The translations under genes were made by a program, and so were the position numbers. A stretch of 64,000 bases of DNA, from positions 1 through 64,000 of the forward strand of contig JAIETR010000005.1 in NCBI GenBank assembly GCA_019745075.1. The letters are read 5' to 3'. The notes under the pieces are model-generated. The model did no database searches. It was not told the DNA's origin and saw only the letters and a program-made list of their open reading frames with translations. How positions within the stretch are numbered: position 1 is the first letter of the stretch; every line of letters starts with the position of its first letter. Positions 1 to 64,000 of the stretch are shown one piece after another. Source of the DNA: Qipengyuania sp. (GTDB lineage: Bacteria; Pseudomonadota; Alphaproteobacteria; Sphingomonadales; Sphingomonadaceae).

Positions 1-20
1 CCTCCCCTGAAGGGGAGGGG
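1..20. repeat. Short palindromic repeat CCTCCCCTGAAGGGGAGGGG
   Basis: A near-perfect inverted repeat just downstream of rpmD. The same G/C-run hairpin recurs twice near 54.2 kb, so it is a dispersed repeat family. Here it could act as a weak hairpin between spc-operon genes, but it has no U-tract. Confidence 0.7.
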
Positions 21-29
21 CTGAGTTGT

Positions 30-221
30 TCAATCGATCACCTGCACCATGTGGGGCAGCTTGGCGATCGCGCCGCGAACCTCGGGCGTGTCCTCACGCT
101 CGACCACGCGGTGCATTTTGCCGAGGCCCAGACCGACGAGGATCTTCCTCTGGGCTTCGGGACGACGGATCGGCGAGCCGATCTGCTTGATCTTGATGGT
201 CTTCTTGGTTTCCTGGGCCAT
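30..221 (-). CDS. rpmD: 50S ribosomal protein L30
   Basis: A 63-residue protein matching bacterial L30 in length and sequence, with the typical [10 protein letters not shown] start and the [21 protein letters not shown] core. It binds 23S rRNA in the large subunit. It starts 5 nt after the rpsE stop, so it is co-transcribed as a late gene of the spc operon. The next expected genes (rplO, secY) lie beyond the left edge. Confidence 0.97.
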
Positions 222-226
222 ATCGC

Positions 227-1021
227 TTACTCCACCAGCGCCGCGGCGTCGGCTTGGGCCTCGGCCTCGCTGGCGCCACCGCGGCCCAGCAGGTCCGCGA
301 CCTTCTTGCCGCGACGCTGCGCCACCGACTTCGGCGAAGTCTGGTCGGACAGCGCGTCGAAGGTGGCGCGTATCATGTTGTAAGGGTTGCTGGTGCCGAC
401 GGACTTGGTCACCACATCGGCAACGCCCAGGCTCTCGAACACGGCGCGCATCGGACCGCCGGCGATGATGCCGGTTCCCGCAGGGGCCGAGCGCACGGTG
501 ACCTTGCCGGCGCCAAAGTGGCCCTTGCCATCGTGATGGAGAGTGCGGCCCTCCTTGAGCGGCACGCGGATCATCTTCTTCTTGGCGGCGGCGGTCGCCT
601 TGGTGATCGCCTCGGGCACCTCGCGGGCCTTGCCGTGGCCGAAGCCGACCCGGCCCGAGCCGTCGCCGACAACCACCAGCGCCGCGAAGCCGAAGCGCTT
701 GCCGCCCTTCACCGTCTTCGAGACGCGGTTGATGTGGACCAGCTTCTCGATGATGCCGTCGTCCTCTTCCTCGCGGCGGTTGTCGCGACGGTCGCCGCGG
801 CCACGGCCACGGTTTCCGTCACGGCCGCCACCACCACCGCCGCGCCCGCCCCGGCCGCCGCGGTCGCCACCCCGGCCGCGGGGAGCGTCGTCGCCGCCCC
901 GCGCCGGAGCGACGGTTGCGGGCGTGTCGGCGATCGCCGGCTCGGCGTGAACCACCGCGTTCTCGGTCTCGACCGAGGCGGTTTCGTTGCTGGTCTCGGG
1001 TGTTTGGTTCTCGGGCATCAT
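227..1021 (-). CDS. rpsE: 30S ribosomal protein S5 with long Gly/Arg-rich N-terminal extension
   Basis: S5 acts in decoding fidelity on the small subunit. The conserved core (roughly residues 90-250) has the double-stranded-RNA-binding block [26 protein letters not shown] and the [10 protein letters not shown] region. At 264 residues it is about 100 longer than E. coli S5. The extra N-terminal part is first acidic/Thr-rich, then a run of RG/GGR repeats (about residues 45-82) like RNA-binding RGG tails. Two adjacent ATG codons could start it; the first overlaps the rplR stop. The order rplR-rpsE-rpmD is the normal spc order. Confidence 0.96.
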
Positions 1022-1365
1022 CAGAACTCCAGCCCGCCTTCGCGGGCGGCGTCGGCCAGCGCCTTGACGCGGCCGTGGAACAGGAAGCCGCCGCGATCGA
1101 ACACGACGGTGGTCACACCGGCCTTCTTGGCCGCGGCGGCGATGTCGCTGCCGACCTGCTTGGCGGCATCGACGTTCGCGCCCGAAGCCTTCCCGCCCAG
1201 GGTCGAGGCGGCGGCGAGCGTCTTGCCCGCGCCGTCGTCGATGACCTGCGCGTAGATGTGCTTGCCGGTGCGGTGGACGGACAGGCGCGGCTTGCCGCCC
1301 GCACGGCTCTTGAGCGCGGTGCGGACGCGGCGGCGGCGGCGGACGAAGAGGGAGAGCTTGGCCAT
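1021..1365 (-). CDS. rplR: 50S ribosomal protein L18
   Basis: A 114-residue L18, the 5S-rRNA-binding protein of the large subunit. The basic start [16 protein letters not shown] and the [18 protein letters not shown] core are typical. The open frame extends further upstream, but the ATG at 1365 gives the family length and follows the rplF stop by one base. It is translationally coupled to rpsE by overlapping stop and start codons. Confidence 0.97.
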
Positions 1366-1366
1366 C

Positions 1367-1900
1367 TTACTTCTTCTTCCCTTCCTTGCGGAAGATGTAC
1401 TCGCCGCGATAGGCGATGCCCTTGCCCTTGTAGGGCTCGGGCTTGCGCCAGCGGCGAACCTCGGCCGCGAACTGGCCGACCTGCTGCTTGTCGATGCCCG
1501 AAATCTCGACCGTCGTCTGATCCGGGGTCTTGACCTCGATGCCTTCGGGCACGTCGAGATCGACGTCGTGCGAATAGCCGAGCTGGAGCTTGAGCTTCCT
1601 GCCCTGGGCATTGGCGCGGTAGCCCACGCCCTTGATCTCGAGCACCTTGACGAAGCCGCCGGTGACGCCTTCGACGAGGTTCGAGACCAGCGTGCGCTGC
1701 ATGCCCCAGTGGCTGCGTGCCGCCTTGGTGTCGTTGGCGGGGGCGACCTGGATCGCGCCCTCCTCGAGCTTGTAGGTGACGAGGTCCGACAGGCCCATCG
1801 CGAGGGTGCCCTTGGGGCCCTTCACGCTGAGCTGCTTGTCTTCGATGTTGGCGGTGACGCCGCTAGGGATCGCCACCGGCTTTTTGCCGATGCGGCTCAT
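1367..1900 (-). CDS. rplF: 50S ribosomal protein L6
   Basis: A 177-residue L6 of normal length. It begins [15 protein letters not shown] and ends in the conserved [14 protein letters not shown] block that contacts 23S rRNA near the sarcin-ricin loop. Its start shares one base with the rpsH stop. It lies in standard spc order between rpsH and rplR. Confidence 0.98.
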
Positions 1901-2295
1901 CAGAACACCTCCGCCAGCACTTCGCCGCCGACGTTCTGGGTGCGTGCCTCGGCATCCGAGAGCACGCCCTTGGGCGTCGAGACGATGGTGATGCCCAGGC
2001 CGTTGCGCACGGTCGGAAGCTCCTTCGAGCCCGAATAGACGCGGCGGCCAGGCTTCGAGACGCGCGCGACGTGCTTGATCGCCGGCTCGCCTTCGAAATA
2101 TTTCAGTTCGATCCGCAGCGCCGGGTGCTTGCCCGAGCTGTCGTCGCTGTAGCCACGGATGTAGCCTTCGCGCTTGAGCACTTCGAGCACGTTCGCGCGC
2201 AGCTTGCTGGCGGGCGACAGGACGCTGTCCTTCTTCGCCTGCTGGCCGTTGCGGATGCGGGTGAGCATGTCACCCAAGGGATCGGTCATAGCCAT
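1900..2295 (-). CDS. rpsH: 30S ribosomal protein S8
   Basis: A 131-residue S8, which binds 16S rRNA and in other bacteria represses spc translation. It has the [15 protein letters not shown]-terminus and the [17 protein letters not shown]-terminal block. The second Met, two residues in, is an alternative start. It lies 11 nt after rpsN in the spc operon. Confidence 0.98.
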
Positions 2296-2306
2296 CGGTC
2301 AGATCC

Positions 2307-2612
2307 TCACCAGCTCGACTTCGTCAGGCCGGGGATCATGCCCTTGTTGCCAAGGTTCCTGATCTCGATCCGGTTCAGGCCGAACTTGCGGTAGTAGCCG
2401 CGCGGGCGGCCGGTGGTTGCGCAGCGGTTGCGCAAGCGGGTCGGGTTCGCGTTGCGCGGCAGCTCGGCGAGCTTGAGGCGCGCGACGAGACGCTCGGTCT
2501 CGCCGAGGGCCTTGTCGTTCGCGACCGCCTTCAGCTTCTCGTACTTCGCAGCATACTGCTTGACGAGCTTCTTGCGCCGCTCGTTCTTGTTGATGGAACT
2601 CAGTTTCGCCAT
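2307..2612 (-). CDS. rpsN: 30S ribosomal protein S14 (long, zinc-free type)
   Basis: A 101-residue S14 with the conserved [20 protein letters not shown]-terminal block. The length and the lack of a CxxC zinc knuckle place it in the long, zinc-independent class. It sits between rplE and rpsH in the usual order. Confidence 0.98.
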
Positions 2613-2639
2613 GGACTTAAGCTCTCTTCTTCAGGCGGC

Positions 2640-3230
2640 TCACGCCGCCTCCTTCGTTTCGGTCTCGGCCTGCGGCTGAGGGAACGGGAAGCCGAACAGG
2701 CGGAGCAGCTCGCGCGCTTCCTCGTCGGTGTTCGCCGTGGTGGTCACGATGATGTCCATGCCCCGCACCTTCTCGATCTTGTCGTAGGAGATTTCGGGGA
2801 AGACGATCTGTTCCTTGAGGCCCATCGCATAGTTGCCACGACCGTCGAAGGAACGCGGGTTGAGGCCGCGGAAGTCGCGGATGCGCGGCATGGCCACGGT
2901 CACCAGGCGGTCCATGAACTCGTACATGCGCTCGCGGCGAAGCGTCACCTTCGCGCCGATCGGCATGCCTTCGCGCAGCTTGAACTGCGCGATGGACTTC
3001 TTGGCCTTGGTGATCACCGGCTTCTGGCCGGCGATCAGCGCCATTTCCTCGGCGGCGGTCTGGACCTTCTTCTTGTCCTGGCTCGCCTCGCCCACGCCCA
3101 TGTTGAGCGTGATCTTCTCGAGCCTGGGCACTTCCAGGGAGTTCCTGTAGCCGAACTTCTCGGTCATCGCCTTGACGATGTCGGCCTGGTACTTCGCCTT
3201 GAGGCGCGGGGTGTAGCTCTGCTCAGCCAT
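2640..3230 (-). CDS. rplE: 50S ribosomal protein L5
   Basis: A 196-residue L5, a 5S-rRNA-binding protein of the central protuberance. The visible blocks include [27 protein letters not shown] and [16 protein letters not shown]. The frame is open far upstream through rplX, but the ATG at 3230 ([11 protein letters not shown]) matches the family. That start overlaps the rplX end by 8 nt, which implies translational coupling. The C-terminus carries a short [10 protein letters not shown] tail. Confidence 0.97.
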
Positions 3231-3549
3231 CGATCTTCTCCCCGGACTTGACGGCCACGCGGACCTTCCTGCCGTCCTTGCCGGTCTCGAAACGGACGCG
3301 CGTGGGCTTGCCCGACTTGGGATCGGCCAGCGCGACCTTGGAAATGTGCATCGGCGCCGGATTGCGGTCGATCCCGCCCTGCGGGTTCGCCTGCGTCGGC
3401 TTGCGGTGGCGCGCGGCCACGTTGATGCCGTCGACGACGACCTTGCCGTCCTTGGGGGAGACCTTGGCGACGGTGCCGGTGCGGCCTTTGTCCTTGCCGG
3501 ACAGGACCACGACGCTGTCACCCTTCTTGATACGGGCGGCGGACATCAC
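3223..3549 (-). CDS. rplX: 50S ribosomal protein L24
   Basis: A 108-residue L24 with an N-terminal KOW motif ([19 protein letters not shown]) and the [15 protein letters not shown] block. It is an assembly initiator that binds the 5' end of 23S rRNA. The first of two adjacent ATGs overlaps the rplN stop, and the 3' end overlaps rplE. Confidence 0.97.
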
Positions 3550-3914
3550 AGCACCTCCGGAGCAAGGCTGATGATCTTCATGAAGCCGCGGCCGCGCAGC
3601 TCGCGGACCACGGGGCCGAAGATACGGGTGCCGAGCGGCTCCTCGTTCTTGTTCACCAGCACCGCGGCATTACTGTCGAAGCGGATCACGCTGCCGTCGG
3701 GACGGCGCACGTCCTTCTTGGTGCGGACGATCACCGCGCGGTGAACGTCGCCCTTCTTGACCTTGGCCCGCGGCTGCGCCTCCTTGATGGAGACGACGAT
3801 CACGTCGCCGACGCCCGCGGTCCGGCGCTTCGAGCCGCCCAGCACCTTGATGCACTGGACGCGCTTGGCGCCGCTGTTGTCCGCGACGTCGAGATTGGAC
3901 TGCATCTGGATCAT
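3546..3914 (-). CDS. rplN: 50S ribosomal protein L14
   Basis: A 122-residue L14, exactly the family length, starting [18 protein letters not shown] and ending in [11 protein letters not shown]. It forms an intersubunit bridge. It is the first gene after the 124-nt gap that follows rpsQ, the longest gap between rplP and rpmD. Confidence 0.98.
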
Positions 3915-4038
3915 CGATCCGGTTCCTTCACTCTACCTGGTCGCTTCGCGGTCGGGAAAACCGGTGCCCACTTTTCCCTGCGAAACTTCCCGTTGGCTTG
4001 CCGGGACGTCTGCCCGGCAGTTCCTATCGTCTATTTGC
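3915..4038 (-). other. Intergenic gap between rpsQ and rplN
   Basis: A gap of 124 nt with no coding frame of note. It contains a hairpin with GCCGGG/CCCGGC arms near 3998-4018 but no U-tract. No convincing promoter was seen. It marks the classical S10/spc operon boundary. Confidence 0.5.
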
Positions 4039-4329
4039 TCAGTTGCCGGCTTCGGCCACGTCGAGATTGGCTTCGACCGCCTGGACGCCGCCCGCGACCA
4101 CCCGGTCCTTCACGGCCCAGGCTTTGGTCTTGGAGATCGGCCTGGTCTCCTCGATCCGCACGACGTCGCCGAGCTGATACTCGTTGGCCTCGTCGTGGGC
4201 ATGATACTTCTTCGAGCGGCGGATGATCTTCCCGTAGAGCGGGTGCTTCACCTTGCGCTCGACGAGCACGGTCACGGTCTTGTCGGTCTTGTTCGAGGTG
4301 ACCGTGCCGATGAGAATGCGCTTGGGCAT
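4039..4329 (-). CDS. rpsQ: 30S ribosomal protein S17
   Basis: A 96-residue S17 with an OB-fold core: [19 protein letters not shown], then the [16 protein letters not shown] block and [15 protein letters not shown]. The C-terminal tail is slightly longer than in E. coli. It is the last gene of the S10 block, 10 nt after rpmC. Confidence 0.97.
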
Positions 4330-4339
4330 AGTGTTTTCC

Positions 4340-4561
4340 TTACGCCTTCGCTTCGGCGGCGCGGGTGCGCTCGCCCTGCAGCGTCTTGATCTTGGCGATC
4401 GTGCGGCGAACCTCGCGGATGCGCGCCGGCGCCTCGAGCTGGTTGGTGGCCGACTGGAACCGCAGGTTGAACTGCTCGCGCTTGAGCGTGGTCAGTTCCT
4501 CGCCCAGCTGGTCGTCCGACTTCTGACGCAGGTCCTCGGTCTTGGAGGGCTTCTTGGCCAT
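4340..4561 (-). CDS. rpmC: 50S ribosomal protein L29
   Basis: A 73-residue helical L29 containing the signature [16 protein letters not shown]. It sits at the polypeptide exit tunnel near the SRP and trigger-factor docking site. The frame is open upstream, but the ATG at 4561 shares a base with the rplP stop and gives the family length. Confidence 0.97.
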
Positions 4562-4995
4562 TATTCGCCTCCCAGATGGCTGGTGTCGCCCAGGCGGGCG
4601 ATGACCTTGGTCTTGATCGGCAGTTTCATCGCCGCGCGCTCGAAGGCTTCGGCGGCGAGCGGGCCGGGAACGCCGTCGAGCTCGAACAGGATGCGGCCCG
4701 GCTTCACCCGCGCGGCCCAGTATTCGACCGAGCCCTTGCCCTTGCCCTGGCGGACTTCGGCGGGCTTCTTCGACACCGGCACATCGGGGAAGATGCGGAT
4801 CCACAGCCGGCCCTGGCGCTTGATGTGGCGCGTGATCGCGCGGCGCGCGGCTTCGATCTGGCGCGCGGTGACGCGCTCCGGCTCGAGCGCCTTGAGGCCG
4901 TAGGAGCCGAAGTTCAGCGCGGTGCCGCCCTTGGCTTCGCCCTTGATCCGGCCCTTGAAGGCCTTGCGGAATTTGTGCTTTTTCGGTTGCAACAT
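4561..4995 (-). CDS. rplP: 50S ribosomal protein L16
   Basis: A 144-residue L16 with [16 protein letters not shown] at the start and the [24 protein letters not shown] block that reaches the peptidyl-transferase region. It sits between rpsC and rpmC as usual. Confidence 0.98.
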
Positions 4996-5010
4996 GGCTC
5001 TTGCTCTACC

Positions 5011-5715
5011 TTAGCGGCGATCGGACATCGGACGGACGCCGGAGGTCTGGGCCTCCATCATCAGCCGGTCCTGAGCGGTCGGGTCGTGGGCGAGAATCTC
5101 GCCCTTGAAGACCCACACCTTGATGCCGATCACGCCATAGGCGGTCAGCGCCTCGGCCTCGGCGTAGTCGACGTTGGCGCGCAGCGTGTGGAGCGGCACG
5201 CGACCCTCGCGATACTGCTCGACGCGGGCGATCTCGGCGCCGCCGAGGCGGCCGCCGCACATGATCTTGATGCCCTCGGCGCCCAGACGCATGGCGGACT
5301 GCATCGCGCGCTTCATCGCCCGGCGGAACGCCACGCGGCGGATCAGCTGATCGGCGATACCCTGGGCGATCAGCTTGGCGTCGATCTCCGGCTTGCGGAT
5401 CTCGACGATGTTCAGCTTGACGTCGCTCTTGGTCATCGAGGCGAGCTTGCTACGCAGCTTCTCGATGTCCGCACCCTTCTTGCCGATGATCACGCCGGGG
5501 CGCGCGGCATAGATGGAAATGCGGCACAGCTTGGCCGGGCGCTCGATCACCACCTTCGAGATCGCAGCCTGGGGCAGCGTATCGACGATGTATTTGCGCA
5601 GCGCGATGTCTTCCTTGAGCAGCTGCGCATAGTCGCGCCCTTCGGCGTACCAGCGGCTGTCCCAGGTGCGGTTGATCTGCAGACGCAGGCCAATCGGATT
5701 GCTCTTGTGACCCAT
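5011..5715 (-). CDS. rpsC: 30S ribosomal protein S3
   Basis: A 234-residue S3 with the KH RNA-binding domain (about residues 40-110, including the [17 protein letters not shown] GxxG loop). The C-terminal domain contains [29 protein letters not shown]. It forms part of the mRNA entry channel and lies 3 nt after rplV. Confidence 0.98.
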
Positions 5716-5718
5716 GGC

Positions 5719-6096
5719 TTACGCCTCCTCGCTTTCGCGAACCACGATCCGCAGCCGTGAGAACGGCTTGAGGATGCGGGTCGATTTGCCGCGACCACGT
5801 GTGTGGAAGCGCTTCATGGTGACCGCCTTGCCGACCGAGGCTTCCGCCACGATCAGCGCGTCGACGTCCAGGTTGTGATTGTTCTCCGCGTTGGCGATCG
5901 CGCTGGCGAGCACCTTGCTGGCGTCCTTGGCCATCCCCTTCTTCGAGAAGGCGAGGATGTTGAGGGCTTCTTCGGCCTTTTTGCCGCGGATCAGACCTGC
6001 GACGAGGTTGAGCTTCTGCGCCGACCCACGGATGGTGGTGCCGACGGCCAGCGCCTCGTTGTCCGCGACGCGGCGGGGTGCTTTCTGCTTGCTCAT
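5719..6096 (-). CDS. rplV: 50S ribosomal protein L22
   Basis: A 125-residue L22 that lines the exit tunnel. The signature [21 protein letters not shown] is present. The start shares one base with the rpsS stop. Confidence 0.98.
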
Positions 6097-6371
6097 CAGC
6101 GCTTGCCCTTCTTGTCGGCGGCGTGGCCCGGGAAAGTGCGCGTGGGCGCGAACTCGCCGAGCTTGTGCCCGACCATCTCTTCCGAGACGGCGACAGGGAT
6201 GAACTTGTGGCCGTTGTAGACGTTGAACGTCAGGCCAACGAACTGCGGCAGGATCGTGCTGCGCCGCGACCAGGTCTTGATCGGGGCGCGGGCGCCCTTG
6301 TCCTGCGCATCCTCGGCCTTCTTGAGCAGGCTAAGTTCGACGAACGGGCCCTTCCAGACGGAGCGTGCCAT
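6096..6371 (-). CDS. rpsS: 30S ribosomal protein S19
   Basis: A 91-residue S19 with [18 protein letters not shown] at the start and [30 protein letters not shown] near the end, both diagnostic. It binds the 16S rRNA head with S13. It lies 6 nt after rplB. Confidence 0.98.
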
Positions 6372-6377
6372 GTCCGA

Positions 6378-7214
6378 TTACCTCTTCTTCTTCGCGTGAC
6401 GCGAACGGATGATCATCTTGTCGGTCGCCTTGTTGTGGCGGGTCCGCGCGCCCTTGGTCGGCTTGCCCCACGGAGTGACCGGGTGACGGCCGCCCGAGGT
6501 GCGGCCTTCGCCGCCGCCGTGCGGGTGATCGACCGGGTTCTTGGCGACGCCGCGGGTAAGCGGCTTGACGCCCATCCAGCGCTTGCGGCCGGCCTTGCCC
6601 AGGTTCTGGTTCTGGTTGTCGGGGTTCGAGACCGCGCCGACCGTGCCCATGCAGTCGCCGCGCACGTAGCGTTGCTCGCCCGAGTTGAGGCGCACCATCA
6701 CCATGCCGCGGTCACGGCCGACGAGCTGGACATAAGCGCCCGCCGAACGCGCGATCTGGCCGCCCTTGCCGGGCTTCATCTCGACGTTGTGGCAGATCGT
6801 GCCGACCGGCATCGTGCCCAGCAGCATGGCGTTGCCCGGCTTGGTGTCGGTGCGCTCGCCGGCGACGACCTTGTCGCCCACGGCCAGGCGCTGCGGCGCC
6901 AGGATATAGGCCAGCTCGCCGTCGTCGTACTTGATCAGCGCGATGAAGGCGGTGCGGTTGGGATCGTATTCGATCCGCTCCACGGTGCCCTCGACGTCCC
7001 ACTTGCGACGCTTGAAGTCAATGTAGCGGTACTTCTGCTTATGACCGCCGCCGATGCCGCGCGAGGTGACGTGGCCCTTGTTGTTGCGGCCGCCGGTCTT
7101 GCGCTTGCCCTCGGTCAGCGACTTGACCGGCTTGCCCTTGTAGAGCCCGGACTTGTCGACGAGGATCAGGCCGCGGCGCGCCGGGCTGGTCGGGTTGTAG
7201 TTCTTGAGTGCCAT
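6378..7214 (-). CDS. rplB: 50S ribosomal protein L2
   Basis: A 278-residue L2 of family length with [15 protein letters not shown], the [14 protein letters not shown] region and the [21 protein letters not shown] signature around the catalytic-centre histidine. It supports subunit joining and peptidyl-transferase function. Confidence 0.98.
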
Positions 7215-7237
7215 CGTTCGTTCCTAGGTCCCTGGCC

Positions 7238-7552
7238 TCAGATCCCGCTGGTGACGTCGATGGAATCGCCGTCCTTCAGCGTCACGATCGCCTTCTTCTG
7301 GTCGGTGCGCTTGTAGGGCTTGCCCTTCCACCGCTTGGTCTTGCCTTTCATCACCAGCGTGTTCACGCCGGTGACGGAGACACCGAAGATCGCCTCGACC
7401 GCTTCCTTGATCTGCGGCTTGGTGGCGTCGCCCGCGACCTTGAAGACCACGGCGTTGTTCTCCGACGCGAGCGTCGATTTCTCGGTGATGTGCGGCGCGG
7501 TCAGCACGTCGTAGTGACGCGCGTCGACCTGCCTTGACTGCTGCTTAGCCAT
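7238..7552 (-). CDS. rplW: 50S ribosomal protein L23
   Basis: A 104-residue L23, the exit-tunnel protein that docks trigger factor and SRP. It contains [16 protein letters not shown] and the [21 protein letters not shown] block. Its start overlaps the rplD end by 8 nt. Confidence 0.98.
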
Positions 7553-8168
7553 TGAACCGCGCCTCCAGCTTCTCGACAGCGTCCTTGGTGAGGACCAGCG
7601 TGTCGTGCTTCAGGATGTCGTAGACGTTGGCGCCGATCGCCGGCAGCACGTTCACGTTCGGCAGGTTGCGCGCGGCCTGGGCGAAGCCGGCGTCGACGCT
7701 CTCGCCGCCGATGACCAGCACCTTGCCGTTCCAGCCCGCCTTGTCGAGATGGCCCTTGAGCGCCTTGGTCTTGGCGTCCTTGAGCTCGAGGCTGTCGAGG
7801 ATCACCAGACCCTGTTTGGCCTTGCTCGAAAGCGCCATGCGCAGGCCAAGCGCGCGGATCTTCTTGTTGAGCGACGGGTTGAAGTCGCGCGCCCTCGCGC
7901 CGTGCGCCTTGCCGCCGCCGATGAAAATCGGGGCCGCGCGGTCGCCGTGACGGGCGGTGCCGCCACCCTTCTGGCGGCCGAACTTCTTGCCGGTGCGCGA
8001 CACTTCGCTGCGCTCGCGAGTGGGACGCGCGGTAGCCCGGCGCTTCTCGAGCTGCCAGGTGATCACGCGGTGGAGGATGTCGGCGCGCGGCTCGAGACCG
8101 AAGACATCCTCGTTCAGCTCGATATCCCCGGACGCCTTACCATCCAGCTTCTGGACCTTGACCTTCAC
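7545..8168 (-). CDS. rplD: 50S ribosomal protein L4
   Basis: A 207-residue L4 with the long basic loop ([34 protein letters not shown]) that extends into the exit tunnel. In gammaproteobacteria L4 also controls its own operon by attenuation and translational repression. The start overlaps the rplC stop by 4 nt. Confidence 0.98.
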
Positions 8169-9049
8169 GCGTCTGACTCCTTGCTCTCGTCCGCAGAGCC
8201 TTCGCCCCCGGTCGTGGTTTCGGTCGCGTCGGTTTCGGCATCAGCGCCGGCCTGCTGCGTCTTCACCAGCTCGGCCTGGTGCTCGGCATCGACCTGCTCG
8301 CGCACTTCGTGCTCGGCGGCGGCCTCGACCATGCCGGCGGGCGCTTCCTCATGCTCGGGCTGGGTGCTCTTCTTCTCGAGGATCGCGCCGGGGAACGGCA
8401 GGCCCTCGGGGGCGGGCAGCTTGACCGCGTCGCGGACCAGCAGCCAACCGTTCTCGGTGCCGGGCACCGAGCCCTTGACGAAGATCAGGCCGCGGGTGGC
8501 GTCGGTCCGGACGACTTCGAGGTTCTGCTGGGTGCGCTGACGGTCGCCCATGTGGCCGGCCATCTTCTTGCCCTTGAATACCTTGCCGGGATCCTGACGC
8601 TGGCCGGTCGAGCCGTGGGCGCGGTGGCTGATCGAGACGCCGTGCGTCGCGCGCATGCCGCCGAAGCCCCAGCGCTTCATCGCGCCGGCGAAGCCCTTGC
8701 CCTGCGTGTGACCGGTGACGTCGACCTTCTGGCCGGCGATGAAATGCTCGGCCGAGATGTGCGAGCCGACGGGGACGAGACCGTCCTCGCCGTCGACGCG
8801 AAATTCCGCGACGCGCATCTTCAGGCCGACATCCGCCTTCGCGAAGGCTTCGCGTTGCGGCTTGTTGACGTTCTTCTGCTTGGCCTCGCCCGCGCCGAGC
8901 TGGACGGCGAAATAGCCGTCGCGGTCGGCGGTGCGGTGCGAGACGACCTGGCAGTCCTCCAGCGCGAGAACGGTCACCGGCACGTGCCGGCCGTCCTCCT
9001 GGAAGAGGCGGGTCATCCCGACTTTCTTGGCGATCACGCCAGTGCGCAT
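8165..9049 (-). CDS. rplC: 50S ribosomal protein L3 with acidic C-terminal tail
   Basis: A 294-residue L3 starting [20 protein letters not shown], with the conserved loop [46 protein letters not shown] that reaches the peptidyl-transferase centre. The ATG at 9049 is chosen over longer frames because it matches the family start. After the normal end near residue 225 it carries about 70 extra residues rich in E, D, A, T and Q, ending [13 protein letters not shown]. This acidic tail is unusual for a ribosomal protein and makes the protein about 85 residues longer than E. coli L3. Confidence 0.96.
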
Positions 9050-9342
9050 CGTCAAACTCCTCAACAGAGGCACATGGGGACCATTCCCCAGGTGCTTGCT
9101 TGGCCCTTGAATGATGCGTCGCCCCGTCCGGGCCAAAGTGCTTCCCGAAGAAAGCGAGACGGGGGACGCAGACCCGGATCGAAACCCGGCGGTATCCCTT
9201 GTGTCGAGTCCCCGCCCTTCGACGCCGCCTGCGGCGGCGCTCAGGATAAACCACCCAAGGGGTGGCCGGGGACCTCAGGCCGATATGGACGACCCAGAAC
9301 CCTGAGATCCCCGCCTTCGCGGGGATCGTCGATCAAGCTTGC
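9050..9342. repeat. rpsJ-rplC gap with degenerate repeats and a 9-bp-stem hairpin
   Basis: A gap of 293 nt inside the S10 operon. It contains a piece of the TTCGAC...GCTCAGGA dispersed repeat (about 9210-9245). At 9306-9327 there is a perfect hairpin (GATCCCCGC, CTTC loop, GCGGGGATC) of the CCCCGC repeat family. No gene was recognised. Confidence 0.6.
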
Positions 9343-9654
9343 TTACGCCAGCTTGATCTCGACGTTCACGCCCGCGGCGAGGTCGAGCTTCATCAGCGCG
9401 TCCACGGTCTGGGCGTTGGGCTGCACGATATCGAGCAGCCGCTTGAAGGTGCGCACCTCGAACTGCTCGCGCGACTTCTTGTCGATGTGCGGGCCGCGGT
9501 TCACGGTGAACTTCTCGATACGCGTCGGCATGGGAATGGGGCCGCGAATGAGCGCGCCGGTTCTGCGTGCGGTCTCCGCGATTTCGCCAGTGGCCTGGTC
9601 GAGCACGCGATGGTCGAACGCCTTCAGGCGAATGCGGATATTCTGAGCTTCCAT
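9343..9654 (-). CDS. rpsJ: 30S ribosomal protein S10
   Basis: A 103-residue S10 (also NusE, the antitermination factor that bridges NusG and ribosome) starting [20 protein letters not shown], with the [29 protein letters not shown] loop. It is the first gene of the S10 operon. It has its own candidate promoter upstream (9799-9827), separated from tuf by a terminator. Confidence 0.98.
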
Positions 9655-9696
9655 GTCCTGAACCGATGCGAAAGAGCCGAGAGAGGCCTGAGCCGC

Positions 9697-9740
9697 TCAA
9701 AAAAGAAAGGCCGGCCCCGCTCCTGCCCGGTTTTCCGGAA
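9697..9740 (-). promoter_or_regulatory. Candidate attenuator in the rpsJ leader
   Basis: On the minus strand, a GC-rich segment that can fold (GCCCGC/CGGGC and GGCCGGCC) is followed by a T-rich stretch (CCTTTCTTTTTTG) 45-60 nt before the rpsJ start. The layout resembles a leader attenuator, but the stem is not a clean terminator. This is inference. Confidence 0.35.
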
Positions 9741-9798
9741 AGCGGGCGGCCCCTCGAATCTCGTAATGCCGAAGACGAATCCCCGGCTGCGGGGCGGG

Positions 9799-9827
9799 CC
9801 TATACGGAGGAGACCGGCATCTGGCAA
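9799..9827 (-). promoter_or_regulatory. Candidate sigma-70 promoter of the S10 operon
   Basis: On the minus strand, TTGCCA (9827-9822) and TATAGG (9804-9799) are separated by exactly 17 bp. The site lies just downstream of the tuf terminator and gives a leader of about 140 nt before rpsJ. Confidence 0.6.
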
Positions 9828-9876
9828 CCCCCGAATTCGGATGTCGCAGCGAACCGGAACCCGAACAGGCTCCCTA

Positions 9877-9918
9877 CACAAAAAGGGCCCGGCTCACACC
9901 TGCGAGCCGGACCCTTTG
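9877..9918 (-). terminator. Rho-independent terminator of tuf
   Basis: On the minus strand, AAAGGGTCCGGCTC pairs with GAGCCGGGCCCTTT through a short loop and runs straight into TTTTTGTG. It begins about 25 nt after the tuf stop. It separates tuf from the S10 operon. Confidence 0.85.
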
Positions 9919-9943
9919 GCGCAGCACCCGAAGGTGCGCGAGC

Positions 9944-11134
9944 TTACTTGGTGATCTTCGCCACCACGCCCGAGCCGACGGTGCGGCCGCCTTCGCGGAT
10001 CGCGAAGCGCAGGCCCTCGTCCATGGCGATCGGGGCGATCAGCTTGACGCCGATGGTCACGTTGTCGCCCGGCATCACCATCTCGGTGCCATCGGGGAGG
10101 ATGACCTCGCCGGTGACGTCGGTGGTGCGGAAGTAGAACTGCGGGCGGTAGTTGGCAAAGAACGGGGTGTGACGTCCGCCTTCGTCCTTCGACAGCACGT
10201 AGACCTCGGCGCTGAACTCGGTGTGCGGGTTGACCGAGCCGGGCTTGGCCAGAACCTGGCCGCGCTCGACCTCTTCACGCGCCACGCCGCGGATCAGCGC
10301 ACCGACGTTGTCGCCGGCCTCGCCGCGGTCGAGCAGCTTGCGGAACATCTCGACGCCGGTGACGGTGGTCTTCTTGGTGTCCTTGATGCCGACGATCTCG
10401 ACCTCGTCACCGACGTTGACGATCCCGGTCTCGATGCGGCCGGTCACCACGGTGCCGCGGCCCGAGATCGAGAACACGTCCTCGATCGGCATCAGGAACG
10501 GCTTGTCGACCGGACGCTCGGGCTGCGGGATGTGATCGTCGACCGCCTGCATGAGCTCGATGACCGAGTTCTTGCCGATCTCGTCGTCGCGGCCTTCGAG
10601 CGCGGCCAGCGCCGAGCCCTTGACGATGGGAATGTTGTCGCCGTCGAAGTCGTACTTGGAGAGCAGTTCGCGCACTTCCAGCTCGACGAGCTCGAGGAGT
10701 TCTTCGTCGTCGACCTGATCGACCTTGTTCATATACACCACCAGCGCGGGTACGCCGACCTGGCGCGCGAGCAGGATGTGCTCGCGGGTCTGCGGCATCG
10801 GGCCGTCGGCGGCGTTCACAACCAGGATCGCGCCGTCCATCTGCGCGGCGCCGGTGATCATGTTCTTCACATAGTCGGCGTGACCCGGGCAATCGACGTG
10901 GGCGTAGTGGCGCGCGCCGGTCTCGTACTCGACGTGAGCCGTCGAGATGGTGATGCCGCGCTCGCGCTCTTCGGGGGCCTTGTCGATGTTGGCGAAATCG
11001 ACCGCCGCACCGCCATGCTCACCGGCCATCACCTTCGTGATCGCCGCGGTCAGCGTGGTCTTGCCATGATCGACGTGACCGATGGTGCCGATGTTGCAGT
11101 GCGGCTTGTTCCGCTGGAATTTTTCCTTGGCCAT
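9944..11134 (-). CDS. tuf: Translation elongation factor Tu
   Basis: A 396-residue EF-Tu, the GTPase that delivers aminoacyl-tRNA to the ribosome. The G1 motif GHVDHGKT (about residues 19-26), DCPGHADY and NKVD motifs are intact, followed by beta-barrel domains 2 and 3. The Shine-Dalgarno AAGGAAAG precedes the ATG. The usual str order would put it directly after fusA. Here it is separated by a TonB receptor and a GNAT gene, so it must use its own promoter or readthrough. Confidence 0.98.
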
Positions 11135-11366
11135 TGTCTTTCCTTATGAGGCGCGCCGCCAGCCACTGGCGGGCCATGATCGTCACACAAACTGCGCTTT
11201 GGAACGGGGCCGTCCCCAATCGCCAGCACCGACCGGCGCGGGCCGGTCGCTTGCGAGGGCGCGCCGATAGCGAATGTGGCGCGCGCACGCTAGTCTTAAA
11301 TTGCCGCCGGGCCGGCCCAGTTTGGCTGCGCCGGTCGCGATCCGACTCGGGCCGCGGCAGCGCGGG
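11135..11366 (-). promoter_or_regulatory. tuf upstream region with a perfect hairpin
   Basis: A stretch of 232 nt with no gene. It contains GACCGGC-GCGG-GCCGGTC (11230-11247), a perfect 7-bp stem about 100 nt before tuf with no U-tract. No -35/-10 pair was convincing, but a tuf promoter should lie here because terminators precede it. Confidence 0.4.
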
Positions 11367-11885
11367 TCAGATAAGCGCCTTGCCCATCCGTAACAAGGGC
11401 ACGGTAACGCCGTCCACCTCGGCATCCTCGCCGGCGCCCAGCGGCGCGTAGCCACATGAGCGATAGAGCGGCACACCCGCCGCGGTCGCCATCAGCTCGA
11501 CGCGGGCGAAGCCGGCGCCGCGCGCCGCATCCTCGCACAGCTCGAGGATGAGCCGACCCACTCCCCGGCGGACGAAATCCGGATCCGTGTACATCGCCCG
11601 GACCTTGGCCACGTCGCGCGCCGGGTCGAGCCGCGCGGGTTCGCGCCCGACAATGCTCGCGTCGCCGCCGTAGAGCGTGGCGCGAAAGCTCCACCCGCCG
11701 CAGCCGGCGATATTGTCGCCATCTTCGACGAGGAAATAGGTCCCGTCGCGCACCAGCTGGCTGTCGAGCCCCATCACCTTGTGGCTGGCGGCGACCTGGG
11801 CGGGATCGAGAAAGCCGGCCTGGAGCGTTTCGATGGCGCGATTCATCACCCGGTGCAGCGCCGGGATGTCGGCCTCGCGGGCCAC
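11367..11885 (-). CDS. GNAT-family N-acetyltransferase
   Basis: About 172 residues with the acetyl-CoA-binding pattern of GNAT proteins (RRGVGRLILELCEDAARGAGF, then ATAAGVPLYRSCGYAPLG). Such proteins transfer an acetyl group to small amines or protein amines; the substrate here is unknown. The frame stays open into the TonB receptor gene. The GTG at 11885 is preferred because it follows the receptor's terminator and leaves the expected READIPALHRVMNRAI beginning. The start is not certain. It lies between the TonB receptor and tuf on the same strand. Confidence 0.85.
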   Translation of the reverse strand: MAREADIPALHRVMNRAIETLQAGFLDPAQVAASHKVMGLDSQLVRDGTYFLVEDGDNIAGCGGWSFRATLYGGDASIVGREPARLDPARDVAKVRAMYTDPDFVRRGVGRLILELCEDAARGAGFARVELMATAAGVPLYRSCGYAPLGAGEDAEVDGVTVPLLRMGKALI

Positions 11886-11888
11886 CCG

Positions 11889-11926
11889 CCACGAAAAAGG
11901 CGGCGGAGCATCGCCCCGCCGCCCGT
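11889..11926 (-). terminator. Rho-independent terminator after the TonB receptor
   Basis: On the minus strand, GGCGGCGG pairs with CCGCCGCC around a 9-nt loop and is followed by TTTTT. It starts about 20 nt after the receptor stop. Confidence 0.8.
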
Positions 11927-11947
11927 GTTCCTGCTCGTGCGAAGCGA

Positions 11948-14686
11948 TCAGTAGGTCACCCGCAGGCGGACATAGTAGAACCCGCCATTGATGCCGAAGG
12001 GTCCGCCCGAGCGCGGATAGATCTGGCCGTCGGCCAGGCTGTCCGTCAACGCATAGATCGGGTTCGTGGTGCTGGGCGCAATCCGGTCCGGATAGGTGTT
12101 GAAGATGTTGTTCGCGCCCACGGTCAGTGTGAAATGCTCCCTGAGCGTATAGCTGAGGTCGAGATCGACCGTCGCCTTGCCGCCGAACCGCTGGCCCGGA
12201 TATTCGAGCTGGTTGGCCCACGAGCTGTAGTAGTTCACCCGCGCGTTCGTCTGGAAATCGCCGAACTGCCAGTTCGCCGAACCGTTGATGCGGTGGCGCG
12301 GCGGCAGGTTGGCGATGTTGAACGCCTGCGCGTCGCTGATGAGAGGCTGGCCATTGGTGCCCAGTCTGCGGAATGTGACCTTGCTCTCGTTGTAGGCATA
12401 GGCGACGGTCAGGTTCAGACCGCCGTCGAGCAGCCGCGTGCGGTAGTTGGCGACCGCGTCGATGCCCTGTGTCCGGGTGTTGAAGCCATTGGTGAAATAG
12501 TTCACGTCCCCGCCCAGGCCGACGATCGCGAGAGCAGGCAGCGCATTCAGGTTGGCCTGCGTCACGGTAAAGGTCTGCGAAATGCCGATACGATCGCGGA
12601 CGTCGATGATGTAGCCATCCACGGTGAGCGTGAAGGCGTCGAACGGCTTGAGAATGAAGCCCGCGCCGTAGTTTCTCGACTTTTCGGGCCGGAGCGAGCT
12701 TGCCCCGTAGAACTGCGCGATCGAGCTCGTCACCGGGTAGGTGCCCGTCTGCACCTGGCTGCCGCTGCGGAAGCTGGTGGTGACGATCTGGGTGTTGTTC
12801 TGGCCCGGCGAAGGCGCGTGGAAGCCGGTGCCGACGGTGCCGCGGACCGAAAAGGCCGGGGTGACTTCGAACAACCCATTGGCCTTCCAGACAAAGGCGT
12901 CGCCGAATGTGTCGTAATTCTCATAGCGCCCGGCAACACCGAATGTCAGCGCATCTGTAATGTCGGCTTCCGCGCCGGTATAAACTCCGAAACTGCTTTG
13001 GGCATTGGCCCCGGCGAACACCGGGCTGACGCCGCCGTAACCGCTGGCCGCGGGCGATTGGGTGGCGATGCAGATCGGCGGCGCCGACGGACTGCTGTTG
13101 AAGCGCGGACAATCCGCCGCCGTGTTGGGCACCGGTTCGTATCCCCCGCCCGCGGCCGGGCGATAGAGCGGCTGGCTGGCGAACGGTCCCGAAGCATAGG
13201 ACTGAAGATCGCCGACGGTCTTCTCATACTCCTCGCGGCGATATTCGGCGCCGCCCGACAGAGTGATCGCGCTCGCGAAACCCACCTCCAGCGGGTAAGT
13301 GAGATCGAGATTGTAGGTCTGCTCGCGCTGAATCAGATCGCCAAAGTAGAATCTGGTCTGACTCTGCGGTCCGAACGAGGCGCTGAGAGAATCGGTCATC
13401 GACAGCGACAGCGAATTGCGCGCCAGCGTCGCCGACAGATCGTAAGTCAGCCCGCCATCGCCGAGTTCGCCCTTGAAGCCCGCCGTGCCATACATCTGCT
13501 CGACATCGCCGATGAACCGGGGCGTGAAGCCGGCCGGATAGATCGACGCGAAATTGAAGGTGGAGCCGGTTATCAGGAAACCGCCGGCGGGACAGCTCGG
13601 CGTGGCCGCGGGGCACGGGGTGGTGTAGATCGTATTGAAGGAACCGTTTCGGCCATTGGTGCGCGTGGGAGAGGTCCCGCTTCCATCGTTCACCGCCAAC
13701 CCCGTGGCGGTGATCGAGGGGCGGTAATTGAAGCTCTGGTTGGCGGTGCTGGTGGCGTAGTTGCCGGTAAAGTAGAGCTGGACGTTGTCGGTCAAATCGA
13801 TCCCGCCGTTAAGGAACAGCTTCCAGCCGTTGCCGGGCGACGAGCCCCAGATCTGCGCCGGGCGCGGATAGTTGGGAATGCTGCTCACCAAGCCCGGGTT
13901 CTGCTGCGCGAACACCACAGCGGTCGGACGGGTGGCGCCGCGGCTGGTGCCGTCGTCGGTATAGTACTCGGCCGCGACGGTGAAAAAGCCGGCATCGCCC
14001 AGACGTGCGCCGCCGAAGAGGCCAAACTGCCAGCGGTCGCCATCGCCTCGGTAGGTCTGGCCATAGAGCGCCTGGGCTTCGAAGCCCTCGTCGTCGCGGA
14101 TTTGGTAGTTGATCACCCCGCCGATGGCGTCCGAACCATATTGCGCGGTCGCGCCGTCGCGAAGAATCTGCAGGTTCTTGACCGCGATCGCCGGGATGTT
14201 CGAGATGTCGGCGCCCTGCGAACCGTAGGACAAGGCGGTGTCCGCGCCCGAATAGACCTGCACCAGGGCGGCGCGGTTGTAGCGCTTGCCGTTGATCATC
14301 ACCAGGATCTGGTCGGCGCCGAGCCCGCGTAGCGACGGTGCGCGCACAAACGTCGAAGCGTCCGAGATCGTGTTCTGCGGCACGAAGAACGAGGGCACGA
14401 GATTGCGCACGGTCTCGAGCATATTCGCGCTCGGCTGCGTCCCCAGTTCGGTCGCGCCGATCACGTCGATCGGGGAAGCTGAATCGGTCACCGAGCGGTC
14501 GGTGCGGCGGGTGCCGATCACCACCAGTTCCGGCGTGCTCTCGGGCTCGGTGGGCGAGACCTGCTCGCTTTCCAGCGGATCGTTGGCGGTGTTGTCCTGC
14601 GCGAATGCCTGCGCGGGGAGCAGCGTGAGCAAGGCAACGCCGCAAGCAAGACCGGCCATACCGCGGCGAGCACGAAATTCCACCAT
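11948..14686 (-). CDS. TonB-dependent outer-membrane receptor
   Basis: 912 residues. A Sec signal peptide is visible (GLACGVALLTLLPAQAFAQ), then a plug domain (VVIGTRRTDRSVTDSASPIDVI through LQILRDGATAQYGSDAIGGVINYQ) and a 22-strand-type barrel ending GGFYYVRLRVTY. Such receptors use TonB energy to import large scarce substrates; the substrate is not evident. The start at 14686 has a clear GGGAGGA site 6 nt upstream, and a longer upstream frame is rejected. Its place between fusA and tuf is out of context for a ribosomal operon and suggests insertion, with its own terminator downstream. Confidence 0.93.
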   Translation of the reverse strand: MVEFRARRGMAGLACGVALLTLLPAQAFAQDNTANDPLESEQVSPTEPESTPELVVIGTRRTDRSVTDSASPIDVIGATELGTQPSANMLETVRNLVPSFFVPQNTISDASTFVRAPSLRGLGADQILVMINGKRYNRAALVQVYSGADTALSYGSQGADISNIPAIAVKNLQILRDGATAQYGSDAIGGVINYQIRDDEGFEAQALYGQTYRGDGDRWQFGLFGGARLGDAGFFTVAAEYYTDDGTSRGATRPTAVVFAQQNPGLVSSIPNYPRPAQIWGSSPGNGWKLFLNGGIDLTDNVQLYFTGNYATSTANQSFNYRPSITATGLAVNDGSGTSPTRTNGRNGSFNTIYTTPCPAATPSCPAGGFLITGSTFNFASIYPAGFTPRFIGDVEQMYGTAGFKGELGDGGLTYDLSATLARNSLSLSMTDSLSASFGPQSQTRFYFGDLIQREQTYNLDLTYPLEVGFASAITLSGGAEYRREEYEKTVGDLQSYASGPFASQPLYRPAAGGGYEPVPNTAADCPRFNSSPSAPPICIATQSPAASGYGGVSPVFAGANAQSSFGVYTGAEADITDALTFGVAGRYENYDTFGDAFVWKANGLFEVTPAFSVRGTVGTGFHAPSPGQNNTQIVTTSFRSGSQVQTGTYPVTSSIAQFYGASSLRPEKSRNYGAGFILKPFDAFTLTVDGYIIDVRDRIGISQTFTVTQANLNALPALAIVGLGGDVNYFTNGFNTRTQGIDAVANYRTRLLDGGLNLTVAYAYNESKVTFRRLGTNGQPLISDAQAFNIANLPPRHRINGSANWQFGDFQTNARVNYYSSWANQLEYPGQRFGGKATVDLDLSYTLREHFTLTVGANNIFNTYPDRIAPSTTNPIYALTDSLADGQIYPRSGGPFGINGGFYYVRLRVTY

Positions 14687-14843
14687 GTGTTCCTCCCGAG
14701 AACAATAACAATCCCACGCCGGCAGCCGAAGCACCGACGTTGCGCGATGTAGCGCGCTCGCAGTCGCAGCAAAAGCCGTCCCGCCGCTTTTTGACCGTTA
14801 TGTGGCAATATCGCCGCAGTGACTTCACGGCTGAATCGGCGCG

Positions 14844-14882
14844 GAAAAACGAACGGCGCGGTGGGCCCGAGCCGCACCGCGC
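14844..14882 (-). terminator. Candidate terminator of fusA
   Basis: On the minus strand, GCGCGGTG pairs with CACCGCGC around an 11-nt loop and is followed by CGTTCGTTTTTC. It lies about 55 nt after the fusA stop and shields the inserted receptor gene. Confidence 0.65.
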
Positions 14883-14934
14883 CGCCGCGTCGCGGAGCGC
14901 GCGCTCCGCTTTTCGTGTCAGCCGGCCCGCCCGA

Positions 14935-17028
<2,094 letters not shown>

Positions 17029-17052
17029 GATCTGTCTCCAGTGAATCTAGTT

Positions 17053-17126
17053 CCGCTCGCCCCGAGCCTGTCGAAGGGCGACAGGCGGTGTGCCAGCGTG
17101 CCTCGACAAGCTCAGCACGAGCGGGA
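17053..17126. repeat. Imperfect inverted repeat between rpsG and fusA
   Basis: The arms CCGCTCGCCCCGAGCCTGTCGA and TCGACAAGCTCAGCACGAGCGG face each other. This is a copy of the dispersed TTCGACAGGCTC/GTTCGTGTCGAG-type intergenic repeat that recurs about eight times in the window. Confidence 0.75.
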
Positions 17127-17146
17127 AATGGTAAGCGTCCGCGATA

Positions 17147-17617
17147 TTACCAGCGGTAGTGCGAGAAGGCGCGGTTGGCGTCCGCCATGCGGTGCGTGTC
17201 CTCGCGCTTCTTCACCGCGTTGCCGCGGTTGTTGGCGGCATCCATCAGCTCGCCCGACAGCCGCGCGGCCATCGTGGTCTCGGCCCGGCCGCGCGCGGCG
17301 GAGATGAGCCAGCGGATGGCGAGCGCCTGGGCGCGCTCGGGGCGCACTTCGACAGGCACCTGATAGGTGGCGCCGCCCACACGGCGGCTGCGCACTTCCA
17401 CCGCCGGAGCGATATTGGTGAGCGCGGTGTGGAACAGCTCGATCGGATTGGCCTTGGCCTTGGTCTCGACCGTTTCGAGCGCGCCATAGACGATGCGCTC
17501 GGCAACCGACTTCTTGCCGTCGAGCATGAGGTTGTTCATGAACTTCGACAGGATCCGATCCTGAAACTTGGGATCGGGCAGGATTTCCCGCTTCTCGGGA
17601 CGACGACGACGTGACAT
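17147..17617 (-). CDS. rpsG: 30S ribosomal protein S7
   Basis: A 156-residue S7, primary binder of the 16S 3' domain. It starts [18 protein letters not shown] and contains [30 protein letters not shown]. It is the second gene of the str operon. Confidence 0.98.
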
Positions 17618-17652
17618 GGCACGAATTCCTTATCTCTTGAGCCCTTGCCGCT

Positions 17653-17757
17653 CCCCCGCGAAGGCGGGGGTCTCGGGCGGCGGGGCGAACACCTAACCGG
17701 TCGACCAGGAGGCATGAGATCCCCGCCTGCGCGGGGATGACCTGTCCCCCGGACAGG
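17653..17757. repeat. CCCCGC-type palindromes between rpsL and rpsG
   Basis: Two hairpins (CCCCCGCGAAGGCGGGGG at about 17653-17670 and GATCCCCGCCTGCGCGGGGATG near 17718) belong to the CCCCGC repeat family. Next to the rpsL stop is a third stem, CCTGTCC-CCC-GGACAGG. Confidence 0.7.
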
Positions 17758-18129
17758 TCACTTCGGCCGCTTCGCCCCATACTTCGAGCGCGACTGCTTG
17801 CGGTCCTTGACCCCTTGCGTGTCGAGCACGCCGCGCAGCACGTGGTAGCGCACGCCGGGCAGGTCGCGCACGCGGCCGCCGCGGATCAGCACCACCGAGT
17901 GCTCCTGCAGATTGTGCCCCTCGCCGGGGATGTAGGAGATGACCTCGCGCTGGTTGGTGAGGCGCACCTTGGCGACCTTGCGGAGCGCGGAGTTCGGCTT
18001 CTTGGGCGTCGTGGTGTAGACGCGGGTGCAGACGCCACGCTTCTGCGGGTTCTGCTCCATCGCAGGGACCTTGCTCTTGGCCTTCTGCGGAACGCGGCCC
18101 TTGCGGACCAGCTGGTTGATCGTCGGCAT
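17758..18129 (-). CDS. rpsL: 30S ribosomal protein S12
   Basis: A 123-residue S12, the decoding-site protein. It starts [15 protein letters not shown], and the streptomycin-related loops [10 protein letters not shown] and [29 protein letters not shown] are present with the usual lysines. The ATG at 18129 is chosen over a longer frame. It is the first gene of the str operon, transcribed from a distant candidate promoter at 18551-18579. Confidence 0.98.
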
Positions 18130-18550
18130 ATGAGTCTTTCTTCTCTTCACCGTGTGGCAGCGCCACTGGACCGGATGGAGAAGATCGGGGTCGCCTAGAG
18201 GAAAACCGTCACCCCGGACTTGATCCGGGGTCCAGCTAGACAAAACGCCGCGCGAAGCGCGACCGCCTGTCCTCTAGCACGAGCCTGAAACGCTCCACCC
18301 GGCACGGACACCGGGTTACTCTGACGGCTGCCCCGCGAAGGCGGACCGATTCTCACCCCGTTCGTGCCGAGGCGCCGGAGCCGAATGGCGGAGGCGTCTC
18401 GAAGCACACGAGGAGCAAAACCCGAACCGCCCCAATAGAAAAGAGCCCGCCGCGCGTGCGCTCCAGGCCCCGGGACATCGCCGGCAATGTTCAGCTCTAT
18501 CTGTCCGAGGCGGAAGTCCGATTGCTCGGGCCCTGCCGCGAATGCGCGGG
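18130..18550 (-). other. Long rpsL leader with degenerate repeats
   Basis: About 420 nt without a recognisable gene. It contains a CCCCGGACTTGATCCGGGG palindrome (about 18213-18231) and a half-copy of the GTTCGTGCCGAGG repeat (18357-18406). On the minus strand, a weak GAGC/GCTC stem followed by TTTTC lies near 18430-18460. Confidence 0.5.
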
Positions 18551-18579
18551 CCCTTAGCGGGGGATGGGAGCGGGGTCAA
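18551..18579 (-). promoter_or_regulatory. Candidate promoter of the str operon
   Basis: On the minus strand, TTGACC (18579-18574) and TAAGGG (18556-18551) have a 17-bp spacer, a pattern I associate with strong alphaproteobacterial stable-RNA and ribosomal promoters. It predicts a leader of about 410 nt before rpsL. Confidence 0.6.
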
Positions 18580-18686
18580 GGGATTGGAAGACACGTGACA
18601 ATGACGGTGGAGACTTCATCCGGTTTGGGCCAGAAAGTGAACATCGCGCGGCGGGAACGCGCACAACGGGCGGGGGTTCTCCCGCC

Positions 18687-19481
18687 ATGCAGCAAAGCCT
18701 CCCGCCCTCCGACATCGTCCAGCCGGCCGAGCCGCCCATCCCCGCCGAAACCCTGCGCCTGCCCGAGCGCGGCTTCGCGGTCAGCCGGCCCAAGGCGCTC
18801 GCCGTGTCGCTGGTCTGCTGGGCCGGCTGGGGCGCGACGATCTGGGCGGTCCTGAACCGGCGCACCGAGCCGCTCGACACCGCTGGCCTCATGTGGTTCC
18901 GCAGCGGCCCCGATCTCGCCGCCAGCGCCCCCGGCTATGTCACCGAGGCGGTGCGCGACACGACCGCGCTGGGCGGCGTGTTTCTGAGCACGCTCGCCAC
19001 CGTCGCCGCGGTGGTGGCGCTGCTGTTCCTCAAGCTGCGACGCGAGGCGGTGCTGTTCGCCGCGACGGTTTTCTTCGGCTGGATGCTCAACAACACCATG
19101 AAGGCATCGATCGGCCGCGAACGGCCCAATCTGGTGCCCTATCTGACCGAGGCGGTCGGGATGAGCTTCCCCAGCGGCCACGCCTTCGCCAGCGCGATGA
19201 TCTACATCGGGATGGCGCTCGCCTTCGCCTCGATGAGCAAGCGACACTCGGTGCGCTACACGCTGATCGGCACGGCGATGGCGATCTCCGCGCTGATCGC
19301 GTGGAGCCGGGTGCTGCTGGGCGTGCATTATCCCAGCGACGTGATCGCCGGCTGGCTTGGCGGCGCGGCCTGGGCCTTCCTCGCCGCGGCGCTGCTCTAC
19401 AAGCCCGCGCGCGCCGCCGCCGACAGCGAGATTGCGCAGAAGCTCGATCCCACGCAGCATGTGGGACAAGCGACACGTTAG
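18687..19481 (+). CDS. PAP2-family membrane phosphatase
   Basis: A 264-residue integral membrane protein with several hydrophobic segments and all three parts of the phosphatidic-acid-phosphatase type 2 signature: KASIGRERP (from residue 139), PSGH (from residue 162) and SRVLLGVHYPSD (from residue 207). It probably dephosphorylates a lipid phosphate such as undecaprenyl diphosphate or phosphatidate at the periplasmic face. The ATG at 18687 is preferred; the frame is open upstream to 18564. It is divergent from rpsL. Confidence 0.9.
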   Translation: MQQSLPPSDIVQPAEPPIPAETLRLPERGFAVSRPKALAVSLVCWAGWGATIWAVLNRRTEPLDTAGLMWFRSGPDLAASAPGYVTEAVRDTTALGGVFLSTLATVAAVVALLFLKLRREAVLFAATVFFGWMLNNTMKASIGRERPNLVPYLTEAVGMSFPSGHAFASAMIYIGMALAFASMSKRHSVRYTLIGTAMAISALIAWSRVLLGVHYPSDVIAGWLGGAAWAFLAAALLYKPARAAADSEIAQKLDPTQHVGQATR

Positions 19482-19520
19482 CGGTTTGAGAACCGGCGAC
19501 GGCGCGGCTATGGCCCCGCC

Positions 19521-20708
19521 ATGCGCCCGGGCACTCTCGACGACGACACGCCAAGCGGATTCGACGCGCCCGATCCGGACGCCGACTGGAGCCTGCCCGC
19601 CTGGCTCTACAACGATCCCGAGTATTTCGCGCTCGAGATCGAGCGGGCGATCCGCCCGAGCTGGCAGATCCTCTGCCACGAAAGCGATATCGCCGAAGCC
19701 GGCGCCTATCGCACGCTCGACTACCTCGGCGAAAGCGTGCTCGCGGTGCGCGGCACCGGCGGCGAAATCCGCGCCTTCGCCAATGTCTGCCGGCACCGCG
19801 CGATGCGTCTGGTCGAGGGGCCGAGCGGCTGCGCAAGGAAACTGACCTGCCCCTATCACGCCTGGACCTATGAGCTCGACGGGCGGCTGAGTGGCGTGCC
19901 GAGCAAGGGCGACTATCCGGCGCTTCGCCTGGAGGACAACGGCCTCGCGCCCGTCGCGGTCCAAATCTGGCGCGGCTTCGTGTTCGTGCGGCTCGAACCC
20001 GGCCCCTTCCCCTCGGTCGCCGCGATGATGGCGCCCTACGATGCCGAGATCGCGCCCTATCGCCTCGAGGACATGCGCGGCCTCGCGCCCGAACGGCTGC
20101 GCGAGCGGGCGGTGAACTGGAAGCAGGTCGGCGACAACTATTCGGACAACCTCCATATCCCGGTGGCGCATGATGGGCTCACCCGGCTCTTCGGCAAGAG
20201 CTACCGCATCGAGGCGCGGCCCTGGGTCGACCGGATGAGCGGGGCGATCGACGAGGGCCACAAGGGCAATTTCTGGGAGCGCTTCTACCGCGCGCATCTC
20301 CCGCGGGCGGGGCATCTGCCCGAAGCCTCGCAACGGCGCTGGCTCTACTACAGGCTGTGGCCGAACATGGCCTTCGATCTCTACGCCGACCAGATCGACT
20401 TCATGCAGTGGCTGCCGCTCACGCCGACCACCTCGGTGCTGCGCGAGATGGCTTATGCCCTGCCCTCCGACGACCGCACGATGAAGCTGGTCCGCTATGC
20501 CAACTGGCGGATCAACCGCGTGGTCAACAAGGAGGACACCTGGCTGATCGAACGCGTCCAGCGCGGCATGGGTTCGGCGAGCTACGAGGTCGGCCCCATC
20601 GGCCGCAGCGAGGTCTGCCTGCGCAGCTTCGCGCGCAAGATCCGCGCGCTGATCCCCGAGGCGCGGCAGCACCGCGCGCCCGCGGCGGGATGGTCCCGCT
20701 CACCATGA
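19521..20708 (+). CDS. Rieske [2Fe-2S] aromatic-ring-hydroxylating oxygenase, alpha subunit type
   Basis: 395 residues. The Rieske cluster ligands are clear: Cys90-x-His92 and Cys110-x2-His113 in CRHRA...CPYHAWTY. The mononuclear-iron part follows with DNYSDNLHIPVAH. Enzymes of this family hydroxylate or demethylate aromatic and other compounds using electrons from a separate reductase, which is not seen nearby. The substrate cannot be named. The downstream FAD oxidoreductase in the same direction may act in the same pathway. Confidence 0.88.
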   Translation: MRPGTLDDDTPSGFDAPDPDADWSLPAWLYNDPEYFALEIERAIRPSWQILCHESDIAEAGAYRTLDYLGESVLAVRGTGGEIRAFANVCRHRAMRLVEGPSGCARKLTCPYHAWTYELDGRLSGVPSKGDYPALRLEDNGLAPVAVQIWRGFVFVRLEPGPFPSVAAMMAPYDAEIAPYRLEDMRGLAPERLRERAVNWKQVGDNYSDNLHIPVAHDGLTRLFGKSYRIEARPWVDRMSGAIDEGHKGNFWERFYRAHLPRAGHLPEASQRRWLYYRLWPNMAFDLYADQIDFMQWLPLTPTTSVLREMAYALPSDDRTMKLVRYANWRINRVVNKEDTWLIERVQRGMGSASYEVGPIGRSEVCLRSFARKIRALIPEARQHRAPAAGWSRSP

Positions 20709-20714
20709 ACCAGT

Positions 20715-20815
20715 CCCGTTCGTGTCGAGCAGCGAGCCGCAGGCTCGCGCCCGTCGAGACACCCGGCGCAGGTATCTCGACTACGGACTTCGTCCTCCGC
20801 TCGATACGAACGGGG
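20715..20815. repeat. Inverted repeat with CGTTCGTGTCGAG / CTCGATACGAACG arms
   Basis: The 124-nt gap between the Rieske and FAD genes is mostly this element: facing arms with internal complementary stretches. It is a copy of the dispersed intergenic family and may form a transcript hairpin. Confidence 0.8.
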
Positions 20816-20832
20816 TTTGGTGAAAGGATGAG

Positions 20833-22425
20833 ATGAGACAATACGACGCACTGATCGTCGGCGGGGGCCACAACGGTCTCGTCTGCGCCTTCTATCTCGC
20901 CCGCGCGGGGCTGAAGGTGCGCGTGCTCGAGCGGCGCGATGTCGTCGGCGGGGCGGCGGTGACCGAGGAGTTCCATCCCGGCTTCCGCAATTCGGCCGCC
21001 AGCTACACCGTGAGCCTGCTGCGCCCCAAGGTCATCGCCGACATGGGGCTGCACGAACGCGGGCTGCGCATCGTAGAGCGCGACCTAAGCAACTTCTTCC
21101 CCTTCGCGAACGACTACCTCAAGCTCGGCGGCGGCATGGCGCGCACGCAGGCCGAATTCGCGCGTTTCAACGCCGCCGACGCCGCCGCCTACCCCGCTTA
21201 CGACGCCGCGCTCGACAAACTGGCGCAGGTGCTTCGCGATCTCACGCTGCTCACCCCACCCAACGCCGGGGGCGGGCTCGCGGCGCTGGCGGCGGGGGCG
21301 CGGCAGGGCTGGCCGATTGCCAAATTGCCAATCGAAACCCAGCGCGATTTGCTCGATATCTTCATCAAATCGGCGCGCGATTTCTTGGGCGGCTGGTTCG
21401 AGGACGACCGCATCAAGAGCGCCTTCGCCTTCGACGCGGTGGTGGGCAATTACGCCGGCGTATCGACCCCGGGCAGCGCCTATGTGCTGCTCCACCACGT
21501 CTTCGGCGAGGTGAACGGCAAGAAGGGCGCCTGGGGCCACGCGGTCGGCGGCATGGGCGCGATCACCCGGGCGATGGCGAGCGCGTGCCGCGACGCTGGC
21601 GTGGAGATCAGCCTGGAAGCGCCGGTCGAGCGGGTGTTGGTCGATGGCGGCAAGGCGGCGGGGGTGCTGCTCGAAAGCGGCGAGGAGATCGCCGCGAGGG
21701 TCGTCGCCGCGAATGTCGGCCCGGCGCTGCTCTACCGCCGCATGGTCGACCCCGCCGATCTCCCGGCGGACTTCCGCTGGCGGATGAGCAAATACAAGAC
21801 CGGCAGCGGCACTTTCCGGATGAATGTCGCGCTGAGCGAACTGCCCGATTTCAGTGTCTTGCCGGGCACGGTCGAGGCCGAACATCACCGCGCCGGCATC
21901 GTGATCGCGCCCAGCCTCGATTACATGGACGCTGCTTTCGACGATGCACGCAAGTTCGGCTGGTCGAAACAACCGATCGTCGAGATGCTGATCCCGAGCA
22001 CCGTGGACGACAGTCTCGCCCCGCCGGGTCAGCATGTCGCCAGCCTGTTCTGCCAGCAGTTCGACCCCGAGGCCGACTGGGACACGCACCGCGAGGAAGT
22101 GGCGGACCTCATCGTCGATACCGTCACCGCCCACGCGCCGAACTTCAAGGCCAGCGTGATTGCGCGGCAGATCCATTCGCCGCTCGACCTCGAGCGCAAG
22201 TTCGGCCTTGTGGGTGGCGACATCTTCCACGGCCACATGAGCCTCGACCAGCTGTGGTCGGCGCGGCCGGTGCTGGGGCACGGCGACTACCGCTCGCCGA
22301 TCAAGGGGCTCTACATGTGCGGATCTGGCACGCATCCCGGTGGCGGCGTGACCGGCGCGCCGGGGCACAACGCGGCGGCCGAAATCCTCAAGGATCGTTC
22401 GCTCAGGAAGCGATTGCTGGGCTGA
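20833..22425 (+). CDS. FAD-dependent oxidoreductase, phytoene-dehydrogenase/PYROXD2-like
   Basis: 530 residues. The N-terminal Rossmann motif ALIVGGGHNGLVCAFYLARAGLKV and the C-terminal FAD block LYMCGSGTHPGGGVTGAPGHNAA are those of the phytoene desaturase-like amine-oxidase superfamily. The middle (KTGSGTFRMNVALSELPDF) fits the PYROXD2-like group rather than a true carotenoid desaturase. The substrate is unknown. It follows the Rieske gene in the same direction across a repeat-filled gap. Confidence 0.85.
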   Translation: MRQYDALIVGGGHNGLVCAFYLARAGLKVRVLERRDVVGGAAVTEEFHPGFRNSAASYTVSLLRPKVIADMGLHERGLRIVERDLSNFFPFANDYLKLGGGMARTQAEFARFNAADAAAYPAYDAALDKLAQVLRDLTLLTPPNAGGGLAALAAGARQGWPIAKLPIETQRDLLDIFIKSARDFLGGWFEDDRIKSAFAFDAVVGNYAGVSTPGSAYVLLHHVFGEVNGKKGAWGHAVGGMGAITRAMASACRDAGVEISLEAPVERVLVDGGKAAGVLLESGEEIAARVVAANVGPALLYRRMVDPADLPADFRWRMSKYKTGSGTFRMNVALSELPDFSVLPGTVEAEHHRAGIVIAPSLDYMDAAFDDARKFGWSKQPIVEMLIPSTVDDSLAPPGQHVASLFCQQFDPEADWDTHREEVADLIVDTVTAHAPNFKASVIARQIHSPLDLERKFGLVGGDIFHGHMSLDQLWSARPVLGHGDYRSPIKGLYMCGSGTHPGGGVTGAPGHNAAAEILKDRSLRKRLLG

Positions 22426-22466
22426 GTGTGTGACGGCAATGGATTGAGGCCTGAAGCCAACCACAT

Positions 22467-23846
22467 CTAGCCATCGTCACCCCCGCGAAAGCGGGGGCCC
22501 AGTAAACTCTGTCGCGCATCAGACTCGACTGGGTCCCCGCTTTCGCGGGGATGACGAAATGAGGGAAGTGGCGCTTCGTCTCTCCTTGCCACGAATTCGG
22601 AGGGTCTTCTGTAGAACGGCAGGCCCGACAGCATCAGCGCGATGCTCAGCAGGCTGATCCACCCCCCGGTCCCCCACATCACCGCCAGCGTGAACACCAG
22701 CCCGAGCGCGGCCGGCGCCATCGCGATCCGCAGCCGCAGCGCGGTCACCGCGATGGCGAGGTAGAGCCACAGGCTGACCGCGGTGGTGAGGGTGATCGTG
22801 AACTCGAGCACTTCGGCCAGCCCCTCGCCGAGCTGGGTCAGCACCAGCGCGATCGCCAGCGCGCTCGATAGCAGCATGGTGCCGACCGGCACTCCCGCGG
22901 CGTTGCCGCGCGCGAACCATGCGGGAAGCACCCCGGTGAGCGCCATCGTGCGCGGCACCTCGCCCTGGAGCAGCACCCAGCCGTTGAGCGCGCCCACCGC
23001 CGCGAGCGCGGCGCAGGCGGCGATCGGCGCGGTGCCGCCATCGGCGGCGAAACGGTCGAACAGCAGCGCGAAGGGCGCGGGCGAGGCGGCAAGCTCCGCT
23101 GCCGGAACCGCCAGCGCGATGCCGGTGCTGAGCAGCATGTAGAACCCGCCCGCGATCAGCAGGCCGGCGATGGTGGCGCGCGCGACATTGCGCGCCGGAT
23201 CGCGCACCCGCGCCGCCGCCACGCTCGCCGCCTCGAATCCGAGCAGGGCGAACATGGCGGCGGTGAGCGGCGCGAACAGGCTGGTTTCGCCGAGATCGGC
23301 CGTAAGCGGCTGCGGTTTCTGCCCACCGGCGAAGATCGCGATGAGAAGCCCCGAGGCTACAATCAGCGGAATCAGCTTGGCCACGGTCGCGACCACCTGG
23401 AACCGGCCCGCCGCCTTCGTGCCGAGGATATTGAGCGCGGTGAGGAGCGCGATCAGCAGGATCGCGAACAGACTTGCCGCGGTGTCGTCGCCCGCCAGCG
23501 CGGGCACGAACACCCCCGCATAGCTTGCCCCCGCCAGCGCCATTACCGCATTGGTGGCCACGATCGAGAGCCAGTAGCTCCACCCCACCAGCATGCCGCC
23601 GAGCGGCCCCAGCCCGATCTCGCACAGCGCCACCGCGCCCCTGGCCTCGGGCCGGGCGCGGTGCAGCGCGACGAACACCAGCGCGAGCGCGAGCGAGCCG
23701 AGGATCGCCACCACCCAGGCGCCCACGCTCCACCACCCGAACGGCGCCAGCTGCGCCGGCAGCACGAAGATGCCGGCGCCGATCATCCCGCCCACCACCA
23801 GCGCGGTCGCTGTCCAGACGCCGAACCTTTGATCGTGCCGGGTAAT
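22467..23846 (-). CDS. APC-superfamily amino-acid permease, apparently with a non-standard ATT start
   Basis: About 459 residues with 11-12 hydrophobic segments and the family opening TATALVVGGMIGAGIFVLP. It imports amino acids or amines. The frame has no ATG, GTG or TTG between an upstream in-frame stop and TM1. The best fit is ATT at 23846 (next residues TRHDQRFGVWTA), with AAGGGGG about 7 nt upstream. The first standard alternative is a GTG inside TM1. The last 30 residues (RHPRESGDPV...GPRFRGGDDG) are translated from a palindromic repeat pair at 22475-22556, so the C-terminus is probably a repeat-derived extension. Confidence 0.8.
   Translation of the reverse strand: MTRHDQRFGVWTATALVVGGMIGAGIFVLPAQLAPFGWWSVGAWVVAILGSLALALVFVALHRARPEARGAVALCEIGLGPLGGMLVGWSYWLSIVATNAVMALAGASYAGVFVPALAGDDTAASLFAILLIALLTALNILGTKAAGRFQVVATVAKLIPLIVASGLLIAIFAGGQKPQPLTADLGETSLFAPLTAAMFALLGFEAASVAAARVRDPARNVARATIAGLLIAGGFYMLLSTGIALAVPAAELAASPAPFALLFDRFAADGGTAPIAACAALAAVGALNGWVLLQGEVPRTMALTGVLPAWFARGNAAGVPVGTMLLSSALAIALVLTQLGEGLAEVLEFTITLTTAVSLWLYLAIAVTALRLRIAMAPAALGLVFTLAVMWGTGGWISLLSIALMLSGLPFYRRPSEFVARRDEAPLPSFRHPRESGDPVESDARQSLLGPRFRGGDDG
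22475..22556. repeat. Inverted pair of CCCCGCGAAAGCGGGG repeats
   Basis: Two opposed copies of the CGTCACCCCCGCGAAAGCGGG element separated by 26 nt. The sequence is read through as the tail of the APC permease. Confidence 0.85.
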
Positions 23847-23867
23847 GCTCCCACCCCCTTCTCGTCA

Positions 23868-24031
23868 CCGTTCGTCTCGAGCGAAGTCGAGAGACATTGC
23901 CGAGCCCTTCGTCCGCCCGCAGGGCGGGCCCTCAGGATAAACTTCCGCCACGGGCGGAAACCGAGGCATTCACGCGCAAGAGGTTCTCGCCCCGCTCGAG
24001 CTGGTCCCTCGACTACGCTCGGGACGAACGG
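23868..24031. repeat. Long interrupted inverted repeat, CCGTTCGTC...GACGAACGG
   Basis: The outer arms CCGTTCGTCTCGAGCGAAGTCGA and TCGACTACGCTCGGGACGAACGG enclose further palindromes (CCCGCAGGGCGGG, TTCCGCCACGGGCGGAA). It fills most of the 251-nt divergent gap between the permease and the acyl-CoA dehydrogenase. Confidence 0.75.
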
Positions 24032-24097
24032 AAGTGGTGTCAAGGAGGCGCAATCGCGCCGGTTGCGCTTTGCCGGAGCGTGGGCGAAGGCGCGATC

Positions 24098-25756
24098 ATG
24101 AGCGAAGGCGCGCCGACCGAGATTCTTTCAGCGCTCGAAGACGCATTGGGCCGGGTTTTGGAGCCCATCGCGCAGGCCTGTTCGATCGACGGGAAGATCG
24201 ACAGCGAGCGCACCGATAATTGGCAGGCCGCTCTCTACGACCTGGCGGTCACATATGCCGAGCTTCGCGCTGCCCGCGTTCTCGCCACCAAATGGGCCGA
24301 GCTTTCGGTGACCGATCGGCAACTTGCGCAGATTTTCACGCGCGAAGCGGCGGTCGCTGCGCTCGACAGGCTGGAGGGGGCACATGCCGACACCGGCCTG
24401 CCGTTCGACCCACTGTTTGCGTTGCGCGCCTTCCCAGCGATGACCGAACTACGGGTGAACTGCCGCTATGACCAAGTGTTGGGATCCCTGATCGCGGCCG
24501 GGTTTGATGACTACGGCCAAGTCGCGCTCGCGGAAGACACCAACCTCGCCGCCGAGGCTTTCCGCCGCCTCGCCACCGAGGTGGTGGCGCCGCAGGCCGA
24601 GCGCATCCACCGGGAGTCGCTTACAGTGCCCGAGAGCGTGCTCCAGCCGATGCGCGACATGGGCGTGTTCGGGCTCACGATCCCGGCCCGCTACGGCGGC
24701 AGCGCGGGCGAAACCGACGACACGCCGCTGATGCTGGCGGTGACCGAGGCGCTGAGCGAGGCCTCGCTGGCGGCGGCGGGCAGCCTGATCACCCGGCCCG
24801 AGATCCTCACCCGCGCGCTGCTGGCGGGCGGCACCGAGGCGCAGAAAACGCATTGGTTGCCGCGCATCGCGGCGGGCGACCCGCTCGCCGCCATCGCCAT
24901 CACCGAACCCGACTACGGTTCCGACGTCGCCTCGCTCATGTTGCGCGCGACGAGAACCCAAGACGGATGGCTGCTCGACGGAGCCAAGACCTGGTGCACC
25001 TTCGCGGGCAAGGCCGGGCTGCTGATGGTGGTGGCGCGCACCGATCTCGACCGGGGCAAGGGCCATCGCGGGCTCAGCGCGATGCTGGTCGAGAAGCCGA
25101 GTTACGAGGGCCACGAATTCTGCTTCCAGCAGGCCGGCGGCGGTGTGCTGACCGGCCGAGCGATCCCGACGCCCGGCTATCGCGGGATGCACAGCTTCGA
25201 CCTCGCCTTCGATCGCGTCTTCGTGCCCGATGCCAATGTGATCGGCGAAGAGGCCGGGCTCGGGCGCGGCTTTTACCTGACGATGGCGGGATTGACCGGC
25301 GGGCGCATCCAGACCGCCGGCCGCGCGCTTGGCGTGATGCGGGCGGCGATCGACGCCGCGGTCGCCTATGTCGGCAACCGGCGTGTGTTCGGCGCGCCGC
25401 TCGCGGACTATCAGCTCACCCGCGTCAAGCTGGCGCGGATGGCGGCGCGCTACGCCGCGTGCCGCCGCTTCGCCTACGCGGTCGCGCGAGAGCTCGACGC
25501 CGAGAGTCGCGGGGGCGGCGACAGCGCGGGCGCCAGCCTCGCCAAGCTGATCGCCTGCCGCGCCGCCGAATGGGTGACGCGCGAGGCGATGCAACTCCAC
25601 GGCGGGATGGGCTATGCCGAGGAAAGCGCGGTCAGCCGCTATTGGCTCGACGCGCGCGTGCTTTCCATCTTCGAGGGCGCGGAGGAAACGCTGGCGCTCA
25701 AGGTGATCGCCCGTCGCCTGCTCGAGGACGCGCTTCAGACCGGCAGGCCGATGTAG
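24098..25756 (+). CDS. Acyl-CoA dehydrogenase with N-terminal extension, (2S)-methylsuccinyl-CoA dehydrogenase-like
   Basis: 552 residues. Residues about 150-545 are a normal flavin acyl-CoA dehydrogenase (AITEPDYGSDVASL, GAKTWCTFAGKAGLL, ESAVSRYWLDARVLSIFEGAEE). The first ~150 residues are an extra helical domain. Size, extension and sequence style (LMVVARTDLDRGKGHRGLSAMLVEKP, GRIQTAGRALGVM) resemble Mcd of the ethylmalonyl-CoA pathway. No other gene of that pathway is in the window, so the substrate is uncertain. The ATG at 24098 follows a frame that is open further upstream. The 3' end overlaps convergent pobA by 22 bp. Confidence 0.82.
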   Translation: MSEGAPTEILSALEDALGRVLEPIAQACSIDGKIDSERTDNWQAALYDLAVTYAELRAARVLATKWAELSVTDRQLAQIFTREAAVAALDRLEGAHADTGLPFDPLFALRAFPAMTELRVNCRYDQVLGSLIAAGFDDYGQVALAEDTNLAAEAFRRLATEVVAPQAERIHRESLTVPESVLQPMRDMGVFGLTIPARYGGSAGETDDTPLMLAVTEALSEASLAAAGSLITRPEILTRALLAGGTEAQKTHWLPRIAAGDPLAAIAITEPDYGSDVASLMLRATRTQDGWLLDGAKTWCTFAGKAGLLMVVARTDLDRGKGHRGLSAMLVEKPSYEGHEFCFQQAGGGVLTGRAIPTPGYRGMHSFDLAFDRVFVPDANVIGEEAGLGRGFYLTMAGLTGGRIQTAGRALGVMRAAIDAAVAYVGNRRVFGAPLADYQLTRVKLARMAARYAACRRFAYAVARELDAESRGGGDSAGASLAKLIACRAAEWVTREAMQLHGGMGYAEESAVSRYWLDARVLSIFEGAEETLALKVIARRLLEDALQTGRPM

Positions 25757-26904
25757 TTCTCCGCGATCGCGGTCTGGGCGGCGCGGCTGCCGGCGATGTA
25801 ATCGAGCTCGGCCACCTGCATCGCGCGTTCGAACGGCCCGTCCTCCGGGAAGCGGTGCATCAGCCGGGTCAGCGACCAGCTGAACCGCTCGGCCTTCCAC
25901 ACGCGCGACAGGGCCCTGGCGGAATAGCCCGCGAGGGCGCCAGCATCGTTCCGACCGAAGAAGCCGGTCAGCGCCTCGGCGGCGTAATGCACGTCGCTGG
26001 CCGCGAGGTTGAGCCCCTTGGCCCCGGTCGGCGGCACGATATGCGCCGCATCGCCGCACAACAGCAGGCTGCCGTGGCGCATCGGCTCGAAGACGTAGCT
26101 GCGCAGGGGCGCGATGCTCTTCTCGATTGCGGGCCCGCGCGTGATCCGCGCCCCCGCATCGGGGCCGAGGCGGATCGCCAGCTCGTCCCACAGCCGCTCG
26201 TCGGGCCACTCCGCGACCCGCTCGGTCAGCGGCACGTCGATGTAATAGCGGCTGCGCGTGCGGCTGCGCATCGAGGCGAGCGCGAAGCCGCGCTGGTGGT
26301 TTGCGTAAATGAGTTCCGGATGGCATGGCGGCACGTCGGCGAGGATGCCGAGCCAGCCGAACGGATATTCGCGGCTGTATTCCCTCGCCGCGCCGGCGGG
26401 GATGGCGCGGCGGCTCGGCCCGTGAAACCCGTCGCAGCCCACGATGAAGCGGCAATCGACGCGGTGCTCCTTGCCGTCCTTGCGGTAGGTGACATAGGGC
26501 GCATCGCTCTCGATCGCGTGCAGCGCGGCGTCGGCGGCGCTATAGATCGCCTCGAGCCCGCGGCTCTCCGCCGCCTCCATCAGGTCGCGGGCGATCTCGG
26601 TCTGGCCATAGACCATGACCCGACCGCCCACCAGATCCTCGAGATCGAGCCGGATCAACCGCTCGCCGTCGGCCAGGTTGAAGCCCGCCTCCCACAGGCC
26701 CTCGTCCTTCATTCGCGCGTCGAGCCCGAGCCGCTCCATCAGGTTGACGGTGATCCGCTCGAGCACGCCCGCGCGGATGCGGCCCTGGACGTGATCGGGG
26801 GTCTGACGCTCGATCGCCACGCACTCGATCCCTTCCGCGCGGAGCAGATGGCCGAGCAGCAGGCCGGCGGGCCCGGCGCCGATAATGCAGACCTGCGTGC
26901 GCAT
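25735..26904 (-). CDS. pobA: 4-Hydroxybenzoate 3-monooxygenase
   Basis: A 389-residue FAD monooxygenase that converts 4-hydroxybenzoate to protocatechuate using NAD(P)H and O2. Seen: VCIIGAGPAGLLLGHLLRAEGIECV at the N-terminus, QGRIRAGVLE near residue 42, and the GDAAHIVPPTGAKGLN FAD/ribityl motif. Length and sequence fit PobA closely. Its product feeds the LigAB ring cleavage encoded 7 kb away. It is divergent from the DUF305 gene. The 17-bp palindrome found in the lig island is absent from its upstream gap. The 3' end overlaps the acyl-CoA dehydrogenase gene. Confidence 0.93.
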   Translation of the reverse strand: MRTQVCIIGAGPAGLLLGHLLRAEGIECVAIERQTPDHVQGRIRAGVLERITVNLMERLGLDARMKDEGLWEAGFNLADGERLIRLDLEDLVGGRVMVYGQTEIARDLMEAAESRGLEAIYSAADAALHAIESDAPYVTYRKDGKEHRVDCRFIVGCDGFHGPSRRAIPAGAAREYSREYPFGWLGILADVPPCHPELIYANHQRGFALASMRSRTRSRYYIDVPLTERVAEWPDERLWDELAIRLGPDAGARITRGPAIEKSIAPLRSYVFEPMRHGSLLLCGDAAHIVPPTGAKGLNLAASDVHYAAEALTGFFGRNDAGALAGYSARALSRVWKAERFSWSLTRLMHRFPEDGPFERAMQVAELDYIAGSRAAQTAIAENYIGLPV

Positions 26905-27071
26905 GATTCTCCGTCGCGCTGGATGAGACCGGCCGCTCTCCTGCCGCGCCCGTGCCGGTTGCGCAATCGCCGAGGGCGCGGGAAATCGGGATGGGCGAAT
27001 GCCGCGACCTATCTTTTTGGCGAGCCTGGCCGTAGCCCTGTCGAATCCGATTGAATCGCAGAGGAAACTCC

Positions 27072-29261
27072 ATGACCGCCCGCCCGCTCGCCGCGCCGAA
27101 GCCAATCTGGGCCGCACTCCTGCTTGCCGGCTCGGCTCCGCTGGCGGCGCAGAGCGCGCCCATCGTCCTGCCCGGCGCGCCCGGCCAGCCTTCGCGCACG
27201 CTCACCGCCGCCGAGGCGATCCGGCTCTCGAACACGCGCTACTCGCCCGCCGACGCGATGTTCATGCAGATGATGATCGTCCATCACCAGCAGGCGCTCG
27301 AGATGGCGAAGCTGGCGCGCAGCCGCACGAACAATGCCGCGCTTCTCAAGATCGCCGACCGCATCGAGGCGGGCCAGAAGGACGAGACGAAGTTCATGTC
27401 CGACTGGCTCGAGGAGCGGGGCGAGGACCGCGCGATGGCGGGCATGGGCCGCGACCATCATAACATGAAGGGCATGGCCAGCCCGGAACAGATGCGTGCG
27501 CTCGCCGCCGCGAGCGGCACGGCTTTCGACCGCCAGTTCCTGCAGCTCATGACCGCGCACCACCAGGGCGCGGTCGATATGGTGGACGAGCTGCACAAGA
27601 CGCCGGGCACCGCCTACGAACCGGTGCTCTACGAATTCACCACCGATGTCGTGACCGACCAGAAGGCGGAGATCGACCGCATGAACGCGGTCGCCGCGAC
27701 CCTTTCCACCGATCCGCGCGCCACGCTGGCGGCCGGCTTCCGCGACGCCGGGCAGGCGATCGAGCACCTGCGCCTGGTGACCGCGATGGCCAAGCCGGCG
27801 GGCTTCTTCGACCCCGCCAATCCGGCGCAGCTCGCGCCCGCCAAGCCGAAGAAGCAAGGCGACAAGCCCAAGCCGAGCAAGGACGGCGAACCGCCCAAGC
27901 CCGAGTTCGGCGAACGCGGCTCGCTGCTCGATTTCGCCAACACCGACATCGCCTTTTCCGGCGATATGATGGTCGCGGGCAACTACCACGGCTTCAACGC
28001 CTATCGCCTCGGCGCCGACGGGGTGCCTTCGCTGGTCGGCTCGACGGTATGCCCCGGCGGCCAGGGCGACGTTTCGATCGTCGGCAAGCTCCTCGTCATG
28101 AGCGTGCAGGACCGCCGCGCGCGCAAGGACTGCGGGCTGCAGGGCGTGAGCGACATGGTCAGCGCCGAGCGCTTCCGTGGCATCCGCATCTTCGACATCT
28201 CCGACTGGCGCAATCCGCGCCAGGTCGGCCAGGTGCAGACCTGCCGCGGCAGTCACACGCACTCGATCGTCTCCGCCGACGACCGCAAGATCGTGCTCTA
28301 TAACTCGGGCACCAGCGGCGTGCGCGACGAAAAGGAGCTGGCCGGCTGCTTCGAAGCGGGCGGCGACAACACCGCGCTGTTCAGCATCGACGTGATCGAG
28401 ATTCCGGTGAACGATCCGGGACGCGCGCGCATAGTCGACCGTCCGCGCGTCTTCGCCAGGGATGGCGAGATCGCGGGGCTATGGCGCGGCGGCGACCACG
28501 GCGAGGGGACTCAGGACACCGAGCGGACCGACATGTGCCACGATATCACCGTGTTCCCCGCCAAGAAGATCGCCGCCGGCGCGTGCTCGGGCAACGGCAT
28601 CATCCTCGACATTTCGGAGCCGCTGAAGCCCAGGCGCATCGACGATGTGACCGACAAGGGCTTCGCCTATTGGCATTCGGCCACCTTCAACAACGACGGC
28701 ACCAAAGTGCTGTTCACCGACGAATGGGGCGGCGGCAGTCGGCCGCGCTGCCAGGCGGGCGATCCCGCGACCTGGGGCGCCGACGCCTTCTACACGATCG
28801 AGAACCGCAAGCTGGTCGCCAAGGGCAGCTACAAACTGCCCGCCCCGCAGAGCGACAAGGAGAACTGCGTCGCGCACAACGGCTCGATCGTCCCGGTGCC
28901 GGGGCGCGATATCTTCGTCCAGGCGTGGTATCAGGGCGGGATCAGCGTGATCGACTTCACCGATCCCGCGAAACCGTTCGAGATCGCCTATTTCGACCGC
29001 GGTCCGGTGGACAAGGACCAGCTCGTCACCGGCGGCTACTGGTCGGCCTATTGGTACAAGGGCCGGATCTACGCCACCGAGATCAGCCGCGGGCTCGACG
29101 TGTTCGCGCTCGAGCCAAGCGAGTTCCTGACGGCCGAGGAGATCGCCGCCGCCGAGGGCGCGATCTATCCCGGCGATGGGTTCAACCCGCAGACCCAGAC
29201 GCAGGTCACCTGGCCCAAGGAGCTGGCGGCGGCGGCGGAGGCGAGCCGCAGGGGCGGCTGA
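27072..29261 (+). CDS. Exported DUF305 plus LVIVD-repeat protein
   Basis: 729 residues. A signal peptide (IWAALLLAGSAPLAAQS) is followed by a DUF305 ferritin-like four-helix domain with the paired-histidine motifs MIVHHQQALEMAKL (His71-His72) and MTAHHQGAVDMVDE (His163-His164), which often bind metal. The C-terminal ~470 residues are LVIVD beta-propeller-like repeats (RGIRIFDISDWRNPRQV, NGIILDISEPLKPRRID, GISVIDFTDPAKPFEIA). It is probably periplasmic or surface exposed; function unknown. The ATG at 27072 has GAGGAA 6 nt upstream. It is divergent from pobA. Confidence 0.87.
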   Translation: MTARPLAAPKPIWAALLLAGSAPLAAQSAPIVLPGAPGQPSRTLTAAEAIRLSNTRYSPADAMFMQMMIVHHQQALEMAKLARSRTNNAALLKIADRIEAGQKDETKFMSDWLEERGEDRAMAGMGRDHHNMKGMASPEQMRALAAASGTAFDRQFLQLMTAHHQGAVDMVDELHKTPGTAYEPVLYEFTTDVVTDQKAEIDRMNAVAATLSTDPRATLAAGFRDAGQAIEHLRLVTAMAKPAGFFDPANPAQLAPAKPKKQGDKPKPSKDGEPPKPEFGERGSLLDFANTDIAFSGDMMVAGNYHGFNAYRLGADGVPSLVGSTVCPGGQGDVSIVGKLLVMSVQDRRARKDCGLQGVSDMVSAERFRGIRIFDISDWRNPRQVGQVQTCRGSHTHSIVSADDRKIVLYNSGTSGVRDEKELAGCFEAGGDNTALFSIDVIEIPVNDPGRARIVDRPRVFARDGEIAGLWRGGDHGEGTQDTERTDMCHDITVFPAKKIAAGACSGNGIILDISEPLKPRRIDDVTDKGFAYWHSATFNNDGTKVLFTDEWGGGSRPRCQAGDPATWGADAFYTIENRKLVAKGSYKLPAPQSDKENCVAHNGSIVPVPGRDIFVQAWYQGGISVIDFTDPAKPFEIAYFDRGPVDKDQLVTGGYWSAYWYKGRIYATEISRGLDVFALEPSEFLTAEEIAAAEGAIYPGDGFNPQTQTQVTWPKELAAAAEASRRGG

Positions 29262-29267
29262 GCGCGA

Positions 29268-30228
<961 letters not shown>

Positions 30229-31287
30229 TCATCCGAACACCACCCCGTCCATCAGCTTGCGCGCGGTGCGCAGCAGCGCGGCGCTGGTCACTTGCCCGCC
30301 GTCGCCGACCTCGAGCACGCAGGTCATCTCGCCGGTCGGATGTTCGACGCCGAGCGTCTTGCGGCCGCCCGCGGGCACTCGCGCCACTTCGGCGGCAGGC
30401 GAGCCCTCGACGAGGCAAGCGGTGGCCACGGTCACCGCGCCGAGCACGCCGATCGAGGCGTGCGCGCGGCGCGGGATGAAGCTGCGCACGCTGACCGCCC
30501 CGCCCTGGCGCGGCGGCGCGACGAGCATCATCTTGGGCACCGTCTTCTCGGCCACGTCGCCGAGGTTCATCAGCGGGCCGGCGGCGAGGCGGATCGCCTC
30601 GATCCGGGCGCGCATGTCCGCGAGGCTATCGCCTTCCAGCTCGTCGCGGCTTTCATAGCCGGTGGCGCCGACATCGGCGGCCTTGATCGCGATGCAGGGC
30701 ATGCCGTTGTCGATCAGCGTGCAGGCGACGCCCTCCACGGTATCGACGGCGTTGCCGGTCGGGAGCAGCGCGCCGCAACTCGACCCCGCGGTGTCGCGAA
30801 ACTCGACCGGGACCGGCGCATGCGTGCCGGGGACGCCGTCGATCCGGGCCGTGCCCTCATAGGTCGGCAGGCCGCCCGGCGTTTGCACACTGGCCACCGC
30901 GACTTGCCCGGTGTTCTCCATGTAGATCGTAACCCGCGTCTCGTCTCCGCGCGCCGACACCAGTGCGCGCTCGATCGCGAAGGGCCCCACACCGGCGAGG
31001 ATATTGCCGCAGTTCTGCGCCTCGGTGACGATGGCCCGGTCGACGAAGACCTGGAGGAACAGATAGTCTACATCGATCCCCGCGCGCGCCGATTTGCGCA
31101 CCACCGCGACTTTGCTGGTGAGCGGGTCGGCCCCGCCCATGCCGTCGATCTGGCGCGGATCGGGGCTGCCCATCGCGCGCAGCAGGAAGGCGTCGCGCGC
31201 CGCCGGCTCGGCGGGCAGATCCTCGGCGAGGAAGTAGCCGCCCTTGGAGGTGCCGCCCCGCATCCACATGCAACGTACGCCGTTCAA
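30229..31287 (-). CDS. ligU: 4-Oxalomesaconate tautomerase, PrpF/GalD family
   Basis: A 352-residue PrpF-family isomerase. Seen: the opening VRCMWMRGGTSKGGYFLAEDLP, NCGNILAGVGPFAIE, and the second-domain RSFIPRRAHASIGVLGA. In sphingomonads LigU interconverts 4-oxalomesaconate isomers between LigI and LigJ. It is the first gene of the leftward operon ligU-ligI, divergent from the lig operon at 31460. The shared promoter gap contains the palindrome at 31404-31420. Confidence 0.92.
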   Translation of the reverse strand: MNGVRCMWMRGGTSKGGYFLAEDLPAEPAARDAFLLRAMGSPDPRQIDGMGGADPLTSKVAVVRKSARAGIDVDYLFLQVFVDRAIVTEAQNCGNILAGVGPFAIERALVSARGDETRVTIYMENTGQVAVASVQTPGGLPTYEGTARIDGVPGTHAPVPVEFRDTAGSSCGALLPTGNAVDTVEGVACTLIDNGMPCIAIKAADVGATGYESRDELEGDSLADMRARIEAIRLAAGPLMNLGDVAEKTVPKMMLVAPPRQGGAVSVRSFIPRRAHASIGVLGAVTVATACLVEGSPAAEVARVPAGGRKTLGVEHPTGEMTCVLEVGDGGQVTSAALLRTARKLMDGVVFG

Positions 31288-31402
31288 CGCCTTGCTCCTT
31301 GCGCGCGCATCTCCGGATTCCGGACCGCCATTGGCATGCGATTCTCCCGTTCGCCCGCCTGGCTTGACCGCGACCGGGCCAGTGGGTCAAGCTCCGACGA
31401 AC

Positions 31403-31431
31403 TTGTAAGTCCCACTTACATTTTGTAGAGG
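31403..31431 (+). promoter_or_regulatory. lig operon promoter overlapped by a 17-bp palindromic operator
   Basis: TGTAAGT-CCC-ACTTACA (31404-31420) is a perfect 7+3+7 palindrome. It overlaps a candidate promoter, TTGTAA (31403-31408), 17 bp, TAGAGG (31426-31431), about 30 nt before the operon start. The position over the -35 box suggests repression. Related palindromes occur at 38526, 45589, 49861, 51969 and 60922. Confidence 0.75.
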
Positions 31432-31459
31432 CTGCGCCAAGAGAGATGCCGAAACCGCG

Positions 31460-32278
31460 ATGACCCGCACGCTTCCCACTACCGCGCTCATCGGATTCGG
31501 CGAGGCCGCCAGCAGTTTCGCGCGCGCCGGGGGCTGGGGCGATCGCGCGATCGGCTGGGACATTCTTCCCCGGCGCCGCGCGGCGATGAGCGAGGACGGG
31601 GTCAAGGCGGCGCGGGCGGCGCCGGAGGCGATCGTCGGCGCGGACATCGTGCTCGGTCTCGTGACGGCGGACGCCGCGCTGTCCGCCGCCCGCGACTACG
31701 GCCCTTCGATCGATCCCGGCCAAATCTGGTGCGACATGAACTCGGTTTCGCCCGATACGAAGCGGCTGGCGGCGCAAGCGATACGCGAATCCGGCGGACG
31801 CTATGTCGATGTCGCGATCATGGCCCCGGTCCTGCCGGGTCGCCTGGCGGTGCCCTTGCTGATATCGGGTCCCGCAGCCGAAGAGGCCGACCGCCTGCTG
31901 CGCGAACTTGGCTTCGGCAATACCCGCGTGGTCGGGAGCGAGATCGGGCGCGCCAGCGCGATCAAGATGATCCGGTCGGTGATGGTCAAGGGGATCGAGG
32001 CGCTGACCGACGAGATGATGGCCGCCGCCGAGGCGGCGGGCGTGGCCGAGGAGGTGCTCGCCTCGCTCGAGGCCAGCGAGCGGGCGATGCCCTGGCCCGA
32101 GCGGGCCGCCTACAACCGCGAGCGCATGGCGGTGCACGGAGCCCGCCGCGCCGCCGAGATGGCCGAAAGCGCCGCGACGCTGCGCGCGCTCGGCGTGGAA
32201 CCGGTGATGACCGAGGGCACCGTGCGCCGCCAGCGCGAGGCCGCCCGGCCCTCCCCACCCAGCAAGGACGCGGCATGA
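31460..32278 (+). CDS. NAD-binding dehydrogenase of the 3-hydroxyisobutyrate/6-phosphogluconate family with DUF1932 C-terminus
   Basis: 272 residues. The N-terminal Rossmann domain opens TALIGFGEAASSFARAGG (GxGxxA). The helical C-terminal domain (SAIKMIRSVMVKGIEALTDEMMAAAEAAG) fits DUF1932. Proteins of this kind are seen in protocatechuate 4,5-cleavage clusters, but the reaction is not established to my knowledge. It is the first gene of a tightly packed operon: its stop overlaps the ligJ start by 4 nt. Confidence 0.82.
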   Translation: MTRTLPTTALIGFGEAASSFARAGGWGDRAIGWDILPRRRAAMSEDGVKAARAAPEAIVGADIVLGLVTADAALSAARDYGPSIDPGQIWCDMNSVSPDTKRLAAQAIRESGGRYVDVAIMAPVLPGRLAVPLLISGPAAEEADRLLRELGFGNTRVVGSEIGRASAIKMIRSVMVKGIEALTDEMMAAAEAAGVAEEVLASLEASERAMPWPERAAYNRERMAVHGARRAAEMAESAATLRALGVEPVMTEGTVRRQREAARPSPPSKDAA

Positions 32279-33294
32279 TCATCGACTGCCACGGCCATTA
32301 CACCGTGCTGCCCGAGGCGCACGACGCCTGGCGCGAGGCGCAGGTCGCCGCGTTCGCAGCGGGACGCCCGGCCCCGCCCTATCCCGAAATCGCCGACGAC
32401 GAAATCCGGCGGACGATCGAGGACAACCAACTCAGGCTCATCGGGGAGCGCGGCGCGGACCTGACCATCTTCTCCCCCCGCGCCAGCGCGATGGCGCACC
32501 ATGTCGGCGACCAGGCGGTGAGCGTAGAATGGGCACGCCGCTGCAACGACCTCGTCTATCGTGTCACCCGGCTTTATCCCGAGACCTTCGCGGGCGTGTG
32601 CATGCTGCCGCAATCGCCGCGGGCCGACCTCACCGAAAGCGTGCGCGAACTGCGCCGCTGCGTCGAGGATCTCGGCTTCGTCGGCTGCAATCTCAATCCG
32701 GACCCGGGCGGAGGCCATTTCACCGCCCCCCCGCTGACCGACGCTTACTGGTTCCCGATATACGAGGAAATGACCCGGCTCGACGTTCCGGCGATGATCC
32801 ACGTCTCGGGCAGCTGCAACCCGGCGATGCATGCCACCGGCGGCTTCTACATCGCCGCCGACACCGTGGCCTTCATGCAATTGCTCCAGGGCGATCTGTT
32901 CTCGCGTTTCCCGACCCTGCGCTTCATCGTCCCGCACGGCGGCGGCGGCGTGCCCTACCACTGGGGCCGCTATCGCGGCCTCGCCGACATGCTCGGGCGG
33001 CCCGGCCTCGACACCCATCTGATGAACAATGTGTTCTTCGACACCTGCGTCTATCACCAGCCGGGCATCGACCTGCTCGCCGAGGTCGTCGACGCGAAGA
33101 ACATCCTGTTCGGCAGCGAGATGGTCGGCGCGGTGCGCGGGATCGATCCCCAGACCGGCCATTATTTCGACGACACCAGGCGCTATATCGATGCGCTCGA
33201 CATTCCGGACGCCGACCGCGCGGCAATCTTCGAAGGCAACGCCCGGCGCGTGTTCCCGCGGCTCGACGCCGCCCTGAAGGAGCGCGGATTATGA
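32275..33294 (+). CDS. ligJ: 4-Oxalomesaconate hydratase
   Basis: A 339-residue amidohydrolase-2 family enzyme that hydrates 4-oxalomesaconate to 4-carboxy-4-hydroxy-2-oxoadipate. Seen: MIIDCHGHYTVLPEAHDAWR at the start, CNLNPDPGGGHFTAPPLTD, and FIVPHGGGGVPYHWGRYRG, all characteristic of LigJ. It is coupled at both ends by ATGA overlaps. The aldolase that acts next (LigK) was not found in the window. Confidence 0.94.
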   Translation: MIIDCHGHYTVLPEAHDAWREAQVAAFAAGRPAPPYPEIADDEIRRTIEDNQLRLIGERGADLTIFSPRASAMAHHVGDQAVSVEWARRCNDLVYRVTRLYPETFAGVCMLPQSPRADLTESVRELRRCVEDLGFVGCNLNPDPGGGHFTAPPLTDAYWFPIYEEMTRLDVPAMIHVSGSCNPAMHATGGFYIAADTVAFMQLLQGDLFSRFPTLRFIVPHGGGGVPYHWGRYRGLADMLGRPGLDTHLMNNVFFDTCVYHQPGIDLLAEVVDAKNILFGSEMVGAVRGIDPQTGHYFDDTRRYIDALDIPDADRAAIFEGNARRVFPRLDAALKERGL

Positions 33295-33574
33295 GCAGCG
33301 AGATCGGACGGGCGCCGACCGCTCACGCCAGCCGCTATCTCCAGCAGCTGGCCAAGCACTGGGCCCACGACAACCAGGTGACCTTCGACACGTGCCAGGC
33401 CGATATCGCGCTGCGCGGCAACCGGGTGGAGCTGCGCGCCGAGCCCGACGCGCTGGTCGCGACGCTCACCACCGGCCCGGAGGGCGACCCGGCCCGCCTG
33501 CGCCAGGTGTTCGAGGACCACATCGACCGCTTCGCCTTTCGCGAGGCGCCCCTGCCGTTCGAATGGAGCGCCGC

Positions 33575-33578
<4 letters not shown>
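33291..33578 (+). CDS. DUF2218-like small protein inside the lig operon
   Basis: 95 residues resembling DUF2218 proteins (SRYLQQLAKHWAHDNQVTFD, then a short beta-rich part ending LPFEWSAA). Function unknown. It overlaps the ligJ stop and the ligA start by 4 nt each, so it is translated in step with the ring-cleavage enzymes. Confidence 0.8.
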
Positions 33579-35848
<2,270 letters not shown>

Positions 35849-35855
35849 CACGAAT

Positions 35856-35880
35856 GGGGCGGCCCCGCGGAACCGCCCTT
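35856..35880 (+). terminator. Possible hairpin after ligC
   Basis: GGGCGG/CCGCCC arms with a 10-nt loop followed by TTCC, 8 nt after the ligC stop. It is weak because there is no real U-tract. Confidence 0.4.
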
Positions 35881-35896
35881 CCCTGGCCGGCGAGGC

Positions 35897-36211
35897 TCAG
35901 AACTTCTTCCTGACCGTCACCGCCCATTCGCGCGGCGCGGCCGGCAAGGCCTTGTCGAAGCCCGCTCCCGCGCCGAGCAGGTTGAACCGGCTGAGGTAGT
36001 AATACTCATTGGTGAGGTTGGTCACCTGGGCCGAGATCGAGACGTCCTCGGCCTCGTTCTGCCAGGTCAGCCGGGCGTTTACCGTGGTGAAGCTGGGCAG
36101 GAAGTTGAGCGTACGCACCCCACCGACAACGGTCGGTCCGGTATATTGCCTGTCCTGATAGGCGAAGTCGAAACGGGGGGTTATCGACCCCGCTCCGCCG
36201 AGGTCGACGGC
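35897..36211 (-). pseudogene. C-terminal remnant of a TonB-dependent receptor
   Basis: About 105 residues encode the last barrel strands of a TonB receptor (SITPRFDFAYQDRQYTGPT, NARLTWQNEAEDVSISAQVTNLTNEYYYLSRFN) and end in the typical AAPREWAVTVRKKF. The signal peptide, plug and most of the barrel are gone. At about 36211 the sequence switches to an aldehyde dehydrogenase fragment on the other strand, so this is a rearrangement scar at the left end of the scrambled segment. Confidence 0.85.
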
Positions 36212-36382
36212 ATATTGCGCGCCGGCAAGATCGAGGCCGGCACCGTGTGGGGCAATTGCCACGCCATGATCGACACCGCCCTGCCCTTCGGCGGCTACAA
36301 GGAAAGCGGGATCGGCCGCGAACAGGGCCGCCAGGGCCTCGAGGCCTCTCTCGAGACCAAAACGGTCATCATCCAGATGTGA
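36212..36382 (+). pseudogene. C-terminal remnant of an aldehyde dehydrogenase
   Basis: About 56 residues with the conserved ALDH C-terminus (AGTVWGNCHAMIDTALPFGGYKESGIGREQG). The catalytic Cys/Glu part and NAD domain are missing. It abuts the TonB receptor remnant and is followed 18 nt later by the first REP doublet. It could derive from an aromatic aldehyde dehydrogenase, given the neighbourhood, but this cannot be told from the fragment. Confidence 0.85.
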
Positions 36383-36400
36383 CCACGCGGCGCGCCAGCC

Positions 36401-36484
36401 CCTAATTAGGGACAGTCCCTAATTAGGGGCGGCCGGCGCGACGCGTGAAAGCAGCGAGCTAATTAGGGACTGTCCCTAATTAGG
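36401..36484. repeat. REP doublet 1
   Basis: Two palindromes with arms AATTAGGGAC / GTCCCTAATT around one central base (36404-36424 and 36461-36481), 36 nt apart. Confidence 0.93.
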
Positions 36485-36494
36485 AGGAGCGAGG

Positions 36495-37083
36495 ATGCCC
36501 ATCGACCTGTCGAAAATCCGCGCCATCGACGTGCATGTCCACGCCGAGGTGAGCTGCCACGATCCCGAAGACCCGGTGATGGCCAGGTTCTTCGACGCCG
36601 CCAGCGCCTATTTCAAGGCCCCGCGCGAGCGGCCCAGGATCCCCGAGATCGTCGAGCTTTACCGCGAGCAGAATATCGCGCCTCCTGCCTGTTCACCGTC
36701 GATTGCGAGAGCGCGATCGGCGCGAAGCGGGTGTCGAACTACGAGATCGCTGACTACGCGGCGGCGAACAGCGACATCTGCATCCCCTTCGCCTCGATCG
36801 ACCCTCGCAAGGGCAGGCTCGGCGTCCGCGAGGCGCGCGACCTGGTCGAGAACCACGGCGTACGCGGCTTCAAGTTCCACGGCATCATGCAGGACATCGG
36901 CGGCGCGGACCGCATCGCCTATCCGATCTACGAGGCGATTGCCGAGCACAAGCTGCCCGCGATCTTCCACACCGGCCATTCGGGCATGGGCACGGGCATG
37001 CGCGGGGGCGGCGGGGTGCGCCTGAAATGGGGCCAGCCGATGCCGATGGACGATGTCGCGGTCGACTTCCCCGACATGGTCGA
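36495..37083 (+). pseudogene. Amidohydrolase-2 family gene, frameshifted and cut short
   Basis: The frame starting MPIDLSKIRAIDVHVHAEVSCHD (metal-binding HVH) runs to about 36680. The protein then continues in another frame (LFTVDCESAIGAKRVSNYEIADYAAANSDICIPFASIDP...GVRGFKFHGIMQDIGG...HTGHSGMGTG). One base appears to be missing around 36680. The match ends at VDFPDM (about 37083), leaving roughly 195 of an expected 280-330 residues. The downstream coding belongs to something else. It sits between REP doublets 1 and 2. Confidence 0.8.
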
Positions 37084-37237
37084 CCGCATGTTTTCCGAGC
37101 TGGAGGTCGCGGCCAGATATCCGCGGCAGGTCGCATGGCGCGAGGCGATGACCGCGCGCCCGGCGGTCCAGCGCGCGCTCGCGGCCGAGGATAGGACGGC
37201 GCCGGGCCTCGGAACCTGGACCGTCCACGCCCGCTAA
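37084..37237 (+). pseudogene. Short remnant fused to the amidohydrolase, possibly a glutathione S-transferase C-terminus
   Basis: In frame with the amidohydrolase piece, the residues YPRQVAWREAMTARPAVQRALAAED look like the C-terminal helix region of GSTs (YPxLxAWxxRMxARPAVQRAL). They end GTWTVHAR at the edge of REP doublet 2. The assignment rests on one motif and is tentative. Confidence 0.5.
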
Positions 37238-37320
37238 TTAGGGACAGTCCCCAATTATGGCCCTCGTCATCTCCATCGTCGTCTCGGCGGCGACGCCAAT
37301 TGGGGACTGTCCCTAATTAT
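37234..37320. repeat. REP doublet 2
   Basis: REP cores at 37236-37256 (AATTAGGGAC / GTCCCCAATT) and 37298-37318 (AATTGGGGAC / GTCCCTAATT), 41 nt apart. The last bases supply the ATG of the following fragment. Confidence 0.92.
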
Positions 37321-37505
37321 GCTGATCGTGGCGTCCTTCGTCCTCATCCACGGCAGCTGGCACGGCTGCCGGTGCTTCGACCCGGGGGCCGAGCGGCTGC
37401 GCGCGGCCGGGCACCGCGTCGTCGCGCCCGACCTGCCCGGCATGGGCGGCACCGAGGAGGATCTGGCGGCGGCGCTGATCGGGTCGATTCCTGCCCCCCA
37501 GGTAA
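37319..37505 (+). pseudogene. N-terminal fragment of an alpha/beta hydrolase
   Basis: About 60 residues: FVLIHGSWHGCRCFDPGAERLRAAGHRVVAPDLPGMGGTEEDL is the first strand and oxyanion part (HGSWHG) of an alpha/beta hydrolase of the EstA/salicylate-esterase kind. The nucleophile elbow and the rest are missing; the frame runs into the repeat at 37506 and stops at 37543. The ATG is formed at the edge of the REP. Confidence 0.8.
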
Positions 37506-37614
37506 CCCGTTCGTGCCGAGGAGGGAGCGAAGCCGAAGGCTGAACGGCCGTCTCGAAGCACCGGGGCCCTTCGAGACGCCTCAGCCTTCGGCTTGGGCTC
37601 CTCAGGACGAACGG
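37506..37614. repeat. Inverted repeat with CCCGTTCGTGCCGAGGAG / CTCCTCAGGACGAACGG arms
   Basis: A dispersed intergenic repeat with inner arms GAAGCCGAAGGCTGA / TCAGCCTTCGGCTTG and CGTCTCGAAGC / TTCGAGACG. It interrupts the alpha/beta hydrolase. A very similar copy truncates a gene at 54826. Confidence 0.85.
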
Positions 37615-37622
37615 AGGTTTGA

Positions 37623-39971
<2,349 letters not shown>

Positions 39972-39991
39972 TATGAAGCCCTTGCCCACAT

Positions 39992-40074
39992 CGGTTCGTG
40001 TCGAGCGAAGTCGAGACACCTCGCGCGGGGTGTCTCGACGGGCGCCCGCTGCGCGGGCTGCTCGACACGAACGG
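39992..40074. repeat. Inverted repeat between the ligM-type gene and metF-like gene
   Basis: The arms CGGTTCGTGTCGAGCGAAGT and GCTCGACACGAACGG contain a nested GTGTCTCGAC/GTCGAGACAC pair. It occupies the intergenic gap of the presumed operon. Confidence 0.8.
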
Positions 40075-40088
40075 ACGTTGGCGAGTTG

Positions 40089-40970
40089 ATGACGAAGCCA
40101 CTCATCCACCCCGCCTGGGCGAACCCGCCGCAGGGGATTACCGAGGGTTTCTCGCTCGAGATGACCGCCAAGGATGCGGGCTCGCTGGCCGAGGCCGCGC
40201 CGCTGATCCCTCCCGACACGCCGATCGCGGTGACGTTCCTGCCCGGTGAGGAGCAGCCCGCGCGCGTCGCCGCGACCAGGGCGGTGCGCGACCTCGGCTT
40301 CGAGCCGATGCCGCATTTCTCGGCTCGCCGCATCCGCAGCGAGGATCATTTCGAGGATTATCTGGAGGCGGTGGTGCGCGCGGCGGGGGTACGGCGCTGC
40401 TTCATCGTCGCCGGCGATCCGGCCGAGCCCGAGGGACCCTATTTCGACACCATGGCGCTGATCCGGACCGGCGCCTTCGAGGCGGCGGGAGTGCAGGCGA
40501 TCGGCGTCGGCGGCCATCCCGAAGGGCATCCGCATATGACCGGCGACCAGCTGTGGGCGGTGCTCGAGGCCAAGCTCGCCGAGATCGACCGGCGGGGCAT
40601 GGCGGGGCTGGTGGTGACCCAGTTCGGCTTCGACCCCGACGCCTTCCTGCGCTGGCTCGAGGAAGCCCGCGCGCGCGGAATCGACACCCCCGTCCGCATC
40701 GGCATCCCCGGGCCCGCGGGCATCAAGCGCCTGTTGAGCTTCGCCGCGCGCTGCGGCGTCGGCGCATCGGCCAGCGTGATGAAGAAATACGGCGCCAGCA
40801 TCGCCAACCTCCTCGGCACGGCCGGGCCGGACAGGCTGGTGGACGCCTTCGCGGAGAAGCTCGGCGAAGAGCACGGCCGCGTCCGCCTGCATTTCTATCC
40901 CTTCGGCGGAATGGCCAGGACGGTCGAATGGATCGCCGACTACAACCGCCGCCACGGCATCGGCGGCTAG
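40089..40970 (+). CDS. metF: Methylenetetrahydrofolate reductase-like protein
   Basis: A 293-residue beta/alpha-barrel of the MetF family. Seen: GFSLEMTAKDAGSLAEAAPLIPPDTPIAVTFLPGE, ARRIRSEDHFEDYL, CFIVAGDPAEPEGPY and VVTQFGFDPDAFLRW. These fit the folate/FAD-binding barrel, but it is divergent from housekeeping MetF. After O-demethylation it would oxidise 5-methyl-THF toward 5,10-methylene-THF, as proposed for the metF next to ligM in Sphingobium SYK-6. The ATG at 40089 follows an in-frame TTG. Confidence 0.85.
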   Translation: MTKPLIHPAWANPPQGITEGFSLEMTAKDAGSLAEAAPLIPPDTPIAVTFLPGEEQPARVAATRAVRDLGFEPMPHFSARRIRSEDHFEDYLEAVVRAAGVRRCFIVAGDPAEPEGPYFDTMALIRTGAFEAAGVQAIGVGGHPEGHPHMTGDQLWAVLEAKLAEIDRRGMAGLVVTQFGFDPDAFLRWLEEARARGIDTPVRIGIPGPAGIKRLLSFAARCGVGASASVMKKYGASIANLLGTAGPDRLVDAFAEKLGEEHGRVRLHFYPFGGMARTVEWIADYNRRHGIGG

Positions 40971-40981
40971 AGCCGGTTTGC

Positions 40982-41272
40982 TCAGATGGCGCCGCGGGCC
41001 GCGGCGCGCGCCGCCTGGTAGTTCTCGCGCCGCATCGCCTCGATCCCGATGCGCTCGTCGTAACCCGCGTCTCGAGACATCGACGCGCACGCCCATCGCC
41101 GGCTGATTGTCGAGGCTGCCGAGCGCGCGCTCGATATGGTGGCGATCGCGACATTCGCGCCTTCCCTCGGCAGCGCGCGGACCAGCCCGATGCCGACGCC
41201 GTTGGCGCCCCCGGTGACGACGGCCGTGCGGCCCTTGAAGTCGATCGTCGCGAATGGCTCCTCTGCCCGCCA
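40982..41272 (-). pseudogene. Broken N-terminal part of a short-chain dehydrogenase
   Basis: TIDFKGRTAVVTGGANGVGIGLVRALPREGANVAI is an SDR Rossmann start with TGGxxGxG. The frame is then lost: IERALGSLDNQPAMGVRVDVS continues in another frame, and the last ~30 residues (AGYDERIGIEAMRRENYQAARAA) return to the first frame and may come from another gene. There is no catalytic YxxxK. The 5' end runs into REP doublet 3. Confidence 0.75.
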
Positions 41273-41347
41273 ATTGGGGACGGTCCCCAATCAGCTTGGT
41301 GACCTATTTGCCGCGGGGGGCGGCTAATTAGGGACTGTCCCTAATTG
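41271..41347. repeat. REP doublet 3
   Basis: REP cores at 41272-41292 (AATTGGGGAC / GTCCCCAATC) and 41326-41346 (AATTAGGGAC / GTCCCTAATT), 33 nt apart. Confidence 0.92.
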
Positions 41348-41680
41348 GCGCCTTGAGCTCCTGCTGACGGGCGATCTCGGCGGCCCAGATGGGCGAGTTG
41401 AACAGCATCGCGAAGGTCCCCTTGTAGCCCTCGTTCCGCGGGCGCCGGGCCGGAACCGCGGCGATCGTTGCGTTCGCGCGGTCGGTCACTCCTTCGAGAA
41501 ATTCGGCGTGCGTCAGGATGTACAACTCGTCGTTCAAAATGCCCTCCGGCACGCGCTCGCCCACCTCCTCCTCGATCCTGTAGAGATGGACGTGGTCGCC
41601 GCCCGACTGGTGCCGCTTGTCCGCCTCGGCATGGCCGGTATCGGCGAGATCGCCAGGCCCCGTCGTCTCCGGCCTGACAA
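41348..41680 (-). pseudogene. C-terminal fragment of a short-chain dehydrogenase
   Basis: The minus-strand frame reads ...EEEVGERVPEGILNDELYILTHAEFLEGVTDRANATIAA...NEGYKGTFAMLF, the typical SDR C-terminal region (GIRNDELYIFTHPE-like). No Rossmann or catalytic motif is present. It lies between REP doublets 3 and 4. On the minus strand it precedes the SDR N-terminal fragment, so the pieces are in reversed order. Confidence 0.7.
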
Positions 41681-41682
41681 TC

Positions 41683-41765
41683 GAATTAGGGACTGTCCCT
41701 AATTAATGCGATCGGCAGATCGGGGGGAGAGGCAGCGGCGTCGATTGGGGACTGTCCCTAATTTA
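41683..41765. repeat. REP doublet 4
   Basis: REP cores at 41684-41704 and 41743-41763, 38 nt apart. The second REP provides the TAA stop codon of the terminase gene. Confidence 0.92.
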
Positions 41766-43046
41766 GAGTGCTCTCGCGCGGGGGTGCGCGGGCGCCTTTC
41801 CCAGCATCAGTTCGCCGAGCGCCCACACCATCGCGTCCGCGCGGTCGGGCGAACTGCCCGGTCCCTCGTAGCGCCCGCCCGGGACCAGCCCGCACAGCTC
41901 GTCCTCCAGCGCGGGAAAGGCGCCCGCGAAGCCCGCGCGCCCGCTTTCGAACAGCGCCGCCACCGGCTCCGCCCGCGCCGCCTTGCCCGCGCTCGCCGAA
42001 ACGCGCCGCACCGGCATCGCCACGTCCGCGCCGCGCAGCACGCTTTCCACCATCGCGCCGCCATTGTTGGCCTCGGCGATCACCCGCTGCGCGCGCCACC
42101 CCTCCGCCGCCGCCGCCACGGCGCGGGCCCAGCGCTCGGGCGAGGCCTTCGAAACGCTGCAATCGGCGAGCACCCAGCCGCGTCCCGATGCGTCCAGCCC
42201 CGCGACCACGATCCCGCACGTCCCCGCCTCGCCGGCCGGCGGATCGACGCCGACGACGATGCGCCGCATCGTCCCGGGGGCACCACGGCCGCGCTCGATC
42301 AGGTCGCGCGTCCACAACGCGCCCTCCAGATCGAGCACCAGCTCGCCGAGCAACTCCTGCCGTCCGAAGCGCGTTGTGCCATGCTCCGCCACCATCGCGT
42401 CGCGGAAGGCGCTGGGCAGCAAGGGATTGTCGATGGTTCGTCCGCCCGTCCGCGCGACCGCCGAATCTTCGAACAGCCGGCGGATCGCGGGTGTCGGACG
42501 CGGCGTCGTCGTGACCAGCGCGCGCGGACAGGCGCCGAGCCGCAGCCCGAGCTGGAGATTGTCCCAGGCGGCCTCGCCCCGCGCCCATTTCGCCAGCTCG
42601 TCGCACCAGGCGAAGTGGTGCTGGAAGCCGCGCAGCCTGTCCGGATTCGCGCCAGAGAACAGCCGCGCCGACGCGCCGCCCGGCCACGCCAGCCGGGCCA
42701 GCGAAGCGTCGAAGCGTGGCCGCGCCTCGGCGCGGGCGACCGCAAGCACGCCGCTCTCGCCCTCGACCATCACCGCCCGCGCCTCCGCCATCGTCGCCCC
42801 CACCAGAGCAATCCGCGCGCCGGGATGCGCGGCGGCAAGCGAGCACACCCAGTGCGCGCCCATCCAGGTCTTCCCGAAGCCTCGCCCGGCCAGCGCCAGC
42901 CAGACCCGCCAATCGCCCGGCGGCGGGCGCTGCTCGGGGCGCGGCGCGGCCTGGAGGAGAGCGAGGCGGCGCAGGTCGGCGGTGTCGAGCGCACCCAGCA
43001 CCGCCGCCCGCTCCCCGGCGGAGAGCGCGAGGATGGTGTCAATCAT
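41763..43046 (-). CDS. Phage/GTA-type terminase large subunit (DNA packaging ATPase)
   Basis: 427 residues. The Walker A-like GRGFGKT is at residues 54-60 and the Walker B FAWCDEL ends near residue 150. A C-terminal nuclease domain follows (IVVGVDPPAGEAGTCGIVVAG, VIAEANNGGAMVESVLRG, PDRADAMVWALGEL). It is close in style to the large terminase of alphaproteobacterial gene transfer agents. The ATG at 43046 (MIDTILALSAGERAAV) is preferred over an upstream codon made by REP sequence. It looks intact but stands with only a small-terminase-like gene; no portal, capsid or tail genes are present. Confidence 0.88.
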   Translation of the reverse strand: MIDTILALSAGERAAVLGALDTADLRRLALLQAAPRPEQRPPPGDWRVWLALAGRGFGKTWMGAHWVCSLAAAHPGARIALVGATMAEARAVMVEGESGVLAVARAEARPRFDASLARLAWPGGASARLFSGANPDRLRGFQHHFAWCDELAKWARGEAAWDNLQLGLRLGACPRALVTTTPRPTPAIRRLFEDSAVARTGGRTIDNPLLPSAFRDAMVAEHGTTRFGRQELLGELVLDLEGALWTRDLIERGRGAPGTMRRIVVGVDPPAGEAGTCGIVVAGLDASGRGWVLADCSVSKASPERWARAVAAAAEGWRAQRVIAEANNGGAMVESVLRGADVAMPVRRVSASAGKAARAEPVAALFESGRAGFAGAFPALEDELCGLVPGGRYEGPGSSPDRADAMVWALGELMLGKAPAHPRARAL

Positions 43047-43057
43047 CGCTTGCCTTC

Positions 43058-43165
43058 CAAATAGGGCAGTCCCCAATTCAAATAGGGACAGTCCCTAATT
43101 AGCCGATACCGGCGGACGCGCCGCCGACGGCATTTTCCCGCTAATTGGGGACTGTCCCTAATTAG
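43058..43165. repeat. REP cluster 5, between the two terminase genes
   Basis: Three REP cores: 43059-43078 (imperfect, one base short), 43080-43100 and 43143-43163. It occupies almost the entire gap between the terminase genes. Confidence 0.92.
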
Positions 43166-43176
43166 CCCTGACTAGC

Positions 43177-43740
43177 CTAGTCAGCGCGGTTGGCGCTGCT
43201 AGCGGGTTCCTTGTCCGCGTGCCGGCCCATCCACTCGCGGTGATCGGCCAGGCGGTCGAAGGTCTCCGCCACTTTCCGCCGCAGCTCCTCCTCGTCGGCG
43301 ATCGCGGGACGAGCCTCGCGCGCGGCGCGGATGACGGCGACACGCCGGGCGTGCAGGGCGAGTAGGTTCATACCGAGTTTGTTCGAGACCTCGCGCAGCT
43401 TCACCACCTCGCCGCGCGGGCTCATCACCTCGCGGATATAGCCCTCCTGCGCCCGCTGGAGCAGCGTCGCTTCGAGCAGCGCGTAGCCATGCTCCAGCGC
43501 GGAATCCCATTCCCGCGCGAAAAGCTCGTCGCGCCGGCGCAGATAGTACAGCCCGGCCTCGCTCATTCCCGTCTCGCTCAACGCCAGCCTGACGTTGCAG
43601 GTTTGGGCCAGCGTGGCGAGGAATGTCTCGCGGCGCGCGGGCGTCCAGGCATGCTCGCGCTGCCTGCGCTGCTGGATCCCGCCGTTGCACCGCTGCGCGA
43701 TGCCGGCAGCCGGCGCGCGATCGGCCTTGCGCGTGCTCAT
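43177..43740 (-). CDS. Putative small terminase / DNA-packaging helper
   Basis: A 187-residue helical protein with a helix-turn-helix-like segment (RETFLATLAQTCNVRLALSETGMSEAGLYYLRRRDELFAREWDSAL). Proteins of this kind sit directly before the large terminase in sphingomonad GTA/prophage clusters, so a DNA-recognition role in packaging is likely. The start at 43740 (MSTRKADRAPAAG) is chosen. A REP cluster separates it from the large subunit. Confidence 0.72.
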   Translation of the reverse strand: MSTRKADRAPAAGIAQRCNGGIQQRRQREHAWTPARRETFLATLAQTCNVRLALSETGMSEAGLYYLRRRDELFAREWDSALEHGYALLEATLLQRAQEGYIREVMSPRGEVVKLREVSNKLGMNLLALHARRVAVIRAAREARPAIADEEELRRKVAETFDRLADHREWMGRHADKEPASSANRAD

Positions 43741-43875
43741 GATGCGGACCTCCATGCAAAAGGGGCCGCGCGGTGCATGCGCCGCGGGCCCCATCCGGAT
43801 TTTTCGACGATGGCGGCGTTGTATCCGATCAGCGTCACGCTGTCAAGACATTTTTACCATATAGGTTCAAACCGC

Positions 43876-43936
43876 CGAATAGGGAAAGTCATTTGCCAAA
43901 TAGGGACAGTCCCCATTTGCTCAACTGTCCCTAACG
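43876..43936. repeat. REP cluster 6, degenerate
   Basis: One good core at 43898-43918 (AAATAGGGAC / GTCCCCATTT), flanked by partial copies at 43877-43894 and 43924-43936. It lies just downstream of the RAYT gene. Confidence 0.8.
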
Positions 43937-43965
43937 ACGCGCGGCGCCCCTGCGAGGACGGTCGA

Positions 43966-44631
43966 TCATGCCGCGCTCGGCTTGCGGCCACGCCGCGCCG
44001 GGGCCAGCCGTCGCCCCAGCATCGCGGCGAGCGCGTCGCGCCATTCCGCCGGGCCGAGCGGATAGCCCGACCGCCCGGCCCGCTCCACTTCGTCCGCTTC
44101 GTCCGCCGCTTCCAGCCCGCGCGCGAGCATGGCCCGCCAGTTCGCAATGTGCTTGCCGAGCCCGCCGATGTCGGTGAGGCCGTCCGCCGCTCCGGTGACA
44201 TGCGCTCGCGCGCTCGACCACGGCCAGTCCTCGGCCCGCGCCACCAGCCCGGCCTTCACCGGATTGTTTTCGATGTATCTCGCGGCGACGTACAGATGGC
44301 CGTCGGCCATCGGGTAGCTGGCGAAGCGGCCCTGGAAGAGATGGCCGCCGAGCCCCTGCGCGGCATTGACGCGCTGCGAATAGACGGTGTGCGCCGCGGC
44401 CAGCGTCGCACGCAGCCCGTCCGCGGTTTCCGGCACCAGGATCAGGTGAACGTGATTGTCCATCAGGCACCAGGCCAGGCAGCGAGTGCGATGGCGCCGG
44501 CAGTAGAGGGCGACGAGATCGCGGTAAGCGCGGCGGTCGGCGTCGCAAAAGAAGATCGGCTGGCGGCGATTGCCGCGCTGGGTGACATGATGCGCCAGAC
44601 CCGGCACGACGATCCTCGATCCGCGTGGCAT
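43966..44631 (-). CDS. rayT: REP-associated tyrosine transposase (RAYT, HUH Y1 family)
   Basis: A 221-residue Y1-transposase-like protein. Seen: GLAHHVTQRGNRRQPIFF near the N-terminus, the HUH motif MDNHVHLILV (His60 and His62), LFQGRFASY, and ARYIENNPVKAGLV with the conserved Tyr119. RAYTs bind and nick REP sequences as single strands and are thought to spread them. The ATG at 44631 has GGGGAGGGG upstream. REP copies of the same sequence flank the gene at 43898 and 44649, and about a dozen more lie within 8 kb. Confidence 0.93.
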   Translation of the reverse strand: MPRGSRIVVPGLAHHVTQRGNRRQPIFFCDADRRAYRDLVALYCRRHRTRCLAWCLMDNHVHLILVPETADGLRATLAAAHTVYSQRVNAAQGLGGHLFQGRFASYPMADGHLYVAARYIENNPVKAGLVARAEDWPWSSARAHVTGAADGLTDIGGLGKHIANWRAMLARGLEAADEADEVERAGRSGYPLGPAEWRDALAAMLGRRLAPARRGRKPSAA

Positions 44632-44647
44632 GGCCCCTCCCCCGCGC

Positions 44648-44744
44648 CAATTAGGGACAGTCCCTAATTCCGGGGCGGTCCTAAGGTCCGAACCGCCCGA
44701 TGGCAAGCGAATTGACCGCTAATTAGGGACTGTCCCTAATTAGC
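44648..44744. repeat. REP doublet 7
   Basis: REP cores at 44649-44669 and 44721-44741, 51 nt apart. The spacer has its own GGGCGGT/ACCGCCC stem. The doublet lies upstream of the RAYT gene and at the 3' end of the carotenoid oxygenase remnant. Confidence 0.92.
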
Positions 44745-45566
44745 GGTCACGCCGCCAGGCCCCGCCGAAGCGCAGGCGGATCGGCACCTGGACCGTCGCG
44801 ATCGGTCCCTTTTCGATCTCGAGCGCGTCGAACAGCAGCAGGTCGCTTCTGTGCTCGGCGAGGCGGTTGCAGACCTGGACGATCCAGCCGTCGCCCTCGG
44901 GCGCGTCACGCCCACGCGGGATGAAGCAGGGTTCCCGCAGGGTCGAGGTCGGGCCTACCCACCAGCGGTGTTCCGCGCCCGTCTCCAGATCCTTGAGGAA
45001 CAGGCAGTTCATCGGCGCCCCGCCCACGCTGCCGCCGACTTCCTCGACCGGGCGCCGGAAATCGACCTCCAGCCCCCAGGTATAACGGTTCCTGCGCCCG
45101 CCGAAGTTCTCGTAGCCGACGGTCTCCATCGTGGCGGGGTCCATCGCCAGCGCCGGCTGTCTTCCTTCAGGGCCCACGGCTTGCCGCCGAACAGCCAGGC
45201 GTCGGTGTTGGCGGTGCCGCGGATCCGGCCCTTCACCGCCGGGTCGTCGGTGAGCGGGTTGCGGTAGGCGCCGAACAGGCCCTTGCCCGCCGCGTTCTCG
45301 AGCTTCCACTTGTCGGTGCGCGCCCAGCGCTGGCGGAAGTCGCAGCGCCCGTCGTGAAAATGGAAACGGCCGATCATGCCGTCGCCGTTGAAGGAAATAT
45401 CGTCGCCCAGGCGCGGCGGGAATTGCGGATCGGGCTGGACGCGGTAGAACGCTTCGTCGAGTTCGCGGGGGATTTCACCTTCATGCGCCAGATCGGCGAT
45501 GTCGGCCTCGATCCGACTCGGCGTGTTGAAACCGGTGAAAGCAGGGGTCTGCGGAAAGGTCGCCAT
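44740..45566 (-). pseudogene. Carotenoid/lignostilbene dioxygenase family, internally deleted and frameshifted
   Basis: The N-terminal part ([14 protein letters not shown]...[20 protein letters not shown]...[22 protein letters not shown]) is one frame. After a one-base loss near 45160 it continues [20 protein letters not shown] and jumps to the C-terminal third ([16 protein letters not shown]...IPRGRDAPEGDGWIVQVCNRLAEHRSDLLLFDA). About 275 residues remain of an expected 480-500; the middle, with most iron-binding histidines, is gone. Relatives include lignostilbene dioxygenases of lignin catabolism. The 3' end is cut by REP doublet 7. It is divergent from the MarR gene. Confidence 0.85.
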
Positions 45567-45588
45567 TGCATCCGTCCCCGAATCTGAT

Positions 45589-45605
45589 TGTATGTGCCGC
45601 AAACA
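45589..45605. promoter_or_regulatory. Imperfect 17-bp operator upstream of marR
   Basis: TGTATGT-GCC-GCAAACA matches the island palindrome with weaker symmetry. It lies 20 nt before the MarR start, as expected for autoregulation. Confidence 0.6.
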
Positions 45606-45624
45606 ATCGCGCGAGAGGACGGCG

Positions 45625-46098
45625 ATGACAAGGCCGAAAGAGTTCCTGGTGCCGACCACCCCGCATGTCGAGGGTGACGAGGACATCGGAGAGATCCGCG
45701 ATATCGTCGGCTTCCACATCCGGCTGGCGCACGGGGCGGTTTACCGGCATTTCACCGACAGCTTCGCCGATCTCGAACTGACGCAGAAGCAGGTGTCGGT
45801 GCTGTGGCTGGTGGGCGATCATCCCGACATCGCGCAGACCGATCTCGCCAAGCGCATGCGGATGGACCGGGCGACCACGATGGCGATCGTCAACCGGTTG
45901 GAAGCGCGCGATTACCTGGTGCGCGGCCCCTCCGCGTCGGATCGCCGCAAGCAGACCCTGAACCTGACCAAAGCCGGGCGCGAAGCGCTGGTGGTGGCCA
46001 AGCAGGCGATTCGCAGCCACGAGGAATGGCTGAAGAGCCGCTTCAGCGAGGGGGAGGTCGCCCTGCTGATCGAGATGCTGAGCCGGATACACGAATAA
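45625..46098 (+). CDS. MarR-family transcriptional regulator
   Basis: 157 residues with a MarR winged helix: [69 protein letters not shown]. Such proteins bind palindromic operators as dimers and usually release on binding an aromatic ligand. It is the only transcription factor gene seen between 27 and 62 kb, so it is the best candidate reader of the TGTAwGy palindromes. In SYK-6 a MarR protein (DesR) controls O-demethylase genes. GAGAGGA precedes the ATG. It is followed 24 nt later by the MFS transporter. Confidence 0.9.
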
Positions 46099-46122
46099 CA
46101 CGCCCGGCAACGGGTCGAGAGG

Positions 46123-47481
46123 ATGGACATGGCCGAAACTCCGCACCGCGACCCGCGCGCGCTGATCGACGATACGCCGATGGGCTGGCGGCAATATCTG
46201 GTCGTCGTCATCATGGTGGCGCTCAATGCGCTCGACGGCTTCGACGTGCTGTCGAGCGCTTTCGCCGCGCCGGGCATTTCGGCGGAATGGGGCGTCCCGC
46301 GCGAGGCTCTGGGAATCGTGCTCTCCGCCGAGCTCGTCGGCATGGGCTTCGGCTCGCTGCTGTTCGGCGGGATGGCCGACAAGCTCGGTCGCAAGCCGAC
46401 GATGCTCGCCTGCCTGGCGGCGATGGCGGTCGGCATGTATCTGGCCCACGCGGCGGGCGGGGTCACCCAGCTGACCGGCTGGCGTTTCATGACCGGCCTG
46501 GGCATCGGCGGAATGCTCGCGGCGACCAACGCCGTCACCGCCGAATCGACCAGCAAGGCCGGGCGCAGCGTGTCGATGGCGCTCTATGTCATCGGCTATC
46601 CGCTCGGCGGGGTGATCGGCGGCTTCGCGGCGCAGACCTGGCTGCTCCAGCTCTATGACTGGCGCGCGGTGTTCCTGTTCGGCGCGGTGGCCACTGCCGC
46701 GATGATCCCGCTGGTCATGCTCGTCGTGCCCGAGAGCGCGGCGTTCCTGGACGCCACCCGGCCCAGAGGCGCGCTGGAGAAGACGAACCGAACGCTCGCC
46801 GCGTTCGGCAAGCCTCCGGTCGATGCGCTTCCCCCGCTCGACGAGGCCGCGCCGAAGCCGAGGGTCTGGGAAATCCTCTCGAACCCGCGGCTGCGCCCGG
46901 TCACGCTGCTGCTCGCCTTCGGCTACATGTTCCACACCATCACCTTCTATTACATCCTCAAATGGGCGGTGAAGATCGTGGCCGATTATCCGCCCGGCTA
47001 TTCGCAGCCCGACGCGGCGAGCGTGCTGACCTTCGCCAATATCGGCGGCGCCATCGGCGGCCTGCTGTTCGGTATCCTGATGAAGCGCTGGAGCATCAAG
47101 GGGCCGACCGTGGCCATGCTGCTGCTCGGCATCGGCGCGGTGACCGCGTTCGGCGTGGGGTTCGACAGCCTGTGGGGCTGGCGGGCGGCGGCGATCGTGG
47201 CGATGTTCTTCACCAACGCCGCGATCGTGGGCTATTACGCGGCCTTCGCGGTCGGCTTCCCGGCGCATGCGCGGGGCACCGGAACCGGCTTCGTGCTCGG
47301 CGTCGGACGCCTGGGGGCGGCCGGATCGCCGATCATCGCGGGCTTTCTGTTCAAGACCTTCGGGGACGAGGCGCTGCTGCCGGTATCGTTTCTGATGTCG
47401 CTCGGATCGGCGGCCGCGCTGGTGCTGTTCCTGCTGCTGCCGATGCGCGATGGCGATGCGGAACGCGGCGCCGCGTCCTAA
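46123..47481 (+). CDS. MFS transporter of the aromatic acid:H+ symporter (AAHS) type
   Basis: 452 residues with about 12 membrane segments. The MFS loop GGMADKLGRKPT is present, as is the AAHS-type N-terminal DGFDVLSSAFAAPGISAEWG, whose Asp is conserved in PcaK/BenK/VanK proteins. It probably imports an aromatic acid such as vanillate, ferulate or protocatechuate. It follows marR in the same direction. Its stop overlaps the convergent acyl-CoA synthetase stop by 4 nt. Confidence 0.9.
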   Translation: MDMAETPHRDPRALIDDTPMGWRQYLVVVIMVALNALDGFDVLSSAFAAPGISAEWGVPREALGIVLSAELVGMGFGSLLFGGMADKLGRKPTMLACLAAMAVGMYLAHAAGGVTQLTGWRFMTGLGIGGMLAATNAVTAESTSKAGRSVSMALYVIGYPLGGVIGGFAAQTWLLQLYDWRAVFLFGAVATAAMIPLVMLVVPESAAFLDATRPRGALEKTNRTLAAFGKPPVDALPPLDEAAPKPRVWEILSNPRLRPVTLLLAFGYMFHTITFYYILKWAVKIVADYPPGYSQPDAASVLTFANIGGAIGGLLFGILMKRWSIKGPTVAMLLLGIGAVTAFGVGFDSLWGWRAAAIVAMFFTNAAIVGYYAAFAVGFPAHARGTGTGFVLGVGRLGAAGSPIIAGFLFKTFGDEALLPVSFLMSLGSAAALVLFLLLPMRDGDAERGAAS

Positions 47482-48971
47482 AGCCCCATTTCCTCCAGCG
47501 CCCGCGCGCGCAGGAGGTGCTTCTGCACCTTGCCAGAAGCGGTGCGCGGGATGGGGCTGCCGATCACCGCGCTCCTGGGCACCTTGAACCTGGCGAGCCG
47601 TGCGGTGCAATGCGCGATCACCTGCTCGCCGGTCAGCGCGCAGCCGGGGGCGAGATTGACATAGGCCCGGCCGACCTCGCCCCAGCGCGCGTCGGGCACG
47701 CCGACGACCGCCGCCTCGGCCACCTCGGGCATCTCGGCGAGCACCGCCTCGACCTCGGCCGGATAGACGTTCTCGCCGCCGGAGATGTACATGTCCTTCT
47801 TGCGGTCGACGATGAAATGATAGCCTTCCTCGTCGCGCATCGCGGCGTCGCCGGTATGGAACCAGCCGTCGCGGAATGCATCGGCGGTCAGTTCGGGCTG
47901 CTCCCAATAACCCATCGCCACGCTCGGCCCCGCGATCAGCAGCTCGCCCTGCTCGCCGGGGCCGAGTTCGCGCCCTTCGTCGTCGACCACCTTGGCCCGC
48001 ACGGTCATCAGCGGCAGCCCGCAGCTTCCGGCATGGGCAAGCATCGTTTCGAGATCGAAAGGGGGAATGGCGAAATTGCTCCCGGTTTCGGACATGCCGA
48101 AGCCCTCCGAAATCCGCACCCCGGCGCGCAGGTAGCGTTCGGACTGGGCCTTGGGATTCGGCGCGCCGCCGATCGCCCAGGCGACGATCTTGGCCAGCTT
48201 CCCGGTATCGAACTCGGGCCGCTGCCACAGCGTCGCCGCCATCTGCGGGACCGAGAAATAATGCGTCACGCCGAGCGAAGGGTCGGTCATCCGCGCCAGC
48301 GTCGCTTCCGGATCGAAGCCCTCCGAGATCAACACCGTTCCGCCCGCCAGCAACGGCGTGCGCGTGGCGGCTTGCAGGCCCGCGGTGTGGAACAGCGGCA
48401 TGTCGCACAGGAAGGTGCTGTCCGGCCCCACCCCATTGCCGTGGATGAGATTGGTGCACCCCCAGAAGACATTGCGCTCCGACAGCATCACACCCTTGGG
48501 CCGCCCGCTGGTGCCCGAGGTGTAGAGCAGCGTGCTCACCGCCTCGACATCGCGCCGGGCCGTCACCGGCGGGACATCGCCATCGCCGCCGAGCCCGAGC
48601 ATCTCGGCGGTGTCGAGCGTGCGCGGCGCGTTGCCGGGCGGAGCGAAGCCCGGCTGGCGGAACAACAGCTCCGGGCGCGCATCGGCGACCAGCGCCTCGA
48701 GCTCGGGCAGTGCCAGCCGCCAGTTGAGCGGCATGAAGATCGCGCCCGCGCGGACGCAGCCAAGCTGCAGCACCACCATCTCGGCGCTGTTCTTCGACAG
48801 CACCGCGATCCGCTCTCCGCTGGCCGGACCGAACTCGCGCGCGAGCCACGCCGCCAGCCGGTCGACCGCGCGGTCGAGCTGGGCATAGCTCCAGCGCCGC
48901 CCGCTGGCGAGGTCCACCACCGCGAGGCGAGCGGGCATCGATTTCGCATAGGTGGCAACCGAATCGAGCAT
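47478..48971 (-). CDS. AMP-forming acyl-CoA synthetase, probably feruloyl-CoA synthetase
   Basis: A 497-residue ANL-family ligase. Seen: the P-loop LLYTSGTSGRPKG (residues 148-160), GFGMSETGSNF, the hinge DGWFHTGDAAMRDEEGYHFIVDRKKDMYISGGENVYPAEVE, and the C-terminal catalytic Lys in PRTASGKVQK. It would activate a hydroxycinnamate with ATP and CoA. The pairing 12 nt after a feruloyl-CoA hydratase-lyase gene makes ferulate or p-coumarate the likely substrate. Sphingobium SYK-6 uses a different type of FerA, so this would be the Pseudomonas Fcs-like solution. Confidence 0.85.
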   Translation of the reverse strand: MLDSVATYAKSMPARLAVVDLASGRRWSYAQLDRAVDRLAAWLAREFGPASGERIAVLSKNSAEMVVLQLGCVRAGAIFMPLNWRLALPELEALVADARPELLFRQPGFAPPGNAPRTLDTAEMLGLGGDGDVPPVTARRDVEAVSTLLYTSGTSGRPKGVMLSERNVFWGCTNLIHGNGVGPDSTFLCDMPLFHTAGLQAATRTPLLAGGTVLISEGFDPEATLARMTDPSLGVTHYFSVPQMAATLWQRPEFDTGKLAKIVAWAIGGAPNPKAQSERYLRAGVRISEGFGMSETGSNFAIPPFDLETMLAHAGSCGLPLMTVRAKVVDDEGRELGPGEQGELLIAGPSVAMGYWEQPELTADAFRDGWFHTGDAAMRDEEGYHFIVDRKKDMYISGGENVYPAEVEAVLAEMPEVAEAAVVGVPDARWGEVGRAYVNLAPGCALTGEQVIAHCTARLARFKVPRSAVIGSPIPRTASGKVQKHLLRARALEEMGL

Positions 48972-48983
48972 CGACGAACCTTC

Positions 48984-49823
48984 TCAGCGCTCGATCTTGC
49001 TGGTGTCGAAGGCGCCCAGCCCCGGCTTGAAGCTCTTCTCGTCGAGGAACTGGCGCGTCGCCTCCTTGCGCGCCGCCACCCCGCCGAAGCTGTGGAGCGC
49101 CTCCTGCGCGCGGATCAGATAATCCTCGGCATTGGCATAGGTCATCTCGGTCATGCGGCGCACCGCCCATTTGGTGGCGCGCAGCGTGTTCGGATCCTTC
49201 TTGAGCAGCGCCGCGGCGATCTCGCCGACCCGGGCCTCGAGCTGCCCGGCGGGCACCGCCTCGGTCACCAGCCCCTGCGCCTCGGCCTGCTTGCCGCTCA
49301 GATTCTCGCCCATCATCGCGTGATAGACCGCCTTCCTCAGCGGCATCAGGTCGGCCACCACCTTGCTCGCTCCGCCGCCGGGCAGGATGCCCCAGTTGAT
49401 CTCGCTGAGGCCGAACTGCGCGTCCTCCGCCGCGATCGCGATGTCGCAGGCGAACAGCGGGCCATAGCCGCCGCCGAAGCACCAGCCGTGGACCATCGCG
49501 ATGGTCGGCTTCTCGTACCAGCGCAGCCGCTCCCACCAGCTATAGGCCTCGCGCTGCGCCTTGCGCACGGCGTGCAGCCCCTCCTCCTCGGTGGCGCGGA
49601 AATATTCGCGCAGGTCCATGCCCGCCGACCAGGCCTCGCCCTCGCCCGCCAACACCAGCACGCCGACATCCTCGCGGAACTCCAGGCTCTCGATCACGCG
49701 CAGCATCTGGCGATTGAGCCCGGGGCTCATGCAATTGCGCTTCTCGGGCCGGTTGAACCGCACCCAGGCGATCCTATCCTTGACCTCGACGGCCACGGTG
49801 TCTTCTTCGGCGCGGTCGCTCAT
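48984..49823 (-). CDS. Feruloyl-CoA / p-hydroxycinnamoyl-CoA hydratase-lyase
   Basis: A 279-residue crotonase-fold enzyme that converts feruloyl-CoA to vanillin and acetyl-CoA. Features of this subgroup: NRPEKRNCMSPGLNRQM, WSAGMDLREYF (oxyanion hole), RWYEKPTIAMVHGWCFGGGYGPLFACDIAIAAEDAQFGLSEINWGI with the key Glu (residue 141). The position of the Ser in Pseudomonas HCHL (FSPL) is Gly here (YGPL). It is the first gene of a leftward pair with the synthetase, divergent from the GST gene across the operator at 49861. Confidence 0.9.
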   Translation of the reverse strand: MSDRAEEDTVAVEVKDRIAWVRFNRPEKRNCMSPGLNRQMLRVIESLEFREDVGVLVLAGEGEAWSAGMDLREYFRATEEEGLHAVRKAQREAYSWWERLRWYEKPTIAMVHGWCFGGGYGPLFACDIAIAAEDAQFGLSEINWGILPGGGASKVVADLMPLRKAVYHAMMGENLSGKQAEAQGLVTEAVPAGQLEARVGEIAAALLKKDPNTLRATKWAVRRMTEMTYANAEDYLIRAQEALHSFGGVAARKEATRQFLDEKSFKPGLGAFDTSKIER

Positions 49824-49860
49824 GACTGTCCCTTCCCTCTCGCCTATGCCCTCGCCAAAC

Positions 49861-49877
49861 CGTATGCGACACTTACA
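49861..49877. promoter_or_regulatory. 17-bp operator-like palindrome between hydratase-lyase and GST genes
   Basis: CGTATGC-GAC-ACTTACA, a weaker member of the TGTAwGy-N3-rCwTACA family. The right half is perfect and the left half has one change from the 38526 site. Confidence 0.6.
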
Positions 49878-49901
49878 ATTCTAGCAAGCAGGATGACCCA
49901 C

Positions 49902-50810
49902 ATGGCCGACGCCCCCGATGCCGCGATGAACCAGCCCGCCGGCTATGTCCCGCCCAGGGTGTGGACCTGGGACCAGCCGAGCGGCGGCGCCTTCGCCAAT
50001 ATCAACCGGCCGGTCGGCGGCGCGACGCATGACAGGAACCTGCCGGTCGGCGATCATCCCATCCAGCTTTATTCGATGGGCACGCCCAACGGAGTCAAGG
50101 TCACCATCCTCCTCGAGGAGCTGCTGGCGGCTGGCCATTCGGGCGCGGAATACGACGCCTGGATGATCGAGATCGGCAAGGGCGACCAGTTCGGCAGCGG
50201 TTTCGTGGCGGTCAATCCCAACTCCAAGATTCCCGCGATGGTCGATCGCTCGATCGACCCGCCGGTGAATCTGTTCGAATCGGGCTCGATGATGCTCTAT
50301 CTGGCCGAGAAGTTCGGCGCCTTTCTCCCCACGGAGGTTCACGCCCGCGCCGCCACCGTCAACTGGCTGATGTGGCAGATGGGCAGCGCGCCTTTCGTGG
50401 GCGGCGGCTTCGGCCATTTCTTCGCCTATGCCCCGTTCAAGATCGAATATGCGATCAACCGCTATGCGATGGAGACCAAGCGCCAGCTCCATGTCCTCGA
50501 CACCCAGCTCGCGACGAACGAATATGTCGCGGGCGGCGCGTACACGATCGCCGACATGGCGGTCTGGCCGTGGTACGGCTCGATCGCCAGGGAAGCCTAT
50601 GGCGCGCAGGAGTTCCTGGGGGTCGACGAGTATAAGAACCTGATGCGCTGGGTCGAGCAGGTCGGCGCCCGCGAGGCGGTCAAGCGCGGCCGCATGGTCA
50701 ACCGCACCTTCGGCAGCCCCGAGACCCAGCTGCGCGAGCGCCACTCCGCCAGGGACTTCGAGATCAACCGCGAGGACATGGTCGAGGCGCGAGGAGGCGA
50801 GCGCGTCTAA
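49902..50810 (+). CDS. Nu-class glutathione S-transferase (YghU-like), possible lignin beta-etherase partner
   Basis: 302 residues. A long N-terminal arm is followed by a thioredoxin-fold GSH domain (IQLYSMGTPNGVKVTILLEELLAAG with the TxNGxKV motif of the YghU/nu group; VNPNSKIPAMVDR; FESGSMMLYLAEKFG) and a helical domain. Nu-class GSTs of Novosphingobium act in glutathione-dependent beta-O-4 ether breakdown, so a similar role fits here. ATG at 49902 is preferred to 49893 because AGG lies at a normal distance upstream. Confidence 0.85.
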   Translation: MADAPDAAMNQPAGYVPPRVWTWDQPSGGAFANINRPVGGATHDRNLPVGDHPIQLYSMGTPNGVKVTILLEELLAAGHSGAEYDAWMIEIGKGDQFGSGFVAVNPNSKIPAMVDRSIDPPVNLFESGSMMLYLAEKFGAFLPTEVHARAATVNWLMWQMGSAPFVGGGFGHFFAYAPFKIEYAINRYAMETKRQLHVLDTQLATNEYVAGGAYTIADMAVWPWYGSIAREAYGAQEFLGVDEYKNLMRWVEQVGAREAVKRGRMVNRTFGSPETQLRERHSARDFEINREDMVEARGGERV

Positions 50811-51943
50811 CCGAGGCGCGCGCCCGCGATATCCGCCCCTTCGCGCAGGCTGCGCAGCTTCTTCCAGGTCACCTCCGGGTCGATCTTGCCGTAACCGGCG
50901 AAGGTGCCGAAGCCGCAGTCGGTGCTGGCGATCACCCGCTCGGGGCCGACGATCGCGGCGAAGCGCTCGATACGCTGGGCGATCAGTTCGGGATGTTCGA
51001 CATAGTTCGAGCAGGTGTCGATCATGCCCGGCGCGAGGATCTTGTCCTCGGGAAGGTCCGCGTCGCGCCAGACGGTCCATTCGTGTTCGTGGCGCGGGTT
51101 GGCGCTCTCGAACAGGATGGTCGCCGGACGCGCCTTGAGAACGGCGCCGAGGATCCTGGCGAGATCGATGTCGCAGTCATGCGGCCCTTCGTAATTGCCC
51201 CAGCAGATGTGCATCCGCATTCGCTCGGGCGGGATGTTGGCGGTCGCTTCGTTGAGCGCGGCGACATTCGCCTCGGCAAGCGCGAGGAATTCGGCGTCGG
51301 ACAAGTCCTGGAAGCCGGTGTGGCGGCTCATCGCGAGGTCGGGACAGTCGAGCTGGAGGAAGAACCCGGCCGCGACGATCGCTTCGTATTCGGGGCGCAT
51401 CGCCGCAGCGAGATCGGCGAGATAGGCCTCCTGCGTCGGGTAGTGGCGATTGAGCTGGAAGGCGCTGACGAGGCCGGGCGAAGCGGCGTTCATGAAAGCC
51501 TCGGTGTCGGGCTTGGCGTGCTTCGCCAGCGCGGCCGCGAAGCGGCGGATGTCGTCGCGGAGCGGCTCGAGCGTCACCAGCTCGACCTTGTCCACGCAGC
51601 TCGCGCGGACGAAATCCTGGCTGCCCATGATCGCCGCGAGCTTGCCGGCGAGGCCCGGATGCGCGGCCAGATCCATGGCGGGTTTGCGGTCGACATGGCC
51701 GCCGAAGCCCGAAAGGCGCTCGATCACATAGGTCGAATAGCCGATCTTGCCGATCTCGCCGTCGCTGACGATGTCGACCCCCGCCTCGATCTGGCGCCTT
51801 ACCGCCTCGTCCACGGCATCGCTGACCAGCCGGTCGAATTCCCCGGTATCGTATGGCTCGCCCTTGTCGCGCGCTCCCAGCAGCGGCACCAGCTCGTCGC
51901 CGCGCGGCAGCGAGCCGACATGCGTGGTCCGAATGCGCCCCAT
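50807..51943 (-). CDS. Cobalamin-independent methionine synthase-like protein (MetE C-terminal domain type)
   Basis: A 378-residue single barrel related to the catalytic half of MetE. It opens RIRTTHVGSLPRGDEL. The zinc set is complete: His and Cys in MHICWGN, Glu in ILFESANPRHEHEW, Cys in ASTDCGFGTF. It lacks the N-terminal MetE domain, as in short core-MetE/Mes proteins. It could pass methyl groups from 5-methyl-THF, or another donor, to homocysteine. It is divergent from the second LigM-type gene across the operator at 51969, so it fits a methyl-disposal role. Confidence 0.85.
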   Translation of the reverse strand: MGRIRTTHVGSLPRGDELVPLLGARDKGEPYDTGEFDRLVSDAVDEAVRRQIEAGVDIVSDGEIGKIGYSTYVIERLSGFGGHVDRKPAMDLAAHPGLAGKLAAIMGSQDFVRASCVDKVELVTLEPLRDDIRRFAAALAKHAKPDTEAFMNAASPGLVSAFQLNRHYPTQEAYLADLAAAMRPEYEAIVAAGFFLQLDCPDLAMSRHTGFQDLSDAEFLALAEANVAALNEATANIPPERMRMHICWGNYEGPHDCDIDLARILGAVLKARPATILFESANPRHEHEWTVWRDADLPEDKILAPGMIDTCSNYVEHPELIAQRIERFAAIVGPERVIASTDCGFGTFAGYGKIDPEVTWKKLRSLREGADIAGARLG

Positions 51944-51967
51944 GGCCCCCAATTCCCCTCTTGCATT

Positions 51968-51995
51968 TTGTAAGTGTTGCTTACAAACTTAGCGC
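51968..51995 (+). promoter_or_regulatory. Promoter with 17-bp operator upstream of the second ligM-type gene
   Basis: TGTAAGT-GTT-GCTTACA (51969-51985) overlaps TTGTAA (51968-51973), with TAGCGC 16 bp downstream. The geometry is the same as at 31403, with the operator covering the -35 box. Confidence 0.7.
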
Positions 51996-52040
51996 GATGA
52001 TTGCGGGCCGGCAAGCGGCCGCGAGGGAGAGACCGACAGC

Positions 52041-53450
52041 ATGACCCAAAGCCTTCAATCGGTGCTCGACGGCGCGGGCGACATCGTCGCGTTCCTGCGC
52101 AACCAGCAGGTCGGCCCGAACGTCTATCCGGGCGTGCCGGCGGAGTTCTCCAACTGGCGCGACGAGCAGCGCGGCTGGGCCGAGACCTGCGTGCTGTTCA
52201 ACCAGAGCTACCACATGGCCGAACTCATGATCGAAGGACCCGGAGCCTTCGAATTCCTCCACGGCCTGGGCATCAACAGCTTCAAGGGCTTCGTCCCGAT
52301 GAAGGCCAAGCAGTTCGTGCCGGTCACGCACTATGGCCATGTGATCGGCGATGTCATCCTGTTCTATCTCGCCGAGGAAAAGTTCAACCTCGTCGGCCGC
52401 GCGCCCACCCTCAACTGGGCGATGTTCCATGCCGAGGGCAAGCAGGGCGTCGCCGTCACCTACGACGAGCGCACCGCCGCCCGGCCCGATCCGGCGAACC
52501 GCCGCCACTACCGCTACCAGGTGCAGGGGCCAAATTCGAACGCGGTCATCGAGGACGCAACCGGCCGGCCGGCGCCCGAACTCAAGTTCTTCAACATGTG
52601 CGAGCTACAGATCGGCGGCAGCACCGTGACCGCGCTGCGGCACGGCATGGCGGGCCAGCCCGGCTACGAGCTGATGGGGCCGTGGGCAGATCGCGACGCG
52701 GTGCATGGGGCGCTGGTCGAGGCCGGCAGGAAGCACGGCATGAAGCTGGTCGGCGGACGGACCTACTCCTCGAACACCATCGAATCGGGCTGGATTCCCT
52801 CGCCTCTCCCCGGCATCTACACCGGCGAGAAGCTCCAGCCCTATCGCGAATGGCTGTCCGCCAGTCACTACGAGGCCAAGGCCTCGGTCGGCGGATCGTG
52901 GGTGCCGGACAGCGTCGAGGGCTATTACCTGACGCCCTGGGACCTGGGCTACGGCGCCTTCGTCAAGTTCGACCACGATTTCGTCGGCCGCGAGGCGCTT
53001 GAGGCCATCGCCGACGGCCCGCACCGCCGCAAGGTCACCATAGCTCTCGACGATGCCTCGGTCTCGGAGGCCATCTACGGCCAGTTCGGAAAAGGCGAGT
53101 TGCGGCCCAAATACATGGAGTTTCCGAGCGCGGTCTATGCGATGCACCCGTTCGACCGCGTCGAGGTGGACGGCCGGCTGGTCGGCCTCTCGACCTGGAT
53201 CGCCTACAGCGCGAACGAGGGCAAGATGCTGACGCTGGCGATGCTGGACGAAGCCCATGCCGAGCCCGGCACCGAGGTCGATCTGATCTGGGGCGAGCCC
53301 GATGGCGGGACCAGCAAGCCGACGGTCGAGAAGCACAGGCAGATCGCGATCCGGGGCGTGGTCGCACCGGTGCCCTACAGCGAGGTCGCGCGCACCAGCT
53401 ACGCGCCGAGCTGGCGCAATCAGGCCGCATTGGCGGAAACCGCGTCATGA
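52041..53450 (+). CDS. ligM: Vanillate / 3-O-methylgallate O-demethylase, LigM type (paralogue 2)
   Basis: A 469-residue GcvT-fold, THF-dependent O-demethylase. From memory it follows SYK-6 LigM nearly throughout: NWRDEQRGWAETCVLFNQSYHM, NSFKGFVPMKAKQFVPVT, VIGDVILFYLAEEKFNLVGRAP, LRHGMAGQPGYELMGPWAD, GGRTYSSNTIESGW (active-site Tyr), TLAMLDEAHAEPGTEVDLIWGEPDGGTSKPTVE. It demethylates vanillate to protocatechuate, giving 5-methyl-THF. It overlaps the next gene by ATGA and is divergent from the metE-like gene. Confidence 0.92.
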   Translation: MTQSLQSVLDGAGDIVAFLRNQQVGPNVYPGVPAEFSNWRDEQRGWAETCVLFNQSYHMAELMIEGPGAFEFLHGLGINSFKGFVPMKAKQFVPVTHYGHVIGDVILFYLAEEKFNLVGRAPTLNWAMFHAEGKQGVAVTYDERTAARPDPANRRHYRYQVQGPNSNAVIEDATGRPAPELKFFNMCELQIGGSTVTALRHGMAGQPGYELMGPWADRDAVHGALVEAGRKHGMKLVGGRTYSSNTIESGWIPSPLPGIYTGEKLQPYREWLSASHYEAKASVGGSWVPDSVEGYYLTPWDLGYGAFVKFDHDFVGREALEAIADGPHRRKVTIALDDASVSEAIYGQFGKGELRPKYMEFPSAVYAMHPFDRVEVDGRLVGLSTWIAYSANEGKMLTLAMLDEAHAEPGTEVDLIWGEPDGGTSKPTVEKHRQIAIRGVVAPVPYSEVARTSYAPSWRNQAALAETAS

Positions 53451-54156
53451 GCGCGGACCTTGAAGCCCGCCTCGCCCGGCTCGAACATGGTCTCGGCATC
53501 CAGCAGGACATCGAGGCGATCCGCAAGCTGCAGTATACCTACGGCTATTTCATCGACAAATCGCAGTACAGCGAGGTGGTGGACCTTTTCGCCGAGGACG
53601 GCGAGGTCTGGTTCCTGGGCGGCGTGTACAAGGCAAGGCGGGCGTTCGCCGGCTCTATATCGAGCGCTTCCAGACCCAGTTCACCCAGGGACACAACGGG
53701 CCGCGCTATGGCTGGCTGCTCGACCATCCGCAGATGCAGATGGTGATCGACGTCGCCGACGACCGCACGACCGCCAGTGTGCGCGGCCGCTCGATGATGC
53801 AGGCGGGCCTGCACGAGAGCGCCGACGGTCCCCAACGCGCGTGGTTCGAAGGCGGCATCTACGACAATCGCTACGTCCGCGAGGACGGCGTATGGAAGAT
53901 CGGCCGCCTCGGCTATTTTCCCCACTGGCACGGCAGCTTCGAGGAAGGCTGGGCCAGGACGCCGATCGATTTCATCCCGATGGCGACCAGGGACCAGCTC
54001 TATCCCGGCGATCCGCTCGGCCCCGACGCGCTGCTCGAGCCGATGCCGCGGCTGTGGCCCGCGACCGACACCGTGCCCTTCCCCTATCCGCATCCGGTGA
54101 CGGGCGAGGCAATCGTGCTCGACAACAGCCGGGCGCGCGAAGGCTTCAAGGATTGA
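53447..54156 (+). pseudogene. SnoaL/NTF2-like protein, interrupted by a one-base frameshift
   Basis: The N-terminal part (LEHGLGIQQDIEAIRKLQYTYGYFIDKSQYSEVVDLFAEDGEVWFLGGVYK) and the remainder (AGVRRLYIERFQTQFTQGHNGPRYGWLLDHPQMQMVIDVADD...YDNRYVREDGVWKIGRLGYFPHWHGSFEEGW) lie in different frames. One G seems missing in the AAGGCAAGG at about 53632. Restored, it is a ~236-residue SnoaL-like protein. It starts inside the ligM stop (ATGA), so it was built to be co-translated with ligM. It may be a recent mutation or a sequence error. Confidence 0.85.
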
Positions 54157-54174
54157 ATGGGATGCTCGCAAAGC

Positions 54175-54278
54175 CCCTCCCCTTCAGGGGAGGGGTTGGG
54201 GTGGGGCCTGTCCCCGCGGCCTTGCGCCTTGTCTCGATCACAGCCCCCACCTCCATCCCCTCCCCTTCAGGGGAGGGG
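54175..54278. repeat. Two copies of the CCCCTCCCCTTCAGGGGAGGGG palindrome
   Basis: Copies at about 54175-54196 and 54257-54278 flank a short GC-rich spacer. The second copy's GGGGAGGGG serves as the ribosome-binding site of the gene at 54281. Confidence 0.8.
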
Positions 54279-54280
54279 CG

Positions 54281-54673
54281 ATGAACCTCGACCGCCTCCT
54301 CGCCGAACGCGAGATCGAGCGGATGATCGTCGATTACGCCGCCGCCAGCGACGCCGGCGAGTGGGGCAGGGTCGCGGCGATGTATGCCGAGGAGGGGCGG
54401 ATGAACCGGCCCACCGCGCCCGACGTTTTCGTCGAGGGGCGCGCGGCAATCCTCGCCGCCTTCGAGGCGCGGCCCGCGCGGGTCTCGCGTCATATCGTCG
54501 CCAATATCCAGGTCGATGTCGCAGGAGATGAAGCCTCGGCAACCAGCCAGATCCTGCTGTTCACCGCCGCCGGGCAGCCGCCGCTGGTCGGAAGCTACCA
54601 GGACCGGCTGGTCCGCACGCCCGAGGGCTGGCGGTTCGTCGAGCGGCGCGGCAGCCTGGACTTCGCGCAGTGA
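54281..54673 (+). CDS. SnoaL-like / NTF2-fold small protein
   Basis: A 130-residue NTF2-fold protein: LLAEREIERMIVDYAAASDAGEWGRVAAMYAEEGRMNRP, then VSRHIVANIQVDVAGDEASATSQILLF and YQDRLVRTPEGWRFVERR. Family members are small isomerases, hydratases or dioxygenase beta-like proteins; the function is unassigned. Its Shine-Dalgarno is contributed by a repeat. Its stop overlaps the start of the next fragment by 4 nt. Confidence 0.82.
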   Translation: MNLDRLLAEREIERMIVDYAAASDAGEWGRVAAMYAEEGRMNRPTAPDVFVEGRAAILAAFEARPARVSRHIVANIQVDVAGDEASATSQILLFTAAGQPPLVGSYQDRLVRTPEGWRFVERRGSLDFAQ

Positions 54674-54825
54674 GCGAGGCTGGCGCATCCGTCACCGCCC
54701 GGATCGACTATCTGGTGCCGACCAGCAGGATCAACCGCCGCTTCTGGGCGTACAATACCGGCCAGTACGCACCCCACGAGATGGTCATCCGCAACGCGCG
54801 GCTCGGCGGGCCAGGGTTTTCCTTT
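54670..54825 (+). pseudogene. N-terminal stub of a CmcJ/NvfI (AsaB-like) oxidoreductase
   Basis: About 50 residues (VTARIDYLVPTSRINRRFWAYNTGQYAPHEMVIRNARLGGP) look like the opening of AsaB/CmcJ-type proteins. The coding sequence then runs into the repeat at 54826 and is lost. A full-length member of the same family is encoded nearby on the other strand (54970-55773). Confidence 0.65.
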
Positions 54826-54938
54826 CCGTTCGTGCTGAGGAGGGCCCGAAATCGCAGATTGAGGGCCCGTCTCGAAGCACTGCGCGAGCCCTTCGAGACG
54901 CCTCAGCCTGCGGCTTCGCCTCCTCAGGACGAAACGGA
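54826..54938. repeat. Inverted repeat with CCGTTCGTGCTGAGG / CCTCAGGACGAAACGG arms
   Basis: The same sub-type as 37506-37614 (inner CGTCTCGAAGC / TTCGAGACG arms). It sits at the point where the AsaB-like stub is broken. Confidence 0.85.
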
Positions 54939-54969
54939 AGGGAGAGATTTTGCCGCAGCGGTGAGGGAA

Positions 54970-55773
54970 TCAGGCGAACCAGTAGGCCACGGCGCGCATC
55001 TCGATGCTGGCGCGCGGCGGGGCGCCGGCCGGCACGTTCGGGTCATCGAATGCGACGTGCGGGACGACATTGCCGAATTCCGAATCGCTGCTCTTGAACA
55101 CGATCGCTTCGTCGCGCGTCATGTCCGAGAACCAGTACCAGCGGTGGCCGGGATTGTGCGCCACCAGCCAGCTCTCGAAGCTCCATTCGGGCGCGCCGCC
55201 GGGCGGGTCGAAGATCGCGTCGGCGCTCAGCAAATCCGCCTCGGCGACCGAGCGCGCGTCGCACAGCGCCAGCGGGACATCCTGCGGCGCGCCGCTGAAG
55301 GCTCGCCAGACGTTGTAATGGGCGTAGCGCGCGATCTTGCGGCCCTCGGGCATGCTCCTGGCCGCAAAGCCGGCCGAGGTCGCGGCGGTGGCGTCGATGT
55401 GAGCGAAGCGCGCGGGGTGCGAATTGTCGAGGCTGCCGGCGCGGCCCGAAGCCTCGGAAAATCGCAGCACGCCGGGAGAGGCGACGATCGCCTCGTCTGC
55501 GCCGGTCACCCGTTTGAGCAACGCGACGATTTCCTCGGGATGCTTCACCGCGACCTCGGCCTTGTCGGTGAAATCATGCACGCCGCTCACATGCGGAACA
55601 CATATGAAGCCCTCGCGATCGAGCGATTGATCGGAACCTCGGGCGTCCGCGATCGGCATCGGATAGGGCGCCACCACCACCGTGTCCCGACTGTGGTCGT
55701 TGGCATGATAGCGCTGCCGGAATTCGGTCCGCGCTGCATAGGCGATCGGCGCCTCGATCGCCCTATCCGGCAT
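54970..55773 (-). CDS. CmcJ/NvfI (AsaB-like) family oxidoreductase
   Basis: 267 residues with the family blocks FAHIDATAATSAGFAARSMPEG, YNVWRAFSGAPQDVPLALCDARSVAEADL, WYWFSDMTRDEAIVFKSSDSEFGNVVPHVAFDDP. Relatives come from fungal and bacterial secondary metabolism and often act as isomerases, hydroxylases or methoxylation partners. No function can be given here. The start lies 11 nt inside the fdsD end, so it may be translated with the formate dehydrogenase operon. Confidence 0.8.
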   Translation of the reverse strand: MPDRAIEAPIAYAARTEFRQRYHANDHSRDTVVVAPYPMPIADARGSDQSLDREGFICVPHVSGVHDFTDKAEVAVKHPEEIVALLKRVTGADEAIVASPGVLRFSEASGRAGSLDNSHPARFAHIDATAATSAGFAARSMPEGRKIARYAHYNVWRAFSGAPQDVPLALCDARSVAEADLLSADAIFDPPGGAPEWSFESWLVAHNPGHRWYWFSDMTRDEAIVFKSSDSEFGNVVPHVAFDDPNVPAGAPPRASIEMRAVAYWFA

Positions 55774-56047
55774 CTGAGCCTCCGCTTTCGTGCGCCGCGT
55801 TGAATTCGGTGGCGCGAGTCTGCGGCGGCGGCTCGTTGCCAGTCGCCAGCAACCGCAGCGCCCGCTCCGCGACCGGAGAAAAGTCTGCCCCGCCTAGCAG
55901 ATCGGCGGAGATCGCCCGCAGGCGCGGGTCCCAGAAATGCGCGATGTGATCGGCCGTGGCGAGCGCCGCGTGCTCCTCGTCGAGATGGGCGAAATTGCGT
56001 GCGATCTGGTTCGCCATCCGGACCACCGACTGGGCCGTGCCGCTCAT
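55763..56047 (-). CDS. fdsD: NAD-dependent formate dehydrogenase, delta subunit
   Basis: 94 residues with the FdsD pattern VVRMANQIARNFAHLDEEHAALATADHIAHFWDPRLRAISADL. This small subunit is needed for maturation or stability of the Fds complex in relatives. Its start overlaps the fdsA stop (ATGA). The fdsC gene that commonly lies between fdsA and fdsD is absent here. Confidence 0.92.
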   Translation of the reverse strand: MSGTAQSVVRMANQIARNFAHLDEEHAALATADHIAHFWDPRLRAISADLLGGADFSPVAERALRLLATGNEPPPQTRATEFNAAHESGGSDAG

Positions 56048-58887
56048 CCGGCCGCCTCGGCCTCGATCCGCCGGCTGCGCTCGGTCAACTCGGTATAGTC
56101 CTCCTGCCAGTCGCTCGGGCCGTTGCTCGGCGTCACCTGCACCGCGGTAACCTTGTATTCGGGGCAGTTGGTGGCCCAGTCGCTGAACTCGGTGGTGACG
56201 ACATTGGCCTGCGTGGCAGGGTGGTGGAAGGTGGTGTAGACCACGCCCGGCGCGACCCGGTCGGTGACCTTGACCCGCAGCGTGGTCTCGCCCGTGCGGC
56301 TGGCGAGGCGGCTCCAGTCGCCGCTCTTGAGGCCGCGGTTCTCGGCATCGACGGGGTGCATTTCGAGCAGGTCCTCGGGATGCCACACGGCGTTGGCGGT
56401 GCGCCGCGTTTGCGAGCCGACATTGTACTGGCTGAGGGTGCGCCCGGTGGTCAGCAGCAGCGGATAGCGCGGACCGGTGCGCTCGTCGGTGGGGACGTAT
56501 TCGGTGACCACGAACTTGCCCTTCCCGCGCACGAAAGCGTCCACGTGCATGACCGGCGCGCCATCGGGGAACCGGTCGTTGACCGGCCATTGCAGCGATC
56601 CCGCCCGCTCCAGCCGCTCCCAGCTCACGCCCGCGAAACTTGGGGTCAGCCGCGCAATCTCGGCGAGTATCTCGCTGGCATGGCCGTAGCTCCAGTCGAG
56701 CCCCATTGCCCGCGCCAATGCCTGGGTGACCTGCCAATCCTCCATCCCATTGGCCGGCTCCATCACCTTCCGCACGGGCTGGATGCGCCGTTCGGCATTG
56801 GTGAAGGTGCCGTCCTTCTCGAGGAAGGTGCTGCCCGGCAGGAAGACATGCGCGTAGTTGGCGGTTTCGTTCAGGAACAGGTCGTGGACGATCACGCAGT
56901 CCATCGCCGCCAGCCCCGCCGCGACATGCTGCGTGTTGGGGTCGGACTGGAGGATGTCCTCGCCCTGGATGTAGATGCCGCGAAACGCCCCGTCGATCGC
57001 GGCATCGAGCATGTTGGGGATGCGCAGCCCCGGCTCGCTGTCGAGCGGGACGCCCCAGTCGGCCTCGAACAGCGCGCGCGTCTCGGCGTCGGAGATGTGG
57101 CGGTAGCCCGACAGCTCGTGCGGAAAGCTGCCCATGTCGCAGGCGCCCTGGACATTGTTCTGGCCGCGCAGCGGGTTCACCCCCACCCCCGGCCGCCCGA
57201 TGTTGCCCGTCGCCATCGCGAGGTTGGCGATCGCCATTACCGTGCTGGAGCCCTGCGAATGCTCGGTGACGCCGAGTCCGTAGTAGATCGCGCCGTTGCC
57301 GCCGGTCGCGAACAGCCGCGCCGCGCCGCGCAGATCGGCGGCGGGCACGCGGGTGACCGCCTCCAGGGTCTCGGGCGAATGGCGCTCGCCGGCAACGAAC
57401 CGCGCCCAATCCTGGTATTCGTCCCAATCGCAGCGTGCGCGAACGAAGGTCTCGTCCGCGAGTCCCTCGGTGACGATGACATGCGCCAGCGCGGTCAGCA
57501 CCGCGACATTGGTGCCCGGCTGAAGCGGCAGGTGAAAGGCCGCCTCGACATGCGGGGAACGCACGAGATCGATGCGGCGCGGATCGATCACGATCAGCCG
57601 CGCGCCCTGCCTGAGCCGCTTTTTGAGCCGGCTGGCGAAGACCGGGTGCCCGTCGGTGGGATTGGCGCCGATCACGATCACGACATCGCTATGCTCGACG
57701 CTGTCGAAATCCTGCGTCCCCGCGCTGGTGCCAAAGGTGGTCTTGAGCCCGTAGCCGGTGGGCGAATGGCACACCCGGGCGCAGGTATCGACATTGTTGG
57801 TCCCGAACCCGGCGCGGACCAGCTTCTGGACCAGGAAGGTCTCCTCATTGGTGCACCGGCTGCTGGTGATGCCCCCCAGCGCGCGCGGCCCGCTCTCGGC
57901 CCTGATCCGGTTCAATCGCTCCGCCGCGAACCCCAGTGCTTCGTCCCAGCCCACCTCACGCCAGGGCCGGTCGATGCTCTCGCGGATCATCGGTGTGGTG
58001 ACGCGGTCCCGGTGGTTGGCGTATCCCCAGGCGAAGCGGCCCTTGACGCAGCTATGCCCGCGGTTGGCCTTGCCGTCCTTCCACGGCACCATCCGCACCA
58101 GCTGCTCGCCGCGCATTTCCGCGCGGAACGTGCAGCCGACGCCGCAATAGGCGCAGGTGGTGACCACCGCGCGTTCGGGTTTGCCGATCTCGACTACCGC
58201 CTTTTCCATCAGCGCCGCGGTCGGGCAGGCCTGCACGCAGGCGCCGCAGCTCACGCAGTCGCTGGCCATGAAATCGTCGCCCGCCTGCCCGGCGCTGACG
58301 GCGGAGCCGAACCCACGCCCGTCGATCGTCAGCGCGAAAGTGCCCTGCACCTCGTCGCAGGCGCGCACGCAACGGCTGCAGACGATGCATTTGTCCGGCG
58401 CGAAGGCGAAATAGGGGTTGGAAAAATCGGTCGCGCTACCGAGGTGGTTGGCGCCCTCGTAACCGTAGCGCACGTCGCGCAAGCCTACCGCCGCGGCCTC
58501 GTCCTGCAGCTCGCAATCGTTGTTGGCGCTGCAGGTCAGGCAATCGAGCGGGTGATCGGAGATATAGAGCTCCATCACGCCGCGCCGCAGCCGGGCGAGC
58601 CGCCCGGACTGGGTAACGACCGCCATTCCTTCCTCGACCGGCGTGGTGCAGCTCGCGGGCGTGCCGCGCCGCCCCTCGATCTCGACCAGGCACAGCCGGC
58701 AAGACCCGAACGCCTGCATGTTGTCGGTGGCGCAGAGCCTGGGAATGTGGCCGCCGGCCTCGCTGGCGGCGCGCATCACGCTGGTCCCGGCGGGAACGGT
58801 GACGCTGCGGCCGTCGATGGTGAGTGTGACCTGCTCCTCCGCTGGCGAAGGCGGCGTGCCGAAATCGGCCTGGCGCTCAAATCCCAT
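56044..58887 (-). CDS. fdsA: NAD-dependent formate dehydrogenase, alpha (molybdenum) subunit
   Basis: 947 residues. N-terminal [2Fe-2S] domain (CATDNMQAFGSCRLCLVEI), NuoG-like segment (SDHPLDCLTCSANNDCELQ), two ferredoxin 4Fe-4S motifs (CIVCSRCVRACDEVQG and CVSCGACVQACPTAAL), then the molybdopterin domain with its own [4Fe-4S] (CAYCGVGCTF) and the Mo-ligand Cys in VDTCARVCHSPTGYGL. It oxidises formate to CO2. It overlaps fdsB by 11 nt and fdsD by 4 nt. Confidence 0.95.
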   Translation of the reverse strand: MGFERQADFGTPPSPAEEQVTLTIDGRSVTVPAGTSVMRAASEAGGHIPRLCATDNMQAFGSCRLCLVEIEGRRGTPASCTTPVEEGMAVVTQSGRLARLRRGVMELYISDHPLDCLTCSANNDCELQDEAAAVGLRDVRYGYEGANHLGSATDFSNPYFAFAPDKCIVCSRCVRACDEVQGTFALTIDGRGFGSAVSAGQAGDDFMASDCVSCGACVQACPTAALMEKAVVEIGKPERAVVTTCAYCGVGCTFRAEMRGEQLVRMVPWKDGKANRGHSCVKGRFAWGYANHRDRVTTPMIRESIDRPWREVGWDEALGFAAERLNRIRAESGPRALGGITSSRCTNEETFLVQKLVRAGFGTNNVDTCARVCHSPTGYGLKTTFGTSAGTQDFDSVEHSDVVIVIGANPTDGHPVFASRLKKRLRQGARLIVIDPRRIDLVRSPHVEAAFHLPLQPGTNVAVLTALAHVIVTEGLADETFVRARCDWDEYQDWARFVAGERHSPETLEAVTRVPAADLRGAARLFATGGNGAIYYGLGVTEHSQGSSTVMAIANLAMATGNIGRPGVGVNPLRGQNNVQGACDMGSFPHELSGYRHISDAETRALFEADWGVPLDSEPGLRIPNMLDAAIDGAFRGIYIQGEDILQSDPNTQHVAAGLAAMDCVIVHDLFLNETANYAHVFLPGSTFLEKDGTFTNAERRIQPVRKVMEPANGMEDWQVTQALARAMGLDWSYGHASEILAEIARLTPSFAGVSWERLERAGSLQWPVNDRFPDGAPVMHVDAFVRGKGKFVVTEYVPTDERTGPRYPLLLTTGRTLSQYNVGSQTRRTANAVWHPEDLLEMHPVDAENRGLKSGDWSRLASRTGETTLRVKVTDRVAPGVVYTTFHHPATQANVVTTEFSDWATNCPEYKVTAVQVTPSNGPSDWQEDYTELTERSRRIEAEAAG

Positions 58888-60436
58888 GAGTTTGCTCCGC
58901 CATCCCCTTACCAGATTGTGGCGCGAGGCCGAAATCCTCTGGCCAATGCTTCAGCGCGCTCAGCACTGGAAAGGGCGTGAACCCGCCCAATGCGCAGAGC
59001 GAGCCGTAGGTCATGGTCTCGCACAGGTCTTCGAGCAGCGTCACCTCCTCGGCCTGGCTACGCCCGGTCTTCCGCGAATTGTGCATTTGCGGCGCGCATT
59101 CGAGCCCCTCCGGGCTCCGACCGCCCGCGCGGATGCGATCGATGACCGCGACCCCGCGCACCGCGCCGATCCGGCAGGGGGTACATTTGCCGCAGCTTTC
59201 GGCGGCGCAGAATTGCATCGCGAAGCGCGCCATCGCGCCCATGTCGGTCCTGTCGTCGAAGACGGTGATCCCGCCATGCCCGATCAGCGCGTCGGCCGCG
59301 GTGTAGCTTTCGTAGTCGAAGGCGATGTCGAACTGATCGGGATGGAGGTAGGCGCCGAGCGGCCCGCCCACCTGCACCGCCTTGACCGGGCGCCCCGAGG
59401 CCGTTCCCCCGCCGATGCCATGGACCAACTCGTCGAGCGTGACGCCGAAGGCGGTCTCGTAAAGTCCGCCGTGCCTGATGTTGCCCGCGAGCTGGATCGG
59501 CATCGTGCCCCTGCTGCGCGCGAAGCCGAGCCCGCCGTAGTGCCCTGCCCCGCCCTCGGCGAGGATATGCGGCATAGCGGCAAGCGTGAGCACATTGTTG
59601 ACCACCGTGGGGCAACCGAACAGCCCGGCGATGGCGGGGAGCGGCGGCTTGGCGCGAACCTCGCCGCGTCTGCCTTCGAGCGAGTTGAGGAGCGAGGTTT
59701 CCTCGCCGCAGATATAGGCCCCAGCCCCAACGCGGACCTCGATTTCGAACGGCGAGATACGGGGCGCGGCGAGCGGGATCGCGGCTTCGAGCTTGCGGAT
59801 CGCATCGGGGTATTCGCCGCGGACGTAGATATAGCCCCGCTGCGCGCCCACCGCCAGCGCGGCGATGGCCATGCCCTCGATCAGCGCGAAGGGATCCCCC
59901 TCCATCAGCATCCTGTCGGCGAAGGTGCCGCTGTCTCCCTCGTCGGCGTTGCAGACGATGTATTTGCGGGCGCCGGGGGTGTCGGCAACCGTGCGCCATT
60001 TGATTCCCGCCGGGAAGCCCGCCCCGCCGCGCCCGCGCAGCCCGGAGGCGATGACTTCCTCGACAACCGTCGCCGGTCCGATCGCCCTGGCGCGTTCGAG
60101 CGCGGCCCAGCCCCCGGTCGCGGCAAAGTCCGCGAGGCTCAGCGGCCGCGTCTTCCCGGCGCGCGCGAACGTCAGCCGCTGCTGGTCCGCCATAAATGGG
60201 TGATCGGCAATGCGGTCGATTGCCTTGTCGCAGGTTCCGTCGAGAATGGCCGCGACATCGTCGGCAGTCACCGGGCCCCAGCCCTCTCCCTCGATCTCGA
60301 CCAGGGGTTCGAGCCAGTGCATGCCCCAGCTGGAGACCCTCTCGACCGTGGCGCCGCGCCGTGCGAATTCGGCCGCCACCGCGTCCGCGCCGCAGGCGCG
60401 CGCCAGCGCGTCGTCGGAGATGCGGACCGTCCTCAT
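58877..60436 (-). CDS. fdsB: NAD-dependent formate dehydrogenase, beta (flavin) subunit
   Basis: A 519-residue NuoF-like subunit. It has an N-terminal thioredoxin-like part, the NAD site GLRGRGGAGFPAGIKW, the FMN region YIVCNADEGDSGTFADRMLMEGDPFALIEGM, GAGAYICGEETSLLNSLEG, and the 4Fe-4S motif ESCGKCTPCRIG. It passes electrons to NAD+. The ATG at 60436 overlaps the fdsG stop; a longer upstream frame is rejected. Confidence 0.95.
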   Translation of the reverse strand: MRTVRISDDALARACGADAVAAEFARRGATVERVSSWGMHWLEPLVEIEGEGWGPVTADDVAAILDGTCDKAIDRIADHPFMADQQRLTFARAGKTRPLSLADFAATGGWAALERARAIGPATVVEEVIASGLRGRGGAGFPAGIKWRTVADTPGARKYIVCNADEGDSGTFADRMLMEGDPFALIEGMAIAALAVGAQRGYIYVRGEYPDAIRKLEAAIPLAAPRISPFEIEVRVGAGAYICGEETSLLNSLEGRRGEVRAKPPLPAIAGLFGCPTVVNNVLTLAAMPHILAEGGAGHYGGLGFARSRGTMPIQLAGNIRHGGLYETAFGVTLDELVHGIGGGTASGRPVKAVQVGGPLGAYLHPDQFDIAFDYESYTAADALIGHGGITVFDDRTDMGAMARFAMQFCAAESCGKCTPCRIGAVRGVAVIDRIRAGGRSPEGLECAPQMHNSRKTGRSQAEEVTLLEDLCETMTYGSLCALGGFTPFPVLSALKHWPEDFGLAPQSGKGMAEQTHGI

Positions 60437-60855
60437 GCGGCCTCGATCAGGCGGCGCAGGCCCTCGGCGTCGAGCCGGGCATGGAGCGCATCGCCCACCC
60501 GCGCGCTCGGTCCGACACTGCACAGCCCCAGGCAATAGACCGTCCTCAGCAGCACTCGCTCCCCCGCCGCCGCTTGCGCCCCGGAAATGAGCGCCTCGAC
60601 CCCGCGCGCCTGGCAGGCCTCGGCGCGGCAGATCTGCACCTCGGGCCTTGGGTCGCGCTCAGCCGCGAAGTCGTGGTAGAAGCCGACCACGCCATGCACT
60701 TCGGCGCGGCTCAGGTTGAGCGCCAGCGCGATTGCCGCCTCGCTGGCCGGACTGACGCAACCGAAGGCGACCTGCACGTCGCGCAGGATCGGCAGCAGCG
60801 CCCCTTCGCGGCCCAGGTGGCGCGCCAGGATGTCGTCGAGATCGGCCCCGGCCAT
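60433..60855 (-). CDS. fdsG: NAD-dependent formate dehydrogenase, gamma subunit
   Basis: A 140-residue NuoE-like [2Fe-2S] subunit with the Cys ligands spaced as in ICRAEACQARG and VYCLGLCSVGPSARV. It is the first gene of the leftward operon fdsG-B-A-D. It is divergent from ligE, with the palindrome at 60922 between them. This links formate oxidation to the lignin regulon. Confidence 0.93.
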   Translation of the reverse strand: MAGADLDDILARHLGREGALLPILRDVQVAFGCVSPASEAAIALALNLSRAEVHGVVGFYHDFAAERDPRPEVQICRAEACQARGVEALISGAQAAAGERVLLRTVYCLGLCSVGPSARVGDALHARLDAEGLRRLIEAA

Positions 60856-60921
60856 GATCGCTTGTGCTACCTCTTCCCGCTCCCAGATGAAACCTTTGCC
60901 CTTGCCGTGGCAAGCGGAAAT

Positions 60922-60938
60922 TGTAAGTGTTACCTACA
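60922..60938. promoter_or_regulatory. 17-bp operator between fdsG and ligE
   Basis: TGTAAGT-GTT-ACCTACA, a palindrome of the island family with one mismatched pair. On the minus strand it offers TACAAT as a possible -10 for fdsG. Confidence 0.7.
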
Positions 60939-60972
60939 AATCAGGAGCAACCCGGACCGGAGGATGCCCGCG

Positions 60973-61809
60973 ATGGCGCCGAACAACACGATCACCTTCT
61001 TCGATCTCCAGCACGCCAGCGGCTGCACCACCAGCCCCTTCGTGTGGGCGACGAAATATGCGCTCAAGCACAAGGGCTTCGACCTCGACGTTATCGATGG
61101 CGGCTTCACCGGCATCCCGGAACGCACCGGCGGGCGCAGCGAGCGGCTGCCGGTTATCGTCGACGATGGCGAATGGGTGCTCGATAGCTGGCTGATCGCC
61201 GAATATCTCGACGACAAATATCCCGACCGTCCCACGCTGATCGGCGATCCATCGGTCAAGCCGCTCACCCAGTTCCTCGAAACCTGGCTGTGGCAGACCG
61301 TGGTCGGCCCCTGGGCGCGGGCTTTCGCGGTGCAATACCGCGACCGCTGCAAGCCCGAGGACATCGGTTACATCGTCGAATCGCGCCAGCGGATGTGGGG
61401 CGCGCCGATGGAGGAACTCGTGAAGGGCCGCGAGGAGGTGTTCCCCCAGGTGCTTCCCAGGCTCGACCTGCTGCGCAACATCATGAAGGACAGGAAGTGG
61501 CTCGGCGGCGACACGCCGAGCTACGCCGATTACCGGGCGCTGTGCGTGTTCCTGTGGGCGGCCAGCGTCGCGGACACGCCGCCGCTGACCGAGGACGAGC
61601 CACTGCGCGACTGGATCGAGCGGGGTTTCGATCTTTACGGCGGGCTGGGACGCACCCCCGGTATGAGCCCGCTGTTCGGCCTCGAGCTGAGAGAGGGCGA
61701 TCCCGAGCCCTTCGCCAAGGGCCCCACGCTGGTCAGCGGCCTGGTCAGCCGCAACACCGGCCCGCAGTCGACTGCCGCCGAAACGGCGAAGATCGCGGGC
61801 AAGGCATGA
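60973..61809 (+). CDS. ligE: Glutathione-dependent beta-etherase, LigE/LigP type
   Basis: A 278-residue fungal-type GST fold: MAPNNTITFFDLQHASGCTTSPFVWATKYALKHKGFDLDVIDGGFTGIPERTGGRSERLPVIVDDGEWVLDSWLIAEYLDDKYPDRP, then WLWQTVVGPW and RNTGPQSTAAETAKIAGKA at the end. These agree with LigE/LigP, which cleave the beta-aryl ether bond of lignin dimers with stereospecific glutathione attack. The ATG at 60973 is chosen over 60964 because GGAGG is 9 nt upstream and the family begins MAxNNTIT. Confidence 0.94.
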   Translation: MAPNNTITFFDLQHASGCTTSPFVWATKYALKHKGFDLDVIDGGFTGIPERTGGRSERLPVIVDDGEWVLDSWLIAEYLDDKYPDRPTLIGDPSVKPLTQFLETWLWQTVVGPWARAFAVQYRDRCKPEDIGYIVESRQRMWGAPMEELVKGREEVFPQVLPRLDLLRNIMKDRKWLGGDTPSYADYRALCVFLWAASVADTPPLTEDEPLRDWIERGFDLYGGLGRTPGMSPLFGLELREGDPEPFAKGPTLVSGLVSRNTGPQSTAAETAKIAGKA

Positions 61810-62798
61810 CGGACAAGCGGATGCTGGCCGGGCGGAAGGTCGATTCGATCGGCCTGGGCTGCATGAACCTGTCGTGGGCCTATGGCGAGCCGCCCGCGCG
61901 CGAAGACGGCATTCGTCTGCTCAATGAGGCGCTCGACCTCGGCTACGACCATCTCGACACCGCCAACATCTATGGCTTCGGGAGCAACGAGGAGCTGCTG
62001 CGCGAGGCGGTGATGCGCCGCCGGAGCGAGTTTCTGCTCGCCAGCAAGACCGGAATCATCGTCGACGGGCCCCGCCGCGGGATCGACTGCTCGCCCGCCG
62101 CGATCGCGCGTTCGCTCGAGGAGAGCCTGGCGCGTCTCGGCGCCGACCATATCGACCTGTTCTACCTGCACCGCTTCGATCCCAACGTGCCGATCGCCGA
62201 CAGCGTGGGGGCGATGGCGCGGTCGATCGAGGCGGGGAAGATCGGCGCATATGGTGTTTCCGAATGGTCCTCCGCGCATATCCGCGAGGCGCATGCGGTG
62301 CATCCGATGGCGGCCGTGCAGACCGAGTTCTCGCTATGGACCCGCAATGTCGAGCTCGGCGTGCTCGACACCACGCGCGAGCTGGGCATCGCGCTGGTCG
62401 CCTTCTCGCCGCTGGCGCGCGGGGCATTGGGCGGCGAACTCAAGGATCCGAAGGCGCTCGGCGAAAAAGACCTGCGCTGCTCCATGCCGCGCTTCTCTCC
62501 CGAGCACTGGCCCCGCAACCGCGCGCTGATCGACCGCTTCGACGCGCTGGCCGCCGGCGCCGGGCTTGCTCCGGCGCAGCTCGCGCTCGCCTGGCTGCTG
62601 GCGCGGGGCGAGCATGTCCACGCCATCCCCGGCACCACCAAACGGTCGCATCTGAGCGAAAACTTCGCCGCCCGCGCGCTGACCGTCGCGCCCGCCGTCC
62701 TCGCCGAGGCCGGGACGATCCTCTCCCAGGACACGGTCTCGGGCCATCGCTATGCCGAAGCGATGCGCGCCACGATCGATACCGAGGACTATTCCTAG
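61806..62798 (+). CDS. Aldo/keto reductase
   Basis: A 330-residue (beta/alpha)8 NADPH reductase. The catalytic tetrad is visible: Asp and Tyr in HLDTANIYGFGSNEELL, Lys in LLASKTG, His in DLFYLHRFDPN. The C-terminal cofactor segment is AIPGTTKRSHLSEN. It overlaps the ligE stop by ATGA, so it is co-translated with the beta-etherase. It may reduce an aldehyde or ketone made in ether breakdown; the substrate is not known. Confidence 0.9.
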   Translation: MTDKRMLAGRKVDSIGLGCMNLSWAYGEPPAREDGIRLLNEALDLGYDHLDTANIYGFGSNEELLREAVMRRRSEFLLASKTGIIVDGPRRGIDCSPAAIARSLEESLARLGADHIDLFYLHRFDPNVPIADSVGAMARSIEAGKIGAYGVSEWSSAHIREAHAVHPMAAVQTEFSLWTRNVELGVLDTTRELGIALVAFSPLARGALGGELKDPKALGEKDLRCSMPRFSPEHWPRNRALIDRFDALAAGAGLAPAQLALAWLLARGEHVHAIPGTTKRSHLSENFAARALTVAPAVLAEAGTILSQDTVSGHRYAEAMRATIDTEDYS

Positions 62799-62827
62799 CG
62801 ATCGCCGGATCGCTTGCGAACATGCTG

Positions 62828-62842
62828 CATAGCAGCATAAGG
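62828..62842. promoter_or_regulatory. Small palindrome before nasT
   Basis: TGCTGC-ATA-GCAGCA lies about 10 nt before the nasT start. It could be an operator or part of the leader. Function unknown. Confidence 0.4.
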
Positions 62843-62850
62843 TCGCACCC

Positions 62851-63432
62851 GTGCGTATTGCGATCATCGACACCAGCAGCTCGCGCGCGGCGATCATCGT
62901 CGATGGTCTGCGCGAAGCCGGGCTGACCGACGTGGTTCCGATCGACCCCGCGTCGGCTCTGCTTGCCCAGCTCGAACGGGCGCACCCGGAAGTGGTCCTG
63001 GTCAATCTCGAAAACCCAGGGCGGGACCTGCTCGAGGACTATTTCGCGATGAGCCGCGCGCTTGCCCGGCCGATCGCGATGTTCGTCGATCAGAGCGACG
63101 AGGCGGCCACGGCGGCCGCGGTCGATGCGGGCGTGTCCGCCTATATCGTCGACGGCCTCACCAAGCAGCGGATCAAACCGGTGATCGACCTGGCGGTGCG
63201 GCGGTTTCAGGCCTTCGCGCGGTTGCAGGAGGAGCTGCGCGAGGCGCGCAGCGCGCTTGCCGACCGAACCGCGGTGGACAAGGCCAAGGCGATCCTGATG
63301 AAGCGCCGCGGGCTCGACGAGCCCGCCGCCTATGCCCTGCTGCGCAGCCACGCGATGAGCAGCAATCGCCGTATCGCCGAAGTGGCCGAGGCGATCGTAA
63401 CCAGCAACGCATTGTTGGGGGACCTTCCTTGA
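62851..63432 (+). CDS. nasT: ANTAR-domain response regulator, NasT-like antiterminator
   Basis: 193 residues. A pseudo-receiver domain (RIAIIDTSSSRAAIIVDGLREAGLTDVVPI) is followed by an ANTAR RNA-binding domain (ADRTAVDKAKAILMKRRGLDEPAAYALLRSHAMSSNRRIAEVAEAIV). NasT proteins prevent termination in the leaders of nitrate/nitrite reductase operons. The start is GTG. The following NasS-like gene, coupled by a TTGA overlap, supports the nitrate role. Confidence 0.88.
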   Translation: MRIAIIDTSSSRAAIIVDGLREAGLTDVVPIDPASALLAQLERAHPEVVLVNLENPGRDLLEDYFAMSRALARPIAMFVDQSDEAATAAAVDAGVSAYIVDGLTKQRIKPVIDLAVRRFQAFARLQEELREARSALADRTAVDKAKAILMKRRGLDEPAAYALLRSHAMSSNRRIAEVAEAIVTSNALLGDLP

Positions 63433-64000
63433 CCCGATTTCGCATCGGCTTCCTTCCGCTCGTCGACGCGGCGCTGCCAATCCTGGCGCATGAGCACGGG
63501 TTCGCGGCCGCCGAAGGTATCGCGATCGAGCCGGTGCGCGACACCACCTGGGCGACGGTGCTCGACCGGCTGCTCTACGGCCACACCGACGCCGCGCACA
63601 TGATCGCCCCGCTGGCCATCGCGACGACGCTCGGCCGCGGCCGTCCCCCGGCGCCACTGTCCGTGCCCTTCGTGCTCGGTCTCAATGGCAATGCGGTGAC
63701 GTTTTCCGCCGCGCTCGCGCGGGCGTGCGGGCTGGGGAACCGACTTGCCGATCCCGCCGAGCTGGGTGCGCGCTTGCGCGAGGTGGCACAGGCGCGCGTC
63801 GCCGCGGGCCGCCGGCTGCGGTTCGGGGTGGTGCATCGATATTCGAGCCACAACTATATGCTGCGCTACTGGCTCGCCGGCGTGGGCATCGGGCCCGACG
63901 CCGATGTCGAGATCGTGGTCACCAGCCCCCCCTTCGCCGCCGACGCGCTGGCGGCGGGCGATGTCGACGCGATTTGCGTGGGTGAGCCGTGGAACAGCAT
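63429..64000 (+). CDS. nasS: NasS-like nitrate sensor (NrtA/CmpA fold), partial
   Basis: 190 residues before the window ends. It begins TTG-TRFRIGFLPLVDAALPILAHEHGFAAAEGI, continuing TTWATVLDRLLYGHTDAAHMIAPLAIATTLG and VVHRYSSHNYMLRYWLAG. This is the nitrate-binding NrtA/CmpA fold, but without a signal peptide, as in cytoplasmic NasS, which holds NasT inactive until nitrate binds. The C-terminus is outside the window. Confidence 0.85.
   Translation, partial: MTRFRIGFLPLVDAALPILAHEHGFAAAEGIAIEPVRDTTWATVLDRLLYGHTDAAHMIAPLAIATTLGRGRPPAPLSVPFVLGLNGNAVTFSAALARACGLGNRLADPAELGARLREVAQARVAAGRRLRFGVVHRYSSHNYMLRYWLAGVGIGPDADVEIVVTSPPFAADALAAGDVDAICVGEPWNS

Follow-up and report, generated by a model that had tools for sequence, protein, structure and literature searches.

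A DesR-type operator predicted at six divergent promoters of a lignin-aromatics island in Qipengyuania, and its probable exchange with LigR at the lig operon

Can a single repressor control the degradation of lignin-derived aromatics from entry to ring cleavage? Lignin-degrading sphingomonads are under development as production strains and sensors, and in the known cases, Sphingobium SYK-6 and Novosphingobium aromaticivorans, separate regulators divide the work, with LigR over ring cleavage. The question is raised by 64,000 nucleotides of a Qipengyuania sp. contig (hereafter the window), for which it had been predicted that one palindrome at six divergent promoters defines a single regulon bound by a MarR-family protein. 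We consider that the six palindromes are very probably operators of the island's own DesR orthologue, forming one switch over divergent units in which a DesR operator stands in LigR's stead at the lig operon; this reading is drawn from sequence comparison.

The motif is the 17-bp palindrome TGTAwGyNNNrCwTACA. Read off the window, the palindromes have the letters and positions that had been claimed, and gene starts together with Pfam assignments place all six between divergent gene starts, as claimed. The fit is exact at 31404, 38526 and 51969, with one mismatch at 45589, 49861 and 60922, and a search of the window with up to two mismatches returns these six sites and no others. Among 100 dinucleotide shuffles of the window, none reached six matches (mean 0.25, maximum 2). 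The full assembly (3.02 Mb, 94% complete) contains six matches with at most one mismatch, all inside the window, vs one for a reversed control pattern; the looser form TGTwwGyNNNrCwwACA, again with at most one mismatch, finds the same six alone (control 2). At up to two mismatches, motif and control both give 15 matches across the assembly, so the weaker matches are noise. The motif is therefore not commoner elsewhere in the genome, the outcome on which the original prediction depended, and a chance origin of the six sites is ruled out by the shuffles and the reversed-pattern control.

The island's only regulator gene encodes a MarR-family protein (45625..46098, plus strand; Pfam MarR_2, 1.4e-14), which, to judge from its sequence, is an orthologue of DesR. 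It shares 66% identity over 140 aa with a SYK-6 protein, and the 16 residues of the recognition-helix (HTH) stretch are identical in the two. According to Araki et al. 2019 (PMC6888825), DesR of SYK-6 binds the 15-bp repeats IR-B, IR-M and IR-R, with EMSA on these sites, and represses ligM, desB and desR; vanillate and syringate are the effectors, and IR-M covers positions -40 to -26 of ligM. IR-R agrees without mismatch with the inner 15 bp of the window motif. Searching with the window's MarR protein leads to a SYK-6 locus (L064) at which IR-R begins at 9829, 76 nt before an in-frame TTG at 9905, so that it lies 76-62 nt upstream of the orthologue's gene. This is the published distance for desR (SLG_12870), and the SYK-6 orthologue is therefore DesR. 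Two neighbours are shared in the same order, a carotenoid oxygenase (74%) and an MFS transporter (70%).

A matrix was then built from the three SYK-6 DesR operators alone, using nothing from the window. It ranks the six sites first to sixth in the window, with scores of 13.6-20.0 and 10.8 for the next position; site 49861 scores highest and the lig site at 31404 lowest (13.6). In 50 random sequences, 0.28 matches were expected at 13.55 or above, and since random sequences taken singly scored up to 17.1, one site alone proves little. The window's genome has a single DesR homologue at E<=1e-25. Neither a FerC orthologue (the sole match is the DesR orthologue itself, at 27%) nor a DesX orthologue (a 25% IclR match) was found in this genome, and LigR gave no match at E<=1e-40, with nine of 26 LysR candidates scored. 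On these grounds a regulator other than the MarR protein was rejected. The predicted operator at 45589..45605 lies before marR in an autoregulatory position, so that, as had been claimed, the island's only regulator has its own site.

All six sites are predicted DesR-type operators by motif and by the published-operator matrix, and the genes on either side, named by homology (lig, fer and fds included), were compared with the fetched pieces of SYK-6 (200 kb). The operator at 31404..31420, which is also seen in relatives, lies in the 172-bp gap between ligU and DUF1932-ligJABC, the place taken by ligR and ligK in LigR-type genomes. On its minus-strand side (29268..31287) are ligI (29268-30137) and ligU (30229-31287), with Pfam Amidohydro_2 and PrpF domains and 77% and 76% matches to SYK-6; on the plus strand (31460..35848) follow a DUF1932 dehydrogenase, ligJ, a DUF2218 gene, ligA, ligB and ligC, identified by Pfam and by SYK-6 orthologues at 51-83%, the DUF2218 gene being without a match in the SYK-6 pieces fetched. 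The operator at 38526..38542, also found at orthologues, separates purU, a formyl-THF hydrolase-like gene (37626..38477, minus; Formyl_trans_N and ACT), from ligM (38571-39971) and metF (40089-40970), which together occupy 38571..40970 on the plus strand (GCV_T and MTHFR; 77% and 49% to SYK-6). SYK-6 LigM has the published operator IR-M upstream, at 1385352. The marR operator, recurrent at other marR loci, faces a broken carotenoid-oxygenase-family gene, seen as two RPE65 fragments (44740..45566, minus); directly after marR comes the MFS transporter (46123..47481, plus; MFS_1), the 70% match to the gene beside SYK-6 desR.

The remaining three sites lie farther along the island. The operator at 49861..49877 is predicted between a minus-strand pair (47478..49823), comprising a ferA-like acyl-CoA ligase (AMP-binding) and the enoyl-CoA hydratase ferB, both assigned by Pfam with ferB at 67% to SYK-6, and a glutathione S-transferase (GST) gene (49893..50810, plus; GST_C). 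The operator at 51969..51985, again also seen at orthologues, separates a short MetE-like methyltransferase (50807..51943, minus; Meth_synt_2; 71% to a gene close to the SYK-6 lig cluster) from a desA orthologue of syringate O-demethylase type (52041..53450, plus; GCV_T). The last, at 60922..60938, lies between the Pfam-assigned fdsGBAD, an NAD-dependent formate dehydrogenase (55763..60855, minus), and a plus-strand pair (60964..62798), also Pfam-assigned, of a ligE-like GST (60964-61809) and an aldo/keto reductase (AKR, 61806-62798). Two genes had been put forward as ligM. The one at 38571, on the plus strand, is the LigM orthologue; the one at 52041 is not LigM and was rejected as a second copy, matching the product of SYK-6 2692378-2693763 at 67% vs 50% for SYK-6 LigM. 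The gene of that SYK-6 protein has a ferB homologue and genes of the IclR and MarR families beside it, and from the order of this cluster we take the protein to be DesA. The pobA-like gene at 25735-27117 has no site in front, as had been noted. Several open reading frames have no Pfam match. A search for an unlinked vanillin-dehydrogenase-like gene found nothing better than 32-40% matches, located on other contigs, where there is no site, and LigB/DesB-type matches at E<=1e-75 number one, the ligB of the lig operon, SYK-6 DesB (2.0e-76) falling just inside that cut-off.

How far the arrangement extends was examined in a sample of 199 genomes of the same family, searched for the exact motif together with a control pattern. 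There are 60 exact sites in 32 genomes vs 10 control matches. DesR is present at E<=1e-25 in 31 of the 199 genomes, and the exact motif occurs in 26 of these 31 vs 6 of the 168 without DesR (Fisher 4.9e-22, uncorrected for kinship). The six have one exact motif each, and the five DesR genomes without an exact motif include SYK-6 itself, which we take to be G144 by its coordinates and from which we take the family sampled to be that of Sphingobium. The sample includes three genomes of the same genus, all lacking both DesR and ligB; the distribution of the island is thus patchy. Outside the window's genome there are 57 exact sites: 14 lie 28-43 bp upstream of the DUF1932 gene at the head of ligJABC, 12 at ligM, 2 at fdsG or metE/desA and 5 at weak matches, and for the remaining 24 no window-gene homologue has its start within 400 bp.

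A second view comes from the best 80 of 109 marR loci, counting as a site a published-operator matrix score of at least 10. Among these 80 loci a site lies upstream of marR in 62 and inside the gene in 2, and 18 score below 10 upstream. In the same best 80 of 109, a site stands upstream of ligM in 15/15, purU in 6/6, desA in 6/6, metE-like in 3/3 (one barely at threshold) and carotenoid oxygenase in 55/56, and of GST in 3/9, fdsG in 2/11 (one only at threshold) and ferB in 2/17. Genes taken as operon-internal have almost none in these loci (fdsA 0/10, fdsB 0/11, ferA 0/10, mfs 0/62, metF 1/8); ligE orthologues number zero, and the few lig genes within them have no site (e.g., DUF1932 0/1). Conservation before orthologues is strong for ligM, purU, desA, metE-like and marR and, by the family search, for lig, and it is thinner for ferB, fds and GST. 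Such unevenness indicates a conserved regulon core and a variable rim.

The rim could be read more sceptically: the sites may be real at ligM, desA, purU and marR, with those at lig, ferB, fdsG and ligE weakly bound or belonging to another regulator, and ring cleavage run mainly by other means. The low counts at ferB and fdsG orthologues among those marR loci speak for this, as do the lowest score of the six at lig and the bare pobA promoter. We nevertheless hold it improbable, because all six sites outscore every other position in the window and the lig site is kept in 14 further genomes, 28-44 bp from the gene start, with none in 37 ligR-DUF1932 gaps (see below). A second island also speaks against it. 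Contig C24 of an Erythrobacter sp. Ww121 MAG (G200, locus L005) carries a comparable island, in which ten sites score 14.8-22.0, among them sites at purU/ligM-metF and ferB/fdsG, two at desA/metE-like, and one at ligK/DUF1932, where ligR is missing and the probable start is about 20 bp away. The other G200 sites lie near a PQQ dehydrogenase, an aldehyde dehydrogenase, a glyoxalase/TPP-enzyme pair, a TonB receptor and an MFS gene. No site scoring 10 or more lies upstream of the G200 marR, which is one of the 18 low-scoring loci, and its lig promoter is unlike the window's.

The lig operon is where the single-switch reading departs most from the known picture. The LysR activator LigR controls the lig operon in SYK-6 and N. 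aromaticivorans, and ligR lies between ligK and the DUF1932 gene there (PMC12710314); the same SYK-6 order, ligK, ligR, DUF1932, is seen in the sequence that we fetched. We classified all 56 same-family genomes with a ligB match. In 37, ligR occupies the promoter gap and no DesR-type operator precedes the operon, the best published-operator matrix score between ligR and DUF1932 being at most 8.6; two of these LigR matches have in-frame stops (G063, G074). In 15, the window included, a DesR-type operator (scores 11.8-19.2) stands before the operon, 28-44 bp upstream of the DUF1932 start, and ligR is not there; the 14 relatives among them were first chosen by the exact motif. Four have neither ligR nor a DesR gene, the two that were scanned, those other than G117 and G183, being without a site. 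No genome of the 56 combines ligR with a DesR-type operator. When the whole gap is scored with the ligR gene included, LigR-type genomes reach 11.7 vs 11.8 for the lowest operator. Within the 30 genomes that have both DesR and ligB, 15 have the operator and 15 have ligR, with no overlap (Fisher 1.3e-8, uncorrected for kinship). Even genomes of one genus (group g15) differ in this respect, G014 having ligR and both G103 and G165 the operator.

These data suggest that in this family the lig operon has probably exchanged control repeatedly between LigR, which senses the products protocatechuate (PCA) and gallate, and DesR, which senses the substrates vanillate and syringate, the operator taking ligR's gap; in the window's island the exchange would be complete, placing one repressor over the whole lignin-aromatics pathway and over C1 and formate disposal. 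Alternatively, the loss of ligR was incidental, and these operons are constitutive or under an unlinked LysR protein, with DesR as an added vanillate brake. Full mutual exclusion could arise if both traits simply follow lineage; in one genome (G102) a different contig encodes a LigR-like protein (43%), which we counted as not beside the lig operon, and the LysR candidates scored in the window's genome were nine of 26. The binding sites of LigR point the other way. An exact LigR box, TTnGCN6TTAT, occurs in 28 of the 37 LigR-type gaps vs none of 17 gaps without ligR, the latter being shorter, and both ligR and an exact box are absent from the window's 172-bp gap; a one-mismatch box at 31331 is no excess above chance (9 such boxes in the window, 11 expected).

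The pattern of descent bears on the same choice. Quick trees were made of DUF1932+ligJ, ligU+ligI and ligB, with G200 added to give 16 operator genomes. By their starred branches these trees require a minimum of 8, 4 and 5 changes of state, respectively, and the independent pairs, all opposite in direction, number 8, 4 and 5 (sign test 0.008, 0.125 and 0.063); a single clade is rejected on the ligB tree (p-AU 2.7e-10). Recombination within the operon may inflate these change counts. The three trees place the window differently, which gives the lig operon a mosaic look: in its lig promoter the window resembles the 14 operator relatives, and its ligB is 91% to that of a LigR-type operon. The DUF2218 gene accompanies the operator in 15/15 genomes vs 5/39 others. 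Given at least four to eight changes on the gene trees and the distribution of LigR boxes, we regard an incidental loss of ligR as unlikely and retain repeated exchange as the preferred account.

The lig promoter itself suggests how DesR might act. In the window and 12 of the 14 relatives the second base of TTGTAA is the first of the site (the remaining two relatives have TTGTAT), and a TA follows the site by 6-7 bp, at the same place in all 14 relatives and the window. Read against consensus, these are candidate -35 and -10 elements, for which occlusion by a bound repressor is the simplest reading. The resemblance of TTGTAA to a -35 box would also suit the view that the palindromes are a promoter feature or chance rather than MarR sites. 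This we judge extremely improbable: it is contradicted by the shuffle and reversed-pattern controls, by the way the motif tracks DesR presence across genomes, and by the published EMSA on the orthologue's sites (PMC6888825).

The claim that a single MarR-bound switch governs ring cleavage, demethylation and ether cleavage, along with ferulate entry, C1 recycling and formate oxidation, is thus supported, in that the regulator is a DesR orthologue and the sites match published operators and are unique in the assembly. We infer binding by the island protein, repression, the identity of the inducer and the operon limits, and on that basis propose the following. A DesR dimer bound at a 17-bp site would block both of the divergent promoters around it; an O-methylated aromatic acid (vanillate or syringate in SYK-6) would bind DesR and release it; and release would turn on up to twelve transcription units together, namely those for marR and the transporter, the LigM and DesA demethylases, C1 and formate recycling, ferulate entry, ether cleavage and the protocatechuate 4,5-cleavage operon. 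The carotenoid oxygenase, which is broken, counts as one of the twelve. The DesR operator would replace the LysR activator LigR at the lig operon. If DesR alone controls ring cleavage, growth on 4-hydroxybenzoate is left unexplained, as pobA has no site.

In the open-licence literature LigR and DesR are described separately, and we found neither an account that places the lig operon, fds or desA under DesR nor one of an exchange between the two; the LigR paper uses none of the words DesR, MarR or motif. For N. aromaticivorans, public DAP-seq data (PMC12352068; GEO GSE291618) give three MarR proteins 38, 9 and 1 peaks. The regulator and its operator are of a known kind, and the breadth of the regulon and the LigR/DesR exchange are new. 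If the proposal is true, the separate-regulator picture fails for about one quarter of the lig-operon genomes sampled (15/56), in which ring cleavage would answer to methoxylated substrates via DesR. It would also offer engineering a naturally occurring island under one switch, and would make this promoter a place where the repeated exchange of an activator for a repressor can be traced.

Among known systems, the closest is the DesR regulon of SYK-6 (ligM-metF-ligH, desB and desR), which the island resembles in its orthologous MarR protein, its matching operators, ligM and the regulator's own gene as targets, and the carotenoid oxygenase/desR/MFS neighbourhood. Over the 200 kb fetched from SYK-6, the only matches to the loose motif are the three published sites, whereas the window is predicted to add purU, metE-like, ferBA, GST, fdsGBAD, ligE-AKR and the lig operon. 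The desA gene has a site here, as a predicted DesR target, and is reported outside DesR control in SYK-6; the window's genome shows no second LigB/DesB-type gene at E<=1e-75, a cut-off that SYK-6 DesB itself only just passes. Control of ferBA in SYK-6 reportedly lies with FerC, also a MarR protein, so that MarR-type control of ferulate genes would be alike in the two, although the FerC orthologue was not found in the window's genome. DesX, an IclR protein, is said to control desA in SYK-6; the target is the same here, with a DesR-type operator before it in the window and in 6/6 relatives compared (among the best 80 of 109 marR loci). Finally, the LigR regulon of SYK-6 and N. aromaticivorans shares with the window the DUF1932-ligJABC and ligUI genes and the same promoter gap, but in the window that gap holds a DesR-type operator instead of ligR and an exact LigR box, and a MarR protein takes the place of a LysR protein.

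The lig operon of the window carries a DUF2218 gene (33291-33578) between ligJ and ligA, and the same arrangement was found in all 15 operons preceded by a predicted operator of the DesR type, DesR being the MarR-family repressor of Sphingobium sp. SYK-6, versus 5 of 39 other operons. No match to DUF2218 was found in G200, an Erythrobacter sp. Ww121 MAG with a similar island. Among these 15 operator-type operons, only that of the window lacks an adjacent ligK, and no match to the LigK aldolase was obtained in the window's own genome (assembly 94% complete), while ligI, ligU, ligJ, ligA, ligB and ligC are all present. Another aldolase may perform the last pathway step, or ligK may lie in the missing 6% of the assembly.

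Between ligC and purU, fragments of a TonB receptor and of an amidohydrolase (35897-37237) suggest gene decay. The lignin island also contains a phage terminase large-subunit gene (41763-43076, minus strand), located between metF and a carotenoid-oxygenase-family gene that is split into two fragments and adjoins an IS200-type transposase (43966-45566). Among the best 80 of 109 named marR loci, 55 of the 56 homologues of the first carotenoid-oxygenase fragment have a DesR-type site upstream.

A pobA-like FAD monooxygenase gene (25735-27117, minus strand) adjoins the regulon; its product would supply the ring-cleavage pathway for which DesR control is proposed in this island, yet the window scan revealed no DesR-type site for the gene.

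Divergent from desA, a short MetE-like protein is encoded at 50807-51943, which, we infer, may take care of the 5-methyl-THF methyl group; it matches at 71% the product of a SYK-6 gene close to the lig cluster of that strain.
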